Assembly: GCF_016725325.1 (NCBI RefSeq)
Contig: NZ_CP068083.1
Coordinates: forward strand, 1,116,001-1,180,000
Direction: 5' to 3'
Origin: Sphingobacterium spiritivorum
Lineage (GTDB): Bacteria; Bacteroidota; Bacteroidia; Sphingobacteriales; Sphingobacteriaceae
Length of the DNA: 64,000 nt
Shown: positions 1 through 64,000 of the stretch, one piece after another
Numbering within the stretch: position 1 is the first letter of the stretch
How the letters are laid out: every line of letters begins with the position of its first letter
Position numbers and translations under genes: made by a program
The notes under the pieces: model-generated
Seen by the model: only the letters and a program-made list of their open reading frames with translations
Database searches by the model: none
Told to the model about the DNA's origin: nothing

Positions 1-666
1 AAAAGCCAACGCACCTTTGTAGACATCCACATAGCTTCCGCTACCGTAATTTGCAGCATCTTCGGCTGTCATACTTCCTTCCGGAGCTATTTCCGCATAC
101 TTTGCATGCAAAGAAGAACTTCCAAAATCATCTTCATTGTATAAAGAATACATGACTTTAGCACCTTTGAATGCCGGATCATCTTTGTAAGTTGTTTTCA
201 GATACGCCGGAACCAGTGCGGAGAACCATCCGTGGCAATGTACCACATCAGGAGACCATCCTAATTTTTTAACCGTTTCCAAAACCCCTTTACAGAAGAA
301 GACAGAGCGTTCATTATTATCATCGAAAAATTCTCCGCTTTCATTTTTGAAAACCTTTTTACGCTGAAAATAATCTTCGTTGTCCAAAAAGTACACCTGC
401 ATTCGTGCTGCAGGCAAGGATGCCACCTTGATAATCAATGGATTGTCGTTATTATCCACCACAATATTCATTCCTGACAATCGAATCACTTCATGAAGAC
501 GATTTCTACGCTCATTGATATTACCAAAGCGAGGCATTAGGATTCTGATTTCAAAACCCTTTTCTTGCATTGCTTGAGGTAGTTGGCGTGTAATTTCAGA
601 AATTTTACTTAATTCGAGGAAAGGCGACATCTCGTGGGTTACAAACAATATCTTCGTTTTAGCCAT
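1..666 (-). CDS. glgA: Glycogen synthase, N-terminal part (partial, runs off the window)
   Basis: The minus-strand frame opens at an ATG at 666-664 and stays open to the window edge, giving about 222 residues. It begins MAKTKILFVTHEMSPFLEL and continues with VDVVHCHGW-like (SPDVVHCHGWFSALVP) and YSLYNEDDFG segments, which match the N-terminal Rossmann domain of GT5 glycogen/starch synthases. The usual KTGGL motif near the start is replaced by ELSKISEI, as I recall for Bacteroidota members of this family. The family transfers glucose from ADP- or UDP-glucose to growing glycogen. It is divergent from panC, and a good TAnnTTTG box lies upstream. The C-terminal domain is outside the window, so completeness cannot be judged. 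Confidence 0.85.
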   Translation of the reverse strand, partial: MAKTKILFVTHEMSPFLELSKISEITRQLPQAMQEKGFEIRILMPRFGNINERRNRLHEVIRLSGMNIVVDNNDNPLIIKVASLPAARMQVYFLDNEDYFQRKKVFKNESGEFFDDNNERSVFFCKGVLETVKKLGWSPDVVHCHGWFSALVPAYLKTTYKDDPAFKGAKVMYSLYNEDDFGSSSLHAKYAEIAPEGSMTAEDAANYGSGSYVDVYKGALAF

Positions 667-711
667 CTCCAGTTATTTAGTTATTTTTAATAGAACAGTA
701 AAATCGGTCTA

Positions 712-719
712 CAAAGATA
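712..719 (-). promoter_or_regulatory. -7 promoter box for glgA
   Basis: The minus strand reads TATCTTTG, a perfect match to the Bacteroidota -7 consensus TAnnTTTG. It lies 46 bp upstream of the glgA ATG in the 148-bp divergent gap with panC. A TTG that could serve as the -33 element lies 20 bp further upstream (742-740). Confidence 0.5.
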
Positions 720-814
720 CAGATAATTTATGACTTTCGCAATTCACTACAGATCATCGCTTTAGAATCACAAAATAATTCCCCATTTTTGCCCCTCAAA
801 AAAGTTTTAAAAAA

Positions 815-1657
815 GTGAAGATATTTAAAACCAAAAAAGAGCTGCAGGACTATTTGTCTGCTGTTCGCGAGGCTAAACAAAAAATAGCACTTATACCGAC
901 AATGGGCGCACTTCATGCAGGACATATTTCCTTGATCGAATACGCCAAACCCATTTCAGATATACGGATATGCAGCATCTTTGTCAATCCGACTCAATTT
1001 AACGATCCGAAAGATCTGGAGAAATACCCCCGCCCTATTGAACATGATATCCAGATGCTGGAGTCTGTAAACTGTGACATCTTATTTATGCCTTCTACAG
1101 AAGAGATGTACGGTACAAATGAAGAGTGGCATATTGATCTGGGTGACTTAGACAGCATATGGGAAGGAGAACACCGTCCCGGACACTTTCAGGGGGTGAC
1201 ACAGATTGTGTATAAGCTTTTTACACTGGTACAGCCAGATATTGCCTGCTTTGGCCAGAAGGATTTTCAGCAAGTCATGGTCATCAATAAGATGATAAAG
1301 GATAAAAATCTTCCTATAGAACTCGCTATCTGTCCGATTGTAAGAGATAAAGACGGTCTGGCCTTGAGTTCCAGAAATGCACGGCTCTCAGATGCAGGTA
1401 AGAAAACTGCGCTGGCACTCTCAAAAGCACTACGTCATGTACGTGATCAATTCACACAGACGTCCCCTGATCAGCTAAAGCAAGAAGCTGTTACACTTCT
1501 TGAACAGACACCAGGGGTAAAAGTAGAGTATTTTGCTATATGTGAGACTACGACTCTGCATGAAGCCCATACGATAGAAGCGGATAAAAAATACGTAGCT
1601 CTGGTAACAGCATGGGTAGAAGGAGTGCGACTTATCGATAATATGATTTTGAATTAA
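815..1657 (+). CDS. panC: Pantoate--beta-alanine ligase
   Basis: Condenses pantoate with beta-alanine using ATP to make pantothenate, the last step of vitamin B5 synthesis, in the cytoplasm. The 280-residue protein has the usual family length. It shows PTMGALHAGHISLI (nucleotidyl-transferase HxGH signature, about residues 28-41), FVNPTQF, the FGQKDFQQ region and a C-terminal LSSRNARL loop. The start is a GTG: the protein begins KIFKTKKELQ as expected for the family and no ATG lies nearby in frame. The next gene is panD, which makes the beta-alanine substrate, so the two form a pathway cluster. The spacing to panD is 57 bp and contains a promoter-like box, so panD may also be transcribed separately. 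Confidence 0.95.
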   Translation: MKIFKTKKELQDYLSAVREAKQKIALIPTMGALHAGHISLIEYAKPISDIRICSIFVNPTQFNDPKDLEKYPRPIEHDIQMLESVNCDILFMPSTEEMYGTNEEWHIDLGDLDSIWEGEHRPGHFQGVTQIVYKLFTLVQPDIACFGQKDFQQVMVINKMIKDKNLPIELAICPIVRDKDGLALSSRNARLSDAGKKTALALSKALRHVRDQFTQTSPDQLKQEAVTLLEQTPGVKVEYFAICETTTLHEAHTIEADKKYVALVTAWVEGVRLIDNMILN

Positions 1658-1702
1658 TTGTCATAAAAATAACCCCGTACCTGTTTTTTTTATTTAAAAA
1701 TC

Positions 1703-1710
1703 TAACTTTG
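1703..1710 (+). promoter_or_regulatory. -7 promoter box directly before panD
   Basis: TAACTTTG is a perfect TAnnTTTG match. Only four bases separate it from the panD ATG at 1715, so transcription from it would start at or beside the initiation codon and give a leaderless or nearly leaderless mRNA. No clear -33 TTG is seen at the expected distance. Confidence 0.4.
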
Positions 1711-1714
1711 CATT

Positions 1715-2065
1715 ATGATAATTGAGGTAATGAAATCCAAAATTCATCGCGTACGTGTGACTCAGGCCGAATTAAACTATGTCGGTAGTATCACGATAGA
1801 TGAAGACTTAATGGATGCGGCAAATATTATTGCCAACGAGAAAGTACAGATCGTTAACAACAATAACGGAGCAAGACTGGAAACATATGTCATTCCCGGT
1901 CAAAGAGGTTCCGGAACAATCTGTCTGAATGGAGCAGCAGCACGATTGGTGCAGGTAGGAGATATCGTCATTATCATCTCATACGCTCAAATGGAAATGG
2001 AAGAAGCCAAAAAACATATTCCTACCCTGGTATTCCCGGATGATAATAATAAATTGATAAAATAA
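1715..2065 (+). CDS. panD: Aspartate 1-decarboxylase (pyruvoyl enzyme)
   Basis: Makes beta-alanine from L-aspartate for pantothenate synthesis. The 116-residue zymogen has the family's usual length. The self-cleavage site is visible as Gly24-Ser25 in NYVGSITID; Ser25 becomes the pyruvoyl cofactor. The conserved KIHRVRVT start, the tyrosine in ETYVIPG and the [12 protein letters not shown] segment are present. ATG 1715 is chosen because [15 protein letters not shown] matches the normal N-terminus and puts the cleavage site at position 24/25. It lies directly downstream of panC. Confidence 0.96.
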
Positions 2066-2090
2066 TAACGTAACCCATTCTGTTACATTA
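2066..2090. promoter_or_regulatory. Imperfect inverted repeat upstream of the TonB operon promoter
   Basis: TAACGTAAC and GTTACATTA form a 9-bp inverted repeat with one mismatch and a 7-bp spacer. It lies just upstream of the -7 box at 2102-2109, and its left arm starts directly after the panD stop codon. It could be a second operator beside the perfect palindrome at 2111-2136, with which it shares AACGTT-like half-sites. The binding protein is unknown. Confidence 0.3.
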
Positions 2091-2101
2091 AAAACTTTTT
2101 A

Positions 2102-2109
2102 TATTTTTG
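2102..2109 (+). promoter_or_regulatory. -7 promoter box of the TonB receptor operon
   Basis: TATTTTTG matches TAnnTTTG. It sits 50 bp before the first gene of the 2160-5492 operon. Its expected transcription start (about 2115) falls inside the palindrome at 2111-2136, an arrangement typical of repressor control. Confidence 0.5.
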
Positions 2110-2110
2110 C

Positions 2111-2136
2111 AACGTTATTGCATTTGCAATAACGTT
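2111..2136. promoter_or_regulatory. Perfect 12-bp palindrome at the operon start (Zur/Fur-like operator or terminator)
   Basis: AACGTTATTGCA and TGCAATAACGTT are exact reverse complements separated by TT. Four further T residues follow, so it might also fold as a terminator for panD, but the stem is AT-rich and the loop would be only 2 nt. Its position right after the -7 box, over the expected start of transcription, favours an operator for a dimeric repressor of the metal-regulator (Fur/Zur) kind. That identity is inference. Confidence 0.5.
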
Positions 2137-2159
2137 TTTTATGTTATAACTTTATCACC

Positions 2160-2525
2160 GTGCATTTTACCTGTTCATATCGTCGTATAATCGCCTCCCT
2201 GCTAGCTGTATGGATGTGCATGATTATCATCAGCGGTGTGATTTTCATGCACAAAGAAGTCACCTCCACAGGCGAGATCGTTACACACATCCACCCTTAC
2301 GACTTCACGAAAAAAAAATCCAAACAAAAGCAACACGAATCTGACGATGAAATCCAGTTTTTAAATGTAGTCTATCAAGGCACATTTATCGATTCGGAGA
2401 TGATCGTATTTACCTCTGCGATTCTGTGCAGTGTGACGATCGGCGGATATAAACCTCTGATCGTAAATGAAGTTTCGACTGTCACAGACCATAATTTTCT
2501 GCGAGGCCCTCCTTATCTGGTGTAA
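2160..2525 (+). CDS. Small His-containing membrane or secreted protein, function unknown
   Basis: 121 residues from a GTG start; no ATG fits near the operon start. Residues 9-31 form one hydrophobic segment (IIASLLAVWMCMIIISGVIF), either a signal anchor or an uncleaved signal. It is followed by TGEIVTHIHPYDF with three closely spaced histidines, then a lysine-rich stretch (KKKSKQKQ) and a second weaker hydrophobic region near 80-95. I do not recognise a named family. It is the first gene of an apparent operon with a TonB receptor and a thioredoxin-like protein and lies behind a palindromic operator. A role in metal handling is plausible but unproven. Confidence 0.6.
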   Translation: MHFTCSYRRIIASLLAVWMCMIIISGVIFMHKEVTSTGEIVTHIHPYDFTKKKSKQKQHESDDEIQFLNVVYQGTFIDSEMIVFTSAILCSVTIGGYKPLIVNEVSTVTDHNFLRGPPYLV

Positions 2526-2653
2526 TCCTTTTTACTTCCTATTTTAATTTATTTTTCCCGCATCAAATGCAGGAAAAAGCTTTGATGCAGATGTTTCTTT
2601 ATTGCAAACATTACGCATTGATGCTATTACACCATTTAACATTATTGATCTAT

Positions 2654-4990
2654 ATGTATTTACGTTACATTACTGCTTGTATATTACTATTAGCCTCCAT
2701 TGATATTACTTATGCCCAAAAGGCACTGAAAGGAGTTATTCAGGATGCACAGGGTGCACCTGTTTCTCATGCGACCATCCAGATAGACAAATCCAAACAC
2801 GGTACAGCATCTGACGATAACGGACAGTTTACACTACCAAATCCTCCGAACCAGGCCTTTACTCTTCAGATCAGGGCAGTTGGATACCAGCCACTTAAAA
2901 AGAACATTCTTCCCTCTTCCACAGACTCTGTGCTCATTCTGACCTTACAGGAAGATCATCTGAATCTGAATGAAGTGGTGGTGAGCGCCTCCCGTTATGG
3001 CATGAACAGAAAAGAAGCTCCGGTGATTGTCAGTGTATTGAGTCCAAAACTCTTTAACGCCACGCAGTCCGTAGCGATGTCTGAAACCCTGAATTATCAA
3101 CCGGGCGTACGTGTGGAAAACAACTGCCAAAACTGTGGTTTTTCTCAGGTCAGACTAAATGGTATGGAAGGTGCCTATTCGCAAATTCTTATTAACAGCC
3201 GTGCAGTATTCAGTGCATTAAACAGTGTCTACGGACTGGATCAGATTCCGACCAGTATGATAGACCGTATTGAAGTAGTGAGAAGTGGCGGATCGGCCTT
3301 ATTCGGATCCAATGCGATTGCCGGAACTATCAATATCATCACTAAAGATCCTGTGGAAAATGACTGGCAGATTAAAAGTATAAACTCCCTTATTGATGGC
3401 AAAAAATGGGACAATACCATAGATTTTAATACCTCATTTGTAGATAATGAACTGATGTCGGGAGTAACTTTTTACGGAATGAACCGCAACAGACAGGCTT
3501 TTGATGCCAATGGGGACGGTTTCTCGGAAATGACCAAACTCAGAAATACCACATTTGGTGCAAAAGCTTTTCTGAAACCTTCTGAATTCAACAAAATAAC
3601 CCTGGATTTCAGCACACTACATGAATTCCGCAGAGGAGGAGATCAGCTTGACATCGCTCCTCACTTTACTGATATCACAGAACAGCTGCAGACAAATTCT
3701 TTTATCGGAGGTCTTACCTATGACCATTATTCAAAAGATTTTAAACGTAAATGGTCGGCCTATTTTTCAGCCCAAAAAAGCAACCGGGATAGTTTCTATG
3801 GCGGACTGGGAGGCAACAGGACTGCTGCAGACAGTCTCATTGCAGCCAATGCTTACGGAAAAACAACAGATCTTTCAATGGTCGGTGGTACGCAATATGT
3901 GCATAATTTTGAACGGGATGTCTTCACTGTGGGTGCCGAGTATCAAAGTAATGAAACCAAAGATGATATTCCCGGCTACAACAGGCGTATCGATCAGAAA
4001 ACACAAAATATAGGTTCTTATGTTCAGTACGAATGGAAACCTACTGACCGTTTCAAAACATTGGCTGGTGTCCGGTACGATTACAGTATCGTAGACGGAA
4101 CTTATCAGCTCAAAAATATTAACCGCAAATCTGATGTAAGCTTTGGTACATTCAGCCCCAGACTTACTATATTATATGATCTGATGGACAATCTTCAATT
4201 CAGAGGAGGCTATGCACGTGGATTCCGCGCTCCTCAGGCTTTTAATGAAGATATGCACGTGACTTCTATTGGCGGACAACAGGTATTTGTATTGCTATCG
4301 GAAAATCTCAAAAATGAATACTCCAATGCTTATACCGCTTCCCTGAATTATTCACCGGTTCTGGGTAGCGTTCAGGCGAATCTACTGGTGGAGGGTTTCT
4401 ATACAGATTTACAAAATCCCTTTACCAATGTGCTTTCCAGTGAGACAGATGGTGTACTGATCGAAGAGATGATCAATGGTGAAGGAGCGAAAGTATATGG
4501 CAGCAATATTGAAATTAACGTTGCTCCTTCCCCTTTTCTGACCATCCAGACAGGTGGTACCATTCAACGATCACGCTACAAGAAGTCTCAGCTTTTATTT
4601 CAGAATGACCAATCTGAAATCTACATCACTGATTTTGTGCGTGCTCCGAGAGTATACGGCTACCTCAATACCAATATTAAAGCTTCAAAAGCATTTGCTG
4701 TCGACCTGACCGGAGTGTATACCGGAAAAATGGATATTCCACATCTGATAGACGGAGAATATATGATCATGACCAAGAGCCCGGACTTTATGGAAATTAA
4801 TCTCAGACTAGGCTATACCTTCACCTTGAAAAAAGATCTGAATCTGGAATTGAGTGGTGGTGTACAAAATATATTTAATGCTTATCAAAAAGATTTTGAT
4901 CGCGGAGCGCTACGGGATTCTGAATATATTTATGGTCCTTCAAGACCCCGTACCTTTACCATAGGTGTCAAAATAGGCCATTTTCATTAA
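2654..4990 (+). CDS. TonB-dependent outer-membrane receptor with CxxC plug motif (putative metal or metallophore uptake)
   Basis: 778 residues from the ATG at 2654. An earlier in-frame start at 2567 would add 29 residues before a normal signal peptide (MYLRYITACILLLASIDITYAQ), so 2654 is preferred. Domains in order: carboxypeptidase-regulatory-like beta domain (about 23-100), TonB box LNEVVVSASR (about 105-114), plug with NCQNCGFSQVRLNG (Cys158 and Cys161), IERIEVV-type segment, and a 22-strand barrel ending in a short C-terminal strand. It is a classical receptor rather than SusC type: about 780 residues and no SusD partner. The paired plug cysteines and the thioredoxin-like protein in the next gene suggest redox or metal chemistry. 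The substrate cannot be named from sequence alone. Confidence 0.85.
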   Translation: MYLRYITACILLLASIDITYAQKALKGVIQDAQGAPVSHATIQIDKSKHGTASDDNGQFTLPNPPNQAFTLQIRAVGYQPLKKNILPSSTDSVLILTLQEDHLNLNEVVVSASRYGMNRKEAPVIVSVLSPKLFNATQSVAMSETLNYQPGVRVENNCQNCGFSQVRLNGMEGAYSQILINSRAVFSALNSVYGLDQIPTSMIDRIEVVRSGGSALFGSNAIAGTINIITKDPVENDWQIKSINSLIDGKKWDNTIDFNTSFVDNELMSGVTFYGMNRNRQAFDANGDGFSEMTKLRNTTFGAKAFLKPSEFNKITLDFSTLHEFRRGGDQLDIAPHFTDITEQLQTNSFIGGLTYDHYSKDFKRKWSAYFSAQKSNRDSFYGGLGGNRTAADSLIAANAYGKTTDLSMVGGTQYVHNFERDVFTVGAEYQSNETKDDIPGYNRRIDQKTQNIGSYVQYEWKPTDRFKTLAGVRYDYSIVDGTYQLKNINRKSDVSFGTFSPRLTILYDLMDNLQFRGGYARGFRAPQAFNEDMHVTSIGGQQVFVLLSENLKNEYSNAYTASLNYSPVLGSVQANLLVEGFYTDLQNPFTNVLSSETDGVLIEEMINGEGAKVYGSNIEINVAPSPFLTIQTGGTIQRSRYKKSQLLFQNDQSEIYITDFVRAPRVYGYLNTNIKASKAFAVDLTGVYTGKMDIPHLIDGEYMIMTKSPDFMEINLRLGYTFTLKKDLNLELSGGVQNIFNAYQKDFDRGALRDSEYIYGPSRPRTFTIGVKIGHFH

Positions 4991-5024
4991 GCCTGTAAAT
5001 TTCAAAACTACCCTTACAAAGAAA

Positions 5025-5492
5025 ATGAAAGCATTGCTCTTAAATATCTTATTTCTTCCCTGTTTGGTCAGCGTGCATGCGCAGACCAAACAGGAAATTA
5101 ACTGGCTTACTTTTGAGCAGCTTTCTGATTCTTTAGATGCCCAACCTAAAGAAACTTTGTTATTTTTCTACACGGACTGGTGCTCTTATTGTCATAAAAT
5201 GATGAAAGAAGGATTTCAGGATCCTGATATTGTCCGTTACATTAATACACATTACTATGCTGTCAGATTTGACGCAGAAAGCATTAGCTCTGTAACCTTC
5301 GACGGTCAATTGCTTAAAAATGCTTCTAAACATAAAGCTCCCGGACATTTTCATGAGGTGGCTTTACTCTTCAATTCTCCCCGTAAAAAACTCATCTTCC
5401 CCCAGCTGATTCTGTTAAAAAATGATTTTTCCATTAAAAAAAACACAAACAAATACCTAAGCAGCAAAGAGTTATTAAAATATGTTAAATAA
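5025..5492 (+). CDS. Periplasmic thioredoxin-like protein
   Basis: 155 residues with an N-terminal signal peptide (MKALLLNILFLPCLVSVHAQ), then a thioredoxin fold with LLFFYTDWCSYCHKM. Cys53 and Cys56 form the active WCxxC pair. The HxxM residues and the FQDPDIVRYIN segment resemble the thioredoxin/DUF255-like group that handles thiols in the periplasm. It lies 34 bp after the TonB receptor gene and probably shares its transcript. It may reduce the receptor's plug cysteines or a bound metal; this is inference. A weak AT-rich hairpin (5482-5501) covers the stop codon without a clear U tract. Confidence 0.75.
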   Translation: MKALLLNILFLPCLVSVHAQTKQEINWLTFEQLSDSLDAQPKETLLFFYTDWCSYCHKMMKEGFQDPDIVRYINTHYYAVRFDAESISSVTFDGQLLKNASKHKAPGHFHEVALLFNSPRKKLIFPQLILLKNDFSIKKNTNKYLSSKELLKYVK

Positions 5493-5576
5493 TTTTAACA
5501 TTTAATGTAGCAATAATTCGGTATCTTACGTCTAATTAATCGATAAGGCTTCGACTGACTTATTATACTTAAAAAA

Positions 5577-6182
5577 ATGACTGCGAAAAGTTTAGGAAAA
5601 TTACTGATTATGGGACTGGCTACAATAAGCCTGTTTGCGTCCTGTATCAAAGATGATGATGTCTTTAATGACTACGAACAATACCAAAAAGAATCCGTTG
5701 ATATCCAGAGTTACATAAGAACCAATTTCCCTACCGCTAAGAAAGATACAACCGGAATCTGGTTTGAACTTATTGAAGAAGGAGAAGGAGAGAACTTCCA
5801 GTATAAGACGGAAACAGTGTCGGATCCGAATACAGGTCAATCTGTTGTACGGGCACTTGCACCGACTGTTACCGTGAAGTTTACCGGAAAACTATTGACC
5901 GGATCTGTCGTTCAGAATAATCAGACAGAGACAGGTATTGCCGTTTCTCTCGCACAACAGCCAGCATCATGGCAATTGGCGTTCCTCCCTTATGAAATAA
6001 GCGGTGTGACTACGCAGATCAGAGGATTAACCCGCAACGGACTCAAAACCGGAAGTATTATCCGGTTTGTAACACCATCTTATTATGCCTATGGCAATAT
6101 GACTGTAGGTCAGGTTCCGGCCAATTCGCCACTGGACTACACTATAGAAGTTATAAAAATGGAATATAAAGACAGTAAATAA
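5577..6182 (+). CDS. FKBP-type peptidyl-prolyl isomerase-like lipoprotein 1
   Basis: 201 residues. The signal peptide ends in a lipobox (SLFASC, Cys near residue 23), so it is a lipoprotein facing the periplasm or surface. The C-terminal two thirds carry FKBP landmarks: VTVKFTGKLLTG, GSIIRFVTPSYYAYG and NSPLDYTIEVIKM. These correspond to the VxVHYTGxL, IPxxLAYG and L.F.VEL segments of FKBP prolyl isomerases that assist folding of exported proteins. It is the first of three tandem paralogues in the same orientation (46-bp and 8-bp gaps). The partner protein is not evident. Confidence 0.8.
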   Translation: MTAKSLGKLLIMGLATISLFASCIKDDDVFNDYEQYQKESVDIQSYIRTNFPTAKKDTTGIWFELIEEGEGENFQYKTETVSDPNTGQSVVRALAPTVTVKFTGKLLTGSVVQNNQTETGIAVSLAQQPASWQLAFLPYEISGVTTQIRGLTRNGLKTGSIIRFVTPSYYAYGNMTVGQVPANSPLDYTIEVIKMEYKDSK

Positions 6183-6228
6183 GTAGAACACACATTTAGT
6201 ACAACATATACACAACACAACACAAACA

Positions 6229-6867
6229 ATGAAAAATGTATTTAGAATTATCGCTATTGGATTAGTGGGAACCTTTATTTTTGCGTCTTGTAACAAGAGT
6301 GATGATACAGATTGGAACAAATTAATTGAAGAGCAGAGAATCAAAGATTCTATTGAGAATGCAAGAATTAAAGGAATAATTGCAAATCAGGCTCCTCAGT
6401 TAAAATCATATGCTGAAACAAATTTCACAAATGCTAAATTAGATACAGCAACAGGAATCTGGTATCAAGTCATTACAGAAGGAGAAGCAAGTTCTTATAC
6501 GTATAGATTTAATTCTATGGGGAATGGAATTGTAGCGCCTGAGGTAACTGTTAAATTTAAAGAGAAATTGATCAATGGTACTGTAACAGATCAGACTGAA
6601 ACTGATAAAACGACTACATATCTGTTATCTAATCGTCCGTACGCTTGGCATACAGCATTCTTACCAAAAACACTTTCCTACAACAATCAGGATGTAAAAA
6701 TCGGAGGATTAACAGCTAATGGATTAAAGAAAAATTCTCAAATCCGCTTTATCTCCCCTTCACCTTGGGTGTATGATACTAAAGAAGTGAAAGATAAAGA
6801 TGGTAATGTAAAAATTGCCGCAAACTCTCCGATTGTATATGAAATAGAAGTCGTAGATATCAAATAA
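6229..6867 (+). CDS. FKBP-type isomerase-like lipoprotein 2 (diverged active-site loop)
   Basis: 212 residues with lipobox FIFASC. Same plan as its neighbours: VTVKFKEKLING, GLTANGLKKNSQIRFISP and NSPIVYEIEVVDI. The loop that reads PxxxAYG in the flanking paralogues is PSPWVYDTKEVKDKDG here, longer and without the AYG. It may have lost isomerase activity. Its codons look more AT-rich than those of the two paralogues. It lies 46 bp after copy 1 and 8 bp before copy 3. Confidence 0.78.
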   Translation: MKNVFRIIAIGLVGTFIFASCNKSDDTDWNKLIEEQRIKDSIENARIKGIIANQAPQLKSYAETNFTNAKLDTATGIWYQVITEGEASSYTYRFNSMGNGIVAPEVTVKFKEKLINGTVTDQTETDKTTTYLLSNRPYAWHTAFLPKTLSYNNQDVKIGGLTANGLKKNSQIRFISPSPWVYDTKEVKDKDGNVKIAANSPIVYEIEVVDIK

Positions 6868-6875
6868 GCTCATCC

Positions 6876-7463
6876 ATGAAAAGAATAGGATACGGTATAC
6901 TATTAATGGTAATTTCCATTATCGGATTTACTTCCTGTATGGATGACGGTGATTTCTTTGATCCTAAAAAACGTTTTGAAGAGGAAAAACCTATTATCAA
7001 AGCATATGTGACTGAAAAGTTTCCGGAAGCTGTGTATGACAGTGTAACCGGCATCTGGTATAAGGTACTGGAAAGCGGAACCGCAGGAAGTTACACGTAT
7101 AAAGTCAAAGACACCGCAAATTCAAAACTTATACAGGCAAATGTGAAGGTGAAATATTCCGCACGTCTTACAAACGGTGTAGAGATCGATAAATCTGTAG
7201 CTGATACAGGTACGAATATGCTCGTAGGAGCCAATCTGAATACAGGTGCCAAGTCCGTTATCAATGCCTGGTTATATGCTTTCTTTCCTAAAAAAATAGG
7301 AGAATATAACCTGAATGGTCTTACTGTAAACGGATTGCAAAAGGGTGCTAAAATTCGTCTTGTAACACCGTCCTTATGGGCTTACGGACATCAGACTGTC
7401 GGAAAAGTCCCTGAAGATGCTCCGCTTGATTTTACAATAGAACTATTGGATATAAAAGATTAA
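6876..7463 (+). CDS. FKBP-type peptidyl-prolyl isomerase-like lipoprotein 3
   Basis: 195 residues, lipobox IIGFTSC. It keeps the FKBP segments VKVKYSARLTNG, GLQKGAKIRLVTPSLWAYG and APLDFTIELLDI. It is the last gene of the tandem trio and ends 22 bp before a strong hairpin terminator. The conserved GIWYKVLESG segment near residue 65 is shared by all three copies (GIWFELIEEG, GIWYQVITEG), which supports local duplication. Confidence 0.8.
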   Translation: MKRIGYGILLMVISIIGFTSCMDDGDFFDPKKRFEEEKPIIKAYVTEKFPEAVYDSVTGIWYKVLESGTAGSYTYKVKDTANSKLIQANVKVKYSARLTNGVEIDKSVADTGTNMLVGANLNTGAKSVINAWLYAFFPKKIGEYNLNGLTVNGLQKGAKIRLVTPSLWAYGHQTVGKVPEDAPLDFTIELLDIKD

Positions 7464-7485
7464 GATCTTTTATCCGCTTTGAAAT

Positions 7486-7523
7486 AAACAAGGAAGCCAC
7501 ATTAAAATGTGGCTTCCTTGTTT
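7486..7523. terminator. Bidirectional terminator between the FKBP trio and gldB
   Basis: Perfect 17-bp stem (AAACAAGGAAGCCACAT, 7486-7502, with 7507-7523) and a 4-nt loop. T-rich runs flank both sides, so it can stop the rightward FKBP transcript and the leftward gldB transcript. Its right end touches the gldB stop codon. Confidence 0.9.
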
Positions 7524-8566
7524 TATTTACTCCCCTTGTACTTCGACTCATCCAGAATCAATTGAGCATCCTTTATAGCAAACAGTTTTTTGAGGTCTGA
7601 TTCGGGATGTTTGTTCATATATTTACGGACAATTTGCCATCCGATGTAGCTTCCGAGTTTTGGTGCAGATTCATTATTTTCACCTAACTCAGGGGTAAAA
7701 GGCGCTTCCGCAAAATATTTCTGAATACGCAGATAATCTGTATTATACAACAGTTCTTCCTGTATAAACCAGGCCCAGATTTCTTTTTCATAAGCCTCTG
7801 CCCATTTCATCTGTTGTGCACTATACCCGATTTTGAGGCTGTCTGCGACATCCGGCATTACCTGATCCATTGCATACAGAATTTTGCCCTGATAGATCAT
7901 ATGCTGCAATGTATTTACATCGCCCTCCTGTTGCGGATACAGTTCTTCCCGAATAAAACTCTCTGTCACGCGCGGAACAATATTTTCAGGAGTAAACCTT
8001 TTCGAAATATAGAGTGGAATAGTTGATACCAGAGCCGGATAGAACTCAGAGTTACTTCCCAGAAACATATCCAGACCTATCCCGATGTAATCTTCACCGA
8101 TGGGTGTCTGTACTTCAAATCCGGAATAGAAAGAGATAAAGCGTGGCGTATGTAATTCAGGAAAGAAGTATTTCATTCTTTTAAAAGCCTCCGTCAATCC
8201 TTCTTCCTGTTTTTTCAGGTCCGGAAATACTTTTGCAACGGAAGTGCTCAGTGCTTTAAAATCAGGTTGACGGGAAATCGTTCGCAAATTGCGCTGCACA
8301 GATAAAGAATCCGCAGGGTTTCCGGCATGCAACATCAACTGAATATAATCTGTGTAAAACTGACCGTATTTTTTCTGCCATATGGCATTTTGCTGCAATA
8401 CCTGAGTAGAATCCAGCTGACTAAAATCCTGATCAAACCGTTCAATTTTAATATTTATGTCAATTTTAGACGTATCAATATCATTACCGGCCCGTTCTTT
8501 ACAGGAAAGAAAAGTAAGTATGAAAAAAAAGAGATAGATTTGTGTAGAATGAGGGAATTTCAGCAT
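7523..8566 (-). CDS. gldB: Gliding-motility lipoprotein GldB
   Basis: 347 residues with a lipoprotein signal (ILTFLSC, Cys22). Recognised by the GldB pattern: KIERFDQDF, LPELHTPRFISFYSGFEV-type text (FFPELHTPRFISFYSGF), GLDMFLG and IGWQIVRKYM near the C-terminus. GldB is required for gliding and type IX secretion in Flavobacterium, but homologues occur in non-gliding Bacteroidota. It is divergent from a PorT-like gene and near nadE, a neighbourhood I recall as common in the phylum. No other gld gene is in the window. Confidence 0.85.
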   Translation of the reverse strand: MLKFPHSTQIYLFFFILTFLSCKERAGNDIDTSKIDINIKIERFDQDFSQLDSTQVLQQNAIWQKKYGQFYTDYIQLMLHAGNPADSLSVQRNLRTISRQPDFKALSTSVAKVFPDLKKQEEGLTEAFKRMKYFFPELHTPRFISFYSGFEVQTPIGEDYIGIGLDMFLGSNSEFYPALVSTIPLYISKRFTPENIVPRVTESFIREELYPQQEGDVNTLQHMIYQGKILYAMDQVMPDVADSLKIGYSAQQMKWAEAYEKEIWAWFIQEELLYNTDYLRIQKYFAEAPFTPELGENNESAPKLGSYIGWQIVRKYMNKHPESDLKKLFAIKDAQLILDESKYKGSK

Positions 8567-8634
8567 TATTCTCTAATTTTTAGTTTTTTTCAAAATAAAG
8601 CATAAATAATTACAAAACCGACTCCGTATTGAAT

Positions 8635-9264
8635 ATGACACTTACATTCCGTTACTTACTGATCAGTTTATTCGTTCTATGTAGCTCCGGAGCATTTGCT
8701 CAGGGGTATGGAGATAGAAATATCTCATTAGGTCTTACTGTAAATCCAAATATGGGCCTGTTCCGGTTTGATGAAGACAGCAATGTAGACGGAAAATCCA
8801 AAGCCGGATTTTCCTATGGACTTATTGCCGACATCGGCTTCGCCCACAATTACTATTTTTCAACCGGTTTGCAGATTAATACCATCAAAGGCAGGTTGGA
8901 ATACCCGCAAAATTCTTCTTTCCCAAACAAGGACGTCCGTTTACAATATGCAGAGATTCCTCTGACTTTGAAGATGAAGACTTCTGATATAAACAGTCGT
9001 CGGTTTTACGGGCAGTTTGGTTTTACAACTGGTATAAAAGTCTCCAGTAAAGAGTCTCTTGATGGCACAGACAAGTCTACCGGAGTGGATGGTTCCAGCT
9101 TACTGAGACTGGGTTTACTGATCGGAGGAGGTTTGGAATGGAGGTTTGATAATAATCTTTCCATTATTACCGGTCTGTCTTATAACAATGGCTTTACTAA
9201 AGCTTTTAATGAGGGAAAACCAAAAGCTTCATATTTAGGTTTAAATCTCGGTTTACTTTTTTAG
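8635..9264 (+). CDS. PorT-like outer-membrane beta-barrel protein
   Basis: About 209 residues from the ATG at 8635; a TTG two codons upstream is possible but unlikely. Signal peptide MTLTFRYLLISLFVLCSSGAFAQ, then alternating aromatic beta strands (YGLIADIGFAHNYYFSTGLQ, YAEIPLTLKMK, LRLGLLIGGGLEWRF, SYLGLNLGLLF). This is the pattern of the small porin/PorT barrel family, whose type member contributes to type IX secretion. It lies 13 bp before nadE and is divergent from gldB by about 68 bp. Whether it is true PorT or a generic barrel cannot be told here. Confidence 0.7.
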   Translation: MTLTFRYLLISLFVLCSSGAFAQGYGDRNISLGLTVNPNMGLFRFDEDSNVDGKSKAGFSYGLIADIGFAHNYYFSTGLQINTIKGRLEYPQNSSFPNKDVRLQYAEIPLTLKMKTSDINSRRFYGQFGFTTGIKVSSKESLDGTDKSTGVDGSSLLRLGLLIGGGLEWRFDNNLSIITGLSYNNGFTKAFNEGKPKASYLGLNLGLLF

Positions 9265-9277
9265 ATCTTTCAATTTT

Positions 9278-10918
9278 ATGAAAATAGCGTTAGCTCAACT
9301 GAATTATCACATCGGGAATTTCGAAAAAAACAATTCTGCGATTATACATACGATTACCCAGGCAAAAGAACAACAGGCAGATCTGATTATTTTTGCGGAG
9401 CTGGCTATCGGAGGATATCCGGCCAAGGATTTACTCCGCAATGCCGTATTTATCCAAAACTGTGCTGATGCAATCGACCTGATCGCTGCACATTGTCATG
9501 ATATTGCCTGCATTATTGGTGCGCCGGTACGCAATACGGACCCTGAGGGAAAATCACTTTATAACGGTGCTGTATTTATAGCAGATGGTAAAGTATCACA
9601 TATCAGTAAAAAGGGTTTATTGCCAGACTACGATGTATTTGATGAATATCGCTATTTTGAACCTTCCCGTCATTTTAACTGCTTCCAATTTAAGGGAGAA
9701 ACTATAGCCCTTACGGTATGCGAAGACCTCTGGGATGATGACAGTTCTAATTCTTACGTCGGTGATCCTATGGAAGAATTGCTCCGTGAAAACCCCACCC
9801 TGATCGTGAATATAGCTGCATCTCCGTTTTCGTATACACACTTTGAAAATAGGTTAACGGTATTGCGCAAGCAGGTAGCACGGGCTAATTGCCCGTTACT
9901 CTATGTCAATCAGGTCGGAGCTCATATGGATATTATCTTTGACGGACGCTCGCTGGCACTGAATAAGAGTGGTGAGATTGTACAGGAACTTGGAAAGTTT
10001 GAAGAAGATTTGCAGGTTGTAACATTAGAAAAAGGCGATTTAATATCTGCAAACAGCTCAATAACAAGCGAGCATGCTGAGATTGCGTTGATCCATGAAG
10101 CACTGATCCTTGGATTGCGTGATTACTTTCAGAAATCCGGATTTAAAAAAGCAACCCTGGGTCTTTCGGGCGGGCTGGATTCTGCAGTTGTAGCTGCTCT
10201 GGCGTGCGAAGCTATCGGAGCAGAAAACGTTCTGGCTATATTGATGCCATCCGTTTACTCTTCAGATCATTCGCTCAAAGATGCTTTGGATCTTGTGAAA
10301 AACACGGGTTGTAAACATCATATTATTCCGATCAAGGATGTCGCTCAGGCCTTTGAAGGTACGCTTAGTATAGCTTTTGAAGGATTACAGCCGGATACAA
10401 CAGAAGAAAATATACAGGCCCGTACCAGAGGAACTCTCTTGATGGCCATCTCAAACAAACTGGGCCATATTGTACTCAACACATCCAATAAGAGTGAAGC
10501 AGCCGTTGGCTATGGAACATTATACGGAGATATGGCAGGCTCTATCAGTGTAATCGGGGATGTCTACAAGACTCAGGCTTACGATCTGGCAAAATATATC
10601 AATAGAGAACGGGAGATTATTCCACAGCATACTATTGTCAAACCACCATCAGCAGAATTGCGTCCTGATCAGAAAGATTCGGATTCATTACCACCCTATG
10701 ATATACTGGATGCTGTTTTATATCAGCTGATCGAACTGGAAAAATCAGGCTCAGAAGTAGTGAAAACAGGGTTTGATGAGGCATTGGTTCTTCGGATAAG
10801 CAAACTGGTTAACAATGCTGAATTCAAAAGATTTCAGGCACCTCCTATTTTAAGAGTGAGTCCGAAAGCATTCGGAAGCGGAAGATCTATGCCTCTTGTC
10901 GCAAAATATTCTTTTTAA
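9278..10918 (+). CDS. nadE: Glutamine-dependent NAD+ synthase
   Basis: 546 residues, two domains. The N-terminal nitrilase-type glutaminase (about 1-260) has Glu in FAELAIGG, Lys in SKKGLLPDY and Cys in LTVCEDLWD. The C-terminal synthetase (about 270-546) has the ATP-pyrophosphatase P-loop LGLSGGLDSAVVA and the NTSNKSEAAVGYGT signature. It amidates deamido-NAD in the last step of NAD synthesis, in the cytoplasm. The length matches the two-domain form. It lies 13 bp after the barrel protein gene and 61 bp before a lipoprotein gene. Confidence 0.96.
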   Translation: MKIALAQLNYHIGNFEKNNSAIIHTITQAKEQQADLIIFAELAIGGYPAKDLLRNAVFIQNCADAIDLIAAHCHDIACIIGAPVRNTDPEGKSLYNGAVFIADGKVSHISKKGLLPDYDVFDEYRYFEPSRHFNCFQFKGETIALTVCEDLWDDDSSNSYVGDPMEELLRENPTLIVNIAASPFSYTHFENRLTVLRKQVARANCPLLYVNQVGAHMDIIFDGRSLALNKSGEIVQELGKFEEDLQVVTLEKGDLISANSSITSEHAEIALIHEALILGLRDYFQKSGFKKATLGLSGGLDSAVVAALACEAIGAENVLAILMPSVYSSDHSLKDALDLVKNTGCKHHIIPIKDVAQAFEGTLSIAFEGLQPDTTEENIQARTRGTLLMAISNKLGHIVLNTSNKSEAAVGYGTLYGDMAGSISVIGDVYKTQAYDLAKYINREREIIPQHTIVKPPSAELRPDQKDSDSLPPYDILDAVLYQLIELEKSGSEVVKTGFDEALVLRISKLVNNAEFKRFQAPPILRVSPKAFGSGRSMPLVAKYSF

Positions 10919-10979
10919 TCGTTTATAATTAAACCTTTTAAGACTAAGATTGTCTTACAGATACTTGAGTGTTATTATT

Positions 10980-11561
10980 ATGAAAAAGCTATTATATTTC
11001 CTCGCTTTAGGATTCATTATTGTGTTTGCATCCTGTTCTTCGTATAAGTACAATACGACGCGAGTACAAGACTTAGATTTCAGTCAATACAAAACTTACG
11101 GATGGTTACCTCCGATCGATTCTCTTTCAAAAAACTACTATAATAATGATATTGCGAAGAGCAATATTATGAGTACGGCAAATAAAGAGATCGAAGCAAG
11201 AGGCCTTACCTACAGCAAAGAAAATCCGGACATTTTGTTTCGTTATGTCACTATCGTCAACAATAAAAGCCGTCTGGTATACGGAAGCTCTTATTGGGGA
11301 ATGGGCTGGGGATGGGGCTGGGGTGGTCCCTGGGGATTCTACAGACCATGGGGATTATATGGTGGATATTCTTATCCTGTCGGAAAAGAACGTTACCGTT
11401 ACAGCCACCTGATTATCGAAGCGATAGACAGAAAAACAAATACTGTGGTGTGGCAGGCGAGAGGTTCTAATGAAATCGATAATCCGGAAACAGCAATCAA
11501 TAAACTTCCAAAAGTTGTATCAGGTATTATGAAACAATATCCTCTTCAACTTAAAAAATAA
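10980..11561 (+). CDS. DUF4136-type lipoprotein
   Basis: About 193 residues from the ATG at 10980 (a TTG 30 bp upstream is disfavoured because MKKLLYFLALGFIIVFASC is a complete lipoprotein signal). The body matches the DUF4136 pattern: FSQYKTYGWLPP near the N-terminus and a conserved LIIEAIDRKTNTVVWQARG strand near the end. Between them is a Gly/Trp/Pro-rich insert (GMGWGWGWGGPWGFYRPWG) of low complexity. The function of the family is unknown; it is a cell-envelope protein. The gene ends 22 bp before a strong terminator. Confidence 0.75.
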   Translation: MKKLLYFLALGFIIVFASCSSYKYNTTRVQDLDFSQYKTYGWLPPIDSLSKNYYNNDIAKSNIMSTANKEIEARGLTYSKENPDILFRYVTIVNNKSRLVYGSSYWGMGWGWGWGGPWGFYRPWGLYGGYSYPVGKERYRYSHLIIEAIDRKTNTVVWQARGSNEIDNPETAINKLPKVVSGIMKQYPLQLKK

Positions 11562-11583
11562 GGTCTATATAAAGTATTGACTG

Positions 11584-11620
11584 AAAGAGGGGTGATTATC
11601 AATGATAATCACCCCTCTTT
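11584..11620. terminator. Terminator shared by the DUF4136 gene and PUL operon C
   Basis: Perfect 17-bp stem (AAAGAGGGGTGATTATC, 11584-11600, with 11604-11620), 3-nt loop, T tract on the + side and A/T-rich on the other. It lies between convergent genes and marks the left border of the pectin locus. Confidence 0.9.
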
Positions 11621-11622
11621 TT

Positions 11623-12783
11623 TTATTTATTCAAGGCTACGCAGCCCATGATAAAAGGCCCGTTGGCTTTAGCATCATTATCCCGGATACGCTCATTAAT
11701 ATAGTAAGAATAACTACCATCCCGATAAGGATTTCCGCCCAAACCGGCCACGGCACAGCATTTGGTCAATGTAAGATTACCATTGGGCTCTGTAACGATT
11801 AATTGTTCCATTAAGCCTTTATAGGCCTTTTCAGCAATTCCTTTATAACGCAAATTGATATATCCTTTATTGACTCCTTTAGCATAAGCATACATCAACA
11901 TAGCGGAGACTGACGATTCCTGATAATTTCCCTCCTGCTTACTCTTGTCAATGATCTGAGACCAAAGTCCCTGCGTATCCTGATATTTTATCAGCGTGGC
12001 GGACAATTGATCTGTTATTTTCAATAATTCCGCTCTTTTAGGATGATCAGCTGGCACATAATCCAATACATCTACCAATGCCATAAACCACCAGCCTATG
12101 CTTCTGCCCCAGAAACTTGGCGACTGACCTGTTTCTTTATTTGCCCATCGTTGCTGTTTGCTCTCATCCCAACCATGATAGTACAATCCTGTAGCCGGAT
12201 CATAGGTATGTTTTGCACAGATCAGGAATTGGTTAATGGCATCATCGATCAGTTCAGGTCTGTTAAATTCCTTTCCATACTGCGCTAAAAAAGGGGAAGC
12301 CATGTACAAACCGTCTAACCAGATCTGATGCTGGTAAGTCAGCTTGTGCCAGAATGCTCCTTCTAATGTGCGGGGATGTACTTCCAGCTGATGAATCAAC
12401 CGGTCCATAGCTAACTTGTATTTCTCTTTATGTGTTTGTTTATAGAGTTCAAAAAGGATTTTTCCCGGATTGATGTAGTCCAGATTATAGGTTTCGACTT
12501 TATACAAGTGAATCTCTCCTTTTTCATTGATAATCGTATCCGCCCATTTTTCTACATAATCGAGATACTTTTTATCCTTAGTCGCATTCCATACCTCTAA
12601 CATCGCCAGACAGGCAAGCCCCTGACCATATCCAAAGTAAAGGCGTTTGCCATGATCCAGCTGCCAGGCCTGGGGAAATCTTTTTATCTCTGAATCCGCA
12701 AATTTCTGATACGTTTTCTGTGCCGAAACAAAAGAACCTGTCAGCAATAATACGATCAGCAAATACATTCCTATTCTACTCAT
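11623..12783 (-). CDS. GH105 unsaturated rhamnogalacturonyl hydrolase, copy 1
   Basis: 386 residues with signal peptide (MSRIGMYLLIVLLLTGSFVSAQ), so periplasmic. Family GH105 cleaves the unsaturated galacturonate left by RG lyases from the non-reducing end. Visible signatures are WLDGLYMASPF with Asp157, the expected catalytic acid, and YYHGWDESKQQRWA (His203, Asp206), GRSIGWW and YQESSVSAM of the (alpha/alpha)6 barrel. It is the last gene of operon C, 11 bp after the acetylesterase gene. A second GH105/GH88-type enzyme lies at 39206-40351. Confidence 0.9.
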   Translation of the reverse strand: MSRIGMYLLIVLLLTGSFVSAQKTYQKFADSEIKRFPQAWQLDHGKRLYFGYGQGLACLAMLEVWNATKDKKYLDYVEKWADTIINEKGEIHLYKVETYNLDYINPGKILFELYKQTHKEKYKLAMDRLIHQLEVHPRTLEGAFWHKLTYQHQIWLDGLYMASPFLAQYGKEFNRPELIDDAINQFLICAKHTYDPATGLYYHGWDESKQQRWANKETGQSPSFWGRSIGWWFMALVDVLDYVPADHPKRAELLKITDQLSATLIKYQDTQGLWSQIIDKSKQEGNYQESSVSAMLMYAYAKGVNKGYINLRYKGIAEKAYKGLMEQLIVTEPNGNLTLTKCCAVAGLGGNPYRDGSYSYYINERIRDNDAKANGPFIMGCVALNK

Positions 12784-12794
12784 AAGCTTGTTTT

Positions 12795-14318
12795 TTAATT
12801 ATCTGTACGAAATGGACTTGCAGGCAAGCCTTCTGCATTGTAAAGATTTCCGGGCTTATATTTCCCCCAGGCGTATCGGACATACAGGGGTTGTTTAACC
12901 TGTTCGCTGCTTACCTGCACCTGAGTTCCCTGAACTGAAGCGGTAGCGGGATAATAATGCTGATCTGCACCGGCAATTTCAAAACCTTTAATTTCTTTGC
13001 TGTCTGATAAGAATCCCTTGCTGGCATAATCAAAAGTAAGAATGATCTTATCTTTCTGTATTTTCTTTTTCCTGTACAGTGGTCCTGCATACGCTACCGG
13101 AATCTTATATTCTTTAGCTAAAGCCCAGTTTGCCAATCTTTCTCCGGGCACCTGCTTATTGCGGGGGTGTATATCCGTAGAATCTCCTACATCGGTAATG
13201 ACGACCATCCCTGTGTTTTGCACCGCCTGCCAGGTTTTCAGTTGTGCTTCTCTGATCTCCGGTGGCTGCTTGTAGTGCGGAGCGATCTGCACAAAATAGA
13301 AAGGCATATCTTTTTGTTTCCATGCCTTCCGCCAGCTTTGAATCATATTGCTGAAAACCTGCTGATAGTCCTGATATCTGACTGAATTGGATTCTCCCTG
13401 ATACCAGATTACTCCCTTTATAGTATACGGGACAAGGGGATTGACCATTCCATTCCATAGTGTAGCCAGTGCCTTATTATGGTATATTCCTAGAGGTTCT
13501 TTTGGTTTTTTGGGTAGCTGCTGGCCTTTATTTTTTGCCTCTTCATAATGCTTAAGTGCTTTCTGATAGACCAGGCTGTCCTGTGGATAACTTTGCTCGG
13601 CTTTATTTTGTTCTTCAATCAATGTACTGTACACGGGGTTATGCTGCATGGATGACATTGGCGTCCAGGACTCTGCATGTGTACCTCCCCAGGTTGTCTG
13701 TATCAATCCTACAGGCAATTTGGTCTGTCTGTATATTTTACGACCGAAGAAAAAAGCTACGGCTGAAAACTCTTTTAAATTATCCGGATTACAAATCATC
13801 CACTCTCCTTCACAGTCTTCTAAAGGCACTTTAGGGGATAAGGTCTGCCGGACATGAAATAAACGGATTTCCGGAAAATCTGCTTCTTTCATATGTTGCT
13901 CTTCATCCAGAATTCCAGTTCTCCAGCCTGTTGATTTTGCTACCGGAAAATCCATATTGGACTGTCCCGAACAGAGCCAGACCTCACCGATCAGTATATT
14001 ACGAATACTGACCTCGTTGTTTCCCTTAAACAGTAATTCATATGTTTTGTCAGAGGCTTTGGGTGTTTTTATCGTGAGCGTCCATTTCCCGGCATGATCT
14101 GCAGTTGTTCTAACAGTTTCTTTCGTCCAGGATGGCTTTACCGTTATCTGCTCACCAGGGTCCGCACTTCCCCATAGTCTGACCTTCGTACTTTGCTGTA
14201 AAAGCATATTGTCAGACAGAAGTGCAGGCAGCCTGATATCTGCCTTGCAAATATCCAACAGGACAAATGCAAGGCAGATCAGCACATATTTTAAAACAGC
14301 AATTTTCATGTTCAGCAT
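12795..14318 (-). CDS. Sialate O-acetylesterase-family (SASA/SGNH) carbohydrate esterase
   Basis: 507 residues; hydrophobic N-terminal signal (MKIAVLKYVLICLAFVLLDICKA after three residues). The early beta domain has LPALLSDNMLLQQ and the SGNH core starts at EVWLCSGQSNMDFP with nucleophile Ser120 (GQSNM). GVIWYQGESN and TDIHPRNKQVPGERLA give the oxyanion and Asp/His parts. Proteins of this family deacetylate sugars; in this locus the likely target is acetylated galacturonate of RG-I, not sialic acid (inference). Its ATG overlaps the stop of the upstream SusD gene by one base (TAATG), which suggests translational coupling. Confidence 0.85.
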   Translation of the reverse strand: MLNMKIAVLKYVLICLAFVLLDICKADIRLPALLSDNMLLQQSTKVRLWGSADPGEQITVKPSWTKETVRTTADHAGKWTLTIKTPKASDKTYELLFKGNNEVSIRNILIGEVWLCSGQSNMDFPVAKSTGWRTGILDEEQHMKEADFPEIRLFHVRQTLSPKVPLEDCEGEWMICNPDNLKEFSAVAFFFGRKIYRQTKLPVGLIQTTWGGTHAESWTPMSSMQHNPVYSTLIEEQNKAEQSYPQDSLVYQKALKHYEEAKNKGQQLPKKPKEPLGIYHNKALATLWNGMVNPLVPYTIKGVIWYQGESNSVRYQDYQQVFSNMIQSWRKAWKQKDMPFYFVQIAPHYKQPPEIREAQLKTWQAVQNTGMVVITDVGDSTDIHPRNKQVPGERLANWALAKEYKIPVAYAGPLYRKKKIQKDKIILTFDYASKGFLSDSKEIKGFEIAGADQHYYPATASVQGTQVQVSSEQVKQPLYVRYAWGKYKPGNLYNAEGLPASPFRTDN

Positions 14319-16126
14319 TAGTAAAGCGGGTGTTGCTGTCCGCGTAATCCCGGATTATCATCAATAGTCTTGGTACTCAACGGGAAAAGTTCTACTTTAT
14401 TTTTTTCCAATCCTCTGTAAAGGTTACCTACCCATGTCGCTGTTGGTGTAAGCGCATTGGCAAAGAACGCCGCAACATTGCTGTGCATTTCCAGGATTGT
14501 ATATCCTTCATTTTGCAACTGGGTTCTTTCTGTGGCGGTAGGTGCTGCTTTGAAAGAAATATAGGTACATGCAACCAAAGGATCGTTGAACGTGGTTGCA
14601 GAGGTTTTTTTGTAGGCTCTGTACAGATCTACATTTGCAAAACGGCCCTTTTTACCGGCAAGATCCAGAACTTGTTGTTTGGTTTCTGTAAGTTTTTCAA
14701 ATAAAATACCCCATCTGATCAGATCTGTTCTTCTCCATCCTTCAAATCCGAGCTCGAGTTTTCTTTCTTCAATAATAGCGTTTTTGAATTCCTGATAAGA
14801 GGCTGGTGTCGTTCCGATTTTACCGGCATCACCTTTAAAAGCTCTTAATCTGACTTTTTCCAACATTTGCTTCGCTGTAGCTGTAGGTGCCTGATTCAGT
14901 TCATTTTCAGCTTCAGCATACATCAGTAATATATCCGAATAACGCAGTTCTATCCAGTTGATATCTCTTTTATTAACCGCAGGACCTTTTTCAGATTTCC
15001 AGTTTACTCTGAATTTGCCAATGGTATTGCTGGAATATGTATTCATCTGATGCAGATTGTCTGCTGTAATAGCATAATTACTGATCGCGACATCCCTGCG
15101 GCTATCTCCCTCTTTGAAATCAAAATAGTAGGTCGGAAGAACGGCCATTGCAGGTTGAGCCTTGCCATAGAATGAATTTTGGTGCGCAAAGATTCCATTG
15201 GTGTATCCTACCTGTGCCTCATTACGGTCTAAACCTAACTGACCATATTCCAACATGGATTCTCTGTTGTAACGACCATTGATCAGATCCCGGAAAACCG
15301 TTTCATAATCTATAAGATCATTTTCGCCTCTTTTCACTACTTCTTCACAGGCATCCCGTGCGATCTGATACAACTGTTGAATACGTTGTGTATCTGCTCT
15401 TCTGGCCAGCTGTACACTTCCCGGTGAATAGGAATTCAGATCCCATCTTAACGAATAACCGGCTGCATACAAGGCTGTACGTGCCAGAAGTCCATAAGCT
15501 ACATTTTTCGTGATACGTTCAGAGGTTACCCCTGATTCACTTTTCCAGGGCAGTAGTGTTATTGCCTTTTGCAGATCTTCAATACATCCGTCCATAATAG
15601 TGTCTCTGCTCACACGTGAAGAGGCATAACTATCGGCTTCTATCACCGGAATCTTGGGATAAGGTACATCTCCAAAATAACGCACTACATTCAGCATATT
15701 TTTTGCACGGATAGCATAAGCTTCTCCAAGCAGCATATTCAGCCTGGTTTTTTCAGATTCTGCAACATTTGTCATCAACGGGATATTACGAATGATCACA
15801 TTGACCTGCTCTACTCCCGAAAACATAGCTGTATATGTAGAAGAGGGACTTGTCGCCGGATTATATACATAATTGGAGACTTGATTTTTAGAGTTTGTTT
15901 CCCCCTCCGTAGAGAAACATTCATCCGTACCCATTCCAAACTGATAATACAATTCGTTATTAAATGTACTGGTGTATGCTCCTAATACCGCCATCTCGAC
16001 ACGGGGTACATTTTCAAAGATATTGGAACTATCAAAATCACTTTGTGAAGGCAGATCTAACCAATCTTTGCATGAAGTGGAGAATAATGCCGCAGAGATA
16101 CTGATTATATAGACTAATTTTTTCAT
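14318..16126 (-). CDS. SusD/RagB-family surface lipoprotein (pair 1)
   Basis: 602 residues. Lipoprotein signal ends LFSTSC, followed by KDWLDLPSQSDF, typical of SusD N-termini. The TPR-like body includes GEAYAIRAKNML, the C-terminal ERKLELGFEGWRRTDLIRWG segment and a final PGLRGQQHPLY. SusD proteins cap the SusC transporter and bind glycan at the cell surface. The gene lies 11 bp after SusC 1. Probable ligand: RG-I fragments, from the neighbours only. Confidence 0.92.
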   Translation of the reverse strand: MKKLVYIISISAALFSTSCKDWLDLPSQSDFDSSNIFENVPRVEMAVLGAYTSTFNNELYYQFGMGTDECFSTEGETNSKNQVSNYVYNPATSPSSTYTAMFSGVEQVNVIIRNIPLMTNVAESEKTRLNMLLGEAYAIRAKNMLNVVRYFGDVPYPKIPVIEADSYASSRVSRDTIMDGCIEDLQKAITLLPWKSESGVTSERITKNVAYGLLARTALYAAGYSLRWDLNSYSPGSVQLARRADTQRIQQLYQIARDACEEVVKRGENDLIDYETVFRDLINGRYNRESMLEYGQLGLDRNEAQVGYTNGIFAHQNSFYGKAQPAMAVLPTYYFDFKEGDSRRDVAISNYAITADNLHQMNTYSSNTIGKFRVNWKSEKGPAVNKRDINWIELRYSDILLMYAEAENELNQAPTATAKQMLEKVRLRAFKGDAGKIGTTPASYQEFKNAIIEERKLELGFEGWRRTDLIRWGILFEKLTETKQQVLDLAGKKGRFANVDLYRAYKKTSATTFNDPLVACTYISFKAAPTATERTQLQNEGYTILEMHSNVAAFFANALTPTATWVGNLYRGLEKNKVELFPLSTKTIDDNPGLRGQQHPLY

Positions 16127-16137
16127 GACGCTAAATC

Positions 16138-19100
16138 TTAAAATGTTAAATTAACTCCTGCTACCACACTTTTTGCTCTAGGATAAGCTGAGTTATCCAC
16201 TCCTCTTGTCAGGATAGAAGAACTTGCTGATACTTCTGGATCATATCCGGAATATTTGGTAAACGTATGGATGTTATTCAATGTCAGGTAAACACGTAAT
16301 TTATTGATAAATGCTTTTTTGGAAACCGTAGCCGGTAAAGTGTAACCAAACGTAATATTGTTGATCCGTAGGAATGAGGCATCTTCCAGATAGTAATCCA
16401 GGGCATCACTAATGGCTATATTATTCCCTGAATTGAGACTCCAGACCTGATCTTTACTGTGCTGATCCGGATTTAATGCTGCCAGACGGCTCAGATCTTT
16501 GGTTTCTAATCCTGTTGCCGGATCTATAAGTGTAAACCGGGAAGCCATTACAGACAATGAATTCTGATTCGGCAGGTATGGCCCCATAAAGCGCTGCGTA
16601 TTCATATTGAACGCCTGATTACCATAGGCAAAGTTCACAAATACACTTAAATCAAAATTCTTATAAGAGAAAGCATTGTTCATACCTCCGAAATATTTAG
16701 GCTCAGGATTACCAATAACTGTTCTGTCATTAGTAGACCAGACTGGGTTGCCGTTGGCATCTGTTTCTCCTGCTGTTGGCAAATACTTGACATCTCCCGG
16801 TTTGATAGTTGCCCGGTTCTTGCCTTTCAGAGAAGCGACTCCATTTTTTAAACTGTATGATCCGTCCGGATTCTGATTAAAATCATCTGTTGTATATACG
16901 CCATCATATTTATAACCGTAGAATTTACCGACAGACTCCCCTACCTGCGTCATAAAGTCAACTCTTGAACTCAGATTTGTAATGAGATAATCATTGCCAC
17001 TGGTTCCGAATAAAGCTTTTGTCCTGGACTTGTTGAATGTAATATTAAAACTGGTCTGCCATTGGAAATCTGCCTTCTTGATATTAACCGTGTTCAATGT
17101 TACTTCCACTCCTCTGTTTCTCAATGCAGCTATGTTCTGAAACTGATACGAGTAACCTGTTGATGTAGGAATATTGGCCCGAACCAACAGATTTTTGGAC
17201 TCGTTATTATAGAAGTCTGTTGTCAGATTGACTCTGTTATCTAAGAATGACATATCCAATGCGATATTACTGGTCTGTGTTTTCTCCCATACCAGATCCG
17301 GATTTCCTAATGTTGTACCTGGCTTGAGACCAATAACCTGCGTATTATTTACAGCAACGACTGTGGATCCGTAAAGTGTCGCATAACTGGTATTACTGAT
17401 CTTATCATTTCCGGTAGTCCCATAACCTGCACGGAGTTTTAATTGGTTAAAGAAACTGCCGTCTTTCATAAAACTTTCGTTATGAATATTCCAGGCTGCA
17501 GACACGGAAGGGAAAGTACCCCACTGATTTCCTTTTCTGAATCTGGATACACCATCTGCGCGGATCGTTCCGGTTACTAAATAACGATCGTCATAATTAT
17601 ACATAGCACGTGCAAAACCTGAAACCAGACCGTATCGTCCTTCATCTGTATCTGCTCTTTCGATACGGGATGCTAAAGAGACATCATTCAAACCAAAATT
17701 ACTGGAAGGGAATCCATAATAAGTGTGTCCTACACTCAGATCCTTGGAATACAGAATCTCATGTCCTGCCAATAGATTAAGATTGTGCTTACCAAATGTT
17801 TTAATCCAGGACAAAGTGTTGGTCAATTGCCACTGATAGCCTTCTGCATTGGAACGGCTTCCGTACGGCCCTCCATTGTTGCGTGCGGTGACGGTACGTC
17901 CGTCATCCCAATAATCTTTACGGGTTTGATTCCACTGATATGCGCCTGAACTTCTAAAAGTGAAATTTTCCAGAAAATTTACTGTAAGCCCTAAATTCAG
18001 ATTGGCTAAACGGGCTACTTTGTTACGGGTAATAGCGTCATTCGTAATAATCGGGTTATAAATATCGTATTGCGAATCCAATGCCTGAAGATCTTCGGCT
18101 ATATCCGAATTAATTAATTGCTCATTTGTGAAACGAATTCCACCGGTTGCAGGCTGAAGAATAGACATTTTTAACATGCCTCCTAAAGAGCCGTCACCGT
18201 CGGTATTGGCATCCTGAAACAGGGAGTTAAAGTCCAGATTCACACCTTTTAAAAGCTCGTGATTTACTTTTGCACGAACACTGTTTCTGCGAAACCCGGA
18301 TTTTGCCAGAATACCATCCTGACTGGTATTATTAAAGGTCAGCATGAGTTTTGTCTTTTCATTACCTCCGTTGATATTCAGATTATGATTCTGTAAAATC
18401 GCCTGTCCTCCAAACACCTCATCCTGCCAGTCGATGCCCGGTCTGCTGCCATAATCACGCTGGATTCTTGCATACGCTCCTGAAGCAAAATCCGCAGCAT
18501 TGACATCTCCTCCAAACATATTGGCAAATTGTTGCTGTTTGCCTCCTAATGTTTGAAATTCATACTGGTATTTCACATAATCTTCAATATTCAGTAAGTC
18601 CAGTTTTTTGCTGAGCTTTTCAAAACTTGCATATCCGTTATAATCAATATTGGTACGTCCGGCTTTTCCTGATTTGGTGGAGATCAGGATAACCCCATTA
18701 GCTCCGCGGGAACCGTAGATTGCTGAGGCTGATGCATCTTTGAGGATGTCAATACTTTCGATATCATTTACATCGATCTTCATCAGTGCATCTTCCATCA
18801 CAAAACCATCGACAATGTAGAGTGGCGTGGTCGATCCGGTAATAGAAGTTCCTCCTCTTACAGTAATATTAATTGCAGCTCCGGGAGCGCCACTTTGTGT
18901 CACCACATTGACCCCTGCCACTTTACCGGTAATAGCCTGTGCAGCTGTAGTAACAGGTACATTGCGGATATCACTGTTTTTTACTGTACCGACAGCTCCT
19001 GTGAGATCCCGTTTACGGGCTGTACCGTAACCGATGACTACAATCTCATCGAGTTCATTATTGGCAGATTGCAATACAATTTCCATAGGACTCTGTGTAT

Positions 19101-19368
19101 TGGCTACAGCATCTTTTGTTTCAAATCCTACGTATGTAAATCGGAGATTGGTATTTTGTTTTACCTGAATGGAAAACTTGCCGTCCCTGCCGGTCGTAAC
19201 AGCTACATTGGTGCCTACTACGGCAACAGTAGCTCCTCCGATGGGTTGATTATTCTCATCGACAATCCTTCCGGTAACAATATCTGAAGTTTGTGCAACA
19301 CTTATTCCTGTCATTACAAACGCAAGAAAGGCACATAAGATCGCTCTTAAAAAAAGCATATTTTTCAT
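16138..19368 (-). CDS. SusC/RagA-family TonB-linked transporter (pair 1)
   Basis: 1076 residues. Signal peptide to about residue 25 (...TGISVAQ), carboxypeptidase-regulatory-like domain (TGRIVDENNQPIGGATV), canonical SusC box LDEIVVIGYGTARKRDLTGA, plug with VRGGTSITGSTTPLYIVDG and SIDILKDASASAIYGSRGANGVI, then the long barrel. It imports oligosaccharides with its SusD partner (next gene, 11-bp gap). First gene of operon C; a shared promoter/operator lies 290-310 bp upstream. Confidence 0.95.
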   Translation of the reverse strand: MKNMLFLRAILCAFLAFVMTGISVAQTSDIVTGRIVDENNQPIGGATVAVVGTNVAVTTGRDGKFSIQVKQNTNLRFTYVGFETKDAVANTQSPMEIVLQSANNELDEIVVIGYGTARKRDLTGAVGTVKNSDIRNVPVTTAAQAITGKVAGVNVVTQSGAPGAAINITVRGGTSITGSTTPLYIVDGFVMEDALMKIDVNDIESIDILKDASASAIYGSRGANGVILISTKSGKAGRTNIDYNGYASFEKLSKKLDLLNIEDYVKYQYEFQTLGGKQQQFANMFGGDVNAADFASGAYARIQRDYGSRPGIDWQDEVFGGQAILQNHNLNINGGNEKTKLMLTFNNTSQDGILAKSGFRRNSVRAKVNHELLKGVNLDFNSLFQDANTDGDGSLGGMLKMSILQPATGGIRFTNEQLINSDIAEDLQALDSQYDIYNPIITNDAITRNKVARLANLNLGLTVNFLENFTFRSSGAYQWNQTRKDYWDDGRTVTARNNGGPYGSRSNAEGYQWQLTNTLSWIKTFGKHNLNLLAGHEILYSKDLSVGHTYYGFPSSNFGLNDVSLASRIERADTDEGRYGLVSGFARAMYNYDDRYLVTGTIRADGVSRFRKGNQWGTFPSVSAAWNIHNESFMKDGSFFNQLKLRAGYGTTGNDKISNTSYATLYGSTVVAVNNTQVIGLKPGTTLGNPDLVWEKTQTSNIALDMSFLDNRVNLTTDFYNNESKNLLVRANIPTSTGYSYQFQNIAALRNRGVEVTLNTVNIKKADFQWQTSFNITFNKSRTKALFGTSGNDYLITNLSSRVDFMTQVGESVGKFYGYKYDGVYTTDDFNQNPDGSYSLKNGVASLKGKNRATIKPGDVKYLPTAGETDANGNPVWSTNDRTVIGNPEPKYFGGMNNAFSYKNFDLSVFVNFAYGNQAFNMNTQRFMGPYLPNQNSLSVMASRFTLIDPATGLETKDLSRLAALNPDQHSKDQVWSLNSGNNIAISDALDYYLEDASFLRINNITFGYTLPATVSKKAFINKLRVYLTLNNIHTFTKYSGYDPEVSASSSILTRGVDNSAYPRAKSVVAGVNLTF

Positions 19369-19399
19369 AAGCTGGTATACGGTTTCTATTTTTCTGTAG

Positions 19400-19416
19400 G
19401 AGCTAAAATATAGCTC
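19400..19416 (-). other. Hairpin in the 5' leader of operon C
   Basis: GAGCTA and TAGCTC form a 6-bp stem with a 5-nt loop, 32-48 nt before the SusC 1 ATG, inside the roughly 250-nt leader predicted from the promoter at 19629-19636. It may only be a fold that keeps the ribosome site open; no riboswitch class is recognised. A lone TATCCTGA half-site also lies at 19449-19456. Confidence 0.3.
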
Positions 19417-19617
19417 TTTTATTTTACGCTATTCTATTTTATTACATATATCCTGATAAGGCATTAGCTGTCAGCACAATGAAAAATCAACATGAGCTGC
19501 TGTTTCATCGTTATATTTTAATAATAAGAAAAGGGGAAAGGGTACTGACGGTTATAATTATCAGCATACACGACCTCACTCCGGTTTATACTTGTTGGTT
19601 CCATTACGAAATTATAG

Positions 19618-19674
19618 ATTGGTTAATCCAAACTTAGTAAAACCAAAAAGCACAACTATCCTGACCTATCCTGA
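19618..19674 (-). promoter_or_regulatory. Promoter and direct-repeat operator of PUL operon C
   Basis: Minus strand, 5' to 3': TCAGGATAGGTCAGGATAG (19674-19656; two CAGGATA half-sites 10 bp apart), then TTG (19655-19653) as -33 box, 16 nt, and TAAGTTTG (19636-19629), a perfect -7 box. TAACCAAT follows at 19625-19618. The same operator and the same 19-nt spacing to the -7 box occur before operons A and B. This element accounts for much of the 554-bp gene-free stretch 19369-19922; the rest is leader and the terminator at 19794-19850. Confidence 0.75.
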
Positions 19675-19793
19675 AACGTATTTCAAACAGGCAGAAACCG
19701 GAAGGGCTAAACAGAAGAAATATAGATAAGAATATCTACAGACCGGCATTTACATATACCGGTAATGATTGATTTTAAATGTTTTAACAACAA

Positions 19794-19850
19794 AAAGAGA
19801 GACCCCATGAACACTTATTGTGTTCTTTCTTTCCTGGCAGGTCTCTCTTT
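19794..19850 (-). terminator. Terminator of PUL operon B
   Basis: Outer 11-bp stem AAAGAGAGACC (19794-19804) with 19840-19850, enclosing a smaller hairpin GAACAC/GTGTTC (19809-19825). On the minus strand the outer stem is followed by a T-rich tract. It lies 72 bp after the SusD 2 stop codon and upstream of the operon C promoter, so it separates operons B and C. Confidence 0.7.
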
Positions 19851-19922
19851 GGTTGTATTGTTTTTAGGTTAAAGAATTAGAATAAATATTGTTTATATGC
19901 TGCTTAATGTGTGTTTCTGTTG

Positions 19923-21548
19923 TTACAATGGGTAGTTGACATACCAGTTGACAGGATTCATCAGATGCTGTTTAAAGGTTTGCTGATATGCGCCGGTGTA
20001 TTTTTCGCTGACTCTGTTGGCGAGCATAGCCGGATCATTCCAACGGGAGGCGATCCGTATCATCGCAAAATAAGCTTTTGCTTCTCCGGCACTTTCCATT
20101 AATGTTTCTTCAATAATCAGATCATCTACAGCTTTCTTATAGGCTTCTATCTTCTCAGGAGTATTCAGATTATCCTTCGAAAGTCCTGCAGGGTATACGG
20201 GAGAGAGATTAACCCGGCGGCGGATACCCCAGTTTTTTGCTAAAGCCACATTCCATACGGTATTGTTCAGCGGATACTGCAGGTTGTTTGCATTACGGGA
20301 CAGGTATAATTCTATTCCATCATTTAGAAAAGCTTCTGCTTCTTTGAATTTCCCCAGATTATTGAGAGCTTCCACCATAAAAAAGTGAACATCTGCATCT
20401 CTGTAAAGGACGATATGCACATTATTTTTATAGATTTCTGAAGCACTTTCCCTGTCTCTTGAAAACTTACGGATTACCCATTCACCATTTTGAAAATAAT
20501 AGGTGTAATTTTCTCCACGGTACAGGTCTCCAAGTGTATTACCGTCATAGCGTAATTGTTTTTTATAACGGTTCATCGCCACCTCTGTTGGCTTCAGATA
20601 ATATACAGAGGGCTGTGTATTAGAAAAGTAAGAAATTAATTTATTCGTCTGATTACGTTCAAAATCATAGGGCACCACATTGATCAGCCCTCTGGTTTTT
20701 GTAACCGGACTACGGCTGAAAAACTGAATCCATTCTCCGTTGTAATCATCGTTACCTATTTTGTAGCGACCACCTCCATTATCGTATATAAACGGCATGC
20801 CCACCTCTACCACTTTACTGTAATTTTTATTCCACAGATACAGCTCCATTAACAATGGTTCGGGGGATGGACAAATCATGTTCCACACCAGATCCTGTTC
20901 GGACGCATTGACCCCGGGAAAGAGTACATCTCCCCACACGAGTACATTTTTACCATTCACTCCTTCGACACCAGACTCCATCAGGTCAATCAGTTTGGGA
21001 ATCAGCTGGTCTAATGTCAGTACCGGAATTTCTCCCACCTTGTTAATATCCAGATTTTTATCATCAAAGTAAGCTGCCTTTCCATAGAGTTTTCCGATCA
21101 TAAGATACGACCAGACCTTGAATCGTATCGCTCCGGATATAATAGAATTATAGTGTGCTTCTTCTATTGCTTTTGGATTTTTCTTACGGTATTCTATAAC
21201 TTTTGCCAGGTAATTATTTGCATTGATGATAATATCATAGAATCCTTTCGGATTGGCAAATTCATTACCTTGTTTTTCCCTATAGTAATAGAGATCCCAC
21301 AGATCCTGAGGAGCATTTTTTGTAGGTTCCAGCAGATCGGTACGCAGGTCAGCCAGAAAAACAGCCTGATCAGCAACTTTCTGAACTTTTGCAGCTATTC
21401 CCATGTAACCGGAATAGAGTTCATTCGCATTACCCACATAATCTTCGTCTTTCAGGATATCATTGGTATCTACTTCAAAGTATTTTGAACAACCTGTAAA
21501 AAATAAGACTGCACAGATTGCTGTTATTTTCAAATAATTTTTCTTCAT
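19923..21548 (-). CDS. SusD/RagB-like lipoprotein (pair 2)
   Basis: 541 residues, lipobox VLFFTGC followed by SKYFEVDTND. It has the SusD layout: NANELYSGYMGIAAKVQKV helix, RFKVWSYLMIGKLYG, and DVHFFMVEALNNLGKFKEAEAFLNDG near 390-415. The C-terminal part departs from the usual signature (ETLMESAGEAKAYFAMIRIASRW in place of ExKLEL-GEGxRxxDLxRW). It lies 11 bp after SusC 2 and is the last gene of operon B. This diverged SusC/D pair sits directly behind the two FAS1 lipoprotein genes, so the four products may form one complex. Confidence 0.82.
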   Translation of the reverse strand: MKKNYLKITAICAVLFFTGCSKYFEVDTNDILKDEDYVGNANELYSGYMGIAAKVQKVADQAVFLADLRTDLLEPTKNAPQDLWDLYYYREKQGNEFANPKGFYDIIINANNYLAKVIEYRKKNPKAIEEAHYNSIISGAIRFKVWSYLMIGKLYGKAAYFDDKNLDINKVGEIPVLTLDQLIPKLIDLMESGVEGVNGKNVLVWGDVLFPGVNASEQDLVWNMICPSPEPLLMELYLWNKNYSKVVEVGMPFIYDNGGGRYKIGNDDYNGEWIQFFSRSPVTKTRGLINVVPYDFERNQTNKLISYFSNTQPSVYYLKPTEVAMNRYKKQLRYDGNTLGDLYRGENYTYYFQNGEWVIRKFSRDRESASEIYKNNVHIVLYRDADVHFFMVEALNNLGKFKEAEAFLNDGIELYLSRNANNLQYPLNNTVWNVALAKNWGIRRRVNLSPVYPAGLSKDNLNTPEKIEAYKKAVDDLIIEETLMESAGEAKAYFAMIRIASRWNDPAMLANRVSEKYTGAYQQTFKQHLMNPVNWYVNYPL

Positions 21549-21559
21549 CTCTTCAACGA

Positions 21560-24500
21560 TTAGAGTTTCAGGTTAACACCTAATTTAAATGTACGTGGTA
21601 AAGGAATTTTACCATAATCGGCTCCTAACAGACTGATATCATAGCTATAGGCTGTCACAGGATCGAGCCCCAGATATTTGGTCCAGGTATAGATATTTTC
21701 CCCGGAAATATAGATTTCGGTATTGTTAAGTAATTTGAATTTCTGAGCTCCAAAATTATATTTCAGAACTACATTACTCAGGCGCAGATAGGAAGCGTCT
21801 TCAATCCAGCGATCTGAAAAACGACTGTTACCCATCGGATCTCCATAAGTTGCTTTGGGAATTGTCGTCATCTGACCTTCTTCCTGCCATCTGTTGAGGA
21901 TAGCGGTAGACTGATTCTTATAGCTACTCATGTCTTCCAGGCTGCGGCGAACTGCATTATACATCTTATTCCCTTTAGAGAAAGTGACATATCCGCGTAA
22001 GGTTAGTTTTTTGAATCTTATATCTACAAATCCGGATCCATAAAATTTAGGTAATGCATTCCCCAAACTCTTACGATCATCCTTATCAATGATTCCATCC
22101 TTGTTGATATCTTCAAAGATAGCGTCTCCGGCTTCGAAAGGAAGATTTTTGAAGTCTGTCAGATTAAGACGTGAAGCCTCTGCCGAATTACTGATGACAC
22201 CATTGAACTGATAACCGTAAAAATCATATGGAGAGCCTCCGACCTGTGTGATCAGGGTCATGCCATACGGGGCTGTAGTGATCTTTTGATCTATGTTATT
22301 GAGGCTTTTCACTTCATTTCTTAAGGTACTCAGATTTCCACCTATCGTAAATCCGAAATCTTTTTTCTCAATAAGTGTGAGGTTGGCATCAAACTCGAAT
22401 CCGGTATTGAGCAGAGTTGCTCCGTTGACATACATATTTTCGATACCAGCAATGGGTGTGACCGGAACGGCCTGTACAACATCTTTGGCTGTAGTATGGT
22501 AGTAAGAGGCACTTAAGTTCAATCTTTTTTTCCATAAACTTGCAATCAGACTGACATCCCAGTTTCGGACATCTTCTCTGTTTAAGGATGTATTGGGAAT
22601 ATTCCCGACTACGATACCTGACAGCTGACGATAAATCTGGCTGCTGTAGTAGGCCTGACTGAGTTTGGATGAATATCTGCTGTTAGCTGTTTTGGAATAT
22701 CCCGCATTCAGTGTCAGCAGATCCAGATTGGCGATATCTTTAAATGCACTTGTATTTGATAACAAAAATGAAAGATCAACTCCGGGATAAAATCCGAAAC
22801 GGTTCACATCTACTCCTGTAGAGGATGCACCATCAGTTGACAGATACGTCGACGCTTTCACTAAATTCCGCCAGTCATACTGCACAAAACCATAAAAACT
22901 CATCCAGTTCCAGGACTCATTATAGCCATCAAAAGCACGTCCTGCAGCATTTACATAATTGAGCGTGCGATAGAAATCAGAGCTGGTATTACGACCGAAT
23001 CCCGCATCATATTCTCTATCTGTGATCATTCCCTGAAAGCCTACACCTGCCTGAATATTGGATTCATCCAGTTGTTTTGTGTAATCTGCATTTATCTTGT
23101 AATAGATATTGGAATTCTTACCCGATCCGGAACGAGCAGAGTTCAGTGCTACGCCATTTTCCAGGGGCAGAATGGTACGGCTGGACAATCCGGGTATAAA
23201 GGTAGATTGTCTGTTATAACTGGAGAACAATCCGAATGTACCGTATACATTTATGTTTTGGGTAGCTTTGTATTTAACACCCGCATTGACAAATACATCA
23301 TAGATATCCGAATTGATGGTTGTTGTATTAAGCAGAGCCAATGGATTTGACACATTGAATTGTCTGACTATATCATAATCCGGCAATATGTTGTTACGGT
23401 CATCTTTTCTGTAAGGACTGAGTATCGGTGCCTGATAAAGCGACGCCAGCATAGGGTTAGTCGCCTGAAGCATTCCCTGCTCATGCAGTTTATTCGTCGC
23501 ATATGTCAATGCTACACTCGCCGACAGGTCAAATTTCTTGCCTAAGGTAAGCGTTGAATTGAGGCGGGTACTGTAGCGTGTAGATTTACTGTTGTCCAAT
23601 GTTCCATTCTGATCCATCACCCCCAGAGAGAGATCATATTTGGCAATAGCATCCCCCCCTTTGATACGAAGGTGATTATCCGTAACGAATGCGGGAGTAT
23701 AGATCTCATTTTGCCAGTCTGTATGATTATTGTACAGAAAATTGTAATAGTAGTTCGGGTCATCTCTTAAAAACGGAAAGTAGCTAATCATATCATTCAT
23801 ATCCGCAAACTGAGACATTCCTACATCTCCGATAAAGTTTTTAAAATCACTTCCCTGCAGTACCGGGATACGTTTGTTATTATATCCTATACCATAGTTT
23901 CCTTTGAATTCAATAACTGTTTCGAGATCATCTGCAGATGAGGTCTCAATAAGGAGAACGCCATTGGATGCTAATGATCCATATACGGCAGCCTCCGAAC
24001 CTTTAAGCAATCTGATACTCTTGACATCCTGCGGATTGATGGCATTAAATACACTTCTGGAATACCCTCCGATAATAGTAGATGTTTCATTATCCGGAAA
24101 ATATGGCATCCCGTTCAGAATAATGAGGGGTGAATTATCTGCAGTTAAAGTTCTTATCCCACGAAAGTTCAGCACGCTTCCCTCTGTAGGCATTCCACTT
24201 TTATTAATTACATTCAATCCCGAAAATTCACCGGCTATTACATCTTCAATATTATAGACGCCATCCTTGAAATCCTGATTATATAAAATGGATGTTCCTT
24301 TATTGGCAAAAATACCTTCTTTGACTTCATCAAATTTGAAACGTGTATCAGGGACCAATGTCACCACAATAGAATCCCGCTTCAGTGTACTGACCTGCAG
24401 TTCGTGAAATCCGGGACTCCATACTGTAATAAGGGCGGAAGTACCGACATCGTCGACCTTCAATGAAAAATCTCCGTTTTTATTGGTTTGTGCAGAGGTG

Positions 24501-24667
24501 GCACTGTTTTTTATAGAAACAATTGCATTCGCTACTGCAGCATTATTATAGGAGCTCAGTACCTTTCCTTTTATTACCCGCTGTGCAAAAGCCTGCTCTA
24601 CACTACACAAACCTATAACCGAGCTTACAAGCAAAATTTTATATAATATATTCACCCTTTTTATCAT
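21560..24667 (-). CDS. SusC-like TonB-linked transporter without canonical SusC box (pair 2)
   Basis: 1035 residues. Signal peptide (ends EQAFAQ), regulatory-like beta domain (VIKGKVLSSYNNAAVANAIVSI), plug with LNFRGIRTLTADNSPLIILNG and VKSIRLLKGSEAAVYGSLASNGVLLI, then the barrel ending in RTFKLGVNLKL. Where pairs 1 and 3 carry LDEVVV-type text, it reads KFDEVKEGIFANKGTSILYN, so the TonB/SusC box is weak. It follows a FAS1 lipoprotein gene by 50 bp and precedes its SusD partner by 11 bp. It probably imports a related glycan; the substrate is not visible from the sequence. Confidence 0.88.
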   Translation of the reverse strand: MIKRVNILYKILLVSSVIGLCSVEQAFAQRVIKGKVLSSYNNAAVANAIVSIKNSATSAQTNKNGDFSLKVDDVGTSALITVWSPGFHELQVSTLKRDSIVVTLVPDTRFKFDEVKEGIFANKGTSILYNQDFKDGVYNIEDVIAGEFSGLNVINKSGMPTEGSVLNFRGIRTLTADNSPLIILNGMPYFPDNETSTIIGGYSRSVFNAINPQDVKSIRLLKGSEAAVYGSLASNGVLLIETSSADDLETVIEFKGNYGIGYNNKRIPVLQGSDFKNFIGDVGMSQFADMNDMISYFPFLRDDPNYYYNFLYNNHTDWQNEIYTPAFVTDNHLRIKGGDAIAKYDLSLGVMDQNGTLDNSKSTRYSTRLNSTLTLGKKFDLSASVALTYATNKLHEQGMLQATNPMLASLYQAPILSPYRKDDRNNILPDYDIVRQFNVSNPLALLNTTTINSDIYDVFVNAGVKYKATQNINVYGTFGLFSSYNRQSTFIPGLSSRTILPLENGVALNSARSGSGKNSNIYYKINADYTKQLDESNIQAGVGFQGMITDREYDAGFGRNTSSDFYRTLNYVNAAGRAFDGYNESWNWMSFYGFVQYDWRNLVKASTYLSTDGASSTGVDVNRFGFYPGVDLSFLLSNTSAFKDIANLDLLTLNAGYSKTANSRYSSKLSQAYYSSQIYRQLSGIVVGNIPNTSLNREDVRNWDVSLIASLWKKRLNLSASYYHTTAKDVVQAVPVTPIAGIENMYVNGATLLNTGFEFDANLTLIEKKDFGFTIGGNLSTLRNEVKSLNNIDQKITTAPYGMTLITQVGGSPYDFYGYQFNGVISNSAEASRLNLTDFKNLPFEAGDAIFEDINKDGIIDKDDRKSLGNALPKFYGSGFVDIRFKKLTLRGYVTFSKGNKMYNAVRRSLEDMSSYKNQSTAILNRWQEEGQMTTIPKATYGDPMGNSRFSDRWIEDASYLRLSNVVLKYNFGAQKFKLLNNTEIYISGENIYTWTKYLGLDPVTAYSYDISLLGADYGKIPLPRTFKLGVNLKL

Positions 24668-24717
24668 AACTATTCAATAAGCATTCTTTAAAAACATTAT
24701 AAAACTGCTTTACTCTT

Positions 24718-26298
24718 TTAATAATTGTTTTGTGTGGGAATCAACGCCCAATGATATAAATCCATTTGTTCAGCCGTTCCTTTACCCAGTCCGGCAAATT
24801 CTACTTTTATTCTAAACCGTCTCACCTGAGTACCATCTATAATGACAGGCCCTACCAATCCTCCCCATCCGTTATACTTGGTACTACCTACGGTATTGGT
24901 TGAGCGATCATAGTTCCATGGTGTGGAAGGTTCTACGTTGAGTGCACTTTTAATCAGTTTACCATCGATATAGATATTTACAAACGGATGTGTGGTGGAG
25001 CGGAATCCCATATACAGATTATATTCTCCGGGAGGAACTTCAACCACTTTATAACCGGTAGATCCGTCGCTGTTGCGTACAGTCATTACTGGTGTAAAGT
25101 CTATAGAAAGCGGTGCTCCTGCAATTTTCTCCCCTTTCAGAACCAGTGTACGGTATTTGTATTCCAGTCCCAGTGTCGGGAAACTTGCATTATCGCGGTC
25201 TGTCGGGACAACACTGGTCGCATTGCGTACTGTAAACAGGTTTGCTTTTTCATTATCCGGCACATATTCCCAATAATGAAAAAACTGTTTGATCATGTCG
25301 ATATGTACATTGTTAGGTACTTTCAGTTTCGAGATTTCAAATATTCTGCCGTTACTCATTCTTTTATAAGCCGGATTTACTTGCTGAACACTTGTTTTCC
25401 ACAGTTTGTTGAAAGCCGAATATATATTTTCTTCACTGCCATAATCATCAACCAGTTTATTATAAAAGATAGCTTCTTTGATCCAGGACATAGCTTTGAG
25501 ATAATCATCCTCTTCAAATGTTTTCCCAAACTGAGCATAGAGACTTCTCAAATCATTAAAACAATTGTTCAGCACCTGATTGCTTGGCAGAAACATACTG
25601 ACCTGTACAAATTCTGAACGGATATTTGCTTTTTCAAAAATCGGATTCTTGATCACATAGGCTGAATCATAAACGGTATTTCCGGTAGGATCCACACCTA
25701 TAGGAATACTGTTGGCCAGATCAAAAATGGTATCATTAAGTCGCAGAATAGTATCCCGGATAATGGAATAATCAGATCCCAGTCCTTCCAGATATTCATA
25801 GATACTTACATCCGGTTTCATGAGTTCATTAATCTCATGCACAACTCCGTTTTTACATAGTTGATTACCATTGACAAGAACTGCATCTCCTATCTGATAT
25901 TTACCTGAAGCATCCTGATTAATAGACAGGTATTTTCCATTCAATGTCTTCAGTCGTAATCCTTTTTTAAGTTTAGAGACATCATAGGTAAGATTGTTCA
26001 TATGGTAACCCATCACATACTTTTCATCCAGATTTAATTGTGCCAGGCGGTCCATCTGTTCATTATTTACCACCCATACCGTCAGATACTGATCTCTTTG
26101 CAGCTCCTGTGCCAACCCGGCTTCTTCTAATTTTGCTACAAATTTGCTATACTCCGGTTTTGATTTCAGGTAGTCCAAAAGATTTAAAGGAGATACGGTA
26201 GTCGTTCCTTCTGATGTTCCATAATGGCTGTCCCAGGCTTTTTTACAGCTCGAAAAGCAGAGCACTGCTGCTATAAGAGCAAAAATTAATCTTTTCAT
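24718..26298 (-). CDS. FAS1-domain lipoprotein with C-terminal beta-sandwich (FAS1-c)
   Basis: 526 residues. Lipobox AVLCFSSC. Two fasciclin-like repeats: LNLLDYLKSKPEYSKFVAKLEEAGL... to CKNGVVHEINELMKPD (about 35-165), and a looser one from SIYEYLEGLGSDYSIIRDTI to about 345. The last 140 residues (from about 385) are beta-rich: RTLVLKGEKIAGAPLSIDF, VEVPPGEYNLYMGFRS, VNIYIDGKLI and RRFRIKVEFAGL, resembling a carbohydrate-binding jelly roll. FAS1 domains usually mediate adhesion. In this operon a surface glycan-binding role beside SusC/D 2 is suggested by position only. It is a paralogue of the upstream gene. Confidence 0.8.
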   Translation of the reverse strand: MKRLIFALIAAVLCFSSCKKAWDSHYGTSEGTTTVSPLNLLDYLKSKPEYSKFVAKLEEAGLAQELQRDQYLTVWVVNNEQMDRLAQLNLDEKYVMGYHMNNLTYDVSKLKKGLRLKTLNGKYLSINQDASGKYQIGDAVLVNGNQLCKNGVVHEINELMKPDVSIYEYLEGLGSDYSIIRDTILRLNDTIFDLANSIPIGVDPTGNTVYDSAYVIKNPIFEKANIRSEFVQVSMFLPSNQVLNNCFNDLRSLYAQFGKTFEEDDYLKAMSWIKEAIFYNKLVDDYGSEENIYSAFNKLWKTSVQQVNPAYKRMSNGRIFEISKLKVPNNVHIDMIKQFFHYWEYVPDNEKANLFTVRNATSVVPTDRDNASFPTLGLEYKYRTLVLKGEKIAGAPLSIDFTPVMTVRNSDGSTGYKVVEVPPGEYNLYMGFRSTTHPFVNIYIDGKLIKSALNVEPSTPWNYDRSTNTVGSTKYNGWGGLVGPVIIDGTQVRRFRIKVEFAGLGKGTAEQMDLYHWALIPTQNNY

Positions 26299-26309
26299 AA
26301 TCGTAATAT

Positions 26310-27926
26310 TTAGTCTATAGGATCAAATCGTATATAATCCAGCGTAATCAGCTTTCCATCTAAAGAAAGTATACGCAGTTTGTGAGATGTTGTCTCTTCA
26401 AAAGTGACATTGCCGAGAGACTGTTCCAGCTGTCTGTCTGTACGTGTGTTACTAATAGTATGTTTTTCTCTCATCAACGCCCCATCCAGAATAAATGAAC
26501 AGATTCCTGTGGACGTTGCCTGAATAGGGCTTGGCCAGAAGAAGGTCACTTTGTACTTACCTTTTACGATTACAGGGCTGTTCATTTCTATCCAGCCTGA
26601 CTCTCCCAGGGTAACGCGCAAATGATCGTAATTCAGCACTTCACTGTAATAAATACCATCTGCCGGTCGGCTGTTACGGTAAATCAACACATTGCTTCGT
26701 GTCTCCGGGCGTGCACTCCAGATAATACTCTTGAGGTCTCCGGTAATAAATGTTTTGTTATACTGTGCACTCAGATTTGGTTTCTTAAACTGGGTTACAT
26801 TGGCTTCTATATCCGGATAGTCGGACAATTCCCAGATGACGGATACCCTTTCCGGTGTAAACACCGGCATCCAGTTATTCACTTCATGCAATACTCCGTT
26901 TTTACACAGCACATTGAACTCTAAAAATTTAATTCCTGTAGTATTAGCCGCATTACTGTTCAACAGTAATTCTCCCTGTCCTTCCGACATCTTGATGAGT
27001 TGTTTGTCTGCTAATGTGTTGATATTCATCTTACGCTGTCCTGAAGGGAACTGACCAAGACTGGCATAATCTCTCAACTGACCAAGAAGATGATAAGCGA
27101 CATATTGATTCAGGGGATTCTTCACATCTGTATAAGGCAGTCCATTACTGGCGGATAACTTAGTAATAAGATCAGCGATACTTCTCACATTGTCCGCAGC
27201 AAAAGTCTGATTGGAGACTGCAAATGCGGTATAGCGGTACCGGATTTCTATAGGGTTACCCTGTTCATCTGTGGAAGGTGTATATACTGTTTTCAAACGT
27301 TCTTCATAACCGGCCATTTTCACTGCTTCATAGAAGATACTGAATTTGTCCTGTTGAAGACGGTCAATGATCGTTTCTGTCAACGGCGTCAATACATCTT
27401 CGATAACATGTATAATTCCGTTGGTTGCTTTTACATCAAATTTTTTAAACCGGGAAAGTCCGTTAAGATATACGGCTTCAAGCCCTCCTCCTCTGAATTC
27501 TATACTCAGGTTATCATCCGTTTCATTAAGTTCGTCAATAGCTCCACTCTGAAACTGTCCCAGATCAATAACAGTTCCTGCAATCAGATGATAGCGGACC
27601 AGATAAGCAGCATCTTCTTTGGACATATCCTGCACACTTGCATAACCTTTGGCTTTTAAATAGCGGTCAACACCTTCATTAGAGGGTACAAAATGGGTAT
27701 AATTTGCATTCAGATTAAGTGTATTGTACAGATCCGCCTGATTCAAGACTTCTACCCAACGGGAGAATTGATCTGGATGCTGCTTGAGATATACTGAAAT
27801 CGGGAATTCATCATAAGCTGTGAAGGTTTTATCTTCAAAGCTATCTTTACAGCTATTGACCAGTAACAGCGGAAACAACAGCAAGAATGCCTGTATGGTC
27901 CGGTGTAAGTTATAAATTCGTTTCAT
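26310..27926 (-). CDS. FAS1-domain lipoprotein with C-terminal jelly-roll-like domain (FAS1-b)
   Basis: 538 residues. Lipoprotein signal with LLLVNSC. First FAS1 repeat: FPISVYLKQHPDQFSRWVEVLNQADL, THFVPSNEGVDRYLKAKGY, GIIHVIEDVLTPL (about 40-195). Second: about 200-365, ending CKNGVLHEVNNWMPVF. The C-terminal 150 residues include GKYKVTFFWPSPIQ, CSFILDGALM and HKLRILSLDGKLITLDYIRFDPI; the ending is reminiscent of CBM6/CBM35 beta-sandwiches. It lies 6 bp after SusD 3 and 11 bp before FAS1-c, so it is in mid-operon. No catalytic motif is seen. A glycan- or cell-surface-binding role is inferred. Confidence 0.8.
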   Translation of the reverse strand: MKRIYNLHRTIQAFLLLFPLLLVNSCKDSFEDKTFTAYDEFPISVYLKQHPDQFSRWVEVLNQADLYNTLNLNANYTHFVPSNEGVDRYLKAKGYASVQDMSKEDAAYLVRYHLIAGTVIDLGQFQSGAIDELNETDDNLSIEFRGGGLEAVYLNGLSRFKKFDVKATNGIIHVIEDVLTPLTETIIDRLQQDKFSIFYEAVKMAGYEERLKTVYTPSTDEQGNPIEIRYRYTAFAVSNQTFAADNVRSIADLITKLSASNGLPYTDVKNPLNQYVAYHLLGQLRDYASLGQFPSGQRKMNINTLADKQLIKMSEGQGELLLNSNAANTTGIKFLEFNVLCKNGVLHEVNNWMPVFTPERVSVIWELSDYPDIEANVTQFKKPNLSAQYNKTFITGDLKSIIWSARPETRSNVLIYRNSRPADGIYYSEVLNYDHLRVTLGESGWIEMNSPVIVKGKYKVTFFWPSPIQATSTGICSFILDGALMREKHTISNTRTDRQLEQSLGNVTFEETTSHKLRILSLDGKLITLDYIRFDPID

Positions 27927-27932
27927 AGTTGG

Positions 27933-29399
27933 TTAGTTTAAGCTATCGTAATAGGGATTCTGCACCAGTAAGCGATTCGATTTCAACTCGTCAATATGAA
28001 TCGGCAGGTAGTGTGAATTGTTATTTAATAATTTGGACCGTATTATCGGAGATGAGCCTCCTGCTGTACCCAAGAGCACTTGTTCGATAAGGTAATCCTT
28101 ATACTCATAATTATTTCTCTTGCCGACACGCAGTAGATCATACCATCTCTTTCCTTCACCTATAAATTCGAGTGCTTTTTCATTCAATACGATATTCAGC
28201 ATCTCCAACTGATTAGAGGCAATAGAGAGGGGTTGAGTGATTCCCGCACGGGCACGTACTGCTGAAACCAGGTCCAGTGCTTCCTGATAATGGCTGGCTC
28301 CTTTCATCACATATGCCTCTGCTTTCATCAGATAGATATCGGCCATACGATAGAGTATCCAGTTTTGGTCGTTATTCTGACGTGGAATAGCAGTTCCACC
28401 TTCTGAACCCAAATATTTCCACACCTTGAAATCGACACCGGAATAAGATGCAGCAAGGCCACGTATATCATCCGGATTCTGCTGAAATCTGGCCACCATA
28501 AGCGGAGAAATAATCCAGTTGTAAGAAGAACCGAACCAACTGATAAGGCCATTGGTTTGATTTTTTGTAAAGTCAAACTGAATTTCAAAAATCCCTTCAT
28601 TTGAATTGCCCGGACTGAATATGGTAAACCAGTTATTTTTTGTATTTACTTTCCCCTGAATAAGACCTACACGTCCGGAGTTTAATACTTTATCGCAGGC
28701 TTCGATGGCCAGATCATACTGCTCTGTCCAAAGGTATACATCGGCTAATGTGGCATAAACAGTCCATTTAGTTACCCGTCCTTTGGTTTCCCATACTGTT
28801 GGCCAAAATTCTTTGCTGCTACCAATAGATTGCTGTAAATCGGAAATAATCTGTGTGAAAATCTGAGCAGAAGTAGAAGTCGCAACTTCAAAAGAAGCCT
28901 GATCATCCATATAAGGTTCCAGAATCAATGGAGCATCTTTAAAATTACGCACAATGTAGAAATAGGCTAAAGCCCTGAGATAATAAGCTTCTGACAGGTA
29001 AGACCGCATAGTTGCTTCATTAAAGGAGGGATCTTTTGCCACGACTTCCGGAGCATAACGGATAACCATATTGGCATAATTGATAATGCTATAGAAGTTT
29101 GACCATTTCACAAATGAATTGGAAGGAATAACGTCGAACGATTTGAAACGCTGAAGATCGTTATTAATAAAACCGCCTAATGACAAGCCATTTCCACGGG
29201 CTTCTCCCCAGACCAGCATTAACTGTACAGACTGTTGCATTTTTACATACGCTGCTCCGAGTACCGCTTCTACTTCTTCTTTATTGGACCAGTAGGAATC
29301 GCTGATCTGTTCGTTTTCCGGTTTTACATCTAACCATTTATTACACGAACTGCTGAACGTTATTATAAAGGCAAAAAGAATAAAAATGATCCTTTTCAT
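27933..29399 (-). CDS. SusD/RagB-family lipoprotein (pair 3)
   Basis: 488 residues, lipoprotein signal ending ITFSSSC followed by NKWLDVKPENEQISDSYW. Strong family signatures: LSEAYYLRALAYFYIVRNFKDAPLI, DIYLMKAEAYVMKGASHYQEAL and NEKALEFIGEGKRWYDLLRVGKR. It is the surface glycan-binding partner of SusC 3, whose gene lies 12 bp upstream. Downstream, after only 6 bp, is the FAS1-b gene. Confidence 0.94.
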   Translation of the reverse strand: MKRIIFILFAFIITFSSSCNKWLDVKPENEQISDSYWSNKEEVEAVLGAAYVKMQQSVQLMLVWGEARGNGLSLGGFINNDLQRFKSFDVIPSNSFVKWSNFYSIINYANMVIRYAPEVVAKDPSFNEATMRSYLSEAYYLRALAYFYIVRNFKDAPLILEPYMDDQASFEVATSTSAQIFTQIISDLQQSIGSSKEFWPTVWETKGRVTKWTVYATLADVYLWTEQYDLAIEACDKVLNSGRVGLIQGKVNTKNNWFTIFSPGNSNEGIFEIQFDFTKNQTNGLISWFGSSYNWIISPLMVARFQQNPDDIRGLAASYSGVDFKVWKYLGSEGGTAIPRQNNDQNWILYRMADIYLMKAEAYVMKGASHYQEALDLVSAVRARAGITQPLSIASNQLEMLNIVLNEKALEFIGEGKRWYDLLRVGKRNNYEYKDYLIEQVLLGTAGGSSPIIRSKLLNNNSHYLPIHIDELKSNRLLVQNPYYDSLN

Positions 29400-29411
29400 A
29401 TGATTTATACA

Positions 29412-32400
29412 TTAAAAGTTTAATAATATACCCATCGCAAATCTGCGCGGACGTGGTGTACTCGCATTGTCCTGACTCAACATATAGATGTTACTGGACA
29501 AGGAGACTTCAGGGTCCTGTCCTGAATATTTGGTCCACGTGAACAAATCCTGTACAGTAGCAAAGACATCAAATCTGCTCAGACCATATCGTTTGACCAA
29601 CGTTTTGGGCAGCGAATATCGTAGTGAAACGGTTTTAAGACGTACATAAGATGCATCTTCCACAAACCGGTCTGATCCCAGATAATTGTATCCTTCACCA
29701 TAGAGTGCGCGAGGTATATCCGTGTTATCTCCTTCATGTCTCCAGCGTCTCAGCACAGCGGTACTTTGATTGCCTGTACCTCTCATATTTTCGGTGTCCA
29801 TACGGGTGCTGTTGACGACTTTCTGACCAAAACGACCATGGAAAAAGGTGGTCAGCAAGAAATTCTTATATCCCACATTGAATCCTGCTCCTGAGGTAAA
29901 GAGTGGCATTGCGTTGCCCAGATATACAATATCATACTGATTGATAACTCCGTTTCCGTCTATATCCTGATATTTTGCATCTCCGGCATATACTTTACGA
30001 GGTCCGTTCTGTATGACGACTGGTTCTCCATTCAGGTTATACATAATATTACCACTCAAATCACGGGCAAAGGTTTCATCCTGATTTTGATACACTCCGA
30101 GATAGCGGTATCCGTAAAATGAGCCAATCGGATTGCCTTCAATGATCTTATGTGCATATTTTCCATTTCCAAATTCATAATTTTCGAACTGCATATTTTC
30201 AGGAAGTTCGACCACTTCATTTCTGTTTTTTGAAAAATTGATATTAAAGGAAAGTTGGAAGTCTTCTTTCCGGATAGCGTCATAATTAAACATAATCTCC
30301 CACCCTTTGTTGGTCAATTCTCCGGAATTGAAATAACTGATCTGTGAAAATCCTGTCGATGAAGGTAACTCCACATCTTTTTGCAACAGGTCCGTCGTAC
30401 GGCGGTGATACCATTCCGCTGTGATATTCAATTTGTTTTTGAACAGGGAGAAATCGACCCCGACATCTGTACTAGTGATAGTTTCCCATTTCAGATTTTC
30501 CAGTTGTATGGAAGAAGGTGAAATCGCAGTCATATCCATATATCCCGGAGTGATCGGTTTGAATACGCCTAAATATGGCCATGCCCCTGAAGGTGCATTT
30601 CCGCTTTGTCCCCAGCTAACTCTGAATTTGGCCGTTTGAAAAATATTCAGATCCTGAATAAATTTTTCATCTCCGGCCTGCCAGGCCACTCCGACCGAAG
30701 GGAATCCGGCCCAACGCTGATTCTTACCTAAGCTGGAATTAGATTCCCAACGGTATCCTCCGCTGATGATATATTTTCCTTTATAGGTGTAGTGTCCGTT
30801 AGAAATTACCCCAAGATTACGCGTAAGGGTATTGCCCGAACCCATCGATAATACGGATGCTCCTGCGGTCGGATCACTCAGAGAAGAGGATGCATTACCG
30901 GAAGTCTCACTTGCATAGCTGAAACGACGGGCTTCATTAGTCTGGAGGAGTCCACTCAGAATGACCTGATGATCTTTTGCAAATGTACGGTTGTAGATAA
31001 ATTTGTTTTCTGTATTGAGGTACAGATCATCAGAGATCATATCCGAACCTCTGTTAAAGTATGGGTCTGTCCAGATCACACCGGTGACAGACTGCGGCAG
31101 AAATTTTTTGTTTTTGGTAGAACGGGTATCAAAACCGACTGTACCGGTATACTGAAGTCCGTTTAATACATCATATGTCAATCTGAAAACCACACGTGCT
31201 TGTTCACCCTTAGTATTGTTGACGGATTCGTTGACCATAGCTACAGGATTGTAGCTTTTATCTGTTGTATAGCTCCCCTGAAAATTTTGTCTGGGTGTAA
31301 AGTACTGATCCGTTGGCAATCCGTTTTCACCGATAACCCAGGGACTCATATTAGGCATTTTGGTCATTGCCATTCCTCTTGGTGTTGCCAACTTGTTTTC
31401 TGTCCAGAAACTATTACGGTCGCTCAGGGAATAAGACATATCTGCATTTACATTCAGCTTGTTGGAGAATTTATAGTTTACACTCACAAGGGAATTGTAA
31501 CGATTGAATTTTGTTCCTTTTGTAGTACCGATATCATTGAGATAGCCTAAGGATACCCGATAAGTCGCCTTATCTCCTCCTCCGCTGACAGAAAGTGAAT
31601 TGTCTTCAAAATGGCCAACCTGCGAGACTTCTTTTACCCAATCCGTATTCTGATTATACTCATCAAAATACACCCATGAAGGATCAAATTTGATCTCATT
31701 GGTATTGAATAACAGATTGAGATAGGCTGTTGAATTCTGATATCCCAGATCATTGACAGTATTCCAGACCCCATCCTGTATCAGACTGACATACTGTGAA
31801 CCGTTGAGCATCGGAATAGTAGAAGCCTCTTTCTTAACATCTATTTTACTGGAAAAAGCAAACTGCGTTTTTCCTGATCTTCCTTTTTTAGTTTTAAAGA
31901 GAAGTACACCATTTGCTCCTTTAGAACCCCAGATAGCAGTAGCTGCTGCATCTTTGAGCACTTCTATGGATTCGATATCGTTAGGAGAGATATTGACTAA
32001 AGCTCCGAAATCCTCATCATTAGCTGTAGAGAAATTGAAATCATCCGATATCTGAGTAGGATAAGGCACTCCGTCTACAACGATCAGAGGCTCAGAGTTG
32101 CCATTCAGGGAAGATGTACCGCGGATACGAATGGAACTTTTTGCACCAGGATCCGCACTTGCTATGATATCGACATTCGCTAACCGCCCCTGCAGACCGG
32201 ATTCTATAGAAGCAAATGGCATCATTTCCAATTCTTTCATATCAAAGCGTTCTGTAGCGGAGACCTGATTACGGTAGCTGATTCCCATTGCATTTTTGTC
32301 TGCCGGTTTTTCTTTACTGATGATAACTTCATCGAGCGAGTTTTCATCATCTGATAAGCTCATATTGAGAACTTTCTGCTTACGGTAAGCGACACGCTGG

Positions 32401-32654
32401 GTTTTATATCCTATACTCGAAAATACAATAGTCAGATTGTCCTGATCCGGTATTTCCAGACGGTAGAAACCGTTGACATCTGATGAGGATCCCTTTAGAT
32501 TTCGTTTTTCCTGATTCTCGACAAATATGGTTGCTCCTAAAACAGCTTTTCCAAACTGATCTTTTACATTTCCCGTCAATACCAGACTTTTTTGGGCAAA
32601 TGAATGCAGATAGCAGCTTATCAAACAGAGGAAAAGTAAATATTTAATTTTCAT
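29412..32654 (-). CDS. SusC/RagA-family TonB-linked transporter (pair 3)
   Basis: 1080 residues. Signal peptide (ends LHSFAQ), regulatory-like domain (LTGNVKDQFGKAVLGATIFV), SLDEVIISKEKPADK box region, plug with IRIRGTSSLNGNSEPLIVVDG and SIEVLKDAAATAIWGSKGANGVLLF, then barrel with the C-terminal FDVFATVQDLFTWTKYSGQDPEVS and a final RRFAMGILLNF. It lies 54 bp after FAS1-a and forms the first SusC/D pair of operon B. Substrate inferred as RG-I fragments from the shared operator with the enzyme operon. Confidence 0.94.
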   Translation of the reverse strand: MKIKYLLFLCLISCYLHSFAQKSLVLTGNVKDQFGKAVLGATIFVENQEKRNLKGSSSDVNGFYRLEIPDQDNLTIVFSSIGYKTQRVAYRKQKVLNMSLSDDENSLDEVIISKEKPADKNAMGISYRNQVSATERFDMKELEMMPFASIESGLQGRLANVDIIASADPGAKSSIRIRGTSSLNGNSEPLIVVDGVPYPTQISDDFNFSTANDEDFGALVNISPNDIESIEVLKDAAATAIWGSKGANGVLLFKTKKGRSGKTQFAFSSKIDVKKEASTIPMLNGSQYVSLIQDGVWNTVNDLGYQNSTAYLNLLFNTNEIKFDPSWVYFDEYNQNTDWVKEVSQVGHFEDNSLSVSGGGDKATYRVSLGYLNDIGTTKGTKFNRYNSLVSVNYKFSNKLNVNADMSYSLSDRNSFWTENKLATPRGMAMTKMPNMSPWVIGENGLPTDQYFTPRQNFQGSYTTDKSYNPVAMVNESVNNTKGEQARVVFRLTYDVLNGLQYTGTVGFDTRSTKNKKFLPQSVTGVIWTDPYFNRGSDMISDDLYLNTENKFIYNRTFAKDHQVILSGLLQTNEARRFSYASETSGNASSSLSDPTAGASVLSMGSGNTLTRNLGVISNGHYTYKGKYIISGGYRWESNSSLGKNQRWAGFPSVGVAWQAGDEKFIQDLNIFQTAKFRVSWGQSGNAPSGAWPYLGVFKPITPGYMDMTAISPSSIQLENLKWETITSTDVGVDFSLFKNKLNITAEWYHRRTTDLLQKDVELPSSTGFSQISYFNSGELTNKGWEIMFNYDAIRKEDFQLSFNINFSKNRNEVVELPENMQFENYEFGNGKYAHKIIEGNPIGSFYGYRYLGVYQNQDETFARDLSGNIMYNLNGEPVVIQNGPRKVYAGDAKYQDIDGNGVINQYDIVYLGNAMPLFTSGAGFNVGYKNFLLTTFFHGRFGQKVVNSTRMDTENMRGTGNQSTAVLRRWRHEGDNTDIPRALYGEGYNYLGSDRFVEDASYVRLKTVSLRYSLPKTLVKRYGLSRFDVFATVQDLFTWTKYSGQDPEVSLSSNIYMLSQDNASTPRPRRFAMGILLNF

Positions 32655-32708
32655 AAAATTTGTTCTTAATCGGTAGGTTTAATTGATATTGTTGAGTCCC
32701 GTCTGCTA

Positions 32709-34904
32709 TTATTTAGTAAACACCTTGTTGATCTTGTACACAGCTCCATCACTGAAAATCTTTGGAAATTCACTTGTGACAGTTGCAGTCTCGCCATTAT
32801 AAGCAGTCAGATTGAGGGCAGTCCCGCTATCCTTAACGCCAAGCATGCGGAAGGTCTGTCCATTACGTTTGGCTGTTATCCAGGATCCTTCAACTTGAAA
32901 TCCCGGAAACGGATAATCACTGAGCGAATTATCTGGAACAGAAACAAAGTAATATTTCAGGTACTCGGCCAGATCAGCTTTTACCGTTGGTATTTTACCG
33001 CTGCTGATCCCTGCAAGTACCGCCGCATTATCAGGCGCAAACAGTAAAAAATTGTTTCCAAACATAAAGGATAACTGGCTTCCGGTTTCCATCAAACCTG
33101 CCTGTACCAGCAGCTTGGAAAATTCTGAAAATTCATTTAATGTATTGCCTGCTGCTGTTGCTCCCGATAAGGTAAATTTGATCGTTCCTGTTTCTCTCAA
33201 TAAAGCTGTTTCAACTTCATAAGCAGATCCGTTAAACCATGACCCCGCGATTTTGGAGGCCTTGATATTGGTATTCATATTATAGGCATTGGAAGAAGAG
33301 ACTCCTTCATTCTTTACATATATATAGCTGAATGGATTACGTGTACGGAACACTTGTTTACCTCCGATCTGGGTTACATTGTTACTCACGATATGATTAG
33401 AAATAAACAACTCCTGAGCTTGTCTGCTCATAGCAACTTTTACACCATCCGTATTTTCCACCTCGACGACTTCATCTCCAAATACCAGCGGGTTTCCTTC
33501 ATTCCAGAAAATATAACTATCTCCATAAAGGGTATTGAGAATCACTTCATCAGACGGTATAAACAGGGTATAATTCAGATCACGGCTCATCAATGTGCTG
33601 ATCAGACCCGTATTGACCAGCATCTGAAGGAATATTTTGTATTTGGGATTCTGCAGTACCGGTCCGGTAACACTGTAAAACATATCCGGAACGATAACTT
33701 TATTCAATCCGTAATAGACTCCGTTAGAAGCAATTCCTTTAGAAACTACATCCAGATTAGGATCAAATTTGATGACCGAGCCGAATGTACTTTTCAACTG
33801 CTTACTACCGGTGATTTCCTGAGGGAAAACAATATTCTCCTGATAGACGTGGTTTGCCATCAATAAGGCTAAAGGCATGAAGTTTACAGATTTAAGATCT
33901 GTATAGTAATTGCGCCAATAGCTATTGAAAAAGCTCTGTAAAGCATCATTTTTGGGTGCAAATACATTAAATGCGGTGTAAGCCAGCTCTCCAAGATTGG
34001 CATAATCTGCTATTCCTCCCTCACCGTTATAGGACCATTCTGAAGAAATATGCGGCAGCGATCCATGCTTTACAATAAAAAGGGAATCGCCCGCAGCCGC
34101 ATAATTTTTAGTGGCCTCCACATCATACCACAGCGTTTTGAAACGGTCATAGGTATGCAGGAAATCAGCATAATCTGTTTGTTTTTCAAGGACAGTATGT
34201 AGGTTTTCTAAGGGTTCGATGACATCATCAAGAATATAAACATATCCGTTATCTGTAGGTATAGCATATTCCTGTACACGTGCATTAGACATATTGAATC
34301 CCCCGTCATTCCATGTACTTCCCGGATAGAAATATTCATAGTTTGATTTAGCATCTATACCTTTTGTACTGAAGTGCATATTGGAAAACACAGGTAAAAA
34401 GCGGTCTTTATGAAATATTTTGCGGGTTGCTCCCGTAACCGGATCAGGCAGTGTAGAGATTTCATCTTTACTTCTTGTGCGGTGTTTGTAATACAGTCCT
34501 GCACGCAAGGGCTCTACTTTGTCTACTCCCTGCGGCTGATAATTTGTAAATTTCTGCTTATCAAAGGCATAGTAAACAATATGATAGTTAACCACTTTTT
34601 TGAGTTCGTTCAAAGGTACCTGATCAATTCCTGTATAACCTTTTTTATTCAGGTAGTTGCGGAATGCTTCATCAGTTGGAGCCAAAACGGTTGAAATTCC
34701 ATTGCCGATGAGCACACCCTTCATATCTGTTTTTTCTACAGCAGACAGAAAGAGCTGCTGATCAGGGCGTGAGGAAAGCAATTCCCAGGCATTTCCTTTT
34801 AACCAGTCAGGGCGTTCATAGTGCGACACCAGTTCACTTTTTCTACAGCCGTAAAAGAACATGATCAGAAACATGCTGCATACAAAAGGGTATACTTTTT
34901 TCAT
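32709..34904 (-). CDS. Four-repeat FAS1-domain lipoprotein, first gene of operon B (FAS1-a)
   Basis: 731 residues from the ATG at 34904. An in-frame upstream ATG at 34979 would put about 25 hydrophilic residues before the lipoprotein signal MKKVYPFVCSMFLIMFFYGC, so 34904 is preferred. Four fasciclin-like units can be followed: AWELLSSRPDQQLFLSAVEK; LHTVLEKQTDYADFLHTYDR; NPKYKIFLQMLVNTGLISTL; and NEFSEFSKLLVQAGLMETGS. Each begins with the helix typical of FAS1 and has an 'xFxPsdxA' strand (STVLAPTDEAF, FNVFAPKNDAL, YTLFIPSDEVI, FLLFAPDNAAV). It has no C-terminal beta-sandwich like FAS1-b and FAS1-c. Probably surface-exposed; an adhesion or glycan-capture role is inferred. Confidence 0.82.
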   Translation of the reverse strand: MKKVYPFVCSMFLIMFFYGCRKSELVSHYERPDWLKGNAWELLSSRPDQQLFLSAVEKTDMKGVLIGNGISTVLAPTDEAFRNYLNKKGYTGIDQVPLNELKKVVNYHIVYYAFDKQKFTNYQPQGVDKVEPLRAGLYYKHRTRSKDEISTLPDPVTGATRKIFHKDRFLPVFSNMHFSTKGIDAKSNYEYFYPGSTWNDGGFNMSNARVQEYAIPTDNGYVYILDDVIEPLENLHTVLEKQTDYADFLHTYDRFKTLWYDVEATKNYAAAGDSLFIVKHGSLPHISSEWSYNGEGGIADYANLGELAYTAFNVFAPKNDALQSFFNSYWRNYYTDLKSVNFMPLALLMANHVYQENIVFPQEITGSKQLKSTFGSVIKFDPNLDVVSKGIASNGVYYGLNKVIVPDMFYSVTGPVLQNPKYKIFLQMLVNTGLISTLMSRDLNYTLFIPSDEVILNTLYGDSYIFWNEGNPLVFGDEVVEVENTDGVKVAMSRQAQELFISNHIVSNNVTQIGGKQVFRTRNPFSYIYVKNEGVSSSNAYNMNTNIKASKIAGSWFNGSAYEVETALLRETGTIKFTLSGATAAGNTLNEFSEFSKLLVQAGLMETGSQLSFMFGNNFLLFAPDNAAVLAGISSGKIPTVKADLAEYLKYYFVSVPDNSLSDYPFPGFQVEGSWITAKRNGQTFRMLGVKDSGTALNLTAYNGETATVTSEFPKIFSDGAVYKINKVFTK

Positions 34905-35048
34905 AGCGGATTGCATAGGTTTAATATTAGTTTGTCTGGTCGACAACACTTCATCATGAGATAAAATTCCGCTAAGCAATCGGTTGCACTAAGTGTCCGA
35001 ATAGTTTGCTTCTATACAAGAATATCTCCTGATTAATTTGTTTGTCTA

Positions 35049-35129
35049 ATTGGTTATTATTTAAGTTTAATGTTCTGGTTCTGTAAAAATAGTTAGCCCA
35101 TATAATACAACCATCCTGCCCTATCCTGA
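35049..35129 (-). promoter_or_regulatory. Promoter and direct-repeat operator of PUL operon B
   Basis: Minus strand: TCAGGATAGGGCAGGATGG (35129-35111) with two CAGGATR half-sites 10 bp apart, TTG (35110-35108), 16 nt, then TATTTTTA (35091-35084) as a near-consensus -7 box. TAACCAAT occurs further down the leader (35056-35049). The operator to -7 spacing is 19 nt, as before operons A and C. The gene-free stretch 34905-35293 holds this promoter and a leader of about 170 nt; in 35130-35293 nothing further is recognised. Confidence 0.72.
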
Positions 35130-35293
35130 CTGCATTTCGTATATAAAAAAACAGGTAATTCCTATTAGCAATGCTTTAAACGCAGCTATTCAGATTTACA
35201 CTCTGATTACGGCAGAAATTGCAAAAAGCAGAAAAAGAAAAAAAATGTGGAGGATTTAGTGTTCAATAAGCTGTATTACAGGCAAAAAACAGG

Positions 35294-36325
35294 TTATAAG
35301 GAATTTCTCATCTTCAGATAAAAAGGAACTTCGATCTTAGCGGTGGATTTGTTAAGAATTACTTTTGCAGCCAGTTTACCCATTTCCTTAAAGTCGGTAG
35401 AAATGGTTGTAATACCGCTCAGGATAAATTTTTTGAGTGGTGTCTCATTGTAGGATATCAGCCCCACATCTTTTCCTATCTCCAGATCCAGCGAAATCAC
35501 TTTGTCAAGAAGACGAACGAGATCTTCTTCGATGAGATTTATATATACTTCTCCCGCACTAATCTGTTCCTTTTGAATATTGCTGACCAGAAGGTGTTCA
35601 AATTTAAATTCCTGGCAGAATTTATAGAACCCTTTTATAATGCCTTTGGGAAAATAACTATTATCCGGAAATATTAGTTTGAGCGTTTTATATTTGGACA
35701 GACTTTTATTAGCCTGTTTAAGTGCACTGTAGATATCCTTTTCAAAGTTTTCATATACACATGCATACTCTCCCTGTAGTTCGGGTAATTCTTTTCCCAG
35801 CACGATCAGCTTATCCTTCGGAATCTCGCGGATAATATCTATTTCCTGATCCTTTCCCTTTATAAAATGAGGAATGACGACTATATGCTGATAATCTTTG
35901 TTAAGGTTTTTGAGAAGGGATTTGAAGTAATTTACATCATTATTATATACGAAAAGATCTATACCGTAGTCTTCGCCCATTGTCTTTACAAATGAATCGT
36001 ATACGATCTTTTTATGCGCACTCAACTTATTGAAAAACAAAGCTATATAGCCTTTTTTATCCAAATCCGTATGTGCAATAAAATAACCTTTTCCGGGTAC
36101 AGAGAGAATAATCCCGTTTTTCTTGAGATAGCGATATCCTTTCTCTATCGTATCACGTGACAAATCCAATATAGCACTCAACTCGTTGATAGAAGGGAGA
36201 AGATCATTTTTGGATAAATCCCCCACACGGATAGCTTTCATAATCGCATTCGCCAGCTGAAGATACTTCGGCGCAGCAGACGTCTTATCAAGTTGTAATA
36301 CGGCATGTAGGTGATTAGATCGCAT
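35294..36325 (-). CDS. GntR-type transcriptional regulator with sugar-binding (LacI-like) sensor domain
   Basis: 343 residues from the ATG at 36325 (an upstream ATG at 36352 adds 9). The N-terminal winged helix (about 15-85) reads KYLQLANAIMKAIRVGDLSKNDLLPSINELSAILDLSRDTI...GKGYFI, the GntR signature. The rest is a periplasmic-binding-protein-like fold: KKGYIALFFNKLSAHKKIVYDSF, IVVIPHF, KLIVLGKELP, GLISYNETPLKKFILSGITTIS. It ends LAAKVIL with a short tail. Such proteins sense a sugar. It lies between enzyme operon A and transporter operon B, with its own candidate promoter, so it may control the locus or the rhamnose operon. The ligand is unknown. Confidence 0.85.
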   Translation of the reverse strand: MRSNHLHAVLQLDKTSAAPKYLQLANAIMKAIRVGDLSKNDLLPSINELSAILDLSRDTIEKGYRYLKKNGIILSVPGKGYFIAHTDLDKKGYIALFFNKLSAHKKIVYDSFVKTMGEDYGIDLFVYNNDVNYFKSLLKNLNKDYQHIVVIPHFIKGKDQEIDIIREIPKDKLIVLGKELPELQGEYACVYENFEKDIYSALKQANKSLSKYKTLKLIFPDNSYFPKGIIKGFYKFCQEFKFEHLLVSNIQKEQISAGEVYINLIEEDLVRLLDKVISLDLEIGKDVGLISYNETPLKKFILSGITTISTDFKEMGKLAAKVILNKSTAKIEVPFYLKMRNSL

Positions 36326-36349
36326 ATATAGTGTAGATAAAAGGTCTAA

Positions 36350-36372
36350 CAAATATATTGATTCAAAATCAA
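36350..36372 (-). promoter_or_regulatory. Regulator promoter with inverted repeat
   Basis: Minus strand TATATTTG (36357-36350) is a perfect -7 box, 24 bp before the regulator ATG. Directly upstream lies a 6-3-6 inverted repeat, TTGATT CAA AATCAA (36358-36372 on the + strand). GntR-type proteins bind inverted repeats, so this may be an autoregulatory operator. No -33 box is found at normal spacing. Confidence 0.4.
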
Positions 36373-36397
36373 ATATTGGGTTTACATTCCTGTTTTT

Positions 36398-39151
36398 TTA
36401 GTCATATATTTTGATAACGACACGTCCCGCAAGCCCTGAAGGCATCACTGACCATGTATCAGCACGGAAAGGTTCATAGTCAATATTGACAAATTTAGTG
36501 TCATAATAGTCCTGTCTCTTCTGCCCGTTACGATCCATTTGACGAATACGGTTTGCCATTAAATTAGCAACTTCTATCTCGATCGTATTTGTCCCGTTTT
36601 TTAATAAATTACCTAATGGCAAGGTATACGGTAAACTCCAGATCTGTCCTGCATCCTGACCGTTGATCCTGATTTTTGCAGATTCGTACAGCGTATCTAA
36701 CTGTAATACATAATGCTTATCAGGAAGTACTTCCCGGATTTCAAACTGGGTACTGTATACTGCTTTTCCTGAAAAGTTATCCGCAATAGAATCCGAAAGA
36801 GAGGTCCATGTCTGTAATTTATCGAGTTGCTTTGGTTGCGGAATAACCGGACCTCCTTCTACAAATTTCAGTGACCAGCTCGTATTCAGTCGTACTTCAT
36901 CTTTTTGATGATCCATATAGTTCCAATCCGGAAGAGCAGGCTCAGCTGTCTTTTCCGCTACAAAGAACAGCGCTTCACCGGATCTGACTTTCACTCTGAC
37001 CTGATTTGGTTTTGCCTTATCAGACTGCGCTTTGCCCGTCTGACCGGTCAGCGGATCCATTATTTTCCATGATGAACCTTTTGTCTGAAAGATGATTTGC
37101 TCATCGATGGTATGATCCGAATGATTGACTACATAATAGTAGGTCTGATCTCCTTTTTTACGTTTTATAAATTTTAACCCTTTTTGAATAATAGATTCGC
37201 CCATGATATTCATCCCGGACAGACTGTTTACGATATCATTTCCAATCACAATCTCTCCTTTGCCGACTACTATCCGGCGCTTATTTTTCAAGGGATTTAC
37301 TATTTTCTGAAAGATCAGACGCCGTTTATCCAGATCTTTAAACCCGGGAATATCTGCCGGCAGCTGATGGAATATTACTTTTCCTCCCTGTCTGGCTATT
37401 TCCATTATTTTTTCCAATGTTTCTACCGGCATATAGGCAACCTTGGGTACAATCAGTACTTTATACGATAAATCTGTATTGCTATTCTTTAACTTCCACT
37501 TATCTCCATCTATTATCATTCCTTTCAGAAGCTCATCCGAAACAAAATCGAGGGAATAGCCGCTCGTTTGCAGATGTACTGCTTCCTTATAAAAATCAGA
37601 TGGATGTAACCATTTATCTATATTATGTATAGTCAACGATTTAAGGGTTCCCTTATCATCGTTCCAGATATCATGGGCAGGCCAGTACAGCAACACTTCA
37701 TTATCATTAACTGTGGATTGCAGTATGGACTGTGTTCGGGTTACATATGAATTCAATCCGTCCAGATGTGACCAGAGACTATTCGCAGGAACAAAATTGA
37801 CTGATGCATAGAAAAGCCATCCCGGCCACTGCTGATCAGCCGGAGAATACGTCGTACCATGATAGAATACATGATTGATCCCCGACAAAAAAAGTTGTTC
37901 AACTTCAGGTTTACATTGTGCCCATGATGTTTTGAAATGCTCGGTCAGCCAGGTGAATGTTTCTGCCGAGACAAGCGTTTTCCCCAATACATGTGCCCCT
38001 GAAGAGGCAAATTTCAGCATCATGGGATCCGGGTCTACTTTACGTACATCTGCACTGTCTCTTCTTAATCCCTGAATCGGAAAATAACTGGATCCGAATG
38101 TTTCTGTTTCGGGTATATCTACAGCTGCGTACAGATCAAGCAAATTACCCGGTGATCCGTGCGCCTGATTTTTCGTAACAGACCCCATTGTATGAGACCA
38201 TGAGGTCCAGCTTTTAGTAAAGTTCTCCAATAACAGCTGTGATACTACATCCCGATAATCCGCTTTGAGTCTGTCCCGATTCGGATGCTTCACATCTCCG
38301 AATACTTCTCCGATGTACTGACGAAGGTCATATCCTTTTATCCTTTGGAAATAATCAAAAAGCTCTGCTGTCCAGTTCGCCCCGTACACTTCGTAGCTAT
38401 CGTTGTAATACGCTCTGGGATGACGAGGTTGTGTCTTTAGTGCTTCCTGATAGGGTTTTAAATAGGCTTCCAGTGCTTTCCCTGAAAAATGATCCAGGGT
38501 ATAGCCTTCTCCACCCGGAGCTGCGCGTTTGACTTTTTGGCGGGTCTTACCTAAAAATCCGGCATAGACTGTCCATCCGGCTGAAGGAGCTGTCCAGTTC
38601 AATTGTTTTCCTTCTTTGACCTGTTTCAGAAGATCGGTTTTTTGATTTTTAGGACCGTAAGCGAGTAACGAAATTAATGGCGGATCTTTTTGTTTCGGAT
38701 CTTTACAGGTAATCTCCAGATTATTCCTGCCTTTGCTTAGGCTAAAAGTGTTGACTATGATATTACTGGCCGCGTATTCTTCCGTGACCTGAGGACCTCC
38801 GAATGGCCAGCCGGTACCATTTGTCAGGTCTACGCCCATACCGATTTCATCAGCGGTAACTAAGGTATGCTGAAGACGATCTACCCATGTCGGTGAAAGA
38901 TGTGGAATAAATGCAGATTCGGCTCCTTTGGGACCATAGATAGGTGCGATCTCCACCCCTCCTAATCCTGCATGATGATACTGTCGGAGTAATGCCGATA
39001 TTTCTGTATCAGAGACTGCACTTCCCATCCACCACCATCTTACCCAGGGCTTCATACTGCTTTTCAATACAGGCCAGTCTGATACCTGTGCCTGCGTCAG
39101 AGAAAATGTGCCCAGCATGATTGCTGCAGTAATTATCTTCTTAAAAATCAT
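36398..39151 (-). CDS. GH106 alpha-L-rhamnosidase
   Basis: 917 residues; signal peptide MIFKKIITAAIMLGTFSLTQAQ. The N-terminal KPWVRWWWMGSAVSDTEISA, GLGGVEIAPIYG, WVDRLQHTLVTADEIGMGVDLTNGTGWPFGGP and later KLVSAETFTWL-type text (GKTLVSAETFTWLTEH) are GH106 signatures. The C-terminal beta-sandwich ends NTIEIEVANLMANRIRQMDR and GLAGRVVIKIYD. GH106 enzymes release terminal rhamnose; here it would work with GH105 to dismantle RG-I oligomers in the periplasm and feed the rhamnose operon downstream in metabolism. It lies 54 bp after GH105 copy 2 and is the last enzyme gene of operon A. Confidence 0.9.
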   Translation of the reverse strand: MIFKKIITAAIMLGTFSLTQAQVSDWPVLKSSMKPWVRWWWMGSAVSDTEISALLRQYHHAGLGGVEIAPIYGPKGAESAFIPHLSPTWVDRLQHTLVTADEIGMGVDLTNGTGWPFGGPQVTEEYAASNIIVNTFSLSKGRNNLEITCKDPKQKDPPLISLLAYGPKNQKTDLLKQVKEGKQLNWTAPSAGWTVYAGFLGKTRQKVKRAAPGGEGYTLDHFSGKALEAYLKPYQEALKTQPRHPRAYYNDSYEVYGANWTAELFDYFQRIKGYDLRQYIGEVFGDVKHPNRDRLKADYRDVVSQLLLENFTKSWTSWSHTMGSVTKNQAHGSPGNLLDLYAAVDIPETETFGSSYFPIQGLRRDSADVRKVDPDPMMLKFASSGAHVLGKTLVSAETFTWLTEHFKTSWAQCKPEVEQLFLSGINHVFYHGTTYSPADQQWPGWLFYASVNFVPANSLWSHLDGLNSYVTRTQSILQSTVNDNEVLLYWPAHDIWNDDKGTLKSLTIHNIDKWLHPSDFYKEAVHLQTSGYSLDFVSDELLKGMIIDGDKWKLKNSNTDLSYKVLIVPKVAYMPVETLEKIMEIARQGGKVIFHQLPADIPGFKDLDKRRLIFQKIVNPLKNKRRIVVGKGEIVIGNDIVNSLSGMNIMGESIIQKGLKFIKRKKGDQTYYYVVNHSDHTIDEQIIFQTKGSSWKIMDPLTGQTGKAQSDKAKPNQVRVKVRSGEALFFVAEKTAEPALPDWNYMDHQKDEVRLNTSWSLKFVEGGPVIPQPKQLDKLQTWTSLSDSIADNFSGKAVYSTQFEIREVLPDKHYVLQLDTLYESAKIRINGQDAGQIWSLPYTLPLGNLLKNGTNTIEIEVANLMANRIRQMDRNGQKRQDYYDTKFVNIDYEPFRADTWSVMPSGLAGRVVIKIYD

Positions 39152-39205
39152 ATCTCAGCTACTGATAAAATCATCTAATTCCCTGGTCGGGAACTCATAA
39201 ACAGT

Positions 39206-40351
39206 CTATTTATTAACTAACTTATATATTTCGGTTCCGGCCAATAAGAAACATCCTAATCCATAGTCTTCAAAGTCCGGCACACTGGTATAAGTGACAG
39301 GCTGACCATCTTTTGGTTCCTTTCCGGTTGCCTGCAGATAGCCTAAAAATCCGTTTTTATGTAAAGATTCTTTACGCAATGCTGTCCAGGCCTTCTCTAC
39401 TACCGGCAGATATATTTTCTTATCCAGAATACCATTATTAATTCCCCAGGCCATACCATAGACAAATAAAGCTGTACCTGAAGCTTCTTTCCCTCCGAAA
39501 TGATTAGGATCGTGCAAACTTACATTCCAGAATCCATCTTTTCGTTGTAAAGGAACAAGAGCTGCCAAAAGATTTTTCAGATCCGATTCATATTCCTGAT
39601 AGTGTGGGTCTGATTTAGGAAGTTCTTCCAGTACACGTACCAGAGCGGCTGCGATCCAGCCATTACCTCTGGACCAATAACAATCTTCTCCGTTTGGTTC
39701 TTTATATGGAGGTACAAAATCCTTATCTCTCCACCACAACTGATCTTTCGGATTATAAAGTCCGTGTTGTGCTTCTTTGTATTTAATATGATGATAAAAT
39801 TTGTACATGGCATCAAAGTAAGAGGGATCATTATAGGTCACTCCCAATTTGACAAAAATGGGCATTGCCATTTGTATAGCATCGATCCATGTCCAGTCAT
39901 TGACACGACCACTCCGTATCACAGAATCGATATTCTCTTTAATACCAGCTATACGTACAGGCTGAGGGTCAATTCTGTACAGATCAATATAAGATTGTCC
40001 GCAATTCTGATTGTCTGCATGACGTGTGTATCGTTCTCCTCTTACCGGAAGCCATTTATGAAAGTCCGCCCACTCTACAGCATAGTCATAATAACGCTTT
40101 TGCTGATCAATACCATAGAATGCCAGTAATCCTTCATAGTATACTCCCCTTGTCCAGATATTAGAAGTACGTTCTTTATTGGTAATAATATTTTTGGTTG
40201 GATCAGGCCATTTTTTCATAAAATAATCATTGGCCAGTCGCAGATCTTTAACAACTTGTTTTTTGCTCGTGAAATTTTGCCCGCTAACCTGAACCGTCAG
40301 AAAAAAAACGGATAAAATAGTAAATAGGCTCTTCAATGAATTCGTCTTCAT
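39206..40351 (-). CDS. GH105/GH88-family unsaturated glycuronyl hydrolase, copy 2
   Basis: 381 residues, signal peptide ending QVSGQ. The (alpha/alpha)6 fold is marked by NIWTRGVYYEGLLAFYG, DWTWIDAIQMAMP (Asp157, predicted catalytic acid), LWWRDKDF, GEDCYWSRGNGWIAAAL and KEASGTALFVYGMAWGIN. The WSRGNGW signature is shared with unsaturated rhamnogalacturonyl hydrolases. It is much diverged from copy 1 at 11623-12783, so the two may prefer different chain lengths or decorations. It lies 32 bp after the CE12 gene. Confidence 0.88.
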   Translation of the reverse strand: MKTNSLKSLFTILSVFFLTVQVSGQNFTSKKQVVKDLRLANDYFMKKWPDPTKNIITNKERTSNIWTRGVYYEGLLAFYGIDQQKRYYDYAVEWADFHKWLPVRGERYTRHADNQNCGQSYIDLYRIDPQPVRIAGIKENIDSVIRSGRVNDWTWIDAIQMAMPIFVKLGVTYNDPSYFDAMYKFYHHIKYKEAQHGLYNPKDQLWWRDKDFVPPYKEPNGEDCYWSRGNGWIAAALVRVLEELPKSDPHYQEYESDLKNLLAALVPLQRKDGFWNVSLHDPNHFGGKEASGTALFVYGMAWGINNGILDKKIYLPVVEKAWTALRKESLHKNGFLGYLQATGKEPKDGQPVTYTSVPDFEDYGLGCFLLAGTEIYKLVNK

Positions 40352-40383
40352 ATGTTTAGTTCTTCTGTTTTATTTTTTGTGTA

Positions 40384-41169
40384 TTAAGGCAGGAGGTAAT
40401 TCTTCAATTCTGTTTGTGTTAATTCTTTTATTGCCTGAACAACAATCTGTGCATTTTTTTGAGCACCTTCATAACTGGTATGGGTATGATCTGCCGCAGT
40501 GAAATAAGCAACAACTTTTTCTTTACCAATTTTATCAAATTCATCCGCTATGAGATGATGAAGATCAATAAAAGGAACCTTATTATTTTGTGCCACCTGC
40601 TCAGCCCAGGAAGGATAACTTCCTTCAGCCCGCTCTACTTTATGATCTTTCCATCTGTCTCGTGGTACAGGTGAACAGATGATGACGTGTACACCTTTCT
40701 GCTTTGCCTCCTGTATCATCTTTGTCAGATACCAGCCATAGGTATGGACAATTTCTTCCTGTCTGCTTATAGGGTTATAAATGGTCTTTACTTCATCTCC
40801 GATTCCCTTGATCGTACCTCTTGCTCTTGCTGTATCATCCAAAGGACTGCCGTCGTTGTGGCCAAACTGTACCATTAAATAATCACCTTTACTAAGCTGG
40901 TCGAGCACATTTTTCCATAATCCCTTACTGATAAATGTACGTGTACTTGTGCCTCCTAATGCCCGGTTTTGAATATCTATCCTCGTCGTATCAAAATATT
41001 GTTCCAAAACGCTTCCCCAACCCCATTGTCCTCCATCTCCTTTTCCTTTACCATTTTTTACAGTAGAGTCTCCGATCAAAAAGATAACCGGTTTGCGCTG
41101 CGGAGCTGTAAAAGATACAGCCATGAGGAAGACTGCTAAAAAGCAGATATTAAGGCCTGATCGTTTCAT
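40384..41169 (-). CDS. CE12 rhamnogalacturonan acetylesterase
   Basis: 261 residues. The SGNH fold is complete: FLIGDSTVKNGKG (nucleophile Ser35), GGTSTRTF (block II), VQFGHNDG (Asn105 in GHND) and ADHTHTS (Asp227 and His230 of the triad). The pattern and length match CE12 enzymes, which remove acetyl groups from galacturonate in RG-I. Signal peptide: MKRSGLNICFLAVFLMAVSFTA. The start of this gene overlaps the end of the PL11 gene by 20 bp, which suggests translational coupling. It is the second esterase of the locus, beside the SASA-type enzyme in operon C. Confidence 0.92.
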   Translation of the reverse strand: MKRSGLNICFLAVFLMAVSFTAPQRKPVIFLIGDSTVKNGKGKGDGGQWGWGSVLEQYFDTTRIDIQNRALGGTSTRTFISKGLWKNVLDQLSKGDYLMVQFGHNDGSPLDDTARARGTIKGIGDEVKTIYNPISRQEEIVHTYGWYLTKMIQEAKQKGVHVIICSPVPRDRWKDHKVERAEGSYPSWAEQVAQNNKVPFIDLHHLIADEFDKIGKEKVVAYFTAADHTHTSYEGAQKNAQIVVQAIKELTQTELKNYLLP

Positions 41170-42997
41170 CTTTCGGGTATACAGGTTTTACAATTGTAAT
41201 ATTTGGCTGTCGGATAGGTGCCATATCTTTACCAACAAAATAACTGGTATGAGGTGGCTGATTATATCCTACATTTTGCCAGGCAATACTGAGTCTGTAC
41301 TGCGGATCATGCATCAACGTATACAACCTGTGATGGGTTAGATGTGGTGTTGCATATATGCGCAGTTCGGTTTGATCTTCGCTGGCAAAAATAACTTCTT
41401 CTCTCCAGTCCCCGAACAGGTCTGCGCTTAAAACCGGAGTTGATTTAGTTCCGTTGTTCGATACACATCCCTGCGCTCTGAAAATCTCTCCTTTCCCATA
41501 TTTGGAAACTGAGATACCATTTAACAATTCTCTTTCCAGATCGCCATCCCACCAGATCAGAAAGTTGGCAGAATTAGGTGCCCGGCCGATCCGCTTGCCG
41601 GCACTGTTATATAAATTTTTGTCTCCTGAAAACCACATTTCTGCTCCCGGATTCGAATCGTCGATATTATCCGCTGCTCCACGTCCTATATCTACACCAT
41701 AAGCTTTTGCCCACAACACTTTTCCATCAGAAGCTCTTCTTAGTACTGCACCGGGTTTATCTTCTTTCGGATGTTCGTGAATCGTAAAGATCTCCAGCCC
41801 CGGACTGTCCGGATCCAAGTCTCCGACGTGATTCGCATCACCATGTCCAAACCCACTGCTGTATAAAGCTTTGCCATCATCATCAATAGTCATTGAGCCA
41901 TATACAATCTCGTCCCGACCATCATTATCTACATCAGCAATACTCAGATTATGAAATCCTTGTCCGGAATAGGGGCTGTCCCCATTCTGAGAATCAAATT
42001 TCCAGCGTGGGCGGAGTTTTCCATCTACAAAATCCCAGGCCACAATCGCAGCACGGCCATAATATCCTCTGCACATCAATACGCTTGGATGTTCGCCATC
42101 CAGATAAGCTACCGCAGCCAAAAAACGATCCGCACGATTTCCCTTACTATCATTATGGCTACCGATTCCCCATCCGTCTACCGGATAACGATCCGGGATA
42201 TAACCGACAGTATGCCGCTCTGCACCGGTGAGACCATCGAATACGGTAAGGTACTCAGGTCCGTCCAATATTCTGCCTACTTCATTGCGCCAGTCTTTTT
42301 TTTCATCTCCTATTATCTTGCCCTTTCCGTCTTTCGTTCCGTCAGCTGTCTTGCAAACAAGTTCCGCCCGCCCGTCTCCGTCAAGATCATACACCATAAA
42401 TTGGGTATAATGTGCTCCTTCCCGGATATTGATACCCAGATCGATCCGCCATAGAAAAGTGCCATTCAGTTTATACGCTTCCAAGACAGGACGATCTGTC
42501 AATCCTTCCTGCGAGTTATCCTTACTTCTTCCGGTACGATGAAGAACCAATTCGTAAATTCCGTCACCATCCAGATCTGCAGCACTGGCATCATTCACCC
42601 GATAGCCATCCAGAGGCTGCAGTGCTATACTCGTATAATTCTTTCGGTCATCGGGATGGAAGGTAATCGTTCCGGAGTATTGATTAGGTTTATTGTCACC
42701 TAGGGTCTCGACATAGAATGTAGCAGAATCTGCTGCCACTGTAACTAACAGATTAGTGCTGTTTGTGATCGGTGTCGGATTGAGTAGTATATCTTTCCCG
42801 TTTGTTTGTTTTTGAAACACATTGAATCCGGTGTTGGGATGATCTGTTCCCAGCAATCTCCAACTCAGCAATACATGCTGGGGATCGACATTTGTCAGAG
42901 ACAATCCTCGATCCAGATACTCCATAGCACGTTGTGCCATTACATGCCCGCTATTAACAAATAGTAATAACAGTAATGCAACTTTATAACCTTTCAT
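41150..42997 (-). CDS. PL11 rhamnogalacturonan endolyase
   Basis: 615 residues with signal peptide (MKGYKVALLLLLFVNSGHVMAQ). The body is an eight-bladed beta propeller with repeated Ca-binding Asp-rich loops: NDASAADLDGDGIYELVL, MVYDLDGDGRAELVCKTADGT, SIADVDNDGRDEIVYGS and LSADLFGDWREEVIF. LRIYATPHLTHHRLYTLMHDPQYRLSIAWQ closes the fold and is characteristic of PL11 (YesW/YesX-like) lyases, which cut the Rha-GalA bond of RG-I by beta-elimination and leave the unsaturated ends used by GH105. No lipobox, so it is periplasmic or secreted. Confidence 0.95.
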   Translation of the reverse strand: MKGYKVALLLLLFVNSGHVMAQRAMEYLDRGLSLTNVDPQHVLLSWRLLGTDHPNTGFNVFQKQTNGKDILLNPTPITNSTNLLVTVAADSATFYVETLGDNKPNQYSGTITFHPDDRKNYTSIALQPLDGYRVNDASAADLDGDGIYELVLHRTGRSKDNSQEGLTDRPVLEAYKLNGTFLWRIDLGINIREGAHYTQFMVYDLDGDGRAELVCKTADGTKDGKGKIIGDEKKDWRNEVGRILDGPEYLTVFDGLTGAERHTVGYIPDRYPVDGWGIGSHNDSKGNRADRFLAAVAYLDGEHPSVLMCRGYYGRAAIVAWDFVDGKLRPRWKFDSQNGDSPYSGQGFHNLSIADVDNDGRDEIVYGSMTIDDDGKALYSSGFGHGDANHVGDLDPDSPGLEIFTIHEHPKEDKPGAVLRRASDGKVLWAKAYGVDIGRGAADNIDDSNPGAEMWFSGDKNLYNSAGKRIGRAPNSANFLIWWDGDLERELLNGISVSKYGKGEIFRAQGCVSNNGTKSTPVLSADLFGDWREEVIFASEDQTELRIYATPHLTHHRLYTLMHDPQYRLSIAWQNVGYNQPPHTSYFVGKDMAPIRQPNITIVKPVYPKDETIRP

Positions 42998-43025
42998 AAC
43001 ACTTTTTCTGATCGTTGGTTACTGA

Positions 43026-45221
43026 TTAAGGCATCTTATGAAAACCTTCTTTCTTAATTTTCCATGTCCCGTCTTTCGGAAATCCGGGTAATTCACCGGT
43101 ACTAGCATCCCATCCTTCGGCCATCATCGCCACAGTAGTCAGTACCCCACCATTTCCAGGCAGATAAATACGCAGTCTGCCATCCTGAAAGTTATGCCCG
43201 TTACGTAAATAGGTATTGGTACGTATTGGCATAAATAAAGCTTCCAGAGCCTTTTCAGGCAGATTTAACCGAGCAGCATTCATAGCTGTCATCGGAAAAT
43301 CCCAACCCCAGGTATCTGACCATGACCAGACTTTCCACACTGTATCCAAGGTATTTTTCATAATAACCTTATTCAACTTTGCCGATTCGGGAACCATTCC
43401 CAGTCCGCCCAGGACTGCAGGATGATCGGTCAGCCAACGTGGATTTGTATAGGAGTCAGTAGCGCTCTCATTTGCGAGATATACATCTCCCTGTACCGGC
43501 AGAGGTGCCAGTTTTTGAATGACTGTATCCCATTTCGGATTTCTGGGCTGTCCAAGTCTTACTTTCCATTCCTGTGCTATCCGCAGCGCCCAGTCCCAAT
43601 AGGCTAATTCATAGGTAGGATTCTGTGTATCTGCTGCCCGGAATACTTCCTGCGCCGGAATCACTCCTTTTCCAAGATTATATTGATCCTTCTGCTTATC
43701 GTAGGTCGGATAAGAAGCCATAAACTCTGCTGTTTCAAAAACCAGATTTTTATATTTTTCAAGGATTTCCGGATTCTTTTTATCCCGGTAAGCCAGCTCA
43801 GCCATGTAGATAATATGGGGCTGCTGCCAGATAAGGAAAGCGGCTACGGATGAAGGGCTTTCATTACCTTCGTTATCAGACATTTTTTGCCATCTTACAC
43901 CTTCATACCCTTGTCTTTTGGCTATTTCACGTGCCTTTTCTAATGTATTCTGGTAATATCCAAAACTCTTTTCCATAAGATCCACACGTCCCCACAGGGC
44001 AAAGTGAACGGCATGCCACCAATGCATCTCTGTATGCGGTTTACCATACCAGCTGTTGAATGTCAGTCCGGTTTCCTGAGGCGGATAGTTGCCGGCACAC
44101 TGCACTTTAGTCAGATACTGGGACAGTATTACTCTTCTTTCTAATTCAAAGGCCCGCGTGTCCGTACTACCTTCAAAATCTATAGCCGCACCGCTTTTCC
44201 AGAAAGCATTCCAGCCTTTTACACTGCTTTCTTCTGTAGCCTTATAGAGCGGGACATGTTTAATCGTCTGTGGGGCAAATGCTGCACTGAACTCAAAAGT
44301 GTTGCTCGTATTTACGGGTTCATACACAAAGTAATGTGCCTGCTTACCCTTTTTAACCGTTCCTTTAGAATAGGCTAATACGGTCTGGTATACAGTTCCC
44401 TGAAGTTGATGGCGAATTTCTCCGCTGGTATTATTGCTATGGGTAATGCTGGTCTGGTGCTGGTCTTCCTGTCCGTAATATGCGCCCTCGTCCAGAAATT
44501 TAGCGGTTGGATACGGATAGCGGATAAATACTTTCAACCGGCCTTGTTTAACGAGGTCAGAAGTGACTTTTACAGCGATCTGATCCAGATCCTGATGTGC
44601 TGCAGTGGATACTTTCACAGGCTCCCCTTCTACCTCAAACGAACTGGAAACAATACCTGTCCACATATCCAGCTCCTGCCGGATCGCTGTGATATCGGAG
44701 GATTGCACAGGTTGTCCGTTTTTCTTTGTGATCTCTAATCCGATATTCCCCAGTTGCAGACGATGCTGATTTTCCCGGAAATAACTAGTGGCTTCACTGT
44801 TTCTTCCGCCATCTTTCCATTGGATACTATAGAGCGCCTGTCTGCCTTCATTATTAAAGTCATAGGCTTTTAGCGTTTCCTCAAATTTATAATTCCCCTT
44901 ATTCGGAAAAGTATCCCATCCCCATTCTGACTGCGTCCCTAATGACACACCCCCTTTATACAATTCCGGAAAGGTCTGTAATCCTGTAGCATCCACAGTA
45001 AAGGCAAATTTACCGTTACCGATAGTAAGAGAAGATAACGTATCTAACTGTGTATTCTGAACATTGTGGCGCATAACCACTTTCTTACGATCAATTTTGG
45101 TATCCTTTTGCTGCGCATCGGTATGTTGTACAGCAAAAGGTACCGTCATCAAAACGACTGCTGTAGTCAGTCTTGACAGCATTGTCCCCAAATTGATTTT
45201 CATAGCTTTTATCTTTAACAT
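43026..45221 (-). CDS. GH65/GH95-like (alpha/alpha)6-barrel protein, probable unclassified glycosidase
   Basis: 731 residues (an ATG at 45203 gives 725 with the same signal peptide ending AVQHTDAQ). Layout: beta-sandwich with LTIGNGKFAFTVDATGLQTFPELY (about 64-88), then a helical barrel with WYGKPHTEMHWWHAVHFALWGR (391-412), GYEGVRWQKMSDNEGNESP (438-456) and WQQPHIIYMAELAYRD (465-480). This matches the arrangement of clan GH-L type phosphorylases and hydrolases, but the usual WE motif of the GH65 acid residue reads RWQKM. I cannot assign a CAZy family. Mid-operon between DUF4450 and PL11 genes, so an RG-I side activity is likely. Confidence 0.75.
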   Translation of the reverse strand: MLKIKAMKINLGTMLSRLTTAVVLMTVPFAVQHTDAQQKDTKIDRKKVVMRHNVQNTQLDTLSSLTIGNGKFAFTVDATGLQTFPELYKGGVSLGTQSEWGWDTFPNKGNYKFEETLKAYDFNNEGRQALYSIQWKDGGRNSEATSYFRENQHRLQLGNIGLEITKKNGQPVQSSDITAIRQELDMWTGIVSSSFEVEGEPVKVSTAAHQDLDQIAVKVTSDLVKQGRLKVFIRYPYPTAKFLDEGAYYGQEDQHQTSITHSNNTSGEIRHQLQGTVYQTVLAYSKGTVKKGKQAHYFVYEPVNTSNTFEFSAAFAPQTIKHVPLYKATEESSVKGWNAFWKSGAAIDFEGSTDTRAFELERRVILSQYLTKVQCAGNYPPQETGLTFNSWYGKPHTEMHWWHAVHFALWGRVDLMEKSFGYYQNTLEKAREIAKRQGYEGVRWQKMSDNEGNESPSSVAAFLIWQQPHIIYMAELAYRDKKNPEILEKYKNLVFETAEFMASYPTYDKQKDQYNLGKGVIPAQEVFRAADTQNPTYELAYWDWALRIAQEWKVRLGQPRNPKWDTVIQKLAPLPVQGDVYLANESATDSYTNPRWLTDHPAVLGGLGMVPESAKLNKVIMKNTLDTVWKVWSWSDTWGWDFPMTAMNAARLNLPEKALEALFMPIRTNTYLRNGHNFQDGRLRIYLPGNGGVLTTVAMMAEGWDASTGELPGFPKDGTWKIKKEGFHKMP

Positions 45222-45271
45222 TTTTAGTTTTATTTTTATCTCCTGCTGCGTAATTATTGGTTTACAATACC

Positions 45272-48200
45272 TTATCGCAACAGACTTAAGCCCATCAATC
45301 CCACAACAACATCATTGGCAACCGACTTCAGTTTCAAGCTTTTAAGTTCTTTCTTAGCATCTAATGGCAGATCCAGTACTGTTGCAGCTCCTCCGTCAAT
45401 ACCACGTTTTGTAAATCCCTTTATTTCTACATATTTCGCTTCGCCACCTTTTACTACTTTTCCCGTTTTCAGATGTACCCGGAGCGGACGATCCTGCTTC
45501 AATACGAACGCATATGGATCTTCTGAAAAATCCTGTTCTATTGGCCACCAGTTTTCGGGATTACGTAAGGTCAGTTCTGCTGTCGTTCCATCTGTATACT
45601 GTATCTGTATGACGGCATTGATCAGCTGACTTTGCATAGGATTGGTTGAGCCTGCCATCAGGAAATAGGCATGTCTGGCTTTGCCTGATAGCGGAATATC
45701 CTTTTCTGTCGGAAAATTATCCCATTGAGAAGTAAAGACGATATTATTTCCTTTAGCAGCTGAGATGCCGAAAGACAATCCATTTGGCAGGTTAAATACT
45801 CCGTTGACAGATGCAGCTCGTAATCCGGTATCATCAATAGTCGCTGTTGTATTCGGATAGCACCAGTTTCCAATCCCCTGAACAGGCAATTGCAATGTCG
45901 GTGATGCCGGACGCGGACTCCAGTATTTATTCTGGAAAATCTGTGTAACAGCATCATTAAAATAAGGTTTCAGATTAACTATCTCGACTTTAGCCGCTAA
46001 GGGTAATGTCCAATTGCTATACTGAACGGTTCCGAGTGTACCTGTTTTTTCCACTATCTGAAGGGTATTTGTCCCTGATTGAAATAAGGTCATCGGCAAT
46101 ACTAGATCTCGTGTTTCCTGCTGTGCCAGCTGAACAGACTGTACTTGTTTTTGATCGATAAACAAACTTCCCTGAATCAGTTTTCCGGACTGATTTTTCA
46201 TCGTCAGCGTTACAGATGTTTGATCCGGACTTTCTTTTACAGACAGCTCCAGAGGTTCTGCAATACGTAAATCTACAGGTTGCCACCAGCTGAAATCCTG
46301 TTGTCTGACTTTGACAAAGAAAGTTCCCCGGTTGCGCTTGTCTTTAAGCTGGAATGTGCCTTTACTTATATCCTGACTTTCGAGCAGTCCCTGCGGATCA
46401 TTTACAGCCTGAATCTGTGCTTTACCGGATTGTATAGAAAGGTGTGTATCTGCAGGAGTGGTCTGCACATAACTGATCTTTTCTAATTCCTGGTCTGCCC
46501 ATCGGATCTGAACATCATAATGATCCGCTTTTGCCGCATAGATTTCTATTTTAGCTGCTCCCACAGCATTTTCAACAATTTTCCATGATGCCGGAGTTCC
46601 GTTAACAGATAGCGACTGGACACCTGCCTTTCTGGCTTTGAGAACCAGTTTTAAGTTCATCTTCTGCTGAAACTTAGGTTTGATCGTATAGTGCTCTATA
46701 TTGTTATGGAGCTTAAAGTCAAAATCAATATTCGGACTTTCTAATGTACTGTACTCCCAGCTTACAGGTAATCCGGGCTGAATGGTCAGTGTATCTGCTA
46801 AGGCATCTGGTAGAATTCCGTATAAACCTTCAAAAAGAGTTCTGGAAGCTACTCCGATTGGATCTGCAAAGTCACGGTATAATTCACCCCGCTCTGCATC
46901 ATAGAACGAAAGCTGTTGAAAATTACCCGGACTGGCTCCGTAAAACATGCTTTCAATAAGGTTACTTTTCCAGAGTTCAAAAGCTTTCATCTCTCTTCCC
47001 GCCTGCCAGTACGCCAGTGCTGTCTGCAGATTCTCTGCCAGAGCCACATTGTTGACTGACCAGGTATAGGGTTGCCAGTTTGTTGTGGATAAGGTATACA
47101 AGCCCTGATCTTTCGCATCAGCCACGCGGACAGGAATATGCGGGATATAATCGTCTATATAACGTAATGCCTGATAAGCCTGAAATGAATCCATAAAACG
47201 TCCATCCAATGCATGATAGATCGTCCATACTCCGGGCTGATCGTGTAGCAATTGTTCACCTAATAAATCCTTAAATTCCGCAAAATAACCTTTGTCTTTG
47301 ATCCAAAGTTTTGCCAGCAAAGCCTGTCTGATTTTCTCCGCTTCCCGTTCATATGGAGTTGGATCTTCTTCCATTACTTTTGCCAGTCGGGCAGCCATCA
47401 TATTTCCCCGGTAATTGTAAGCAGAAGTATGGGTAACGCCTCCTCCAGAATATTGTAAACCGTCACTGGCCCAGATAGCACAGTAGGCATCATACAGTCC
47501 ATCTCCATCCATATCAAAATTCCGCTTTTCCCAGGCGAGATGTCTCTTGATAGCCGGCCAGACTTCTTTCAGAAAGGTCCGGTCTCCGGTATACTGAAAA
47601 TGTGTAAACAGCTGATCGAAAAAGACCAGATTCATATCATAATGATGCGGTACTGTATTGTTGTTCGGATTCCGGGAGATATAACCACTTGAGAACATGG
47701 CTGTACCCATTTTTTCCAGATGCCTGGCAATATTAAGTGCGGTGTCTGCTATGACTTTTCCCTCGGGAGGATCTGTAACCTGTGAATGGACATAACTTCT
47801 GAAATGGGCTTCTGCCCGGTCATTCCACCCCAACGGATTGGCCACATATGCACCTCTCCAGGCATTCAGCCGCATACGCCAGGCGACAGCACCATGCAAA
47901 TAGGTAGGCGATTCCCATATTCCGTCTGCAGCAAGCGCAAGCGCACTTCCGACCGTATTGATATGTTCATCCGGTGTATGTATACGTATACGTCCGGCTA
48001 AGGTCTGTACTTTATTTTTACTTTGATCAAACAGTTTCTGGAGAGAGAGCTGAGGTGCTTTTGCTCCTTTGCCTTGTCCTCGTTGAATAGCAACATAGGC
48101 AGTTGCAGTTTGATTCAGTTTATATTTTGCGGCTATTGCCGGAGTTGTTGTGGCAGTACTGGTCCACAACTGATCTACATCTTTCAACGCAGAGGCATTG

Positions 48201-48889
48201 ATCAGTCTGACCTCCGGTTTTCCGGAAAATGATCCCGCCAGATATTGCAGTTCTCCCTTTTTATTGGGGTAGGATACCTGAAAATTACTTTTATTGATCT
48301 GGTAGGTATTATGTTCACAGTACTCCGGCAACAGATAAAAACTGGATTCCGGATCTGCTCCTATATCTCCGGCACGACTGAATGTTTTTCCACTTGCACC
48401 TCCGTATACAGCGATCAAGGCTATTCCGTCCGGAACATTTTTTGATTTAACTTCTACGATCATCCCCTCTTCATCCGCCTGAGCCAACACGGTAATCTGC
48501 AATTCCCCTCCGCCCAATACTTTGTCATTGATTGTATAGACCATACTTCCGGAAGTATAGCGAACATCTGCCAGTGTAAGGTCATCAAACCGGATCATTT
48601 TCTTACCCGATTGAAGTACAAACTGCAGATTGCCCCCCATTCCGGGCATATATAATGCAAATTCAGGACGGTCCCCGGCTTCAACACGAAAGGCTGTATT
48701 CGTACCATACAGGGCACGATTAAATTTACGCACACCTTTTACCAGTACGATATCCTGGCCGTCAGGACGGTAATGTAAGGTCCGCTCTTTTCCATGCCAG
48801 TAATCTGCTGTTTGACTAAAGGCAACAGGAGCCCACAAGGAAGCCCCCGTCACCAATAATCCAACAATATGTATCTTTCTGAATCTCAT
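45272..48889 (-). CDS. DUF4450 protein with six-hairpin glycosidase-like domain
   Basis: 1205 residues; signal peptide ends PVAFSQ. The N-terminal third is DUF4450-like: WHGKERTLHYRPDGQDIVLVKGVRKFNRALYG-type text and PEFALYMPGMGGNLQ (about 75-90). The middle (about 310-720) is an (alpha/alpha)6 barrel: AVAWRMRLNAWRGAYVANPLGW, DGLYDAYCAIWASDGLQYSGGGV and AYNYRGNMMAARLAKVM. The C-terminal third is beta-rich. The function is not established to my knowledge; the fold and operon position suggest a glycosidase for an RG-I linkage. It lies 2 bp after the GH28-a gene and 50 bp before the GH65-like gene. Confidence 0.8.
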   Translation of the reverse strand: MRFRKIHIVGLLVTGASLWAPVAFSQTADYWHGKERTLHYRPDGQDIVLVKGVRKFNRALYGTNTAFRVEAGDRPEFALYMPGMGGNLQFVLQSGKKMIRFDDLTLADVRYTSGSMVYTINDKVLGGGELQITVLAQADEEGMIVEVKSKNVPDGIALIAVYGGASGKTFSRAGDIGADPESSFYLLPEYCEHNTYQINKSNFQVSYPNKKGELQYLAGSFSGKPEVRLINASALKDVDQLWTSTATTTPAIAAKYKLNQTATAYVAIQRGQGKGAKAPQLSLQKLFDQSKNKVQTLAGRIRIHTPDEHINTVGSALALAADGIWESPTYLHGAVAWRMRLNAWRGAYVANPLGWNDRAEAHFRSYVHSQVTDPPEGKVIADTALNIARHLEKMGTAMFSSGYISRNPNNNTVPHHYDMNLVFFDQLFTHFQYTGDRTFLKEVWPAIKRHLAWEKRNFDMDGDGLYDAYCAIWASDGLQYSGGGVTHTSAYNYRGNMMAARLAKVMEEDPTPYEREAEKIRQALLAKLWIKDKGYFAEFKDLLGEQLLHDQPGVWTIYHALDGRFMDSFQAYQALRYIDDYIPHIPVRVADAKDQGLYTLSTTNWQPYTWSVNNVALAENLQTALAYWQAGREMKAFELWKSNLIESMFYGASPGNFQQLSFYDAERGELYRDFADPIGVASRTLFEGLYGILPDALADTLTIQPGLPVSWEYSTLESPNIDFDFKLHNNIEHYTIKPKFQQKMNLKLVLKARKAGVQSLSVNGTPASWKIVENAVGAAKIEIYAAKADHYDVQIRWADQELEKISYVQTTPADTHLSIQSGKAQIQAVNDPQGLLESQDISKGTFQLKDKRNRGTFFVKVRQQDFSWWQPVDLRIAEPLELSVKESPDQTSVTLTMKNQSGKLIQGSLFIDQKQVQSVQLAQQETRDLVLPMTLFQSGTNTLQIVEKTGTLGTVQYSNWTLPLAAKVEIVNLKPYFNDAVTQIFQNKYWSPRPASPTLQLPVQGIGNWCYPNTTATIDDTGLRAASVNGVFNLPNGLSFGISAAKGNNIVFTSQWDNFPTEKDIPLSGKARHAYFLMAGSTNPMQSQLINAVIQIQYTDGTTAELTLRNPENWWPIEQDFSEDPYAFVLKQDRPLRVHLKTGKVVKGGEAKYVEIKGFTKRGIDGGAATVLDLPLDAKKELKSLKLKSVANDVVVGLMGLSLLR

Positions 48890-48891
48890 CT

Positions 48892-50313
48892 CTACTTTCC
48901 TGCAGGAGCCTCTGTTTTTACACCGTTAATAATTACATTTTCAAATATGATATTGTCCAGATAATCCACCATATAAGGTTCTTTCACACCATTGATTTCA
49001 CAATTGACCATGCGGAAATTTTTAATGGGTGAACTTTCATAAGCGGCTGACATCAGCGCGTATTTTCCGCCTTTTTTAACATGCATATTCTCTACCCATA
49101 CATTGCGGATAGTAGGAATATGATCGCCTGGTTTTTCGTAGAACATATTGAATTTGACAGCTGCTTCCTTGTATGTGCCGACTTCTACATCTTTCATAAA
49201 GACATTTTCAATAATACCTCCACGGCTCGAGCTTGTTTTTAACCGAAGGATACGGTCCAGATTAGGACTATCCATCTTATTATTCAGCGCATAAATATTA
49301 CGTGCTCCGCCAGCGATTTCGCTACCGATAACGACACCGCCGTGTCCGTCTTTCATAATACAATTTTCAATGATATGATTCTCAGCAGGACGGCCGATGT
49401 TGCGTCCGTCCTCATCTCTGCCCGATTTGATCGCAATACAATCATCTCCGGTGTCGAAATAACAATCTTTTATAAGTACATTTTTACAGGCTTCCGGATC
49501 ACAACCGTCATTGTTTGGTCCGTGACTAATCACTTTAACCCGCTCTATAGTTACGTTTTCACACAATACAGGATTCAGATTCCACATGGGCGAATTGATC
49601 ATCCTGATATCTTCAATAAGGATATTTTTACAGTTGTAAGGCTGTACAAAGTTGGGTCTCAGGTACTGTCCGTCTCCGAATACCCGTTGTTTAGCATCGA
49701 CTTCCTGATGCATCATCGTATGCAGTCTGGCTCTGGCAGGCTTTTGTTCTCCGCTCCTGGATTCGTTCCATCCATATTTGCGGGCTCCGCACCACCACCA
49801 CCAATTATCATTATCTGAATTCCCATCTAATGTTCCTTTACCAGTGATGGCGATATTTTCTTCTCCATAAGCATAGATAAAGGAAGAATAGTTCATACAT
49901 TCCATACCTTCCCAACGCGTAAATACAATAGGATAATCCGAACTGTCACGACTAAACAAAATAGTAGTACCATCGGTAAGATGCAGGTTGACATTGCTTT
50001 TGAGGTAAATAGCACCCGTCAGAAAAACTCCGTGAGGAACCACAACCCGGCCACCACCTTCAGCATGGCATTTTTCTATAGCCAGGCGGAAAGCTTCTGT
50101 ATTCTTGGTGACGCCATCTCCTTTCGCTCCGAAGTCGGCAATATTGTAATCCTTATTTTTGAATGTAGGTCTGACAATAACTTTTCGCAAGGCTTCGATT
50201 TCCTGTAAAGGCTGCGAAACATCGGTCCACACTTTTTCCTGCGCAGATGCTGAGCACATGATCAGCATGCAGACTGCAACTGCTATAGTATTGAGATTAA
50301 AGATCTTCTTCAT
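48892..50313 (-). CDS. GH28 pectin hydrolase (GH28-a)
   Basis: 473 residues with signal peptide (MKKIFNLNTIAVAVCMLIMCSASAQ). Right-handed beta helix with all GH28 landmarks: PNNDGCD (267-271, the NTD site), TGDDC (Asp290, Asp291), DGHGG (His324) and RLK (Arg357, Lys359). GH28 includes polygalacturonases and rhamnogalacturonan hydrolases; the aromatic-rich GNSDNDNWWWWCGARKYGW insert and context support an exo-acting oligogalacturonide or RG-I enzyme in the periplasm. It lies 14 bp after GH28-b. Confidence 0.92.
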   Translation of the reverse strand: MKKIFNLNTIAVAVCMLIMCSASAQEKVWTDVSQPLQEIEALRKVIVRPTFKNKDYNIADFGAKGDGVTKNTEAFRLAIEKCHAEGGGRVVVPHGVFLTGAIYLKSNVNLHLTDGTTILFSRDSSDYPIVFTRWEGMECMNYSSFIYAYGEENIAITGKGTLDGNSDNDNWWWWCGARKYGWNESRSGEQKPARARLHTMMHQEVDAKQRVFGDGQYLRPNFVQPYNCKNILIEDIRMINSPMWNLNPVLCENVTIERVKVISHGPNNDGCDPEACKNVLIKDCYFDTGDDCIAIKSGRDEDGRNIGRPAENHIIENCIMKDGHGGVVIGSEIAGGARNIYALNNKMDSPNLDRILRLKTSSSRGGIIENVFMKDVEVGTYKEAAVKFNMFYEKPGDHIPTIRNVWVENMHVKKGGKYALMSAAYESSPIKNFRMVNCEINGVKEPYMVDYLDNIIFENVIINGVKTEAPAGK

Positions 50314-50327
50314 GTTAGTTTACGGGC

Positions 50328-51773
50328 TTATAGGTTAATATTTTCAGTATCTTCAAGTACGACTTCTGTTCCATCCTGAGACGTTACTTTTACATTGTTC
50401 AACTGCCAGTTTTTAGCATGACGGATTACGCCTGCCGTCTTTGCCGTGATAGCAACATTTTCAAGGCTGAATTTTTGTAAGGGGTTTTCCTGCAAACCAT
50501 CCACATGGATAGCACGTTGTGCAAATTTCACAAAGACATTTTTGATCTGTATATTCTGAAATGTTGGGATTCCTTTACTTGCAGGTTCTACAGGTGTCAC
50601 CATTTTCTTCCAATGGTCAGGCACTTTATCTATATCATATCCTGACGGCAGTTTAGAATAACTGTAAGCCGGATTCCAGTTTGGCGTTATCTCAAATGCT
50701 GTCCTGACGCTGTCCATCTGTATATTTTCAAGAAGAATATCTTCTACAACTCCACCCCGGTTACGTGCTGATTTGAGACGAATTCCAACTTTAGTACCAT
50801 GTGCTTTGAGATTACGCGCGATAATGTGGCGCATCCCTCCGGAAGTTTCACTTCCAAAGGTAATCAGACCATCTCCCTTACGGGATATACAGTCGGTGAT
50901 AAGGACATACTCTGTCGGTCTGTTGACACGCAGACCATCCCAGTCGCGACCGGATTTAATACAGAAATTATCATCATTACAATCTATATCTGCATTTTGT
51001 ATACGGATCCACTTAGATGAATCAATATCAATACCGTCTGTACTCGGACCGATGCCATTAATATTATTCTTAATAATAATCCCATCTACAGTAACATAGG
51101 AAGAATAAAGTAAATGAACCGTCCAGAAACCTGCCTGCTTCAGAGTCACGTCTCTGATAATAATATCCTCACTTCCGTCTACGATCACAGTGCGTGGACG
51201 TTGTGCATCGTAATCCACAATCCATCTCAATCCTTTCTTATCATATTCAGATCTTAACTTCCAGTACGCATCCCAAAAAGGCTTGCCTTGTCCGTTAATG
51301 ATTCCCTTTCCGGAAATTCCGGCTTTTTGCTGGCCGTTAATATTCACAAGAGCTGCAGGCCAGACCATTTCTATGCCTGCCACACGGGTATTGATTTGTG
51401 GATAATCTTCCAAAGACTGGCTACCTAAGAGCTCTACTCCTTCATCCACATGCAGAAATACACCAGATTTGATAAAAATAGAACCCGTTAGGTATTTGCC
51501 CGGCCGGAATTGCACCTTACCTCCGCCTTTTTTTGCACAGGCATCTATTGCCTGCTGAATAGCTTTTGTGCTTATGGTCTTTCCATCTTCCCTGGCCCCA
51601 AAATCGTTGGCATATACGACTGCCTTACCGATCTTAAAATTTCTTGCGCCTACCTTGCCTACCCAGCTTGGGTCTGACGCAGCAAAAGCTGTGAATGAAA
51701 CAAATACCAAAAGGATGCCCATCAACATGGCTTTGGGGGCGAAGGCTCTTGGATTACATTTGAATACGTTCAT
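50328..51773 (-). CDS. GH28 family protein with altered catalytic-site His (GH28-b)
   Basis: 481 residues, hydrophobic signal (LMGILLVFVSFTAFAA). Beta-helix with STDGIDID (Asp246), CNDDNFCIKSG (Asp267, Asp268) and RLK (Arg332, Lys334). The GHG motif that carries His324 in GH28-a reads GDG here (Asp301), so the conserved His is missing. It may act on a different linkage, as rhamnogalacturonan-type GH28 enzymes do, or have changed activity. The order in the operon is beta-propeller, GH28-b, GH28-a, with 36-bp and 14-bp gaps. Confidence 0.9.
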   Translation of the reverse strand: MNVFKCNPRAFAPKAMLMGILLVFVSFTAFAASDPSWVGKVGARNFKIGKAVVYANDFGAREDGKTISTKAIQQAIDACAKKGGGKVQFRPGKYLTGSIFIKSGVFLHVDEGVELLGSQSLEDYPQINTRVAGIEMVWPAALVNINGQQKAGISGKGIINGQGKPFWDAYWKLRSEYDKKGLRWIVDYDAQRPRTVIVDGSEDIIIRDVTLKQAGFWTVHLLYSSYVTVDGIIIKNNINGIGPSTDGIDIDSSKWIRIQNADIDCNDDNFCIKSGRDWDGLRVNRPTEYVLITDCISRKGDGLITFGSETSGGMRHIIARNLKAHGTKVGIRLKSARNRGGVVEDILLENIQMDSVRTAFEITPNWNPAYSYSKLPSGYDIDKVPDHWKKMVTPVEPASKGIPTFQNIQIKNVFVKFAQRAIHVDGLQENPLQKFSLENVAITAKTAGVIRHAKNWQLNNVKVTSQDGTEVVLEDTENINL

Positions 51774-51809
51774 GATATAGTTGTTTTAATAGGTTACAAT
51801 TTAAAAAAA

Positions 51810-52904
51810 TTACCAAATCTGGTTTGGATTACAACGGAAAACCATTGCTGAAGAAGTATTATATTTTCCTCCCTGAGAAGCTCCGAACAGCCATTCAGGC
51901 TGATTTTTTTTATTTAAAAGCAACATAGGACGTTCCAGCCGGCCAATACGTTTGAGAGATGTCGGGTAAGGCCCTTCTTTGGTGTATGCAGATATAGCCT
52001 GGAAAGCCAGCTCAGGTTCAGACCACTTCTTACCATCAGCAGACCGCATCAATAACCCGTCTTCGTGACTCTGAACACCCATATCCCGGGCAATCATATA
52101 AAACATACCCTTTTCGATCCACACAAAGGCATCTTCAAACTGCGCATTCCCTCCTTTTGCAGAAAAATCAATAACAGGATTCTGCACATATTTTTTAAAA
52201 GGCCCCTCTGGAGAAGATGAAACGGCTAATCCATATTTACGATTACCACGTATGGCACCTTTCTCTGCCAGATAGTCGGCTGTATTCCAGGATTTGTAAA
52301 AAAGGTAATATGCCTTATCCGCTGTTTGTATTACTGTAGGGTTCGTTGTACAATGGTCATCCCAGCTCCCTTCTTCACCTGCTTCCAGGATAGGCTGATC
52401 TGTCCGCTTCCAGGGTCCGTCCAATGATTCAGCGGTTGCCAGACCAATTCTTTTGGTATTGGTCTTACCGTTAGAATTGCCCATATAATAGAGGTAATAC
52501 GTATTATTGAACCGGGTTATTGACGGATTATGACAAGTGGTGGCATCCCAGTAACCGGCTCCACGCGGAGCAAGTACCGTTTCTTTAACCACAAAAGGCT
52601 GATCCGGTGAAGGTGCAACAGCATGTACTATCTCTGATCCTTTGAGCCAGCCCCCCATACCCAATTCCTGCTTCCATCTGGAGAAGAATACATGTACCTG
52701 GCCCTGGCTGTCATAGATTGGTGAACTGCACCACACAAAATAACCTTCCAGTTCTAATGCACGGCCAATATATTTCAATCCTTTTGAAAACGCTGATTCC
52801 CGCAATTTTAAAACAGAGATCTGCCCAAGCACTGTCGAATGACAAGCGATCAACCCAAGTGTCTGTGCAAAAAGTGTTAAAAATTTCTTTCTGTTGTAAA
52901 TCAT
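51810..52904 (-). CDS. GH43/GH117-like five-bladed beta-propeller glycoside hydrolase
   Basis: 364 residues from the ATG at 52904; a TTG 30 bp upstream would only add a hydrophilic lead. The N-terminal segment FLTLFAQTLGLIACHS includes a possible lipobox (LIAC), so it may be a lipoprotein. Propeller signatures: CSSPIYDSQGQVHVFFSRW, CHNPSITRFNNTYYLYYMGN, GLATAESLDGPWKR, TTNPTVIQTADKAYYLFYKSW and FEDAFVWIEKGMFYMIARD (likely acid Glu/Asp). These are shared by GH43 and GH117-type enzymes; the exact family cannot be set by eye. It is the first gene of operon A, 80 bp after the predicted transcription start. Confidence 0.78.
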   Translation of the reverse strand: MIYNRKKFLTLFAQTLGLIACHSTVLGQISVLKLRESAFSKGLKYIGRALELEGYFVWCSSPIYDSQGQVHVFFSRWKQELGMGGWLKGSEIVHAVAPSPDQPFVVKETVLAPRGAGYWDATTCHNPSITRFNNTYYLYYMGNSNGKTNTKRIGLATAESLDGPWKRTDQPILEAGEEGSWDDHCTTNPTVIQTADKAYYLFYKSWNTADYLAEKGAIRGNRKYGLAVSSSPEGPFKKYVQNPVIDFSAKGGNAQFEDAFVWIEKGMFYMIARDMGVQSHEDGLLMRSADGKKWSEPELAFQAISAYTKEGPYPTSLKRIGRLERPMLLLNKKNQPEWLFGASQGGKYNTSSAMVFRCNPNQIW

Positions 52905-52976
52905 TAGAAAATCCGGTTTACCAGTTGTTAGCAAAAAAAAATGTTTCCATTTTTCATTTGCTGTATCAATTTTTTG

Positions 52977-53036
52977 ATTGGTTATTTACCGCAAGATAAC
53001 CCACCTTCCATAAAACAGCATCCTGCACCATCCTGA
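52977..53036 (-). promoter_or_regulatory. Promoter and direct-repeat operator of PUL operon A
   Basis: Minus strand: TCAGGATGGTGCAGGATG (53036-53019), two CAGGATG half-sites 10 bp apart; TGT at the -33 place; then TATCTTGC (52998-52991) as a weak -7 box, exactly 19 nt after the operator, as in operons B and C. TAACCAAT follows at 52984-52977. The weak -33 and -7 boxes suggest that activity depends on an activator bound at the repeat. Confidence 0.72.
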
Positions 53037-53083
53037 ATTTCGATCTACGTCACATTACTTTTACAGAAGAAAGATATTCCACT

Positions 53084-53116
53084 AAAAAAGGCTGATTCAA
53101 ATGATGAATCAGCCTT
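53084..53116 (-). terminator. Terminator of the rhamnose operon
   Basis: 12-bp stem AAGGCTGATTCA (53088-53099) with 53105-53116 and a 5-nt loop. On the minus strand it is followed by six T residues (53089-53084). It lies 26 bp after the lldD stop codon and upstream of the operon A promoter, so it separates the two operons. Confidence 0.88.
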
Positions 53117-53141
53117 CTTATACTTTATAGTAGCTATAAAA

Positions 53142-54308
53142 CTATTTAATGAGGGCGTTCGGAAAATCTACAATTTTTTCACAAGAGACTTGCTCCATTA
53201 CTTGCTTAAGCTGCGCTTTAAACATCGCAATAGTATGATCACCTCCTTTGGTTCCTAAAGCTCCCACACCATACATAAATGGTCTGCCCATAAAAGCAAA
53301 TTCGGCACCGCTTGCCAAAGCACGACCGATATCCGGTCCTGAGCGAAGCCCTCCATCCATCATGATAGTGATCTTATTTGTAAATTCAGGATCTTTAGCT
53401 AACCGCTGTAATGATGCAATCGATGATTCACCTGCATCAACCTGACGTCCGCCATGATTCGAAACAATAACTCCGTCTACTCCTATCTCTATACAGGCTC
53501 TCATATCTTCTTCCGTCACAACTCCCTTCAACACGAGCTTACCTTTCCACATATCCCGTATCGCTTTGATCTTTTCAATATCTACACGTCCTGTGAATGT
53601 ACGATTCATAAACTGACCCAGCTGACTCATGTTAAGCCCTTTTTCCATATAAGGCTGTAAGGTTGCAAAACTCGGAATACCATGTCTCAGGGTTTCTATA
53701 CCCCACACCGGACGGATAGACGCCTGAAATATATTACTGATATTCATTTTAGGCGGCATCGAAAGACCACTTTTGATCTCTCTGTAACGCAAACCAAAAG
53801 AAGGCACATCGATAAGGACAACCAACACAGGACATTCTACATCCTGTAATCTTTTAATAATATCATCCCGTAATCTGTTCTCCGTCGGATGGTACAATTG
53901 GAACCAGGCTTTACCACCCGATACTTCCGCAATACGCTCTATACTGCTTGTTGAAACGGTACTGAGGATGTAAGGGACATTGTGTTTAGCCGCAGCTTTC
54001 GCCAGAATTTCCGGGGCATTGGGCCACATCAATCCCTGCAGACCGATTGGCGAAATACCAAAAGGAGCATCGTATTTATGTCCGAAAATAGTGGTAGACA
54101 TATCGATTCCGTTGTACTTCTGCAGATAACTTGGTTTTAAGAGGATATCCTCAAAATCACGTTCGTTTCTTCTCAGATTGACTTCTTCATTACATCCTCC
54201 CTCCAGATAATCAAAGGCGAATTTAGGAATACGTTGTTTTGCTCTTTTCTTTAAATCGGCAACTGAAGGATATCTAGGATCGTATTTTAGTAAATTAGGA
54301 CTTTCCAT
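53142..54308 (-). CDS. lldD: L-lactate dehydrogenase (FMN-dependent)
   Basis: 388 residues, soluble TIM-barrel flavoenzyme of the alpha-hydroxyacid oxidase family. Seen: KFAFDYLEGGCNEE, FGISPIGLQGLMWP, WFQLYHP, KLVLKGVVTEED, VSNHGGRQVD with the catalytic His, and MDGGLRSGPDIGRAL (FMN phosphate site). It oxidises L-lactate to pyruvate. As last gene of the rhamnose operon, 3 bp after the kinase gene, it completes the route: rhamnulose-1-phosphate gives L-lactaldehyde, then L-lactate, then pyruvate. Confidence 0.92.
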   Translation of the reverse strand: MESPNLLKYDPRYPSVADLKKRAKQRIPKFAFDYLEGGCNEEVNLRRNERDFEDILLKPSYLQKYNGIDMSTTIFGHKYDAPFGISPIGLQGLMWPNAPEILAKAAAKHNVPYILSTVSTSSIERIAEVSGGKAWFQLYHPTENRLRDDIIKRLQDVECPVLVVLIDVPSFGLRYREIKSGLSMPPKMNISNIFQASIRPVWGIETLRHGIPSFATLQPYMEKGLNMSQLGQFMNRTFTGRVDIEKIKAIRDMWKGKLVLKGVVTEEDMRACIEIGVDGVIVSNHGGRQVDAGESSIASLQRLAKDPEFTNKITIMMDGGLRSGPDIGRALASGAEFAFMGRPFMYGVGALGTKGGDHTIAMFKAQLKQVMEQVSCEKIVDFPNALIK

Positions 54309-54311
54309 GGA

Positions 54312-55685
54312 TTAGCTGACAGTTTTAAAGTTATTTTTTGCGTAAAATTTCAGTTCTATCAGATCATTAGGAATAGGGTTGCTATTCCAGTGGCGATGAA
54401 TGGACAATGCCGTACCGATAGCTGTGGCTTGTGCCATAGAAGCTGCAAACACCTCCTGGTGTTCAAACTTTTCAGATAAAAGGCTCATATATATGGGGTT
54501 TTTACTGAAACCACCATCTACAAATATCCGATGAATATTTGTCTCATCCATTACTCTTTTTGTGGCAATATACTGAACCTCGACAATATCCATGATCAAC
54601 TGATGATAAGCAGTTTCATAGTCCTCAAAGATACTCAAATCTCGTTCAGAAAAAGTCTTAATTGAAAATTTTTTAACAGAATCTACAGACTTCAAGTGCT
54701 TTATGGTTTTCCAGTTGGTCGTCACTGTTCTGAATTTGGCTGTAGATACCTGAAAATGGGCGGCAATTCTTTTGCTTTGCAACTCATGCTCATATCCGGC
54801 AAACAGGCGGGAAGCTTTCACCGGCGTTCCCTTATAACTCAGATAGAAGAGACAATCTGCCCGCAACTCTTCTAAAGTAAGCTCACTGTGATTAAACGGA
54901 TTGAATGAAATACTCCAGGTTCCGGTAGAAATCAGAATAAAGGGATCCTGAAAATTGAACAGATAAGGGATCAGAGCAGCAGAACTATCATGTAAGCCTG
55001 TTCCGATCACATAGGGGCTACCCGGAAATGCAGACTTGAATACTTCATCAGAGTTACAAATAGGTGCCATCTTATCGATGACACCATCTCTACTAACCCA
55101 TCTATGATAACCGTTATCTTTAAAGTTCCACAACGTGGTATGGCAACCTATACTTGTCTTGTCTGCGTAATATTGTCCTGACAACAGAAAACTCAGATAC
55201 TGTGGTAAATGCAGGGCATGCTTGATTTTCTTAAAAATCTCAGGCTTCTCTTCCTTCATACGGTAGAGTTGTAACCCCGAATTTAAACTTCCTAATGCAG
55301 GAGAAGCGGTCTCTTTGGAAAAAGTCTCTTCACCTCCATATTGGTCATATATCTTTTGTGCTAATGCATCCGGATAATTCTTTAAATAATTATACAAAGG
55401 CGTCAACGGCCGGCCATCTTCATCCAGGTAGACAAAGCTTGCTCCATAGGATGAAAAATTAATGGCCTTTACCTCAAACTGAGGTTTACGGAATACTTCG
55501 TGCAACGAATCAAAAACAGCGAGTCTGAGGCTTTCCAGATTTTCACAGGGGTCGCCATCTTCATCTTCAGTTTCTAAAAACCGGGCAGACCGCTCAAATA
55601 CTATTCTGTAATTCTCATCGAATAGAAATAGTTTTTTGTTCGTCTTACCCACATCAAATACGGCTATAACGGGTATGGGTTTCAT
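54312..55685 (-). CDS. rhaB: FGGY-family sugar kinase, probable L-rhamnulokinase
   Basis: 457 residues. The two ATPase-fold halves are marked by VIAVFDVGKTNKKLFLFD (phosphate-1), VIGTGLHDSSAALIPYL, ISTGTWSISFNPF (phosphate-2) and IFVDGGFSKNPIYMSLL (adenosine motif). The family phosphorylates sugars; the position between rhaI and lldD makes L-rhamnulose the likely substrate. The sequence differs from the enteric RhaB pattern, so the name rests partly on context. It lies 27 bp after rhaI. Confidence 0.85.
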   Translation of the reverse strand: MKPIPVIAVFDVGKTNKKLFLFDENYRIVFERSARFLETEDEDGDPCENLESLRLAVFDSLHEVFRKPQFEVKAINFSSYGASFVYLDEDGRPLTPLYNYLKNYPDALAQKIYDQYGGEETFSKETASPALGSLNSGLQLYRMKEEKPEIFKKIKHALHLPQYLSFLLSGQYYADKTSIGCHTTLWNFKDNGYHRWVSRDGVIDKMAPICNSDEVFKSAFPGSPYVIGTGLHDSSAALIPYLFNFQDPFILISTGTWSISFNPFNHSELTLEELRADCLFYLSYKGTPVKASRLFAGYEHELQSKRIAAHFQVSTAKFRTVTTNWKTIKHLKSVDSVKKFSIKTFSERDLSIFEDYETAYHQLIMDIVEVQYIATKRVMDETNIHRIFVDGGFSKNPIYMSLLSEKFEHQEVFAASMAQATAIGTALSIHRHWNSNPIPNDLIELKFYAKNNFKTVS

Positions 55686-55712
55686 ACGGTTGAGTTTATG
55701 AAATTACTGTTC

Positions 55713-56987
55713 TTACAATCCTGTAGCGACACTACCGGTACCACGCTCTTGTGTCAGTATATCACGAACACCCAATTGACGATATAACTCGACCGGATTC
55801 AATGCGCCGCCTTCACGGAGTCTGGATTCGGCAACAATACTTCTCACATCCGTACGGAATGCATCCTGCAAAATCTCCTGAGCCTTCACAACGTCATTCT
55901 GCTGCTGTGCTTCCTTTAACGCTGCACGATCTACTAACAATGCCTGTGCATATGCAATCTTAATCGCCTCCACAGACTGCAGCAGATCCACCAGCGGATC
56001 TTTTTGATTATGGGATGCATCAATCATCCAGCCTAAACCAGTAGCATGATCCATTCCTCTTGCATCCATACCTTCGACCAGTTCATTGAAAATCAAAAAC
56101 AACTGATAAGGTTTTATACTTCCGGCTGTCAGATCATCATCCGCATATTTGGAATCGTTGAAATGGAACCCACCCAGCTTACCTTCCATTAACAGCAGGG
56201 ATACGATCTGTTCGATATTAGCATTTGGAAGATGATGTCCCAGATCTACTAATGTATAGGCCTGGTCCCCCAGTTTATTGGCCAATAGCAGTGACTGTCC
56301 CCAATCTGCAATAGTTGTCGAATAAAAAAACGGTTCAAAACCTTTGTACTCAACAAACAGTTTCCAGTCTGCCGGAAGATGCTTATAGATTTCTTTCAAC
56401 GAAGAAAGTGTATTTTGAAATGCTTCTCTAAAGTTCAACTGTCCCGGAAATGATGATCCGTCTGCCAGCCATACAGTCAGTGCTTTCGATCCTAAAGCAA
56501 TACCATGACGGATCACTTCCACATTATGATCGATAGCCTGCTGCCGTACATGGGGATCTACATGATGAAGAGAACCAAATTTATAACTGTATTTCTGATC
56601 TTTCTGATCCTGGAAAGTATTGGAATTGACCGCATCAAATACCAGTCCGTGATAGCTAGCCAGCTGCTTGATAGCTTCTGCATCCTGAGGAATATCCCAG
56701 AGGATATGTAATGAGATTGCTCCGCTTGAACGGTTCAGTTTATGCAGTAATCCCACATCCTCTATTTTCTGTTCCAGTGTCCCGGGCTCTCCCTGTCCGG
56801 AGAAACGGCCAAAACGTGTCCCCCCGGTACCTAAAGCCCAGCTTGGAATAGCGATCTGAAAGACGCCTAATTTTTGTATTATTTCTTCCGTATTGGAAAG
56901 CGTTTCGGCTAAAAATGTAAACCTGCGTTTATGTGCATCCAAATGCAGGTTATTATACTCCTCAATTAAACTATCTTTAATTAACAT
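55713..56987 (-). CDS. rhaI: L-rhamnose isomerase (RhaI type)
   Basis: 424 residues, TIM-barrel sugar isomerase. Starts MLIKDSLIEEYNNLHLDAH. Active-site parts: FQIAIPSWALGTGGTRF, ADGSSFPGQ, VEYKGFEPFFYSTTI (metal-ligand Glu), LVDLGHHLPN (Asp and His) and GGFHFNDSKYADDDL (His and Asp). This is the RhaI type, known from Pseudomonas and Bacteroidota, rather than enteric RhaA. It converts L-rhamnose to L-rhamnulose in the cytoplasm. It lies 94 bp after the aldolase/dehydrogenase gene. Confidence 0.92.
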   Translation of the reverse strand: MLIKDSLIEEYNNLHLDAHKRRFTFLAETLSNTEEIIQKLGVFQIAIPSWALGTGGTRFGRFSGQGEPGTLEQKIEDVGLLHKLNRSSGAISLHILWDIPQDAEAIKQLASYHGLVFDAVNSNTFQDQKDQKYSYKFGSLHHVDPHVRQQAIDHNVEVIRHGIALGSKALTVWLADGSSFPGQLNFREAFQNTLSSLKEIYKHLPADWKLFVEYKGFEPFFYSTTIADWGQSLLLANKLGDQAYTLVDLGHHLPNANIEQIVSLLLMEGKLGGFHFNDSKYADDDLTAGSIKPYQLFLIFNELVEGMDARGMDHATGLGWMIDASHNQKDPLVDLLQSVEAIKIAYAQALLVDRAALKEAQQQNDVVKAQEILQDAFRTDVRSIVAESRLREGGALNPVELYRQLGVRDILTQERGTGSVATGL

Positions 56988-57081
56988 GGTTCGGTTTGTT
57001 TGTTTATAATCAGTAATTCTTGCAAAATCAAATATATTAAAGGATTCTCATACCTCTCCCCCAAATCCTTTAATGTCATAC

Positions 57082-59190
57082 TTATCTTACAAATGCCATG
57101 GCGACTCCCCCGTCAACATTGAGCACATTACCGGTAGATTTATTCAGTAATCCTCCTGCAAAAGCAAAACAGGCATTAGCAATATCTTCCGGAAGAATAA
57201 TTTCTTTTAGCAGGGTACGATTTGCATAGTATGCCGGCAATTCATCCACAGTTATCCCGTATGCTTTAGCGCGGCCTTCTGCCCAGCCATTCGCCCAGAT
57301 ATTGCTATCTGAAATAACAGCATCAGGATTGACTACATTGACACGGATACCAGCGGATCCAAGTTCAGCAGCATTTAAGCGGCTCAGATGAAGCTGTGCT
57401 GATTTTGCACTTCCATATCCGGCATTATTTGGCCCGCTTACCAATGCATTTTTGCTTACAATATTAATAATATCACCACCAATGGCCTGTTTTTTCATTG
57501 TTTTGACAGCCTCCCGGGTTACAAAAAATTGTCCTTTGACCAATACATTATACAACAGATCCCAATCTTTCTCTGTATGGTCTTCTATGGTTTTGGAAAT
57601 AGATAAACCTGCATTGTTAACCACTATATCTACACCTCCGAATGCCAGTGCACACTGACTCAAGGCCTGCTCAATCTGATCTTCACGGGTTACATCCAGT
57701 ACCACTGTCGAAAAAGCATCTTTTCCATAGGTGGATTGGAATTCTTCTGCAACAGCTGCCAAACGCTCTGCATTCATATCATTAAGGACGACAACAGCGC
57801 CTTCATTGACAAATTTCTTAGCTATAGCTTTGCCTATTCCACCGGCACTGCCAGTCACCAAAGCGATCTTACCCGATAGTGCTTTAGGCTTCGGCATACG
57901 TTGCAATTTAGCTTCTTCCAGCAACCAGTATTCGATATTAAATGCTTCCTGACGGGGCAGAGAAGTATACGATGAAATTGCTTCCGCTCCTTTCATCACA
58001 TTGATTGCATTGATGTAAAACTCAGCGGCCACCCGTGCAGTCTGCTTATCCTTTGAGAATGAAAACATACCTACGCCCGGATAAAGTATAATTACAGGAT
58101 TCTCATCCCGTATGGCAGGACTGTTTGGATGTTTACAGGACTCATAATACGCAGTATACATTGCTCTGTAAGCTTCAAAAGTCGGAGCAAGCCGTGCTTT
58201 GAGAGCCTCTGTATCGGACAGATCTTCATCTTTTCCCAGATCCAGTACCAGAGGCGAAATTTTAGTGCGTAAAAAATGATCTGGACAACTTGTACCCAAG
58301 GGCGCGAGGCGTTTCAGATCACTGGAATTTATAAATTCGAGTACGCGTTCATCATCCGTAAAATGACCGATCATATGGCGCTTACTCGAGCAGAATCCCC
58401 TTAATACCGGAGCCAGTTTTGCAGCTTGTTTCACACGTTCATCAGCAGCCAGACTTTCTATTTGCTGACCTCCGAATACAGGTCCCTTTTTACCATAATT
58501 ATCTTCTAAATAGGCCGCACAGCGCTCAATAACATCTAAGGTATTGACATAACTTTCATAAGCTGTATCTCCCCAGATAAATAAACCGTGAGAACCCAGC
58601 ATAATACCGCGTATAGAAGGATTCTTATCCAGACATTCTTTCAACTGAAGCCCCAGATCAAATCCTGGCTTTTGCCAGTCTACCCAGCCAATCGTGCCGT
58701 CAAACAATTCCTGCGTGATCTTTTCACCATCTTTAGCCGCTGCTATCGCTATAGCCGCATCGGGATGTAAGTGATCGATATGTTTGAAGGGAAGAAATCC
58801 ATGCAAAGGTGTATCTATAGAGGGTGCTTTAGAAGCCAGATCATAAATGCAGTGATTGAAAAGCTCTACCATCTCATCCTCATGCTCGATCCCCCGGTAT
58901 ACACTCTTCAGTCCTCTCAGTCGCTCTACATATAAGGCAGCAAGACCACTTTTAGTCAATGTGCCAATGTCACCTCCCGAACCTTTGATCCACATGACCT
59001 CTGTCGCAGATCCTGTCAACGGATCATTCACAACGACTTTACATGAGGTATTCCCGCCCCCATAGTTGGTAATTCTAAGATCGGATCCTAATAAATTGGA
59101 ACGATACAGTAATAATCCAACTTCATCTCCTTCCAGAGATTTAGCCTTTTCATCATCCCACAAGTAATTAACGTGCTTATATGTTTTCAC
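57082..59190 (-). CDS. Bifunctional rhamnulose-1-phosphate aldolase / lactaldehyde dehydrogenase
   Basis: 702 residues in two parts. Residues 1-430 are a class II aldolase-type domain: NYGGGNTSCKV, GSGGDIGTLTKSGLAAL, DTPLHGFLPFKHIDHLHPDA (metal-binding His cluster) and GIMLGSHGLFIWGD. From about 440 a short-chain dehydrogenase follows: GKIALVTGSAGGIGKAIA (NAD site), NNAGLS, YGSAKSAQLHLSR (Tyr-x3-Lys) and GIRVNVVNPDAV. The first cleaves rhamnulose-1-phosphate to dihydroxyacetone phosphate and L-lactaldehyde, and the second oxidises the lactaldehyde. Such fusions are known in Bacillus and Bacteroidota rhamnose clusters. It lies 23 bp after rhaT. Confidence 0.92.
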   Translation of the reverse strand: MKTYKHVNYLWDDEKAKSLEGDEVGLLLYRSNLLGSDLRITNYGGGNTSCKVVVNDPLTGSATEVMWIKGSGGDIGTLTKSGLAALYVERLRGLKSVYRGIEHEDEMVELFNHCIYDLASKAPSIDTPLHGFLPFKHIDHLHPDAAIAIAAAKDGEKITQELFDGTIGWVDWQKPGFDLGLQLKECLDKNPSIRGIMLGSHGLFIWGDTAYESYVNTLDVIERCAAYLEDNYGKKGPVFGGQQIESLAADERVKQAAKLAPVLRGFCSSKRHMIGHFTDDERVLEFINSSDLKRLAPLGTSCPDHFLRTKISPLVLDLGKDEDLSDTEALKARLAPTFEAYRAMYTAYYESCKHPNSPAIRDENPVIILYPGVGMFSFSKDKQTARVAAEFYINAINVMKGAEAISSYTSLPRQEAFNIEYWLLEEAKLQRMPKPKALSGKIALVTGSAGGIGKAIAKKFVNEGAVVVLNDMNAERLAAVAEEFQSTYGKDAFSTVVLDVTREDQIEQALSQCALAFGGVDIVVNNAGLSISKTIEDHTEKDWDLLYNVLVKGQFFVTREAVKTMKKQAIGGDIINIVSKNALVSGPNNAGYGSAKSAQLHLSRLNAAELGSAGIRVNVVNPDAVISDSNIWANGWAEGRAKAYGITVDELPAYYANRTLLKEIILPEDIANACFAFAGGLLNKSTGNVLNVDGGVAMAFVR

Positions 59191-59213
59191 TTTTTATATA
59201 TTTTTTATAGTTA

Positions 59214-60287
59214 TTATTCTAAAGTTTTAGCAAATCCAACGATACAGATCGATAGGATTATAGTCACAATACCTGCAATAATAGCACGGTAAGTAGGTTT
59301 GCTGACACCTTTCCATTCTTTCAGAATAACGCCCCATGCGTTAGAAATAAGAATGATAAATGCCATATGCAGTATCCAGGAGCTGGCTCCGTTACCCAAT
59401 CTGCTTTCTCCCATTCCATAGAAGAAAAACTGCAGGTACCAGGTTGTACCGGCAAGCGCGCACAACAGCAGATTCTTGCCAAGTGGTGCTGAAGATTTCG
59501 TATAATCAGAAAATGTTTTATTCTTAGCCAACAGGTACAGACACCATATAAAATTGGTAGTAAATCCTCCCCAAAGAATAACGATATACGTCACATTATT
59601 CTGGTACAGAAATTCTCCCTGACCGGGATTTGCAGCTTTCCAAAGTTGATTGGCCACATCAGCCATTGGTTTACCCGCTTCGATTCCAAAATTGAAACAA
59701 GCACTCAGAATTCCGGAAACAATAGCGACAGTAATTCCTAATCCGAATTTATATTCAGACTGTGCAGCACCTGACAGATTCATCAGCCCTTTTTCTTTCA
59801 ATACTCCTGCCCTGCCACATAGATAAATACCCACGACACAGATCAAAAGTCCGATCATTACACAAATCCCTGAATTGGTAGTAAAAAAGAAATCGATACC
59901 GTGTTTACCCGGAACAGAATTAAAAAAATAATAGATCGAAGGCATCAGTGCTCCAAATACCATACTCAAGCCCAATATAATACTGCTCCCCAGAGATACA
60001 CCCAGATAGCGTACGCCAAGACCATACGTCAGTCCGCCAATTCCCCACAGCAAACCAAACAAATAGGTATATCCGATAATCGAAGAAGACGTGTCTGTAA
60101 TAATCTGAAAAAAATCAGGAATCGTCAGATAAGCGGCTACAGGTGGCACAAGTACCCAGGAGAATATTCCTCCCAGAATCCACATCGCCTCCCAGGACCA
60201 TCCTTTGACCCGCTTATAGGGTACATAAAAACTCCCGGACGCAAATCCGCCAATAAAATGAAAAAAAACACCGGCAATCCAGCTCAT
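59214..60287 (-). CDS. rhaT: L-rhamnose/H+ symporter RhaT
   Basis: 357 residues with about ten hydrophobic helices, an inner-membrane transporter of the drug/metabolite superfamily. Signatures: AGVFFHFIGGFASGSFYVPY, KRVKGWSWEAMWILGGIFSW, GLLWGIGGLTYGLGVRYLGV and GTTWYLQFFFYGMGESRLG. It takes up L-rhamnose released by the periplasmic rhamnosidase. It is the first gene of the five-gene rhamnose operon. Upstream is a direct-repeat element at 60355-60376. Confidence 0.93.
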   Translation of the reverse strand: MSWIAGVFFHFIGGFASGSFYVPYKRVKGWSWEAMWILGGIFSWVLVPPVAAYLTIPDFFQIITDTSSSIIGYTYLFGLLWGIGGLTYGLGVRYLGVSLGSSIILGLSMVFGALMPSIYYFFNSVPGKHGIDFFFTTNSGICVMIGLLICVVGIYLCGRAGVLKEKGLMNLSGAAQSEYKFGLGITVAIVSGILSACFNFGIEAGKPMADVANQLWKAANPGQGEFLYQNNVTYIVILWGGFTTNFIWCLYLLAKNKTFSDYTKSSAPLGKNLLLCALAGTTWYLQFFFYGMGESRLGNGASSWILHMAFIILISNAWGVILKEWKGVSKPTYRAIIAGIVTIILSICIVGFAKTLE

Positions 60288-60324
60288 ACAATTTATAGGG
60301 TTATATTGATACTATTAGATACCG

Positions 60325-60376
60325 CAAATTATAACTTTTTACTTCGCGAACTGTTATGCGCTGTCATGTATGCGCT
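60325..60376 (-). promoter_or_regulatory. Rhamnose operon promoter region with direct repeat
   Basis: TATGCGCT occurs twice on the + strand (60355-60362 and 60369-60376), a perfect 8-bp direct repeat with a 14-bp period. Between it and rhaT lie TTCGCGAA (60343-60350, palindrome) and a TATAATTTG box on the minus strand (60333-60325) that resembles the -7 element. This differs from the CAGGATR operator of the three PUL operons, so the two gene sets seem to have different regulators. The candidate regulator is not identified. The remaining 60377-60558 gap shows nothing clear. Confidence 0.45.
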
Positions 60377-60558
60377 ACAGATATAAATACACAATACTGC
60401 TGAGAAAAAGGTATATCGGAAAAAGCAAAATAATGCTTCTCTTGATTTTAAATTAAGGTTTATTGTTTTATTTGTATATTAGTGGCACTCGCAACTAAAT
60501 ATAGGCGTCATCTTTACCAAATATGAATATGAAACTTATCTATAACACAACAGATTGT

Positions 60559-61179
60559 ATGAATTTCAAAAAACTATTTTGTTATATTTCGGCAACTCTA
60601 CTATTTGCCATTCTATCTTTCCCGTCGGGGAGTACTGCTCAGACTTCTACTTTTAAATACAGTAATGACGGATTAAAAAAAGGAACGATAGAAAGTCAGT
60701 TTCAACACCTCAATTATATTTCCCGTACCCAAGACCCTTACAAACTGATAAGGAAGGAAAATCTGGATATCATCAAGAAAAATGTACAGGATAGTATTGC
60801 CCGCCTGTCGCAGGAGATCAACACCCTAAAGTCTTCTTCTACCAATTTTGCTTCCAATACCAAAGCTCTCCAGGACTCTGTAAAAAATGTATCACTGGAA
60901 CTGGAAAAAGAAAGATCTAAAACAGATAGCATATCTTTTATCGGAATCCCTTTTTCAAAAGCCACATATCATACTATGGTGTGGGCAATTATAATTGTAT
61001 TGGCTTTGTTATTCCTGATCACGCTGGCTTCATTCAGAAAAGCAAAAGTAGATACGGTAGACCACAAAAAGACCACAGATCAATTGCAGGATGAATTGCA
61101 GACACTGCGTAAAAAATCAATGGAAAATGAACAGAAATTACGTCGTCAGTTACAGGACGAAATAAATAAAAGAGTATAA
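60559..61179 (+). CDS. Coiled-coil membrane protein of unknown function
   Basis: 206 residues from the ATG at 60559, which gives a clean signal peptide (MNFKKLFCYISATLLFAILSFPSGSTAQ). An ATG at 60523 is also in frame. After the signal: a coiled-coil stretch (IKKNVQDSIARLSQEINTL...SLELEKERSK, about 70-130), one transmembrane helix (MVWAIIIVLALLFLITLASF, about 150-170), then a second charged coiled coil in the cytoplasm (KKTTDQLQDELQTLRKKS). No family is recognised. It is the only + strand gene between 11.6 and 64 kb and is divergent from rhaT. Confidence 0.65.
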   Translation: MNFKKLFCYISATLLFAILSFPSGSTAQTSTFKYSNDGLKKGTIESQFQHLNYISRTQDPYKLIRKENLDIIKKNVQDSIARLSQEINTLKSSSTNFASNTKALQDSVKNVSLELEKERSKTDSISFIGIPFSKATYHTMVWAIIIVLALLFLITLASFRKAKVDTVDHKKTTDQLQDELQTLRKKSMENEQKLRRQLQDEINKRV

Positions 61180-61212
61180 AAAAAGCGGGTAATCCCGCTT
61201 TTTTTATACTCT
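61171..61212. terminator. Bidirectional terminator between the coiled-coil gene and SusD 4
   Basis: Perfect 19-bp stem (AGAGTATAAAAAAAGCGGG, 61171-61189, with 61194-61212) and a 4-nt loop. The stem includes seven A and seven T residues, so either strand ends in a U tract. It overlaps the stop codon of the coiled-coil gene and ends 22 bp from the SusD 4 stop. Confidence 0.9.
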
Positions 61213-61233
61213 TTTTATCCTTTATATTATCGG

Positions 61234-62607
61234 TTAATAGCCGGGATTTTGTGTAAGTCCTGTTCCCAAAGCGATCTGAGCGGAAGGAATCGGATACAGA
61301 AGATACCTTTCATCAGTCAGCGTATCATACTTTTTAAGAGCCAGCTTGGTCCGGCTAAAATCAAACCAGGTTTCACCTTCAAACATAAGCTCTTTCTCCT
61401 TTTCTTCTTGTACAGCTGTAATAAATGTTTCCAGATTGCTATACGTGCTAATGGGTACAGTGACACCTGCACGATCCTGTACAGCTTTCAGCGAATTATA
61501 CGCAGCGGTACTGACACTATTATCTACCCTTGCCTGCGCTTCTGCATGTATTAAATAAATTTCAGCAAGACGGATAACCGTCAGATTCTGACTTGCCGGA
61601 GAGAAATTTGGAAACTTTCCCATAAAATAATTATTCTTGCTCCCCTTTTTTACTGTGAAAGCTCTCCGCTTATCTTGCTCTGTGTACAGATCCTGAATGG
61701 TCGAATCTTTGGCAAAAAACAGCACACTGGCATTATCGTTGGCCACAGCAGCAAGAGGGTTTGTAGCCTGATCATCAAATTGAATCTCGAAAATAGCCTC
61801 ATTCGTATTTTGTGTTGTCCAGATCGTACTGAAATCCGTTACTAAACCAAATCCGGCAGTTGTCAGAATTTCATTAGCGAGATCTGCAGATTTCTTATAG
61901 TCATTGGTAATAGCGGCCTGATATAAATATACCTTTGCCAGTAAAGCTTTCGCTCCCCAGTAGGAGGCTCTTCCTTTGGCAGCATCACCCGTGTTGGGAT
62001 TAACTTGGGGAAGTACTGCTACAGCTTCTGTTAAATCTTTAACAATCTGAGTGTACAGCTCCTCTTTTCCGGATTCAGGGATATCAAAATTATCACCTTC
62101 TTTGGTATAAGTCAGCTTTAAGGGAACTTTATTAAAAGCCCGAACCAGAAAAAAGTAATTCAATGCCCTGATAAATTTAGCTTCACCAACAAATATATTT
62201 TTCTTCTCCTCGGTGATCATCGCAGTAGTCATGTTCGGAACTTCTTCAATAATTTGGTTAGCCGCATTTATAGTCGCATAGATCGCCTGCCACATATTGG
62301 CCGTCCAGGGATTTATAGCCTGTATCTTATGTTCTGCGAAGTTCTGATATTCAGGAAAACTCGCAGAATGTCTGACATGTCCGGCCGAAAATTCCGGTAC
62401 GATCACAATCGACTGACCAAATGAAAAGGAATTCATCATTGTGCGGTAGGTCCCTAACACGGCAGCATTTGCATTGGTCTCTGAATTAAAGAATTGATCC
62501 TGTGCGATCTGCCCCATCGGATCCCGATCTAAAAACTTATTACACGATGTATTCAAAGTGACTATCACCGCAACCAAACAGATTAATATTATTTTATTTT
62601 TCATCAT
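61234..62607 (-). CDS. SusD/RagB-family lipoprotein (pair 4)
   Basis: 457 residues, lipobox VTLNTSC followed by NKFLDRDPMGQIAQDQFF. Family text: GEAKFIRALNYFFLVRAFNKVPL, AEIYLIHAEAQARVDNS and EEKEKELMFEGETWFDFSRTKLAL. It is shorter than the other SusD proteins here. The gap to SusC 4 is 111 bp, larger than in the other pairs, with no clear promoter in it. The glycan is unknown, and no enzyme gene is attached within the window. Confidence 0.92.
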   Translation of the reverse strand: MMKNKIILICLVAVIVTLNTSCNKFLDRDPMGQIAQDQFFNSETNANAAVLGTYRTMMNSFSFGQSIVIVPEFSAGHVRHSASFPEYQNFAEHKIQAINPWTANMWQAIYATINAANQIIEEVPNMTTAMITEEKKNIFVGEAKFIRALNYFFLVRAFNKVPLKLTYTKEGDNFDIPESGKEELYTQIVKDLTEAVAVLPQVNPNTGDAAKGRASYWGAKALLAKVYLYQAAITNDYKKSADLANEILTTAGFGLVTDFSTIWTTQNTNEAIFEIQFDDQATNPLAAVANDNASVLFFAKDSTIQDLYTEQDKRRAFTVKKGSKNNYFMGKFPNFSPASQNLTVIRLAEIYLIHAEAQARVDNSVSTAAYNSLKAVQDRAGVTVPISTYSNLETFITAVQEEKEKELMFEGETWFDFSRTKLALKKYDTLTDERYLLYPIPSAQIALGTGLTQNPGY

Positions 62608-62718
62608 TATACTTTTTAGTCAAAATCTATCGCAGTTATCTCTTCTTCACGCTGTCCGGCTTATTACCGATACTGGCATTACGATCTGCAATAATTTCAG
62701 ATTTATAGCTTTGGGAAA

Positions 62719-64000
62719 TTAAAAAGTCATGTTAATACCAGTAGTGAATATACGCGGCTGCGGGTAACTTCCGTAGTCATATCCATAGATTAATCCTGTA
62801 TTTGCTCCTCCATGACTTGAACTTACCTCCGGATCATAACCTCTGTATTTGGTAAATACATATGCATTTTGTACAGTGACATACCATCTAAGCTTTTTCA
62901 TCTTGATCTTCTCTGCTACTGCAGGCGGCAATGTGTAACCAAATGTGATATTACGAAGTCTGAAAAAGGAACCATCTTCAACAAATCTGGAAGATACTGC
63001 TCCGTTACTCAGATCACCCGGAGCTGGTCTCGGAACATCCGTAATATCGCCGGGAGCACGCCATCTGTCTACAAAGTCAACAAACTGATTTGAACTGGGA
63101 TTAAAGCCTTCCAATCCGGAAGCCAGATTATAATTGAAAATATCATTACCGTAAGTAAACTGCCCCTGAATACTTAAGTCAAAGTTTTTGTAGGCGAAAT
63201 TATTGGTAATACCTCCGAAAAATGAAGGATTGGGGTCACCAATCATCCAGTGATCCTTATAATCTGTAGGAGATACAGCAGAACCATCCTGTCCCAGATA
63301 ATCAATCATACCCGTTTGCGGATTTACACCGTTTGCCTGCCAGCCATAAAATACACCTAGAGGCTGTCCTACTATTGCACGATTTAAATCACCAACACCA
63401 CCTCTCATTTCTTTCAGTCCCTCTGGTAATGCCAAAACTTTATTTCGGTTAAAAGTCATATTCAGAGAGGTAGTCCACTTAAATTCACCAACCAGATTTT
63501 TAGTTGTCAACTCAAACTCAAAACCCTTATTTTCTATATCTCCCGAATTCGTAAATCTATTGATGTAACCGGAACTGGTCAGGATGGGTAATCCAATTAA
63601 CAAGTCGGAAGTTTTCTTGTAATAATAGTCAGCTAACAGCGATATCCTGTTATTCAGGAAGCCTGCATCAATACCCACATTCCATTGGCGTGTAGTTTCC
63701 CATTTCAGATCCCGGTCTCCCAGTACATTGGGTATAAAACCAGCCATACCCAGGTAATTGCTGTTTCCGGAGTATAAGGAGCGACTGGCATAGTTACCAA
63801 TATTTTGATTACCTGTAATTCCCCAACTCGCCCGAAGTTTCAGGTCATTCAATATTTTGGAATCTTTCAAGAACTCCTCTTCAGAAAGTCTCCAGGCTCC
63901 CGCAAAGGATGGAAATATTGCCCAACGATTGTCAGCCCCGAAACGGGATGATCCATCCGAACGAACATTTGCATTCAGGATATATTTGTCCTTATAAATA
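62719..64000 (-). CDS. SusC/RagA-family TonB-linked transporter, C-terminal part (partial)
   Basis: The frame is open to the window edge, about 427 residues of barrel. It includes LNANVRSDGSSRFG, FPSFAGAWRLSEEEF, LRASWGITGNQNIGNYASR, NVGIDAGFLNNRISLLADYYYKK-type text, GDPNPSFFGGITNNFAYKNFDLS, VTVQNAYVFTKYRGYDPEVSS and the final FTTGINMTF. These are standard SusC C-terminal features. The signal, plug and promoter lie outside, so regulation and substrate cannot be judged. An internal Met at 63870 is not the start. Confidence 0.93.
   Translation of the reverse strand, partial: IYKDKYILNANVRSDGSSRFGADNRWAIFPSFAGAWRLSEEEFLKDSKILNDLKLRASWGITGNQNIGNYASRSLYSGNSNYLGMAGFIPNVLGDRDLKWETTRQWNVGIDAGFLNNRISLLADYYYKKTSDLLIGLPILTSSGYINRFTNSGDIENKGFEFELTTKNLVGEFKWTTSLNMTFNRNKVLALPEGLKEMRGGVGDLNRAIVGQPLGVFYGWQANGVNPQTGMIDYLGQDGSAVSPTDYKDHWMIGDPNPSFFGGITNNFAYKNFDLSIQGQFTYGNDIFNYNLASGLEGFNPSSNQFVDFVDRWRAPGDITDVPRPAPGDLSNGAVSSRFVEDGSFFRLRNITFGYTLPPAVAEKIKMKKLRWYVTVQNAYVFTKYRGYDPEVSSSHGGANTGLIYGYDYGSYPQPRIFTTGINMTF

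Follow-up and report, generated by a model that had tools for sequence, protein, structure and literature searches.

Direct-repeat promoters shared by RG-I and rhamnose operons of Sphingobacterium spiritivorum, and a GntR-LacI protein as their putative reader

In PhoB/OmpR-type class-II promoters, tandem half-sites lie one helical turn apart, in place of the -35 element; the promoters described here have the same tandem layout, but we propose a reader from another protein family. In RhaR regulons, one regulator governs both L-rhamnose catabolism and rhamnose polymers, and a survey of these regulons names the AraC, DeoR, and LacI families without mention of GntR (PMC3870299). The motifs of DeoR-type RhaR proteins are, like ours, direct repeats (10–11 bp), whereas the Bacteroidales RhaR is an AraC protein whose motif has a 21-bp period, compared with 10 bp here (PMC3870299). 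Direct repeats also lie ahead of the RG-I PUL operons of the Bacteroides HTCS_Rgu regulons (PMC3878776), but there the centre distance is ~21 bp, the half-sites are different, and the sensors are locus-encoded membrane two-component proteins. Among GntR-domain proteins, the MocR-type regulators (GabR, PdxR), NanR, NagQ, and FarR read direct repeats (PMC4494728), but their effector domains are of the aminotransferase or FadR/HutC type; here the effector domain is LacI-like and the half-sites are exactly 10 bp apart. Bacillus subtilis AraR combines a GntR winged-helix N terminus with a LacI/GalR-like sugar domain and governs a sugar plus polymers of that sugar, as we propose here, but it represses and binds palindromic operators (PMC4494728 and general knowledge), whereas our sites are direct repeats in fixed promoter phasing, found across Bacteroidia. 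In the literature searched, we met no rhamnose regulator of the GntR type that uses direct repeats as its operators.

The window analysed is a 64,000-nucleotide stretch of the 5.14-Mb S. spiritivorum genome (NZ_CP068083.1 1,116,001-1,180,000). An earlier note on this DNA had described operator-promoter sequences with identical spacing ahead of three operons, and all three are present where it placed them. By pattern matching alone, the whole genome contains exactly three copies of CAGGATR-N3-CAGGATR, each ahead of an RG-I operon. A TAnnTT(TG) -7 box starts 20 nt after the second CAGGATR in all three cases (A, B, and C; the gap is counted from the last base of the second heptamer to the TA of the box). 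For start prediction the -7 box was numbered -12 to -5 (PMC9723704), and the predicted starts for A, B, and C fall no more than 2 nt from the values given earlier (19622, 35077, and 52984). A fourth promoter, at 60368-60324, reads CATGACAGcgCATAACAG and has the same 10-bp period and 20-nt gap.

53018..53035, minus strand: operator A, direct repeat CAGGATGG-TG-CAGGATGC
52998-52991, minus strand: -7 box of operator A, TATCTTGC; predicted start ~52986
35111..35128, minus strand: operator B, CAGGATAG-GG-CAGGATGG
35091-35084, minus strand: -7 box of operator B, TATTTTTA; predicted start ~35079
19656..19673, minus strand: operator C, CAGGATAG-GT-CAGGATAG
19636-19629, minus strand: -7 box of operator C, TAAGTTTG; predicted start ~19624
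60351..60368, minus strand: operator R (the fourth), CATGACAG-CG-CATAACAG, ahead of rhaT and the rhamnose operon
60331-60324, minus strand: -7 box of operator R, TAATTTGC; predicted start ~60319
36398..52934, minus strand: operon A enzymes (Pfam): GH43, two GH28, DUF4450/rhamnosidase-like, a 731-aa unknown, PL11 RG lyase, GDSL esterase, GH88/105, GH106
35294..36325, minus strand: GntR-LacI chimeric (AraR-type) regulator, last gene of operon A and putative operator reader
19923..34979, minus strand: operon B (Pfam): fasciclin protein, SusC, SusD, two fasciclin proteins, SusC, SusD
11623..19368, minus strand: operon C (Pfam): SusC, SusD, SASA esterase, GH88/105
53142..60287, minus strand: rhamnose operon: RhaT, bifunctional rhamnulose-1-P aldolase/dehydrogenase, rhamnose isomerase, FGGY kinase, FMN-dependent dehydrogenase
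53072..53118 (ends approximate), minus strand: hairpin and T-run, read from sequence, terminating the rhamnose operon upstream of promoter A

As the hairpin and T-run end the rhamnose operon before promoter A, operon A is a separate transcription unit. The analysis supports the rhamnose operon as a fourth member of the regulon. The earlier proposal of one shared regulon thus stands, but its membership of three operons was one short.

The full CAGGATRNNNCAGGATR pattern matched the genome three times, at operators A, B, and C, with none in the reversed control, and when three mismatches were allowed across the full design only two further matches appeared, both poor. The off-target matches that the earlier note would have taken as refutation are therefore without weight, and within the window there were no near-misses to the four sites. 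Chance predicts ~0.15 occurrences of the repeat pattern per genome and ~0.0006 with the box at +20. The three operons adjoin and could be duplicates, but the spacers and flanks vary among the operators while half-sites and gap are constant, and the design is conserved across numerous genera and families, the reversed controls being clean; that it reflects chance, or three duplicated promoters of shared ancestry without common regulation, is scarcely credible. A global PUL promoter was also excluded: the genome has 57 SusD-type matches and only three repeat sites at RG-I operons, so the design is not a generic PUL promoter.

Conservation in relatives, which had been anticipated, was found: the design is present in 58 of 201 genomes of the family, and it occurs elsewhere in Bacteroidia. 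We collected 137 distinct family repeats without requiring the box; 77 have TAnnTT at exactly 20 nt, whereas the other distances average ~1.2. Across Bacteroidia the targets are genes for rhamnose polymers (RG-I and ulvan; GH106, PL11, GH78, and ulvan lyases) and for rhamnose catabolism, the latter at the rha operon of the window and at loci L317, L321, L332, and L366-L378. Some sites in the own genus lie ahead of cytochrome c/DUF7133/Gfo-Idh operons, whose link to rhamnose is not evident and which count against a rhamnose circuit. With the ulvan targets, they indicate that the design is not RG-I-specific across the class.

We turn to the protein that reads the repeats. As the earlier note had stated, no AraC or hybrid two-component (HTCS) gene lies nearby: an HTH_18 search of the own genome placed none in the window, and the nearest of its 50 matches, three of them in HTCS-sized frames, are at 964,551 and 1,281,878. 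An unlinked HTCS or AraC protein could nonetheless control the three RG-I operons, as in B. thetaiotaomicron, where HTCS are the assigned regulators of RG-I loci and an AraC protein that of the rhamnose operon (PMC3878776), and in two relatives (L127 and L140) an HTCS gene is close to a site. However, the motifs of HTCS and Bacteroides RhaR have a 21-bp period, compared with 10 bp in the window operators and in the linked conserved elements, and the sites show no enrichment of nearby AraC genes: in a phylum-wide survey of 120 loci (947 kb in total) we saw four, with ~9 expected at the own genome's density. Over the own genome, 80 family loci, and these 120 loci, linked copies were few and mutually unrelated. 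We rejected this candidate, which we regard as very unlikely and in any case less likely than the linked GntR. Queries for LacI, OmpR, NarL, CRP, and DeoR proteins near sites gave isolated matches or none; no OmpR gene recurred near sites, and the search of ~200 loci for DeoR, which found no match, used a single E. coli query and was insensitive. A 218-aa ORF divergent from rhaT, weighed as a possible regulator, had only a weak, SecF-like match and was set aside.

The GntR-LacI protein (343–352 aa), which had been named as the only linked candidate, retains that position. The TTG called as its start, at 36352, is probably an error, because orthologues start at the ATG that gives 343 aa here. 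The winged-helix N-terminal domain matches PF00392 (6.6e-9; 8e-14 in one orthologue), and the DNA-binding part has a profile match to 4egy (the AraR DNA-binding domain), with MocR PdxR as its best NCBIfam match. PF13377 is sub-threshold in the window protein and over the cut-off in the L338 and L332 proteins, and an AlphaFold model (pLDDT 86) matches LacI-family structures and 3tb6 (the AraR effector domain). The genome encodes one GntR of this architecture. A good palindrome, sought as its operator in the rha promoter of the window, was not found; the CATRACAG repeat came to light in the same promoter sequences.

The protein and the sites occur together. GntR was found in all 74 site-bearing genomes checked; within the family it is present in 58/58 genomes with a site and 78/143 without (Fisher, 1e-12), and outside the family a high-scoring GntR is present in 16/16 site genomes and 18/64 others (8e-8). 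The association holds within genera: in the own genus 17/27 genomes with GntR and 0/8 without it have a site (0.003), and in one genus outside the family GntR is found in 6/6 site genomes and 3/16 others. Genomes lacking PL11 have a site in 19/81 cases with GntR and 0/65 without (6e-6); because these 19 site genomes still have GntR, PL11 as sole driver of the co-occurrence is rejected in part.

GntR genes were seen 12 times near sites in the phylum-wide survey, and they adjoin rha operons with such repeats in several families. The operators beside a rha operon and a neighbouring GntR are CAGGATR at L317 and L332, CAGGATAG/CAGGACAG at L366-L378, CATGATGG at L357, and CATRACAG at L183-L188. Paralogous GntR genes adjoin other repeats of 10-bp period, CTGGTAGG/CTGGTATG before epimerase-galK-galT and GTTCTGTT near a xylose-type operon. 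Among regions upstream of GntR, 23/94 have a 10-bp repeat at 19–21 nt, compared with 0.44 in shuffles and no more than 3 for other periods tested. Against GntR as reader, of the 105 family CAGGATR sites only 6 have a GntR gene within 10 kb.

The two site classes scarcely mix (208 CAGGATR, 32 CATRACAG, and one mixed in the collected loci), and GntR is nearer to CATRACAG sites (13/88 within 2 kb) than to CAGGATR sites (3/105). GntR might thus read CATRACAG at the rhamnose operon while another protein (AraC, DeoR, or two-component) reads CAGGATR, and the 10–11-bp repeats of DeoR-type rhamnose regulators (PMC3870299) would suit such a partner. Two readers are not excluded with one GntR of this architecture in the genome, but we consider them quite unlikely. 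CAGGATR occurs only in GntR-bearing genomes, also with the PL11 control and within genera, and it lies between GntR and the rha operon in other families (L317, L332, and L366-L378). The GntR proteins share the recognition-helix region SRDTxEKGY, and neither AraC enrichment nor, within the limits of the DeoR query, a DeoR gene was seen at the sites. Intermediates between the two motifs exist in the rha operators of other families and at L274.

We think it probable that the GntR-LacI protein (35294-36325), induced by rhamnose, is a class-II activator of the four operons. The sites, their geometry, conservation, and targets, and the co-occurrence and linkage with GntR, are shown; binding, inducer, and positive sign are inferred. 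The protein would read two 8-bp half-sites, CA[G/T]RAYRS, on the same DNA face at a 10-bp interval. In the numbering set by the -7 box they would span roughly -49 to -42 and -39 to -32, and the second would thus replace the -33 element, in keeping with the earlier suggestion that the repeat touches the -33 box. As the second half-site covers this element, class-II activation is the likeliest mode. The LacI-like domain would bind L-rhamnose or a product of it, and the sugar-bound protein would recruit RNA polymerase, switching on jointly the RG-I depolymerases, two SusC/D import operons, and rhamnose catabolism. As the last gene of operon A, gntR is probably under its own operator and would also be activated.

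Activation rather than repression is inferred, not shown: there are no binding or expression data, and most characterised GntR/AraR proteins repress and bind palindromes (PMC4494728). The same protein might therefore bind the repeats as a repressor in the manner of B. subtilis AraR, and steric blocking until sugar releases the protein is also compatible with an operator that covers the -33 region. Such a repressor remains possible, though unlikely: an exact 20-nt gap is no requirement for repression, but the observed gap is fixed, and a half-site in place of the -33 element leaves a promoter that should require help.

If the activator reading is right, its fixed geometry predicts something specific about a class of proteins known chiefly as repressors. 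PULs without an obvious sensor are frequent outside gut Bacteroides, and this reading would equip them with a regulator, an operator code, and a promoter geometry, all of which can be sought in any genome. A single rhamnose-keyed circuit would link polymer depolymerisation and import to the catabolism of the monosaccharide. Monosaccharide sensing to control polysaccharide use was considered uncommon in a 2025 paper, to which fructan in B. thetaiotaomicron was the sole earlier report known (PMC12125979). Whether the AraR-type GntR-LacI proteins of Bacteroidia are generally class-II activators acting through direct repeats, each responding to a single cytoplasmic monosaccharide, with the rhamnose member commanding whole PULs, is in our judgement evenly balanced. 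If so, the family would sense rhamnose, galactose, and xylose or arabinose, and the rhamnose member would govern PULs for polymers that are unrelated, terrestrial pectin RG-I and marine ulvan, with no polysaccharide sensor of the two-component or sigma/anti-sigma kind.

The three direct-repeat promoters described in the earlier note (CAGGATR-N3-CAGGATR upstream of a TAnnTT -7 box, at operons A, B and C) were all present as described, with the TAnnTT box exactly 20 nt past the second heptamer in each. Of the checks proposed in that note, a genome scan for off-target repeats and a comparison with relatives were carried out, and neither spoke against it. In the 5,135,302-bp genome, CAGGATR-N3-CAGGATR matched these three sites only (chance expectation ~0.15 repeats per genome, or ~0.0006 when the box is also required), and allowing three mismatches over the full design added just two places, both unconvincing. 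Because the genome contains 57 SusD-type hits as against three sites, this element is locus-specific.

The design recurred in 58/201 genomes of the organism's own family, in 11 genera, and a reversed control gave none. To assess the gap without bias, we searched the family repeats without requiring any box; TAnnTT lay at exactly 20 nt in 77 of the 137 distinct repeats (mean of 1.2 at other distances), and several of the remainder had near-consensus boxes at the same place. In a phylum sample, the design was found in 18 of ~100 genomes of class Bacteroidia and in none of ~295 genomes from other classes. A scan of GTDB species genomes yielded at least 120 stretches with the design; among the matches listed, the 80 titled records were all from Bacteroidota, including Flavobacteriaceae, Chitinophagaceae, Cytophagales and Saprospiraceae. 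With the -7 box placed at -12 to -5 (PMC9723704), the first half-site falls at about -49 to -42 and the second at about -39 to -32, over the position of the -33 element, in keeping with the earlier claim that the repeat touches it. A triple repeat with a 10-bp period, CAGGATACTACAGGATACTGCAGGATAC, lies upstream of SusC/D in L072 (at 6508, genome G192); its -7 box only loosely obeys the 20-nt rule.

The locus contains a further repeat of this kind. Features that concern this promoter, its surroundings and its proposed reader are:

35294-36325, minus strand: GntR gene, the last of operon A, 45 nt past GH106
43026-45221, minus strand: 731-aa protein of operon A, no Pfam match; 56-76% identity to counterparts in relatives' RG-I loci, matched weakly by a kojibiose hydrolase model (3e-9)
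53142-60287: rhamnose operon (RhaT, RhaEW, isomerase, kinase, FMN dehydrogenase)
60523-61179: 218-aa ORF divergent from rhaT, without a Pfam match; a homologue (53%) adjoins a CAGGATR site in L130
61234-63870: further SusD-type gene and neighbour just past the rhamnose operon, without such an operator within the window

Upstream of rhaT, CATGACAGcgCATAACAG forms a 10-bp direct repeat 20 nt ahead of TAATTTG. With the common half-site CAKRAYRS and a -7 box at 19-21 nt, four repeats matched exactly in the 64-kb window, all at 20 nt with no mismatches, and none was found there with one to three mismatches. Because four matching repeats precede -7 boxes, one of them before rhaT, the rhamnose operon is, judging from sequence, probably a member of the regulon. 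The shared operator design of the single regulon proposed earlier thus stands, but its count of three operons does not: the regulon probably comprises four operons and ~26 genes.

Family sites precede fasciclin-SusC/D operons, PL11, GH28, GH106, GH105, esterases and GH43. Across the 120 phylum-wide loci examined, 70 first downstream genes resemble window proteins (SusC 26, fasciclin 13, GH28 9, GH106 8, rha genes 4, and others); the remainder include GH78 rhamnosidases, PL28 and PLH30 ulvan lyases, and sulfatase-GH78 fusions. The common denominator of these predicted targets is L-rhamnose. Exceptions are some sites in the organism's own genus, ahead of cytochrome c/DUF7133/Gfo-Idh operons. At L079, L083, L098, L128, L129, L136 and L142 (own genus and near relatives), the operons that follow CAGGATR sites contain SusC/D, cytochrome c/DUF7133, DUF4432, isomerase-like and Gfo/Idh genes; their substrate is perhaps rhamnose-bearing glycosides. 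In L065 and L084 (genus g8), a CAGGATR site is directed at the 3' end of an AraC-type gene that runs towards it; both loci conserve this gene.

The protein encoded at 35294-36325 combines a GntR DNA-binding domain (best NCBIfam match, MocR PdxR) with a LacI-like C-terminal domain; its structure model (pLDDT 86) matches LacI-family structures and the AraR effector domain. It alone has this architecture among the genome's ten GntR hits, the others having different frame sizes (about 215-270 or 470-500 aa). Such a GntR occurred in 58/58 site-bearing family genomes versus 78/143 others. As all PL11 genomes carry GntR (55/55), we restricted the comparison to PL11-negative genomes, where the site was present in 19/81 with GntR versus 0/65 without (p = 6e-6). 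Outside the family, GntR was found in 16/16 site genomes versus 18/64 others (p = 8e-8). Inside single genera the co-occurrence also holds. These p values overstate the significance, since close relatives are not independent genomes; the weight of the evidence lies in the absence of exceptions and in contrasts within genera.

GntR was encoded 12 times in the 120 loci examined (947 kb) and AraC 4 times, against about 9 expected for AraC at the own genome's density. In L317 the order is GntR, CAGGATR site, rhaT-rhaEW-rhaI-rhaK, and in L332 the site lies between rhaEW and a divergent GntR. The repeats adjoining rha operons and GntR read CATRACAG in Sphingobacteriaceae, CAGGATAG/CAGGACAG in L366-L378 and CATGATGG in L357; with intermediate half-sites in L274, L355, L358 and L363, the variants appear to be a continuum around CA[G/T]RAYRG. 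CAGGATR and CATRACAG are seldom combined in one site, though only a single GntR of this type is encoded in the genome. That protein may recognise both forms, as the intermediates suggest, or there may be a second reader.

Paralogous GntRs also adjoin repeats of this build, each group with its own. In L384-L390 (at ~4.1-4.8 kb in each), a GntR-LacI gene, likely a galactose regulator, is divergent from an aldose epimerase-galK-galT operon preceded by a CTGGTAGG/CTGGTATG repeat, with the 10-bp repeat CTGGTAGGTACTGGTATG 20 nt ahead of the -7 box. A third group, likely a xylose/arabinose regulator, adjoins GH43, FGGY kinase, isomerase-like and transaldolase genes in L392 and L394 (at ~4.8 kb; repeats GTTCTGTT and GTTCTGTTCCGTTCTGTT). 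Among 94 GntR upstream regions, 23 had a 10-bp repeat at 19-21 nt (shuffles, 0.44); of the other periods between 7 and 23 bp, none occurred more than 3 times. Because paralogues have their own repeats and GntR upstream regions are enriched in the 10-bp period, the direct repeat would be characteristic of the regulator family; we regard this as the strongest argument, albeit a sequence-based one, for GntR as reader. Its earlier nomination as linked regulator is thus backed by co-occurrence, linkage and operator code, without binding data.

Some members of the GntR family bind direct repeats, as is proposed here (MocR types, NanR, NagQ and FarR; PMC4494728). A survey of rhamnose regulons describes AraC, DeoR and LacI regulators and does not mention GntR; its DeoR-type regulators use 10-11-bp repeats, comparable to the 10-bp period here (PMC3870299). 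In Bacteroides, RhaR is of AraC type, and HTCS motifs have ~21-bp spacing, in contrast to 10 bp (PMC3878776). In the literature, subscription papers not covered, no GntR-type regulator of rhamnose or of RG-I/ulvan use in Bacteroidota came to light, so the novelty of the one proposed here is provisional.

The fixed gap, the same helix face and the replaced -33 element point to class-II activation, of the kind provided by PhoB. We infer that regulation is positive and that the inducer is L-rhamnose or a metabolite; because the GntR gene ends operon A, induction would be self-amplifying.
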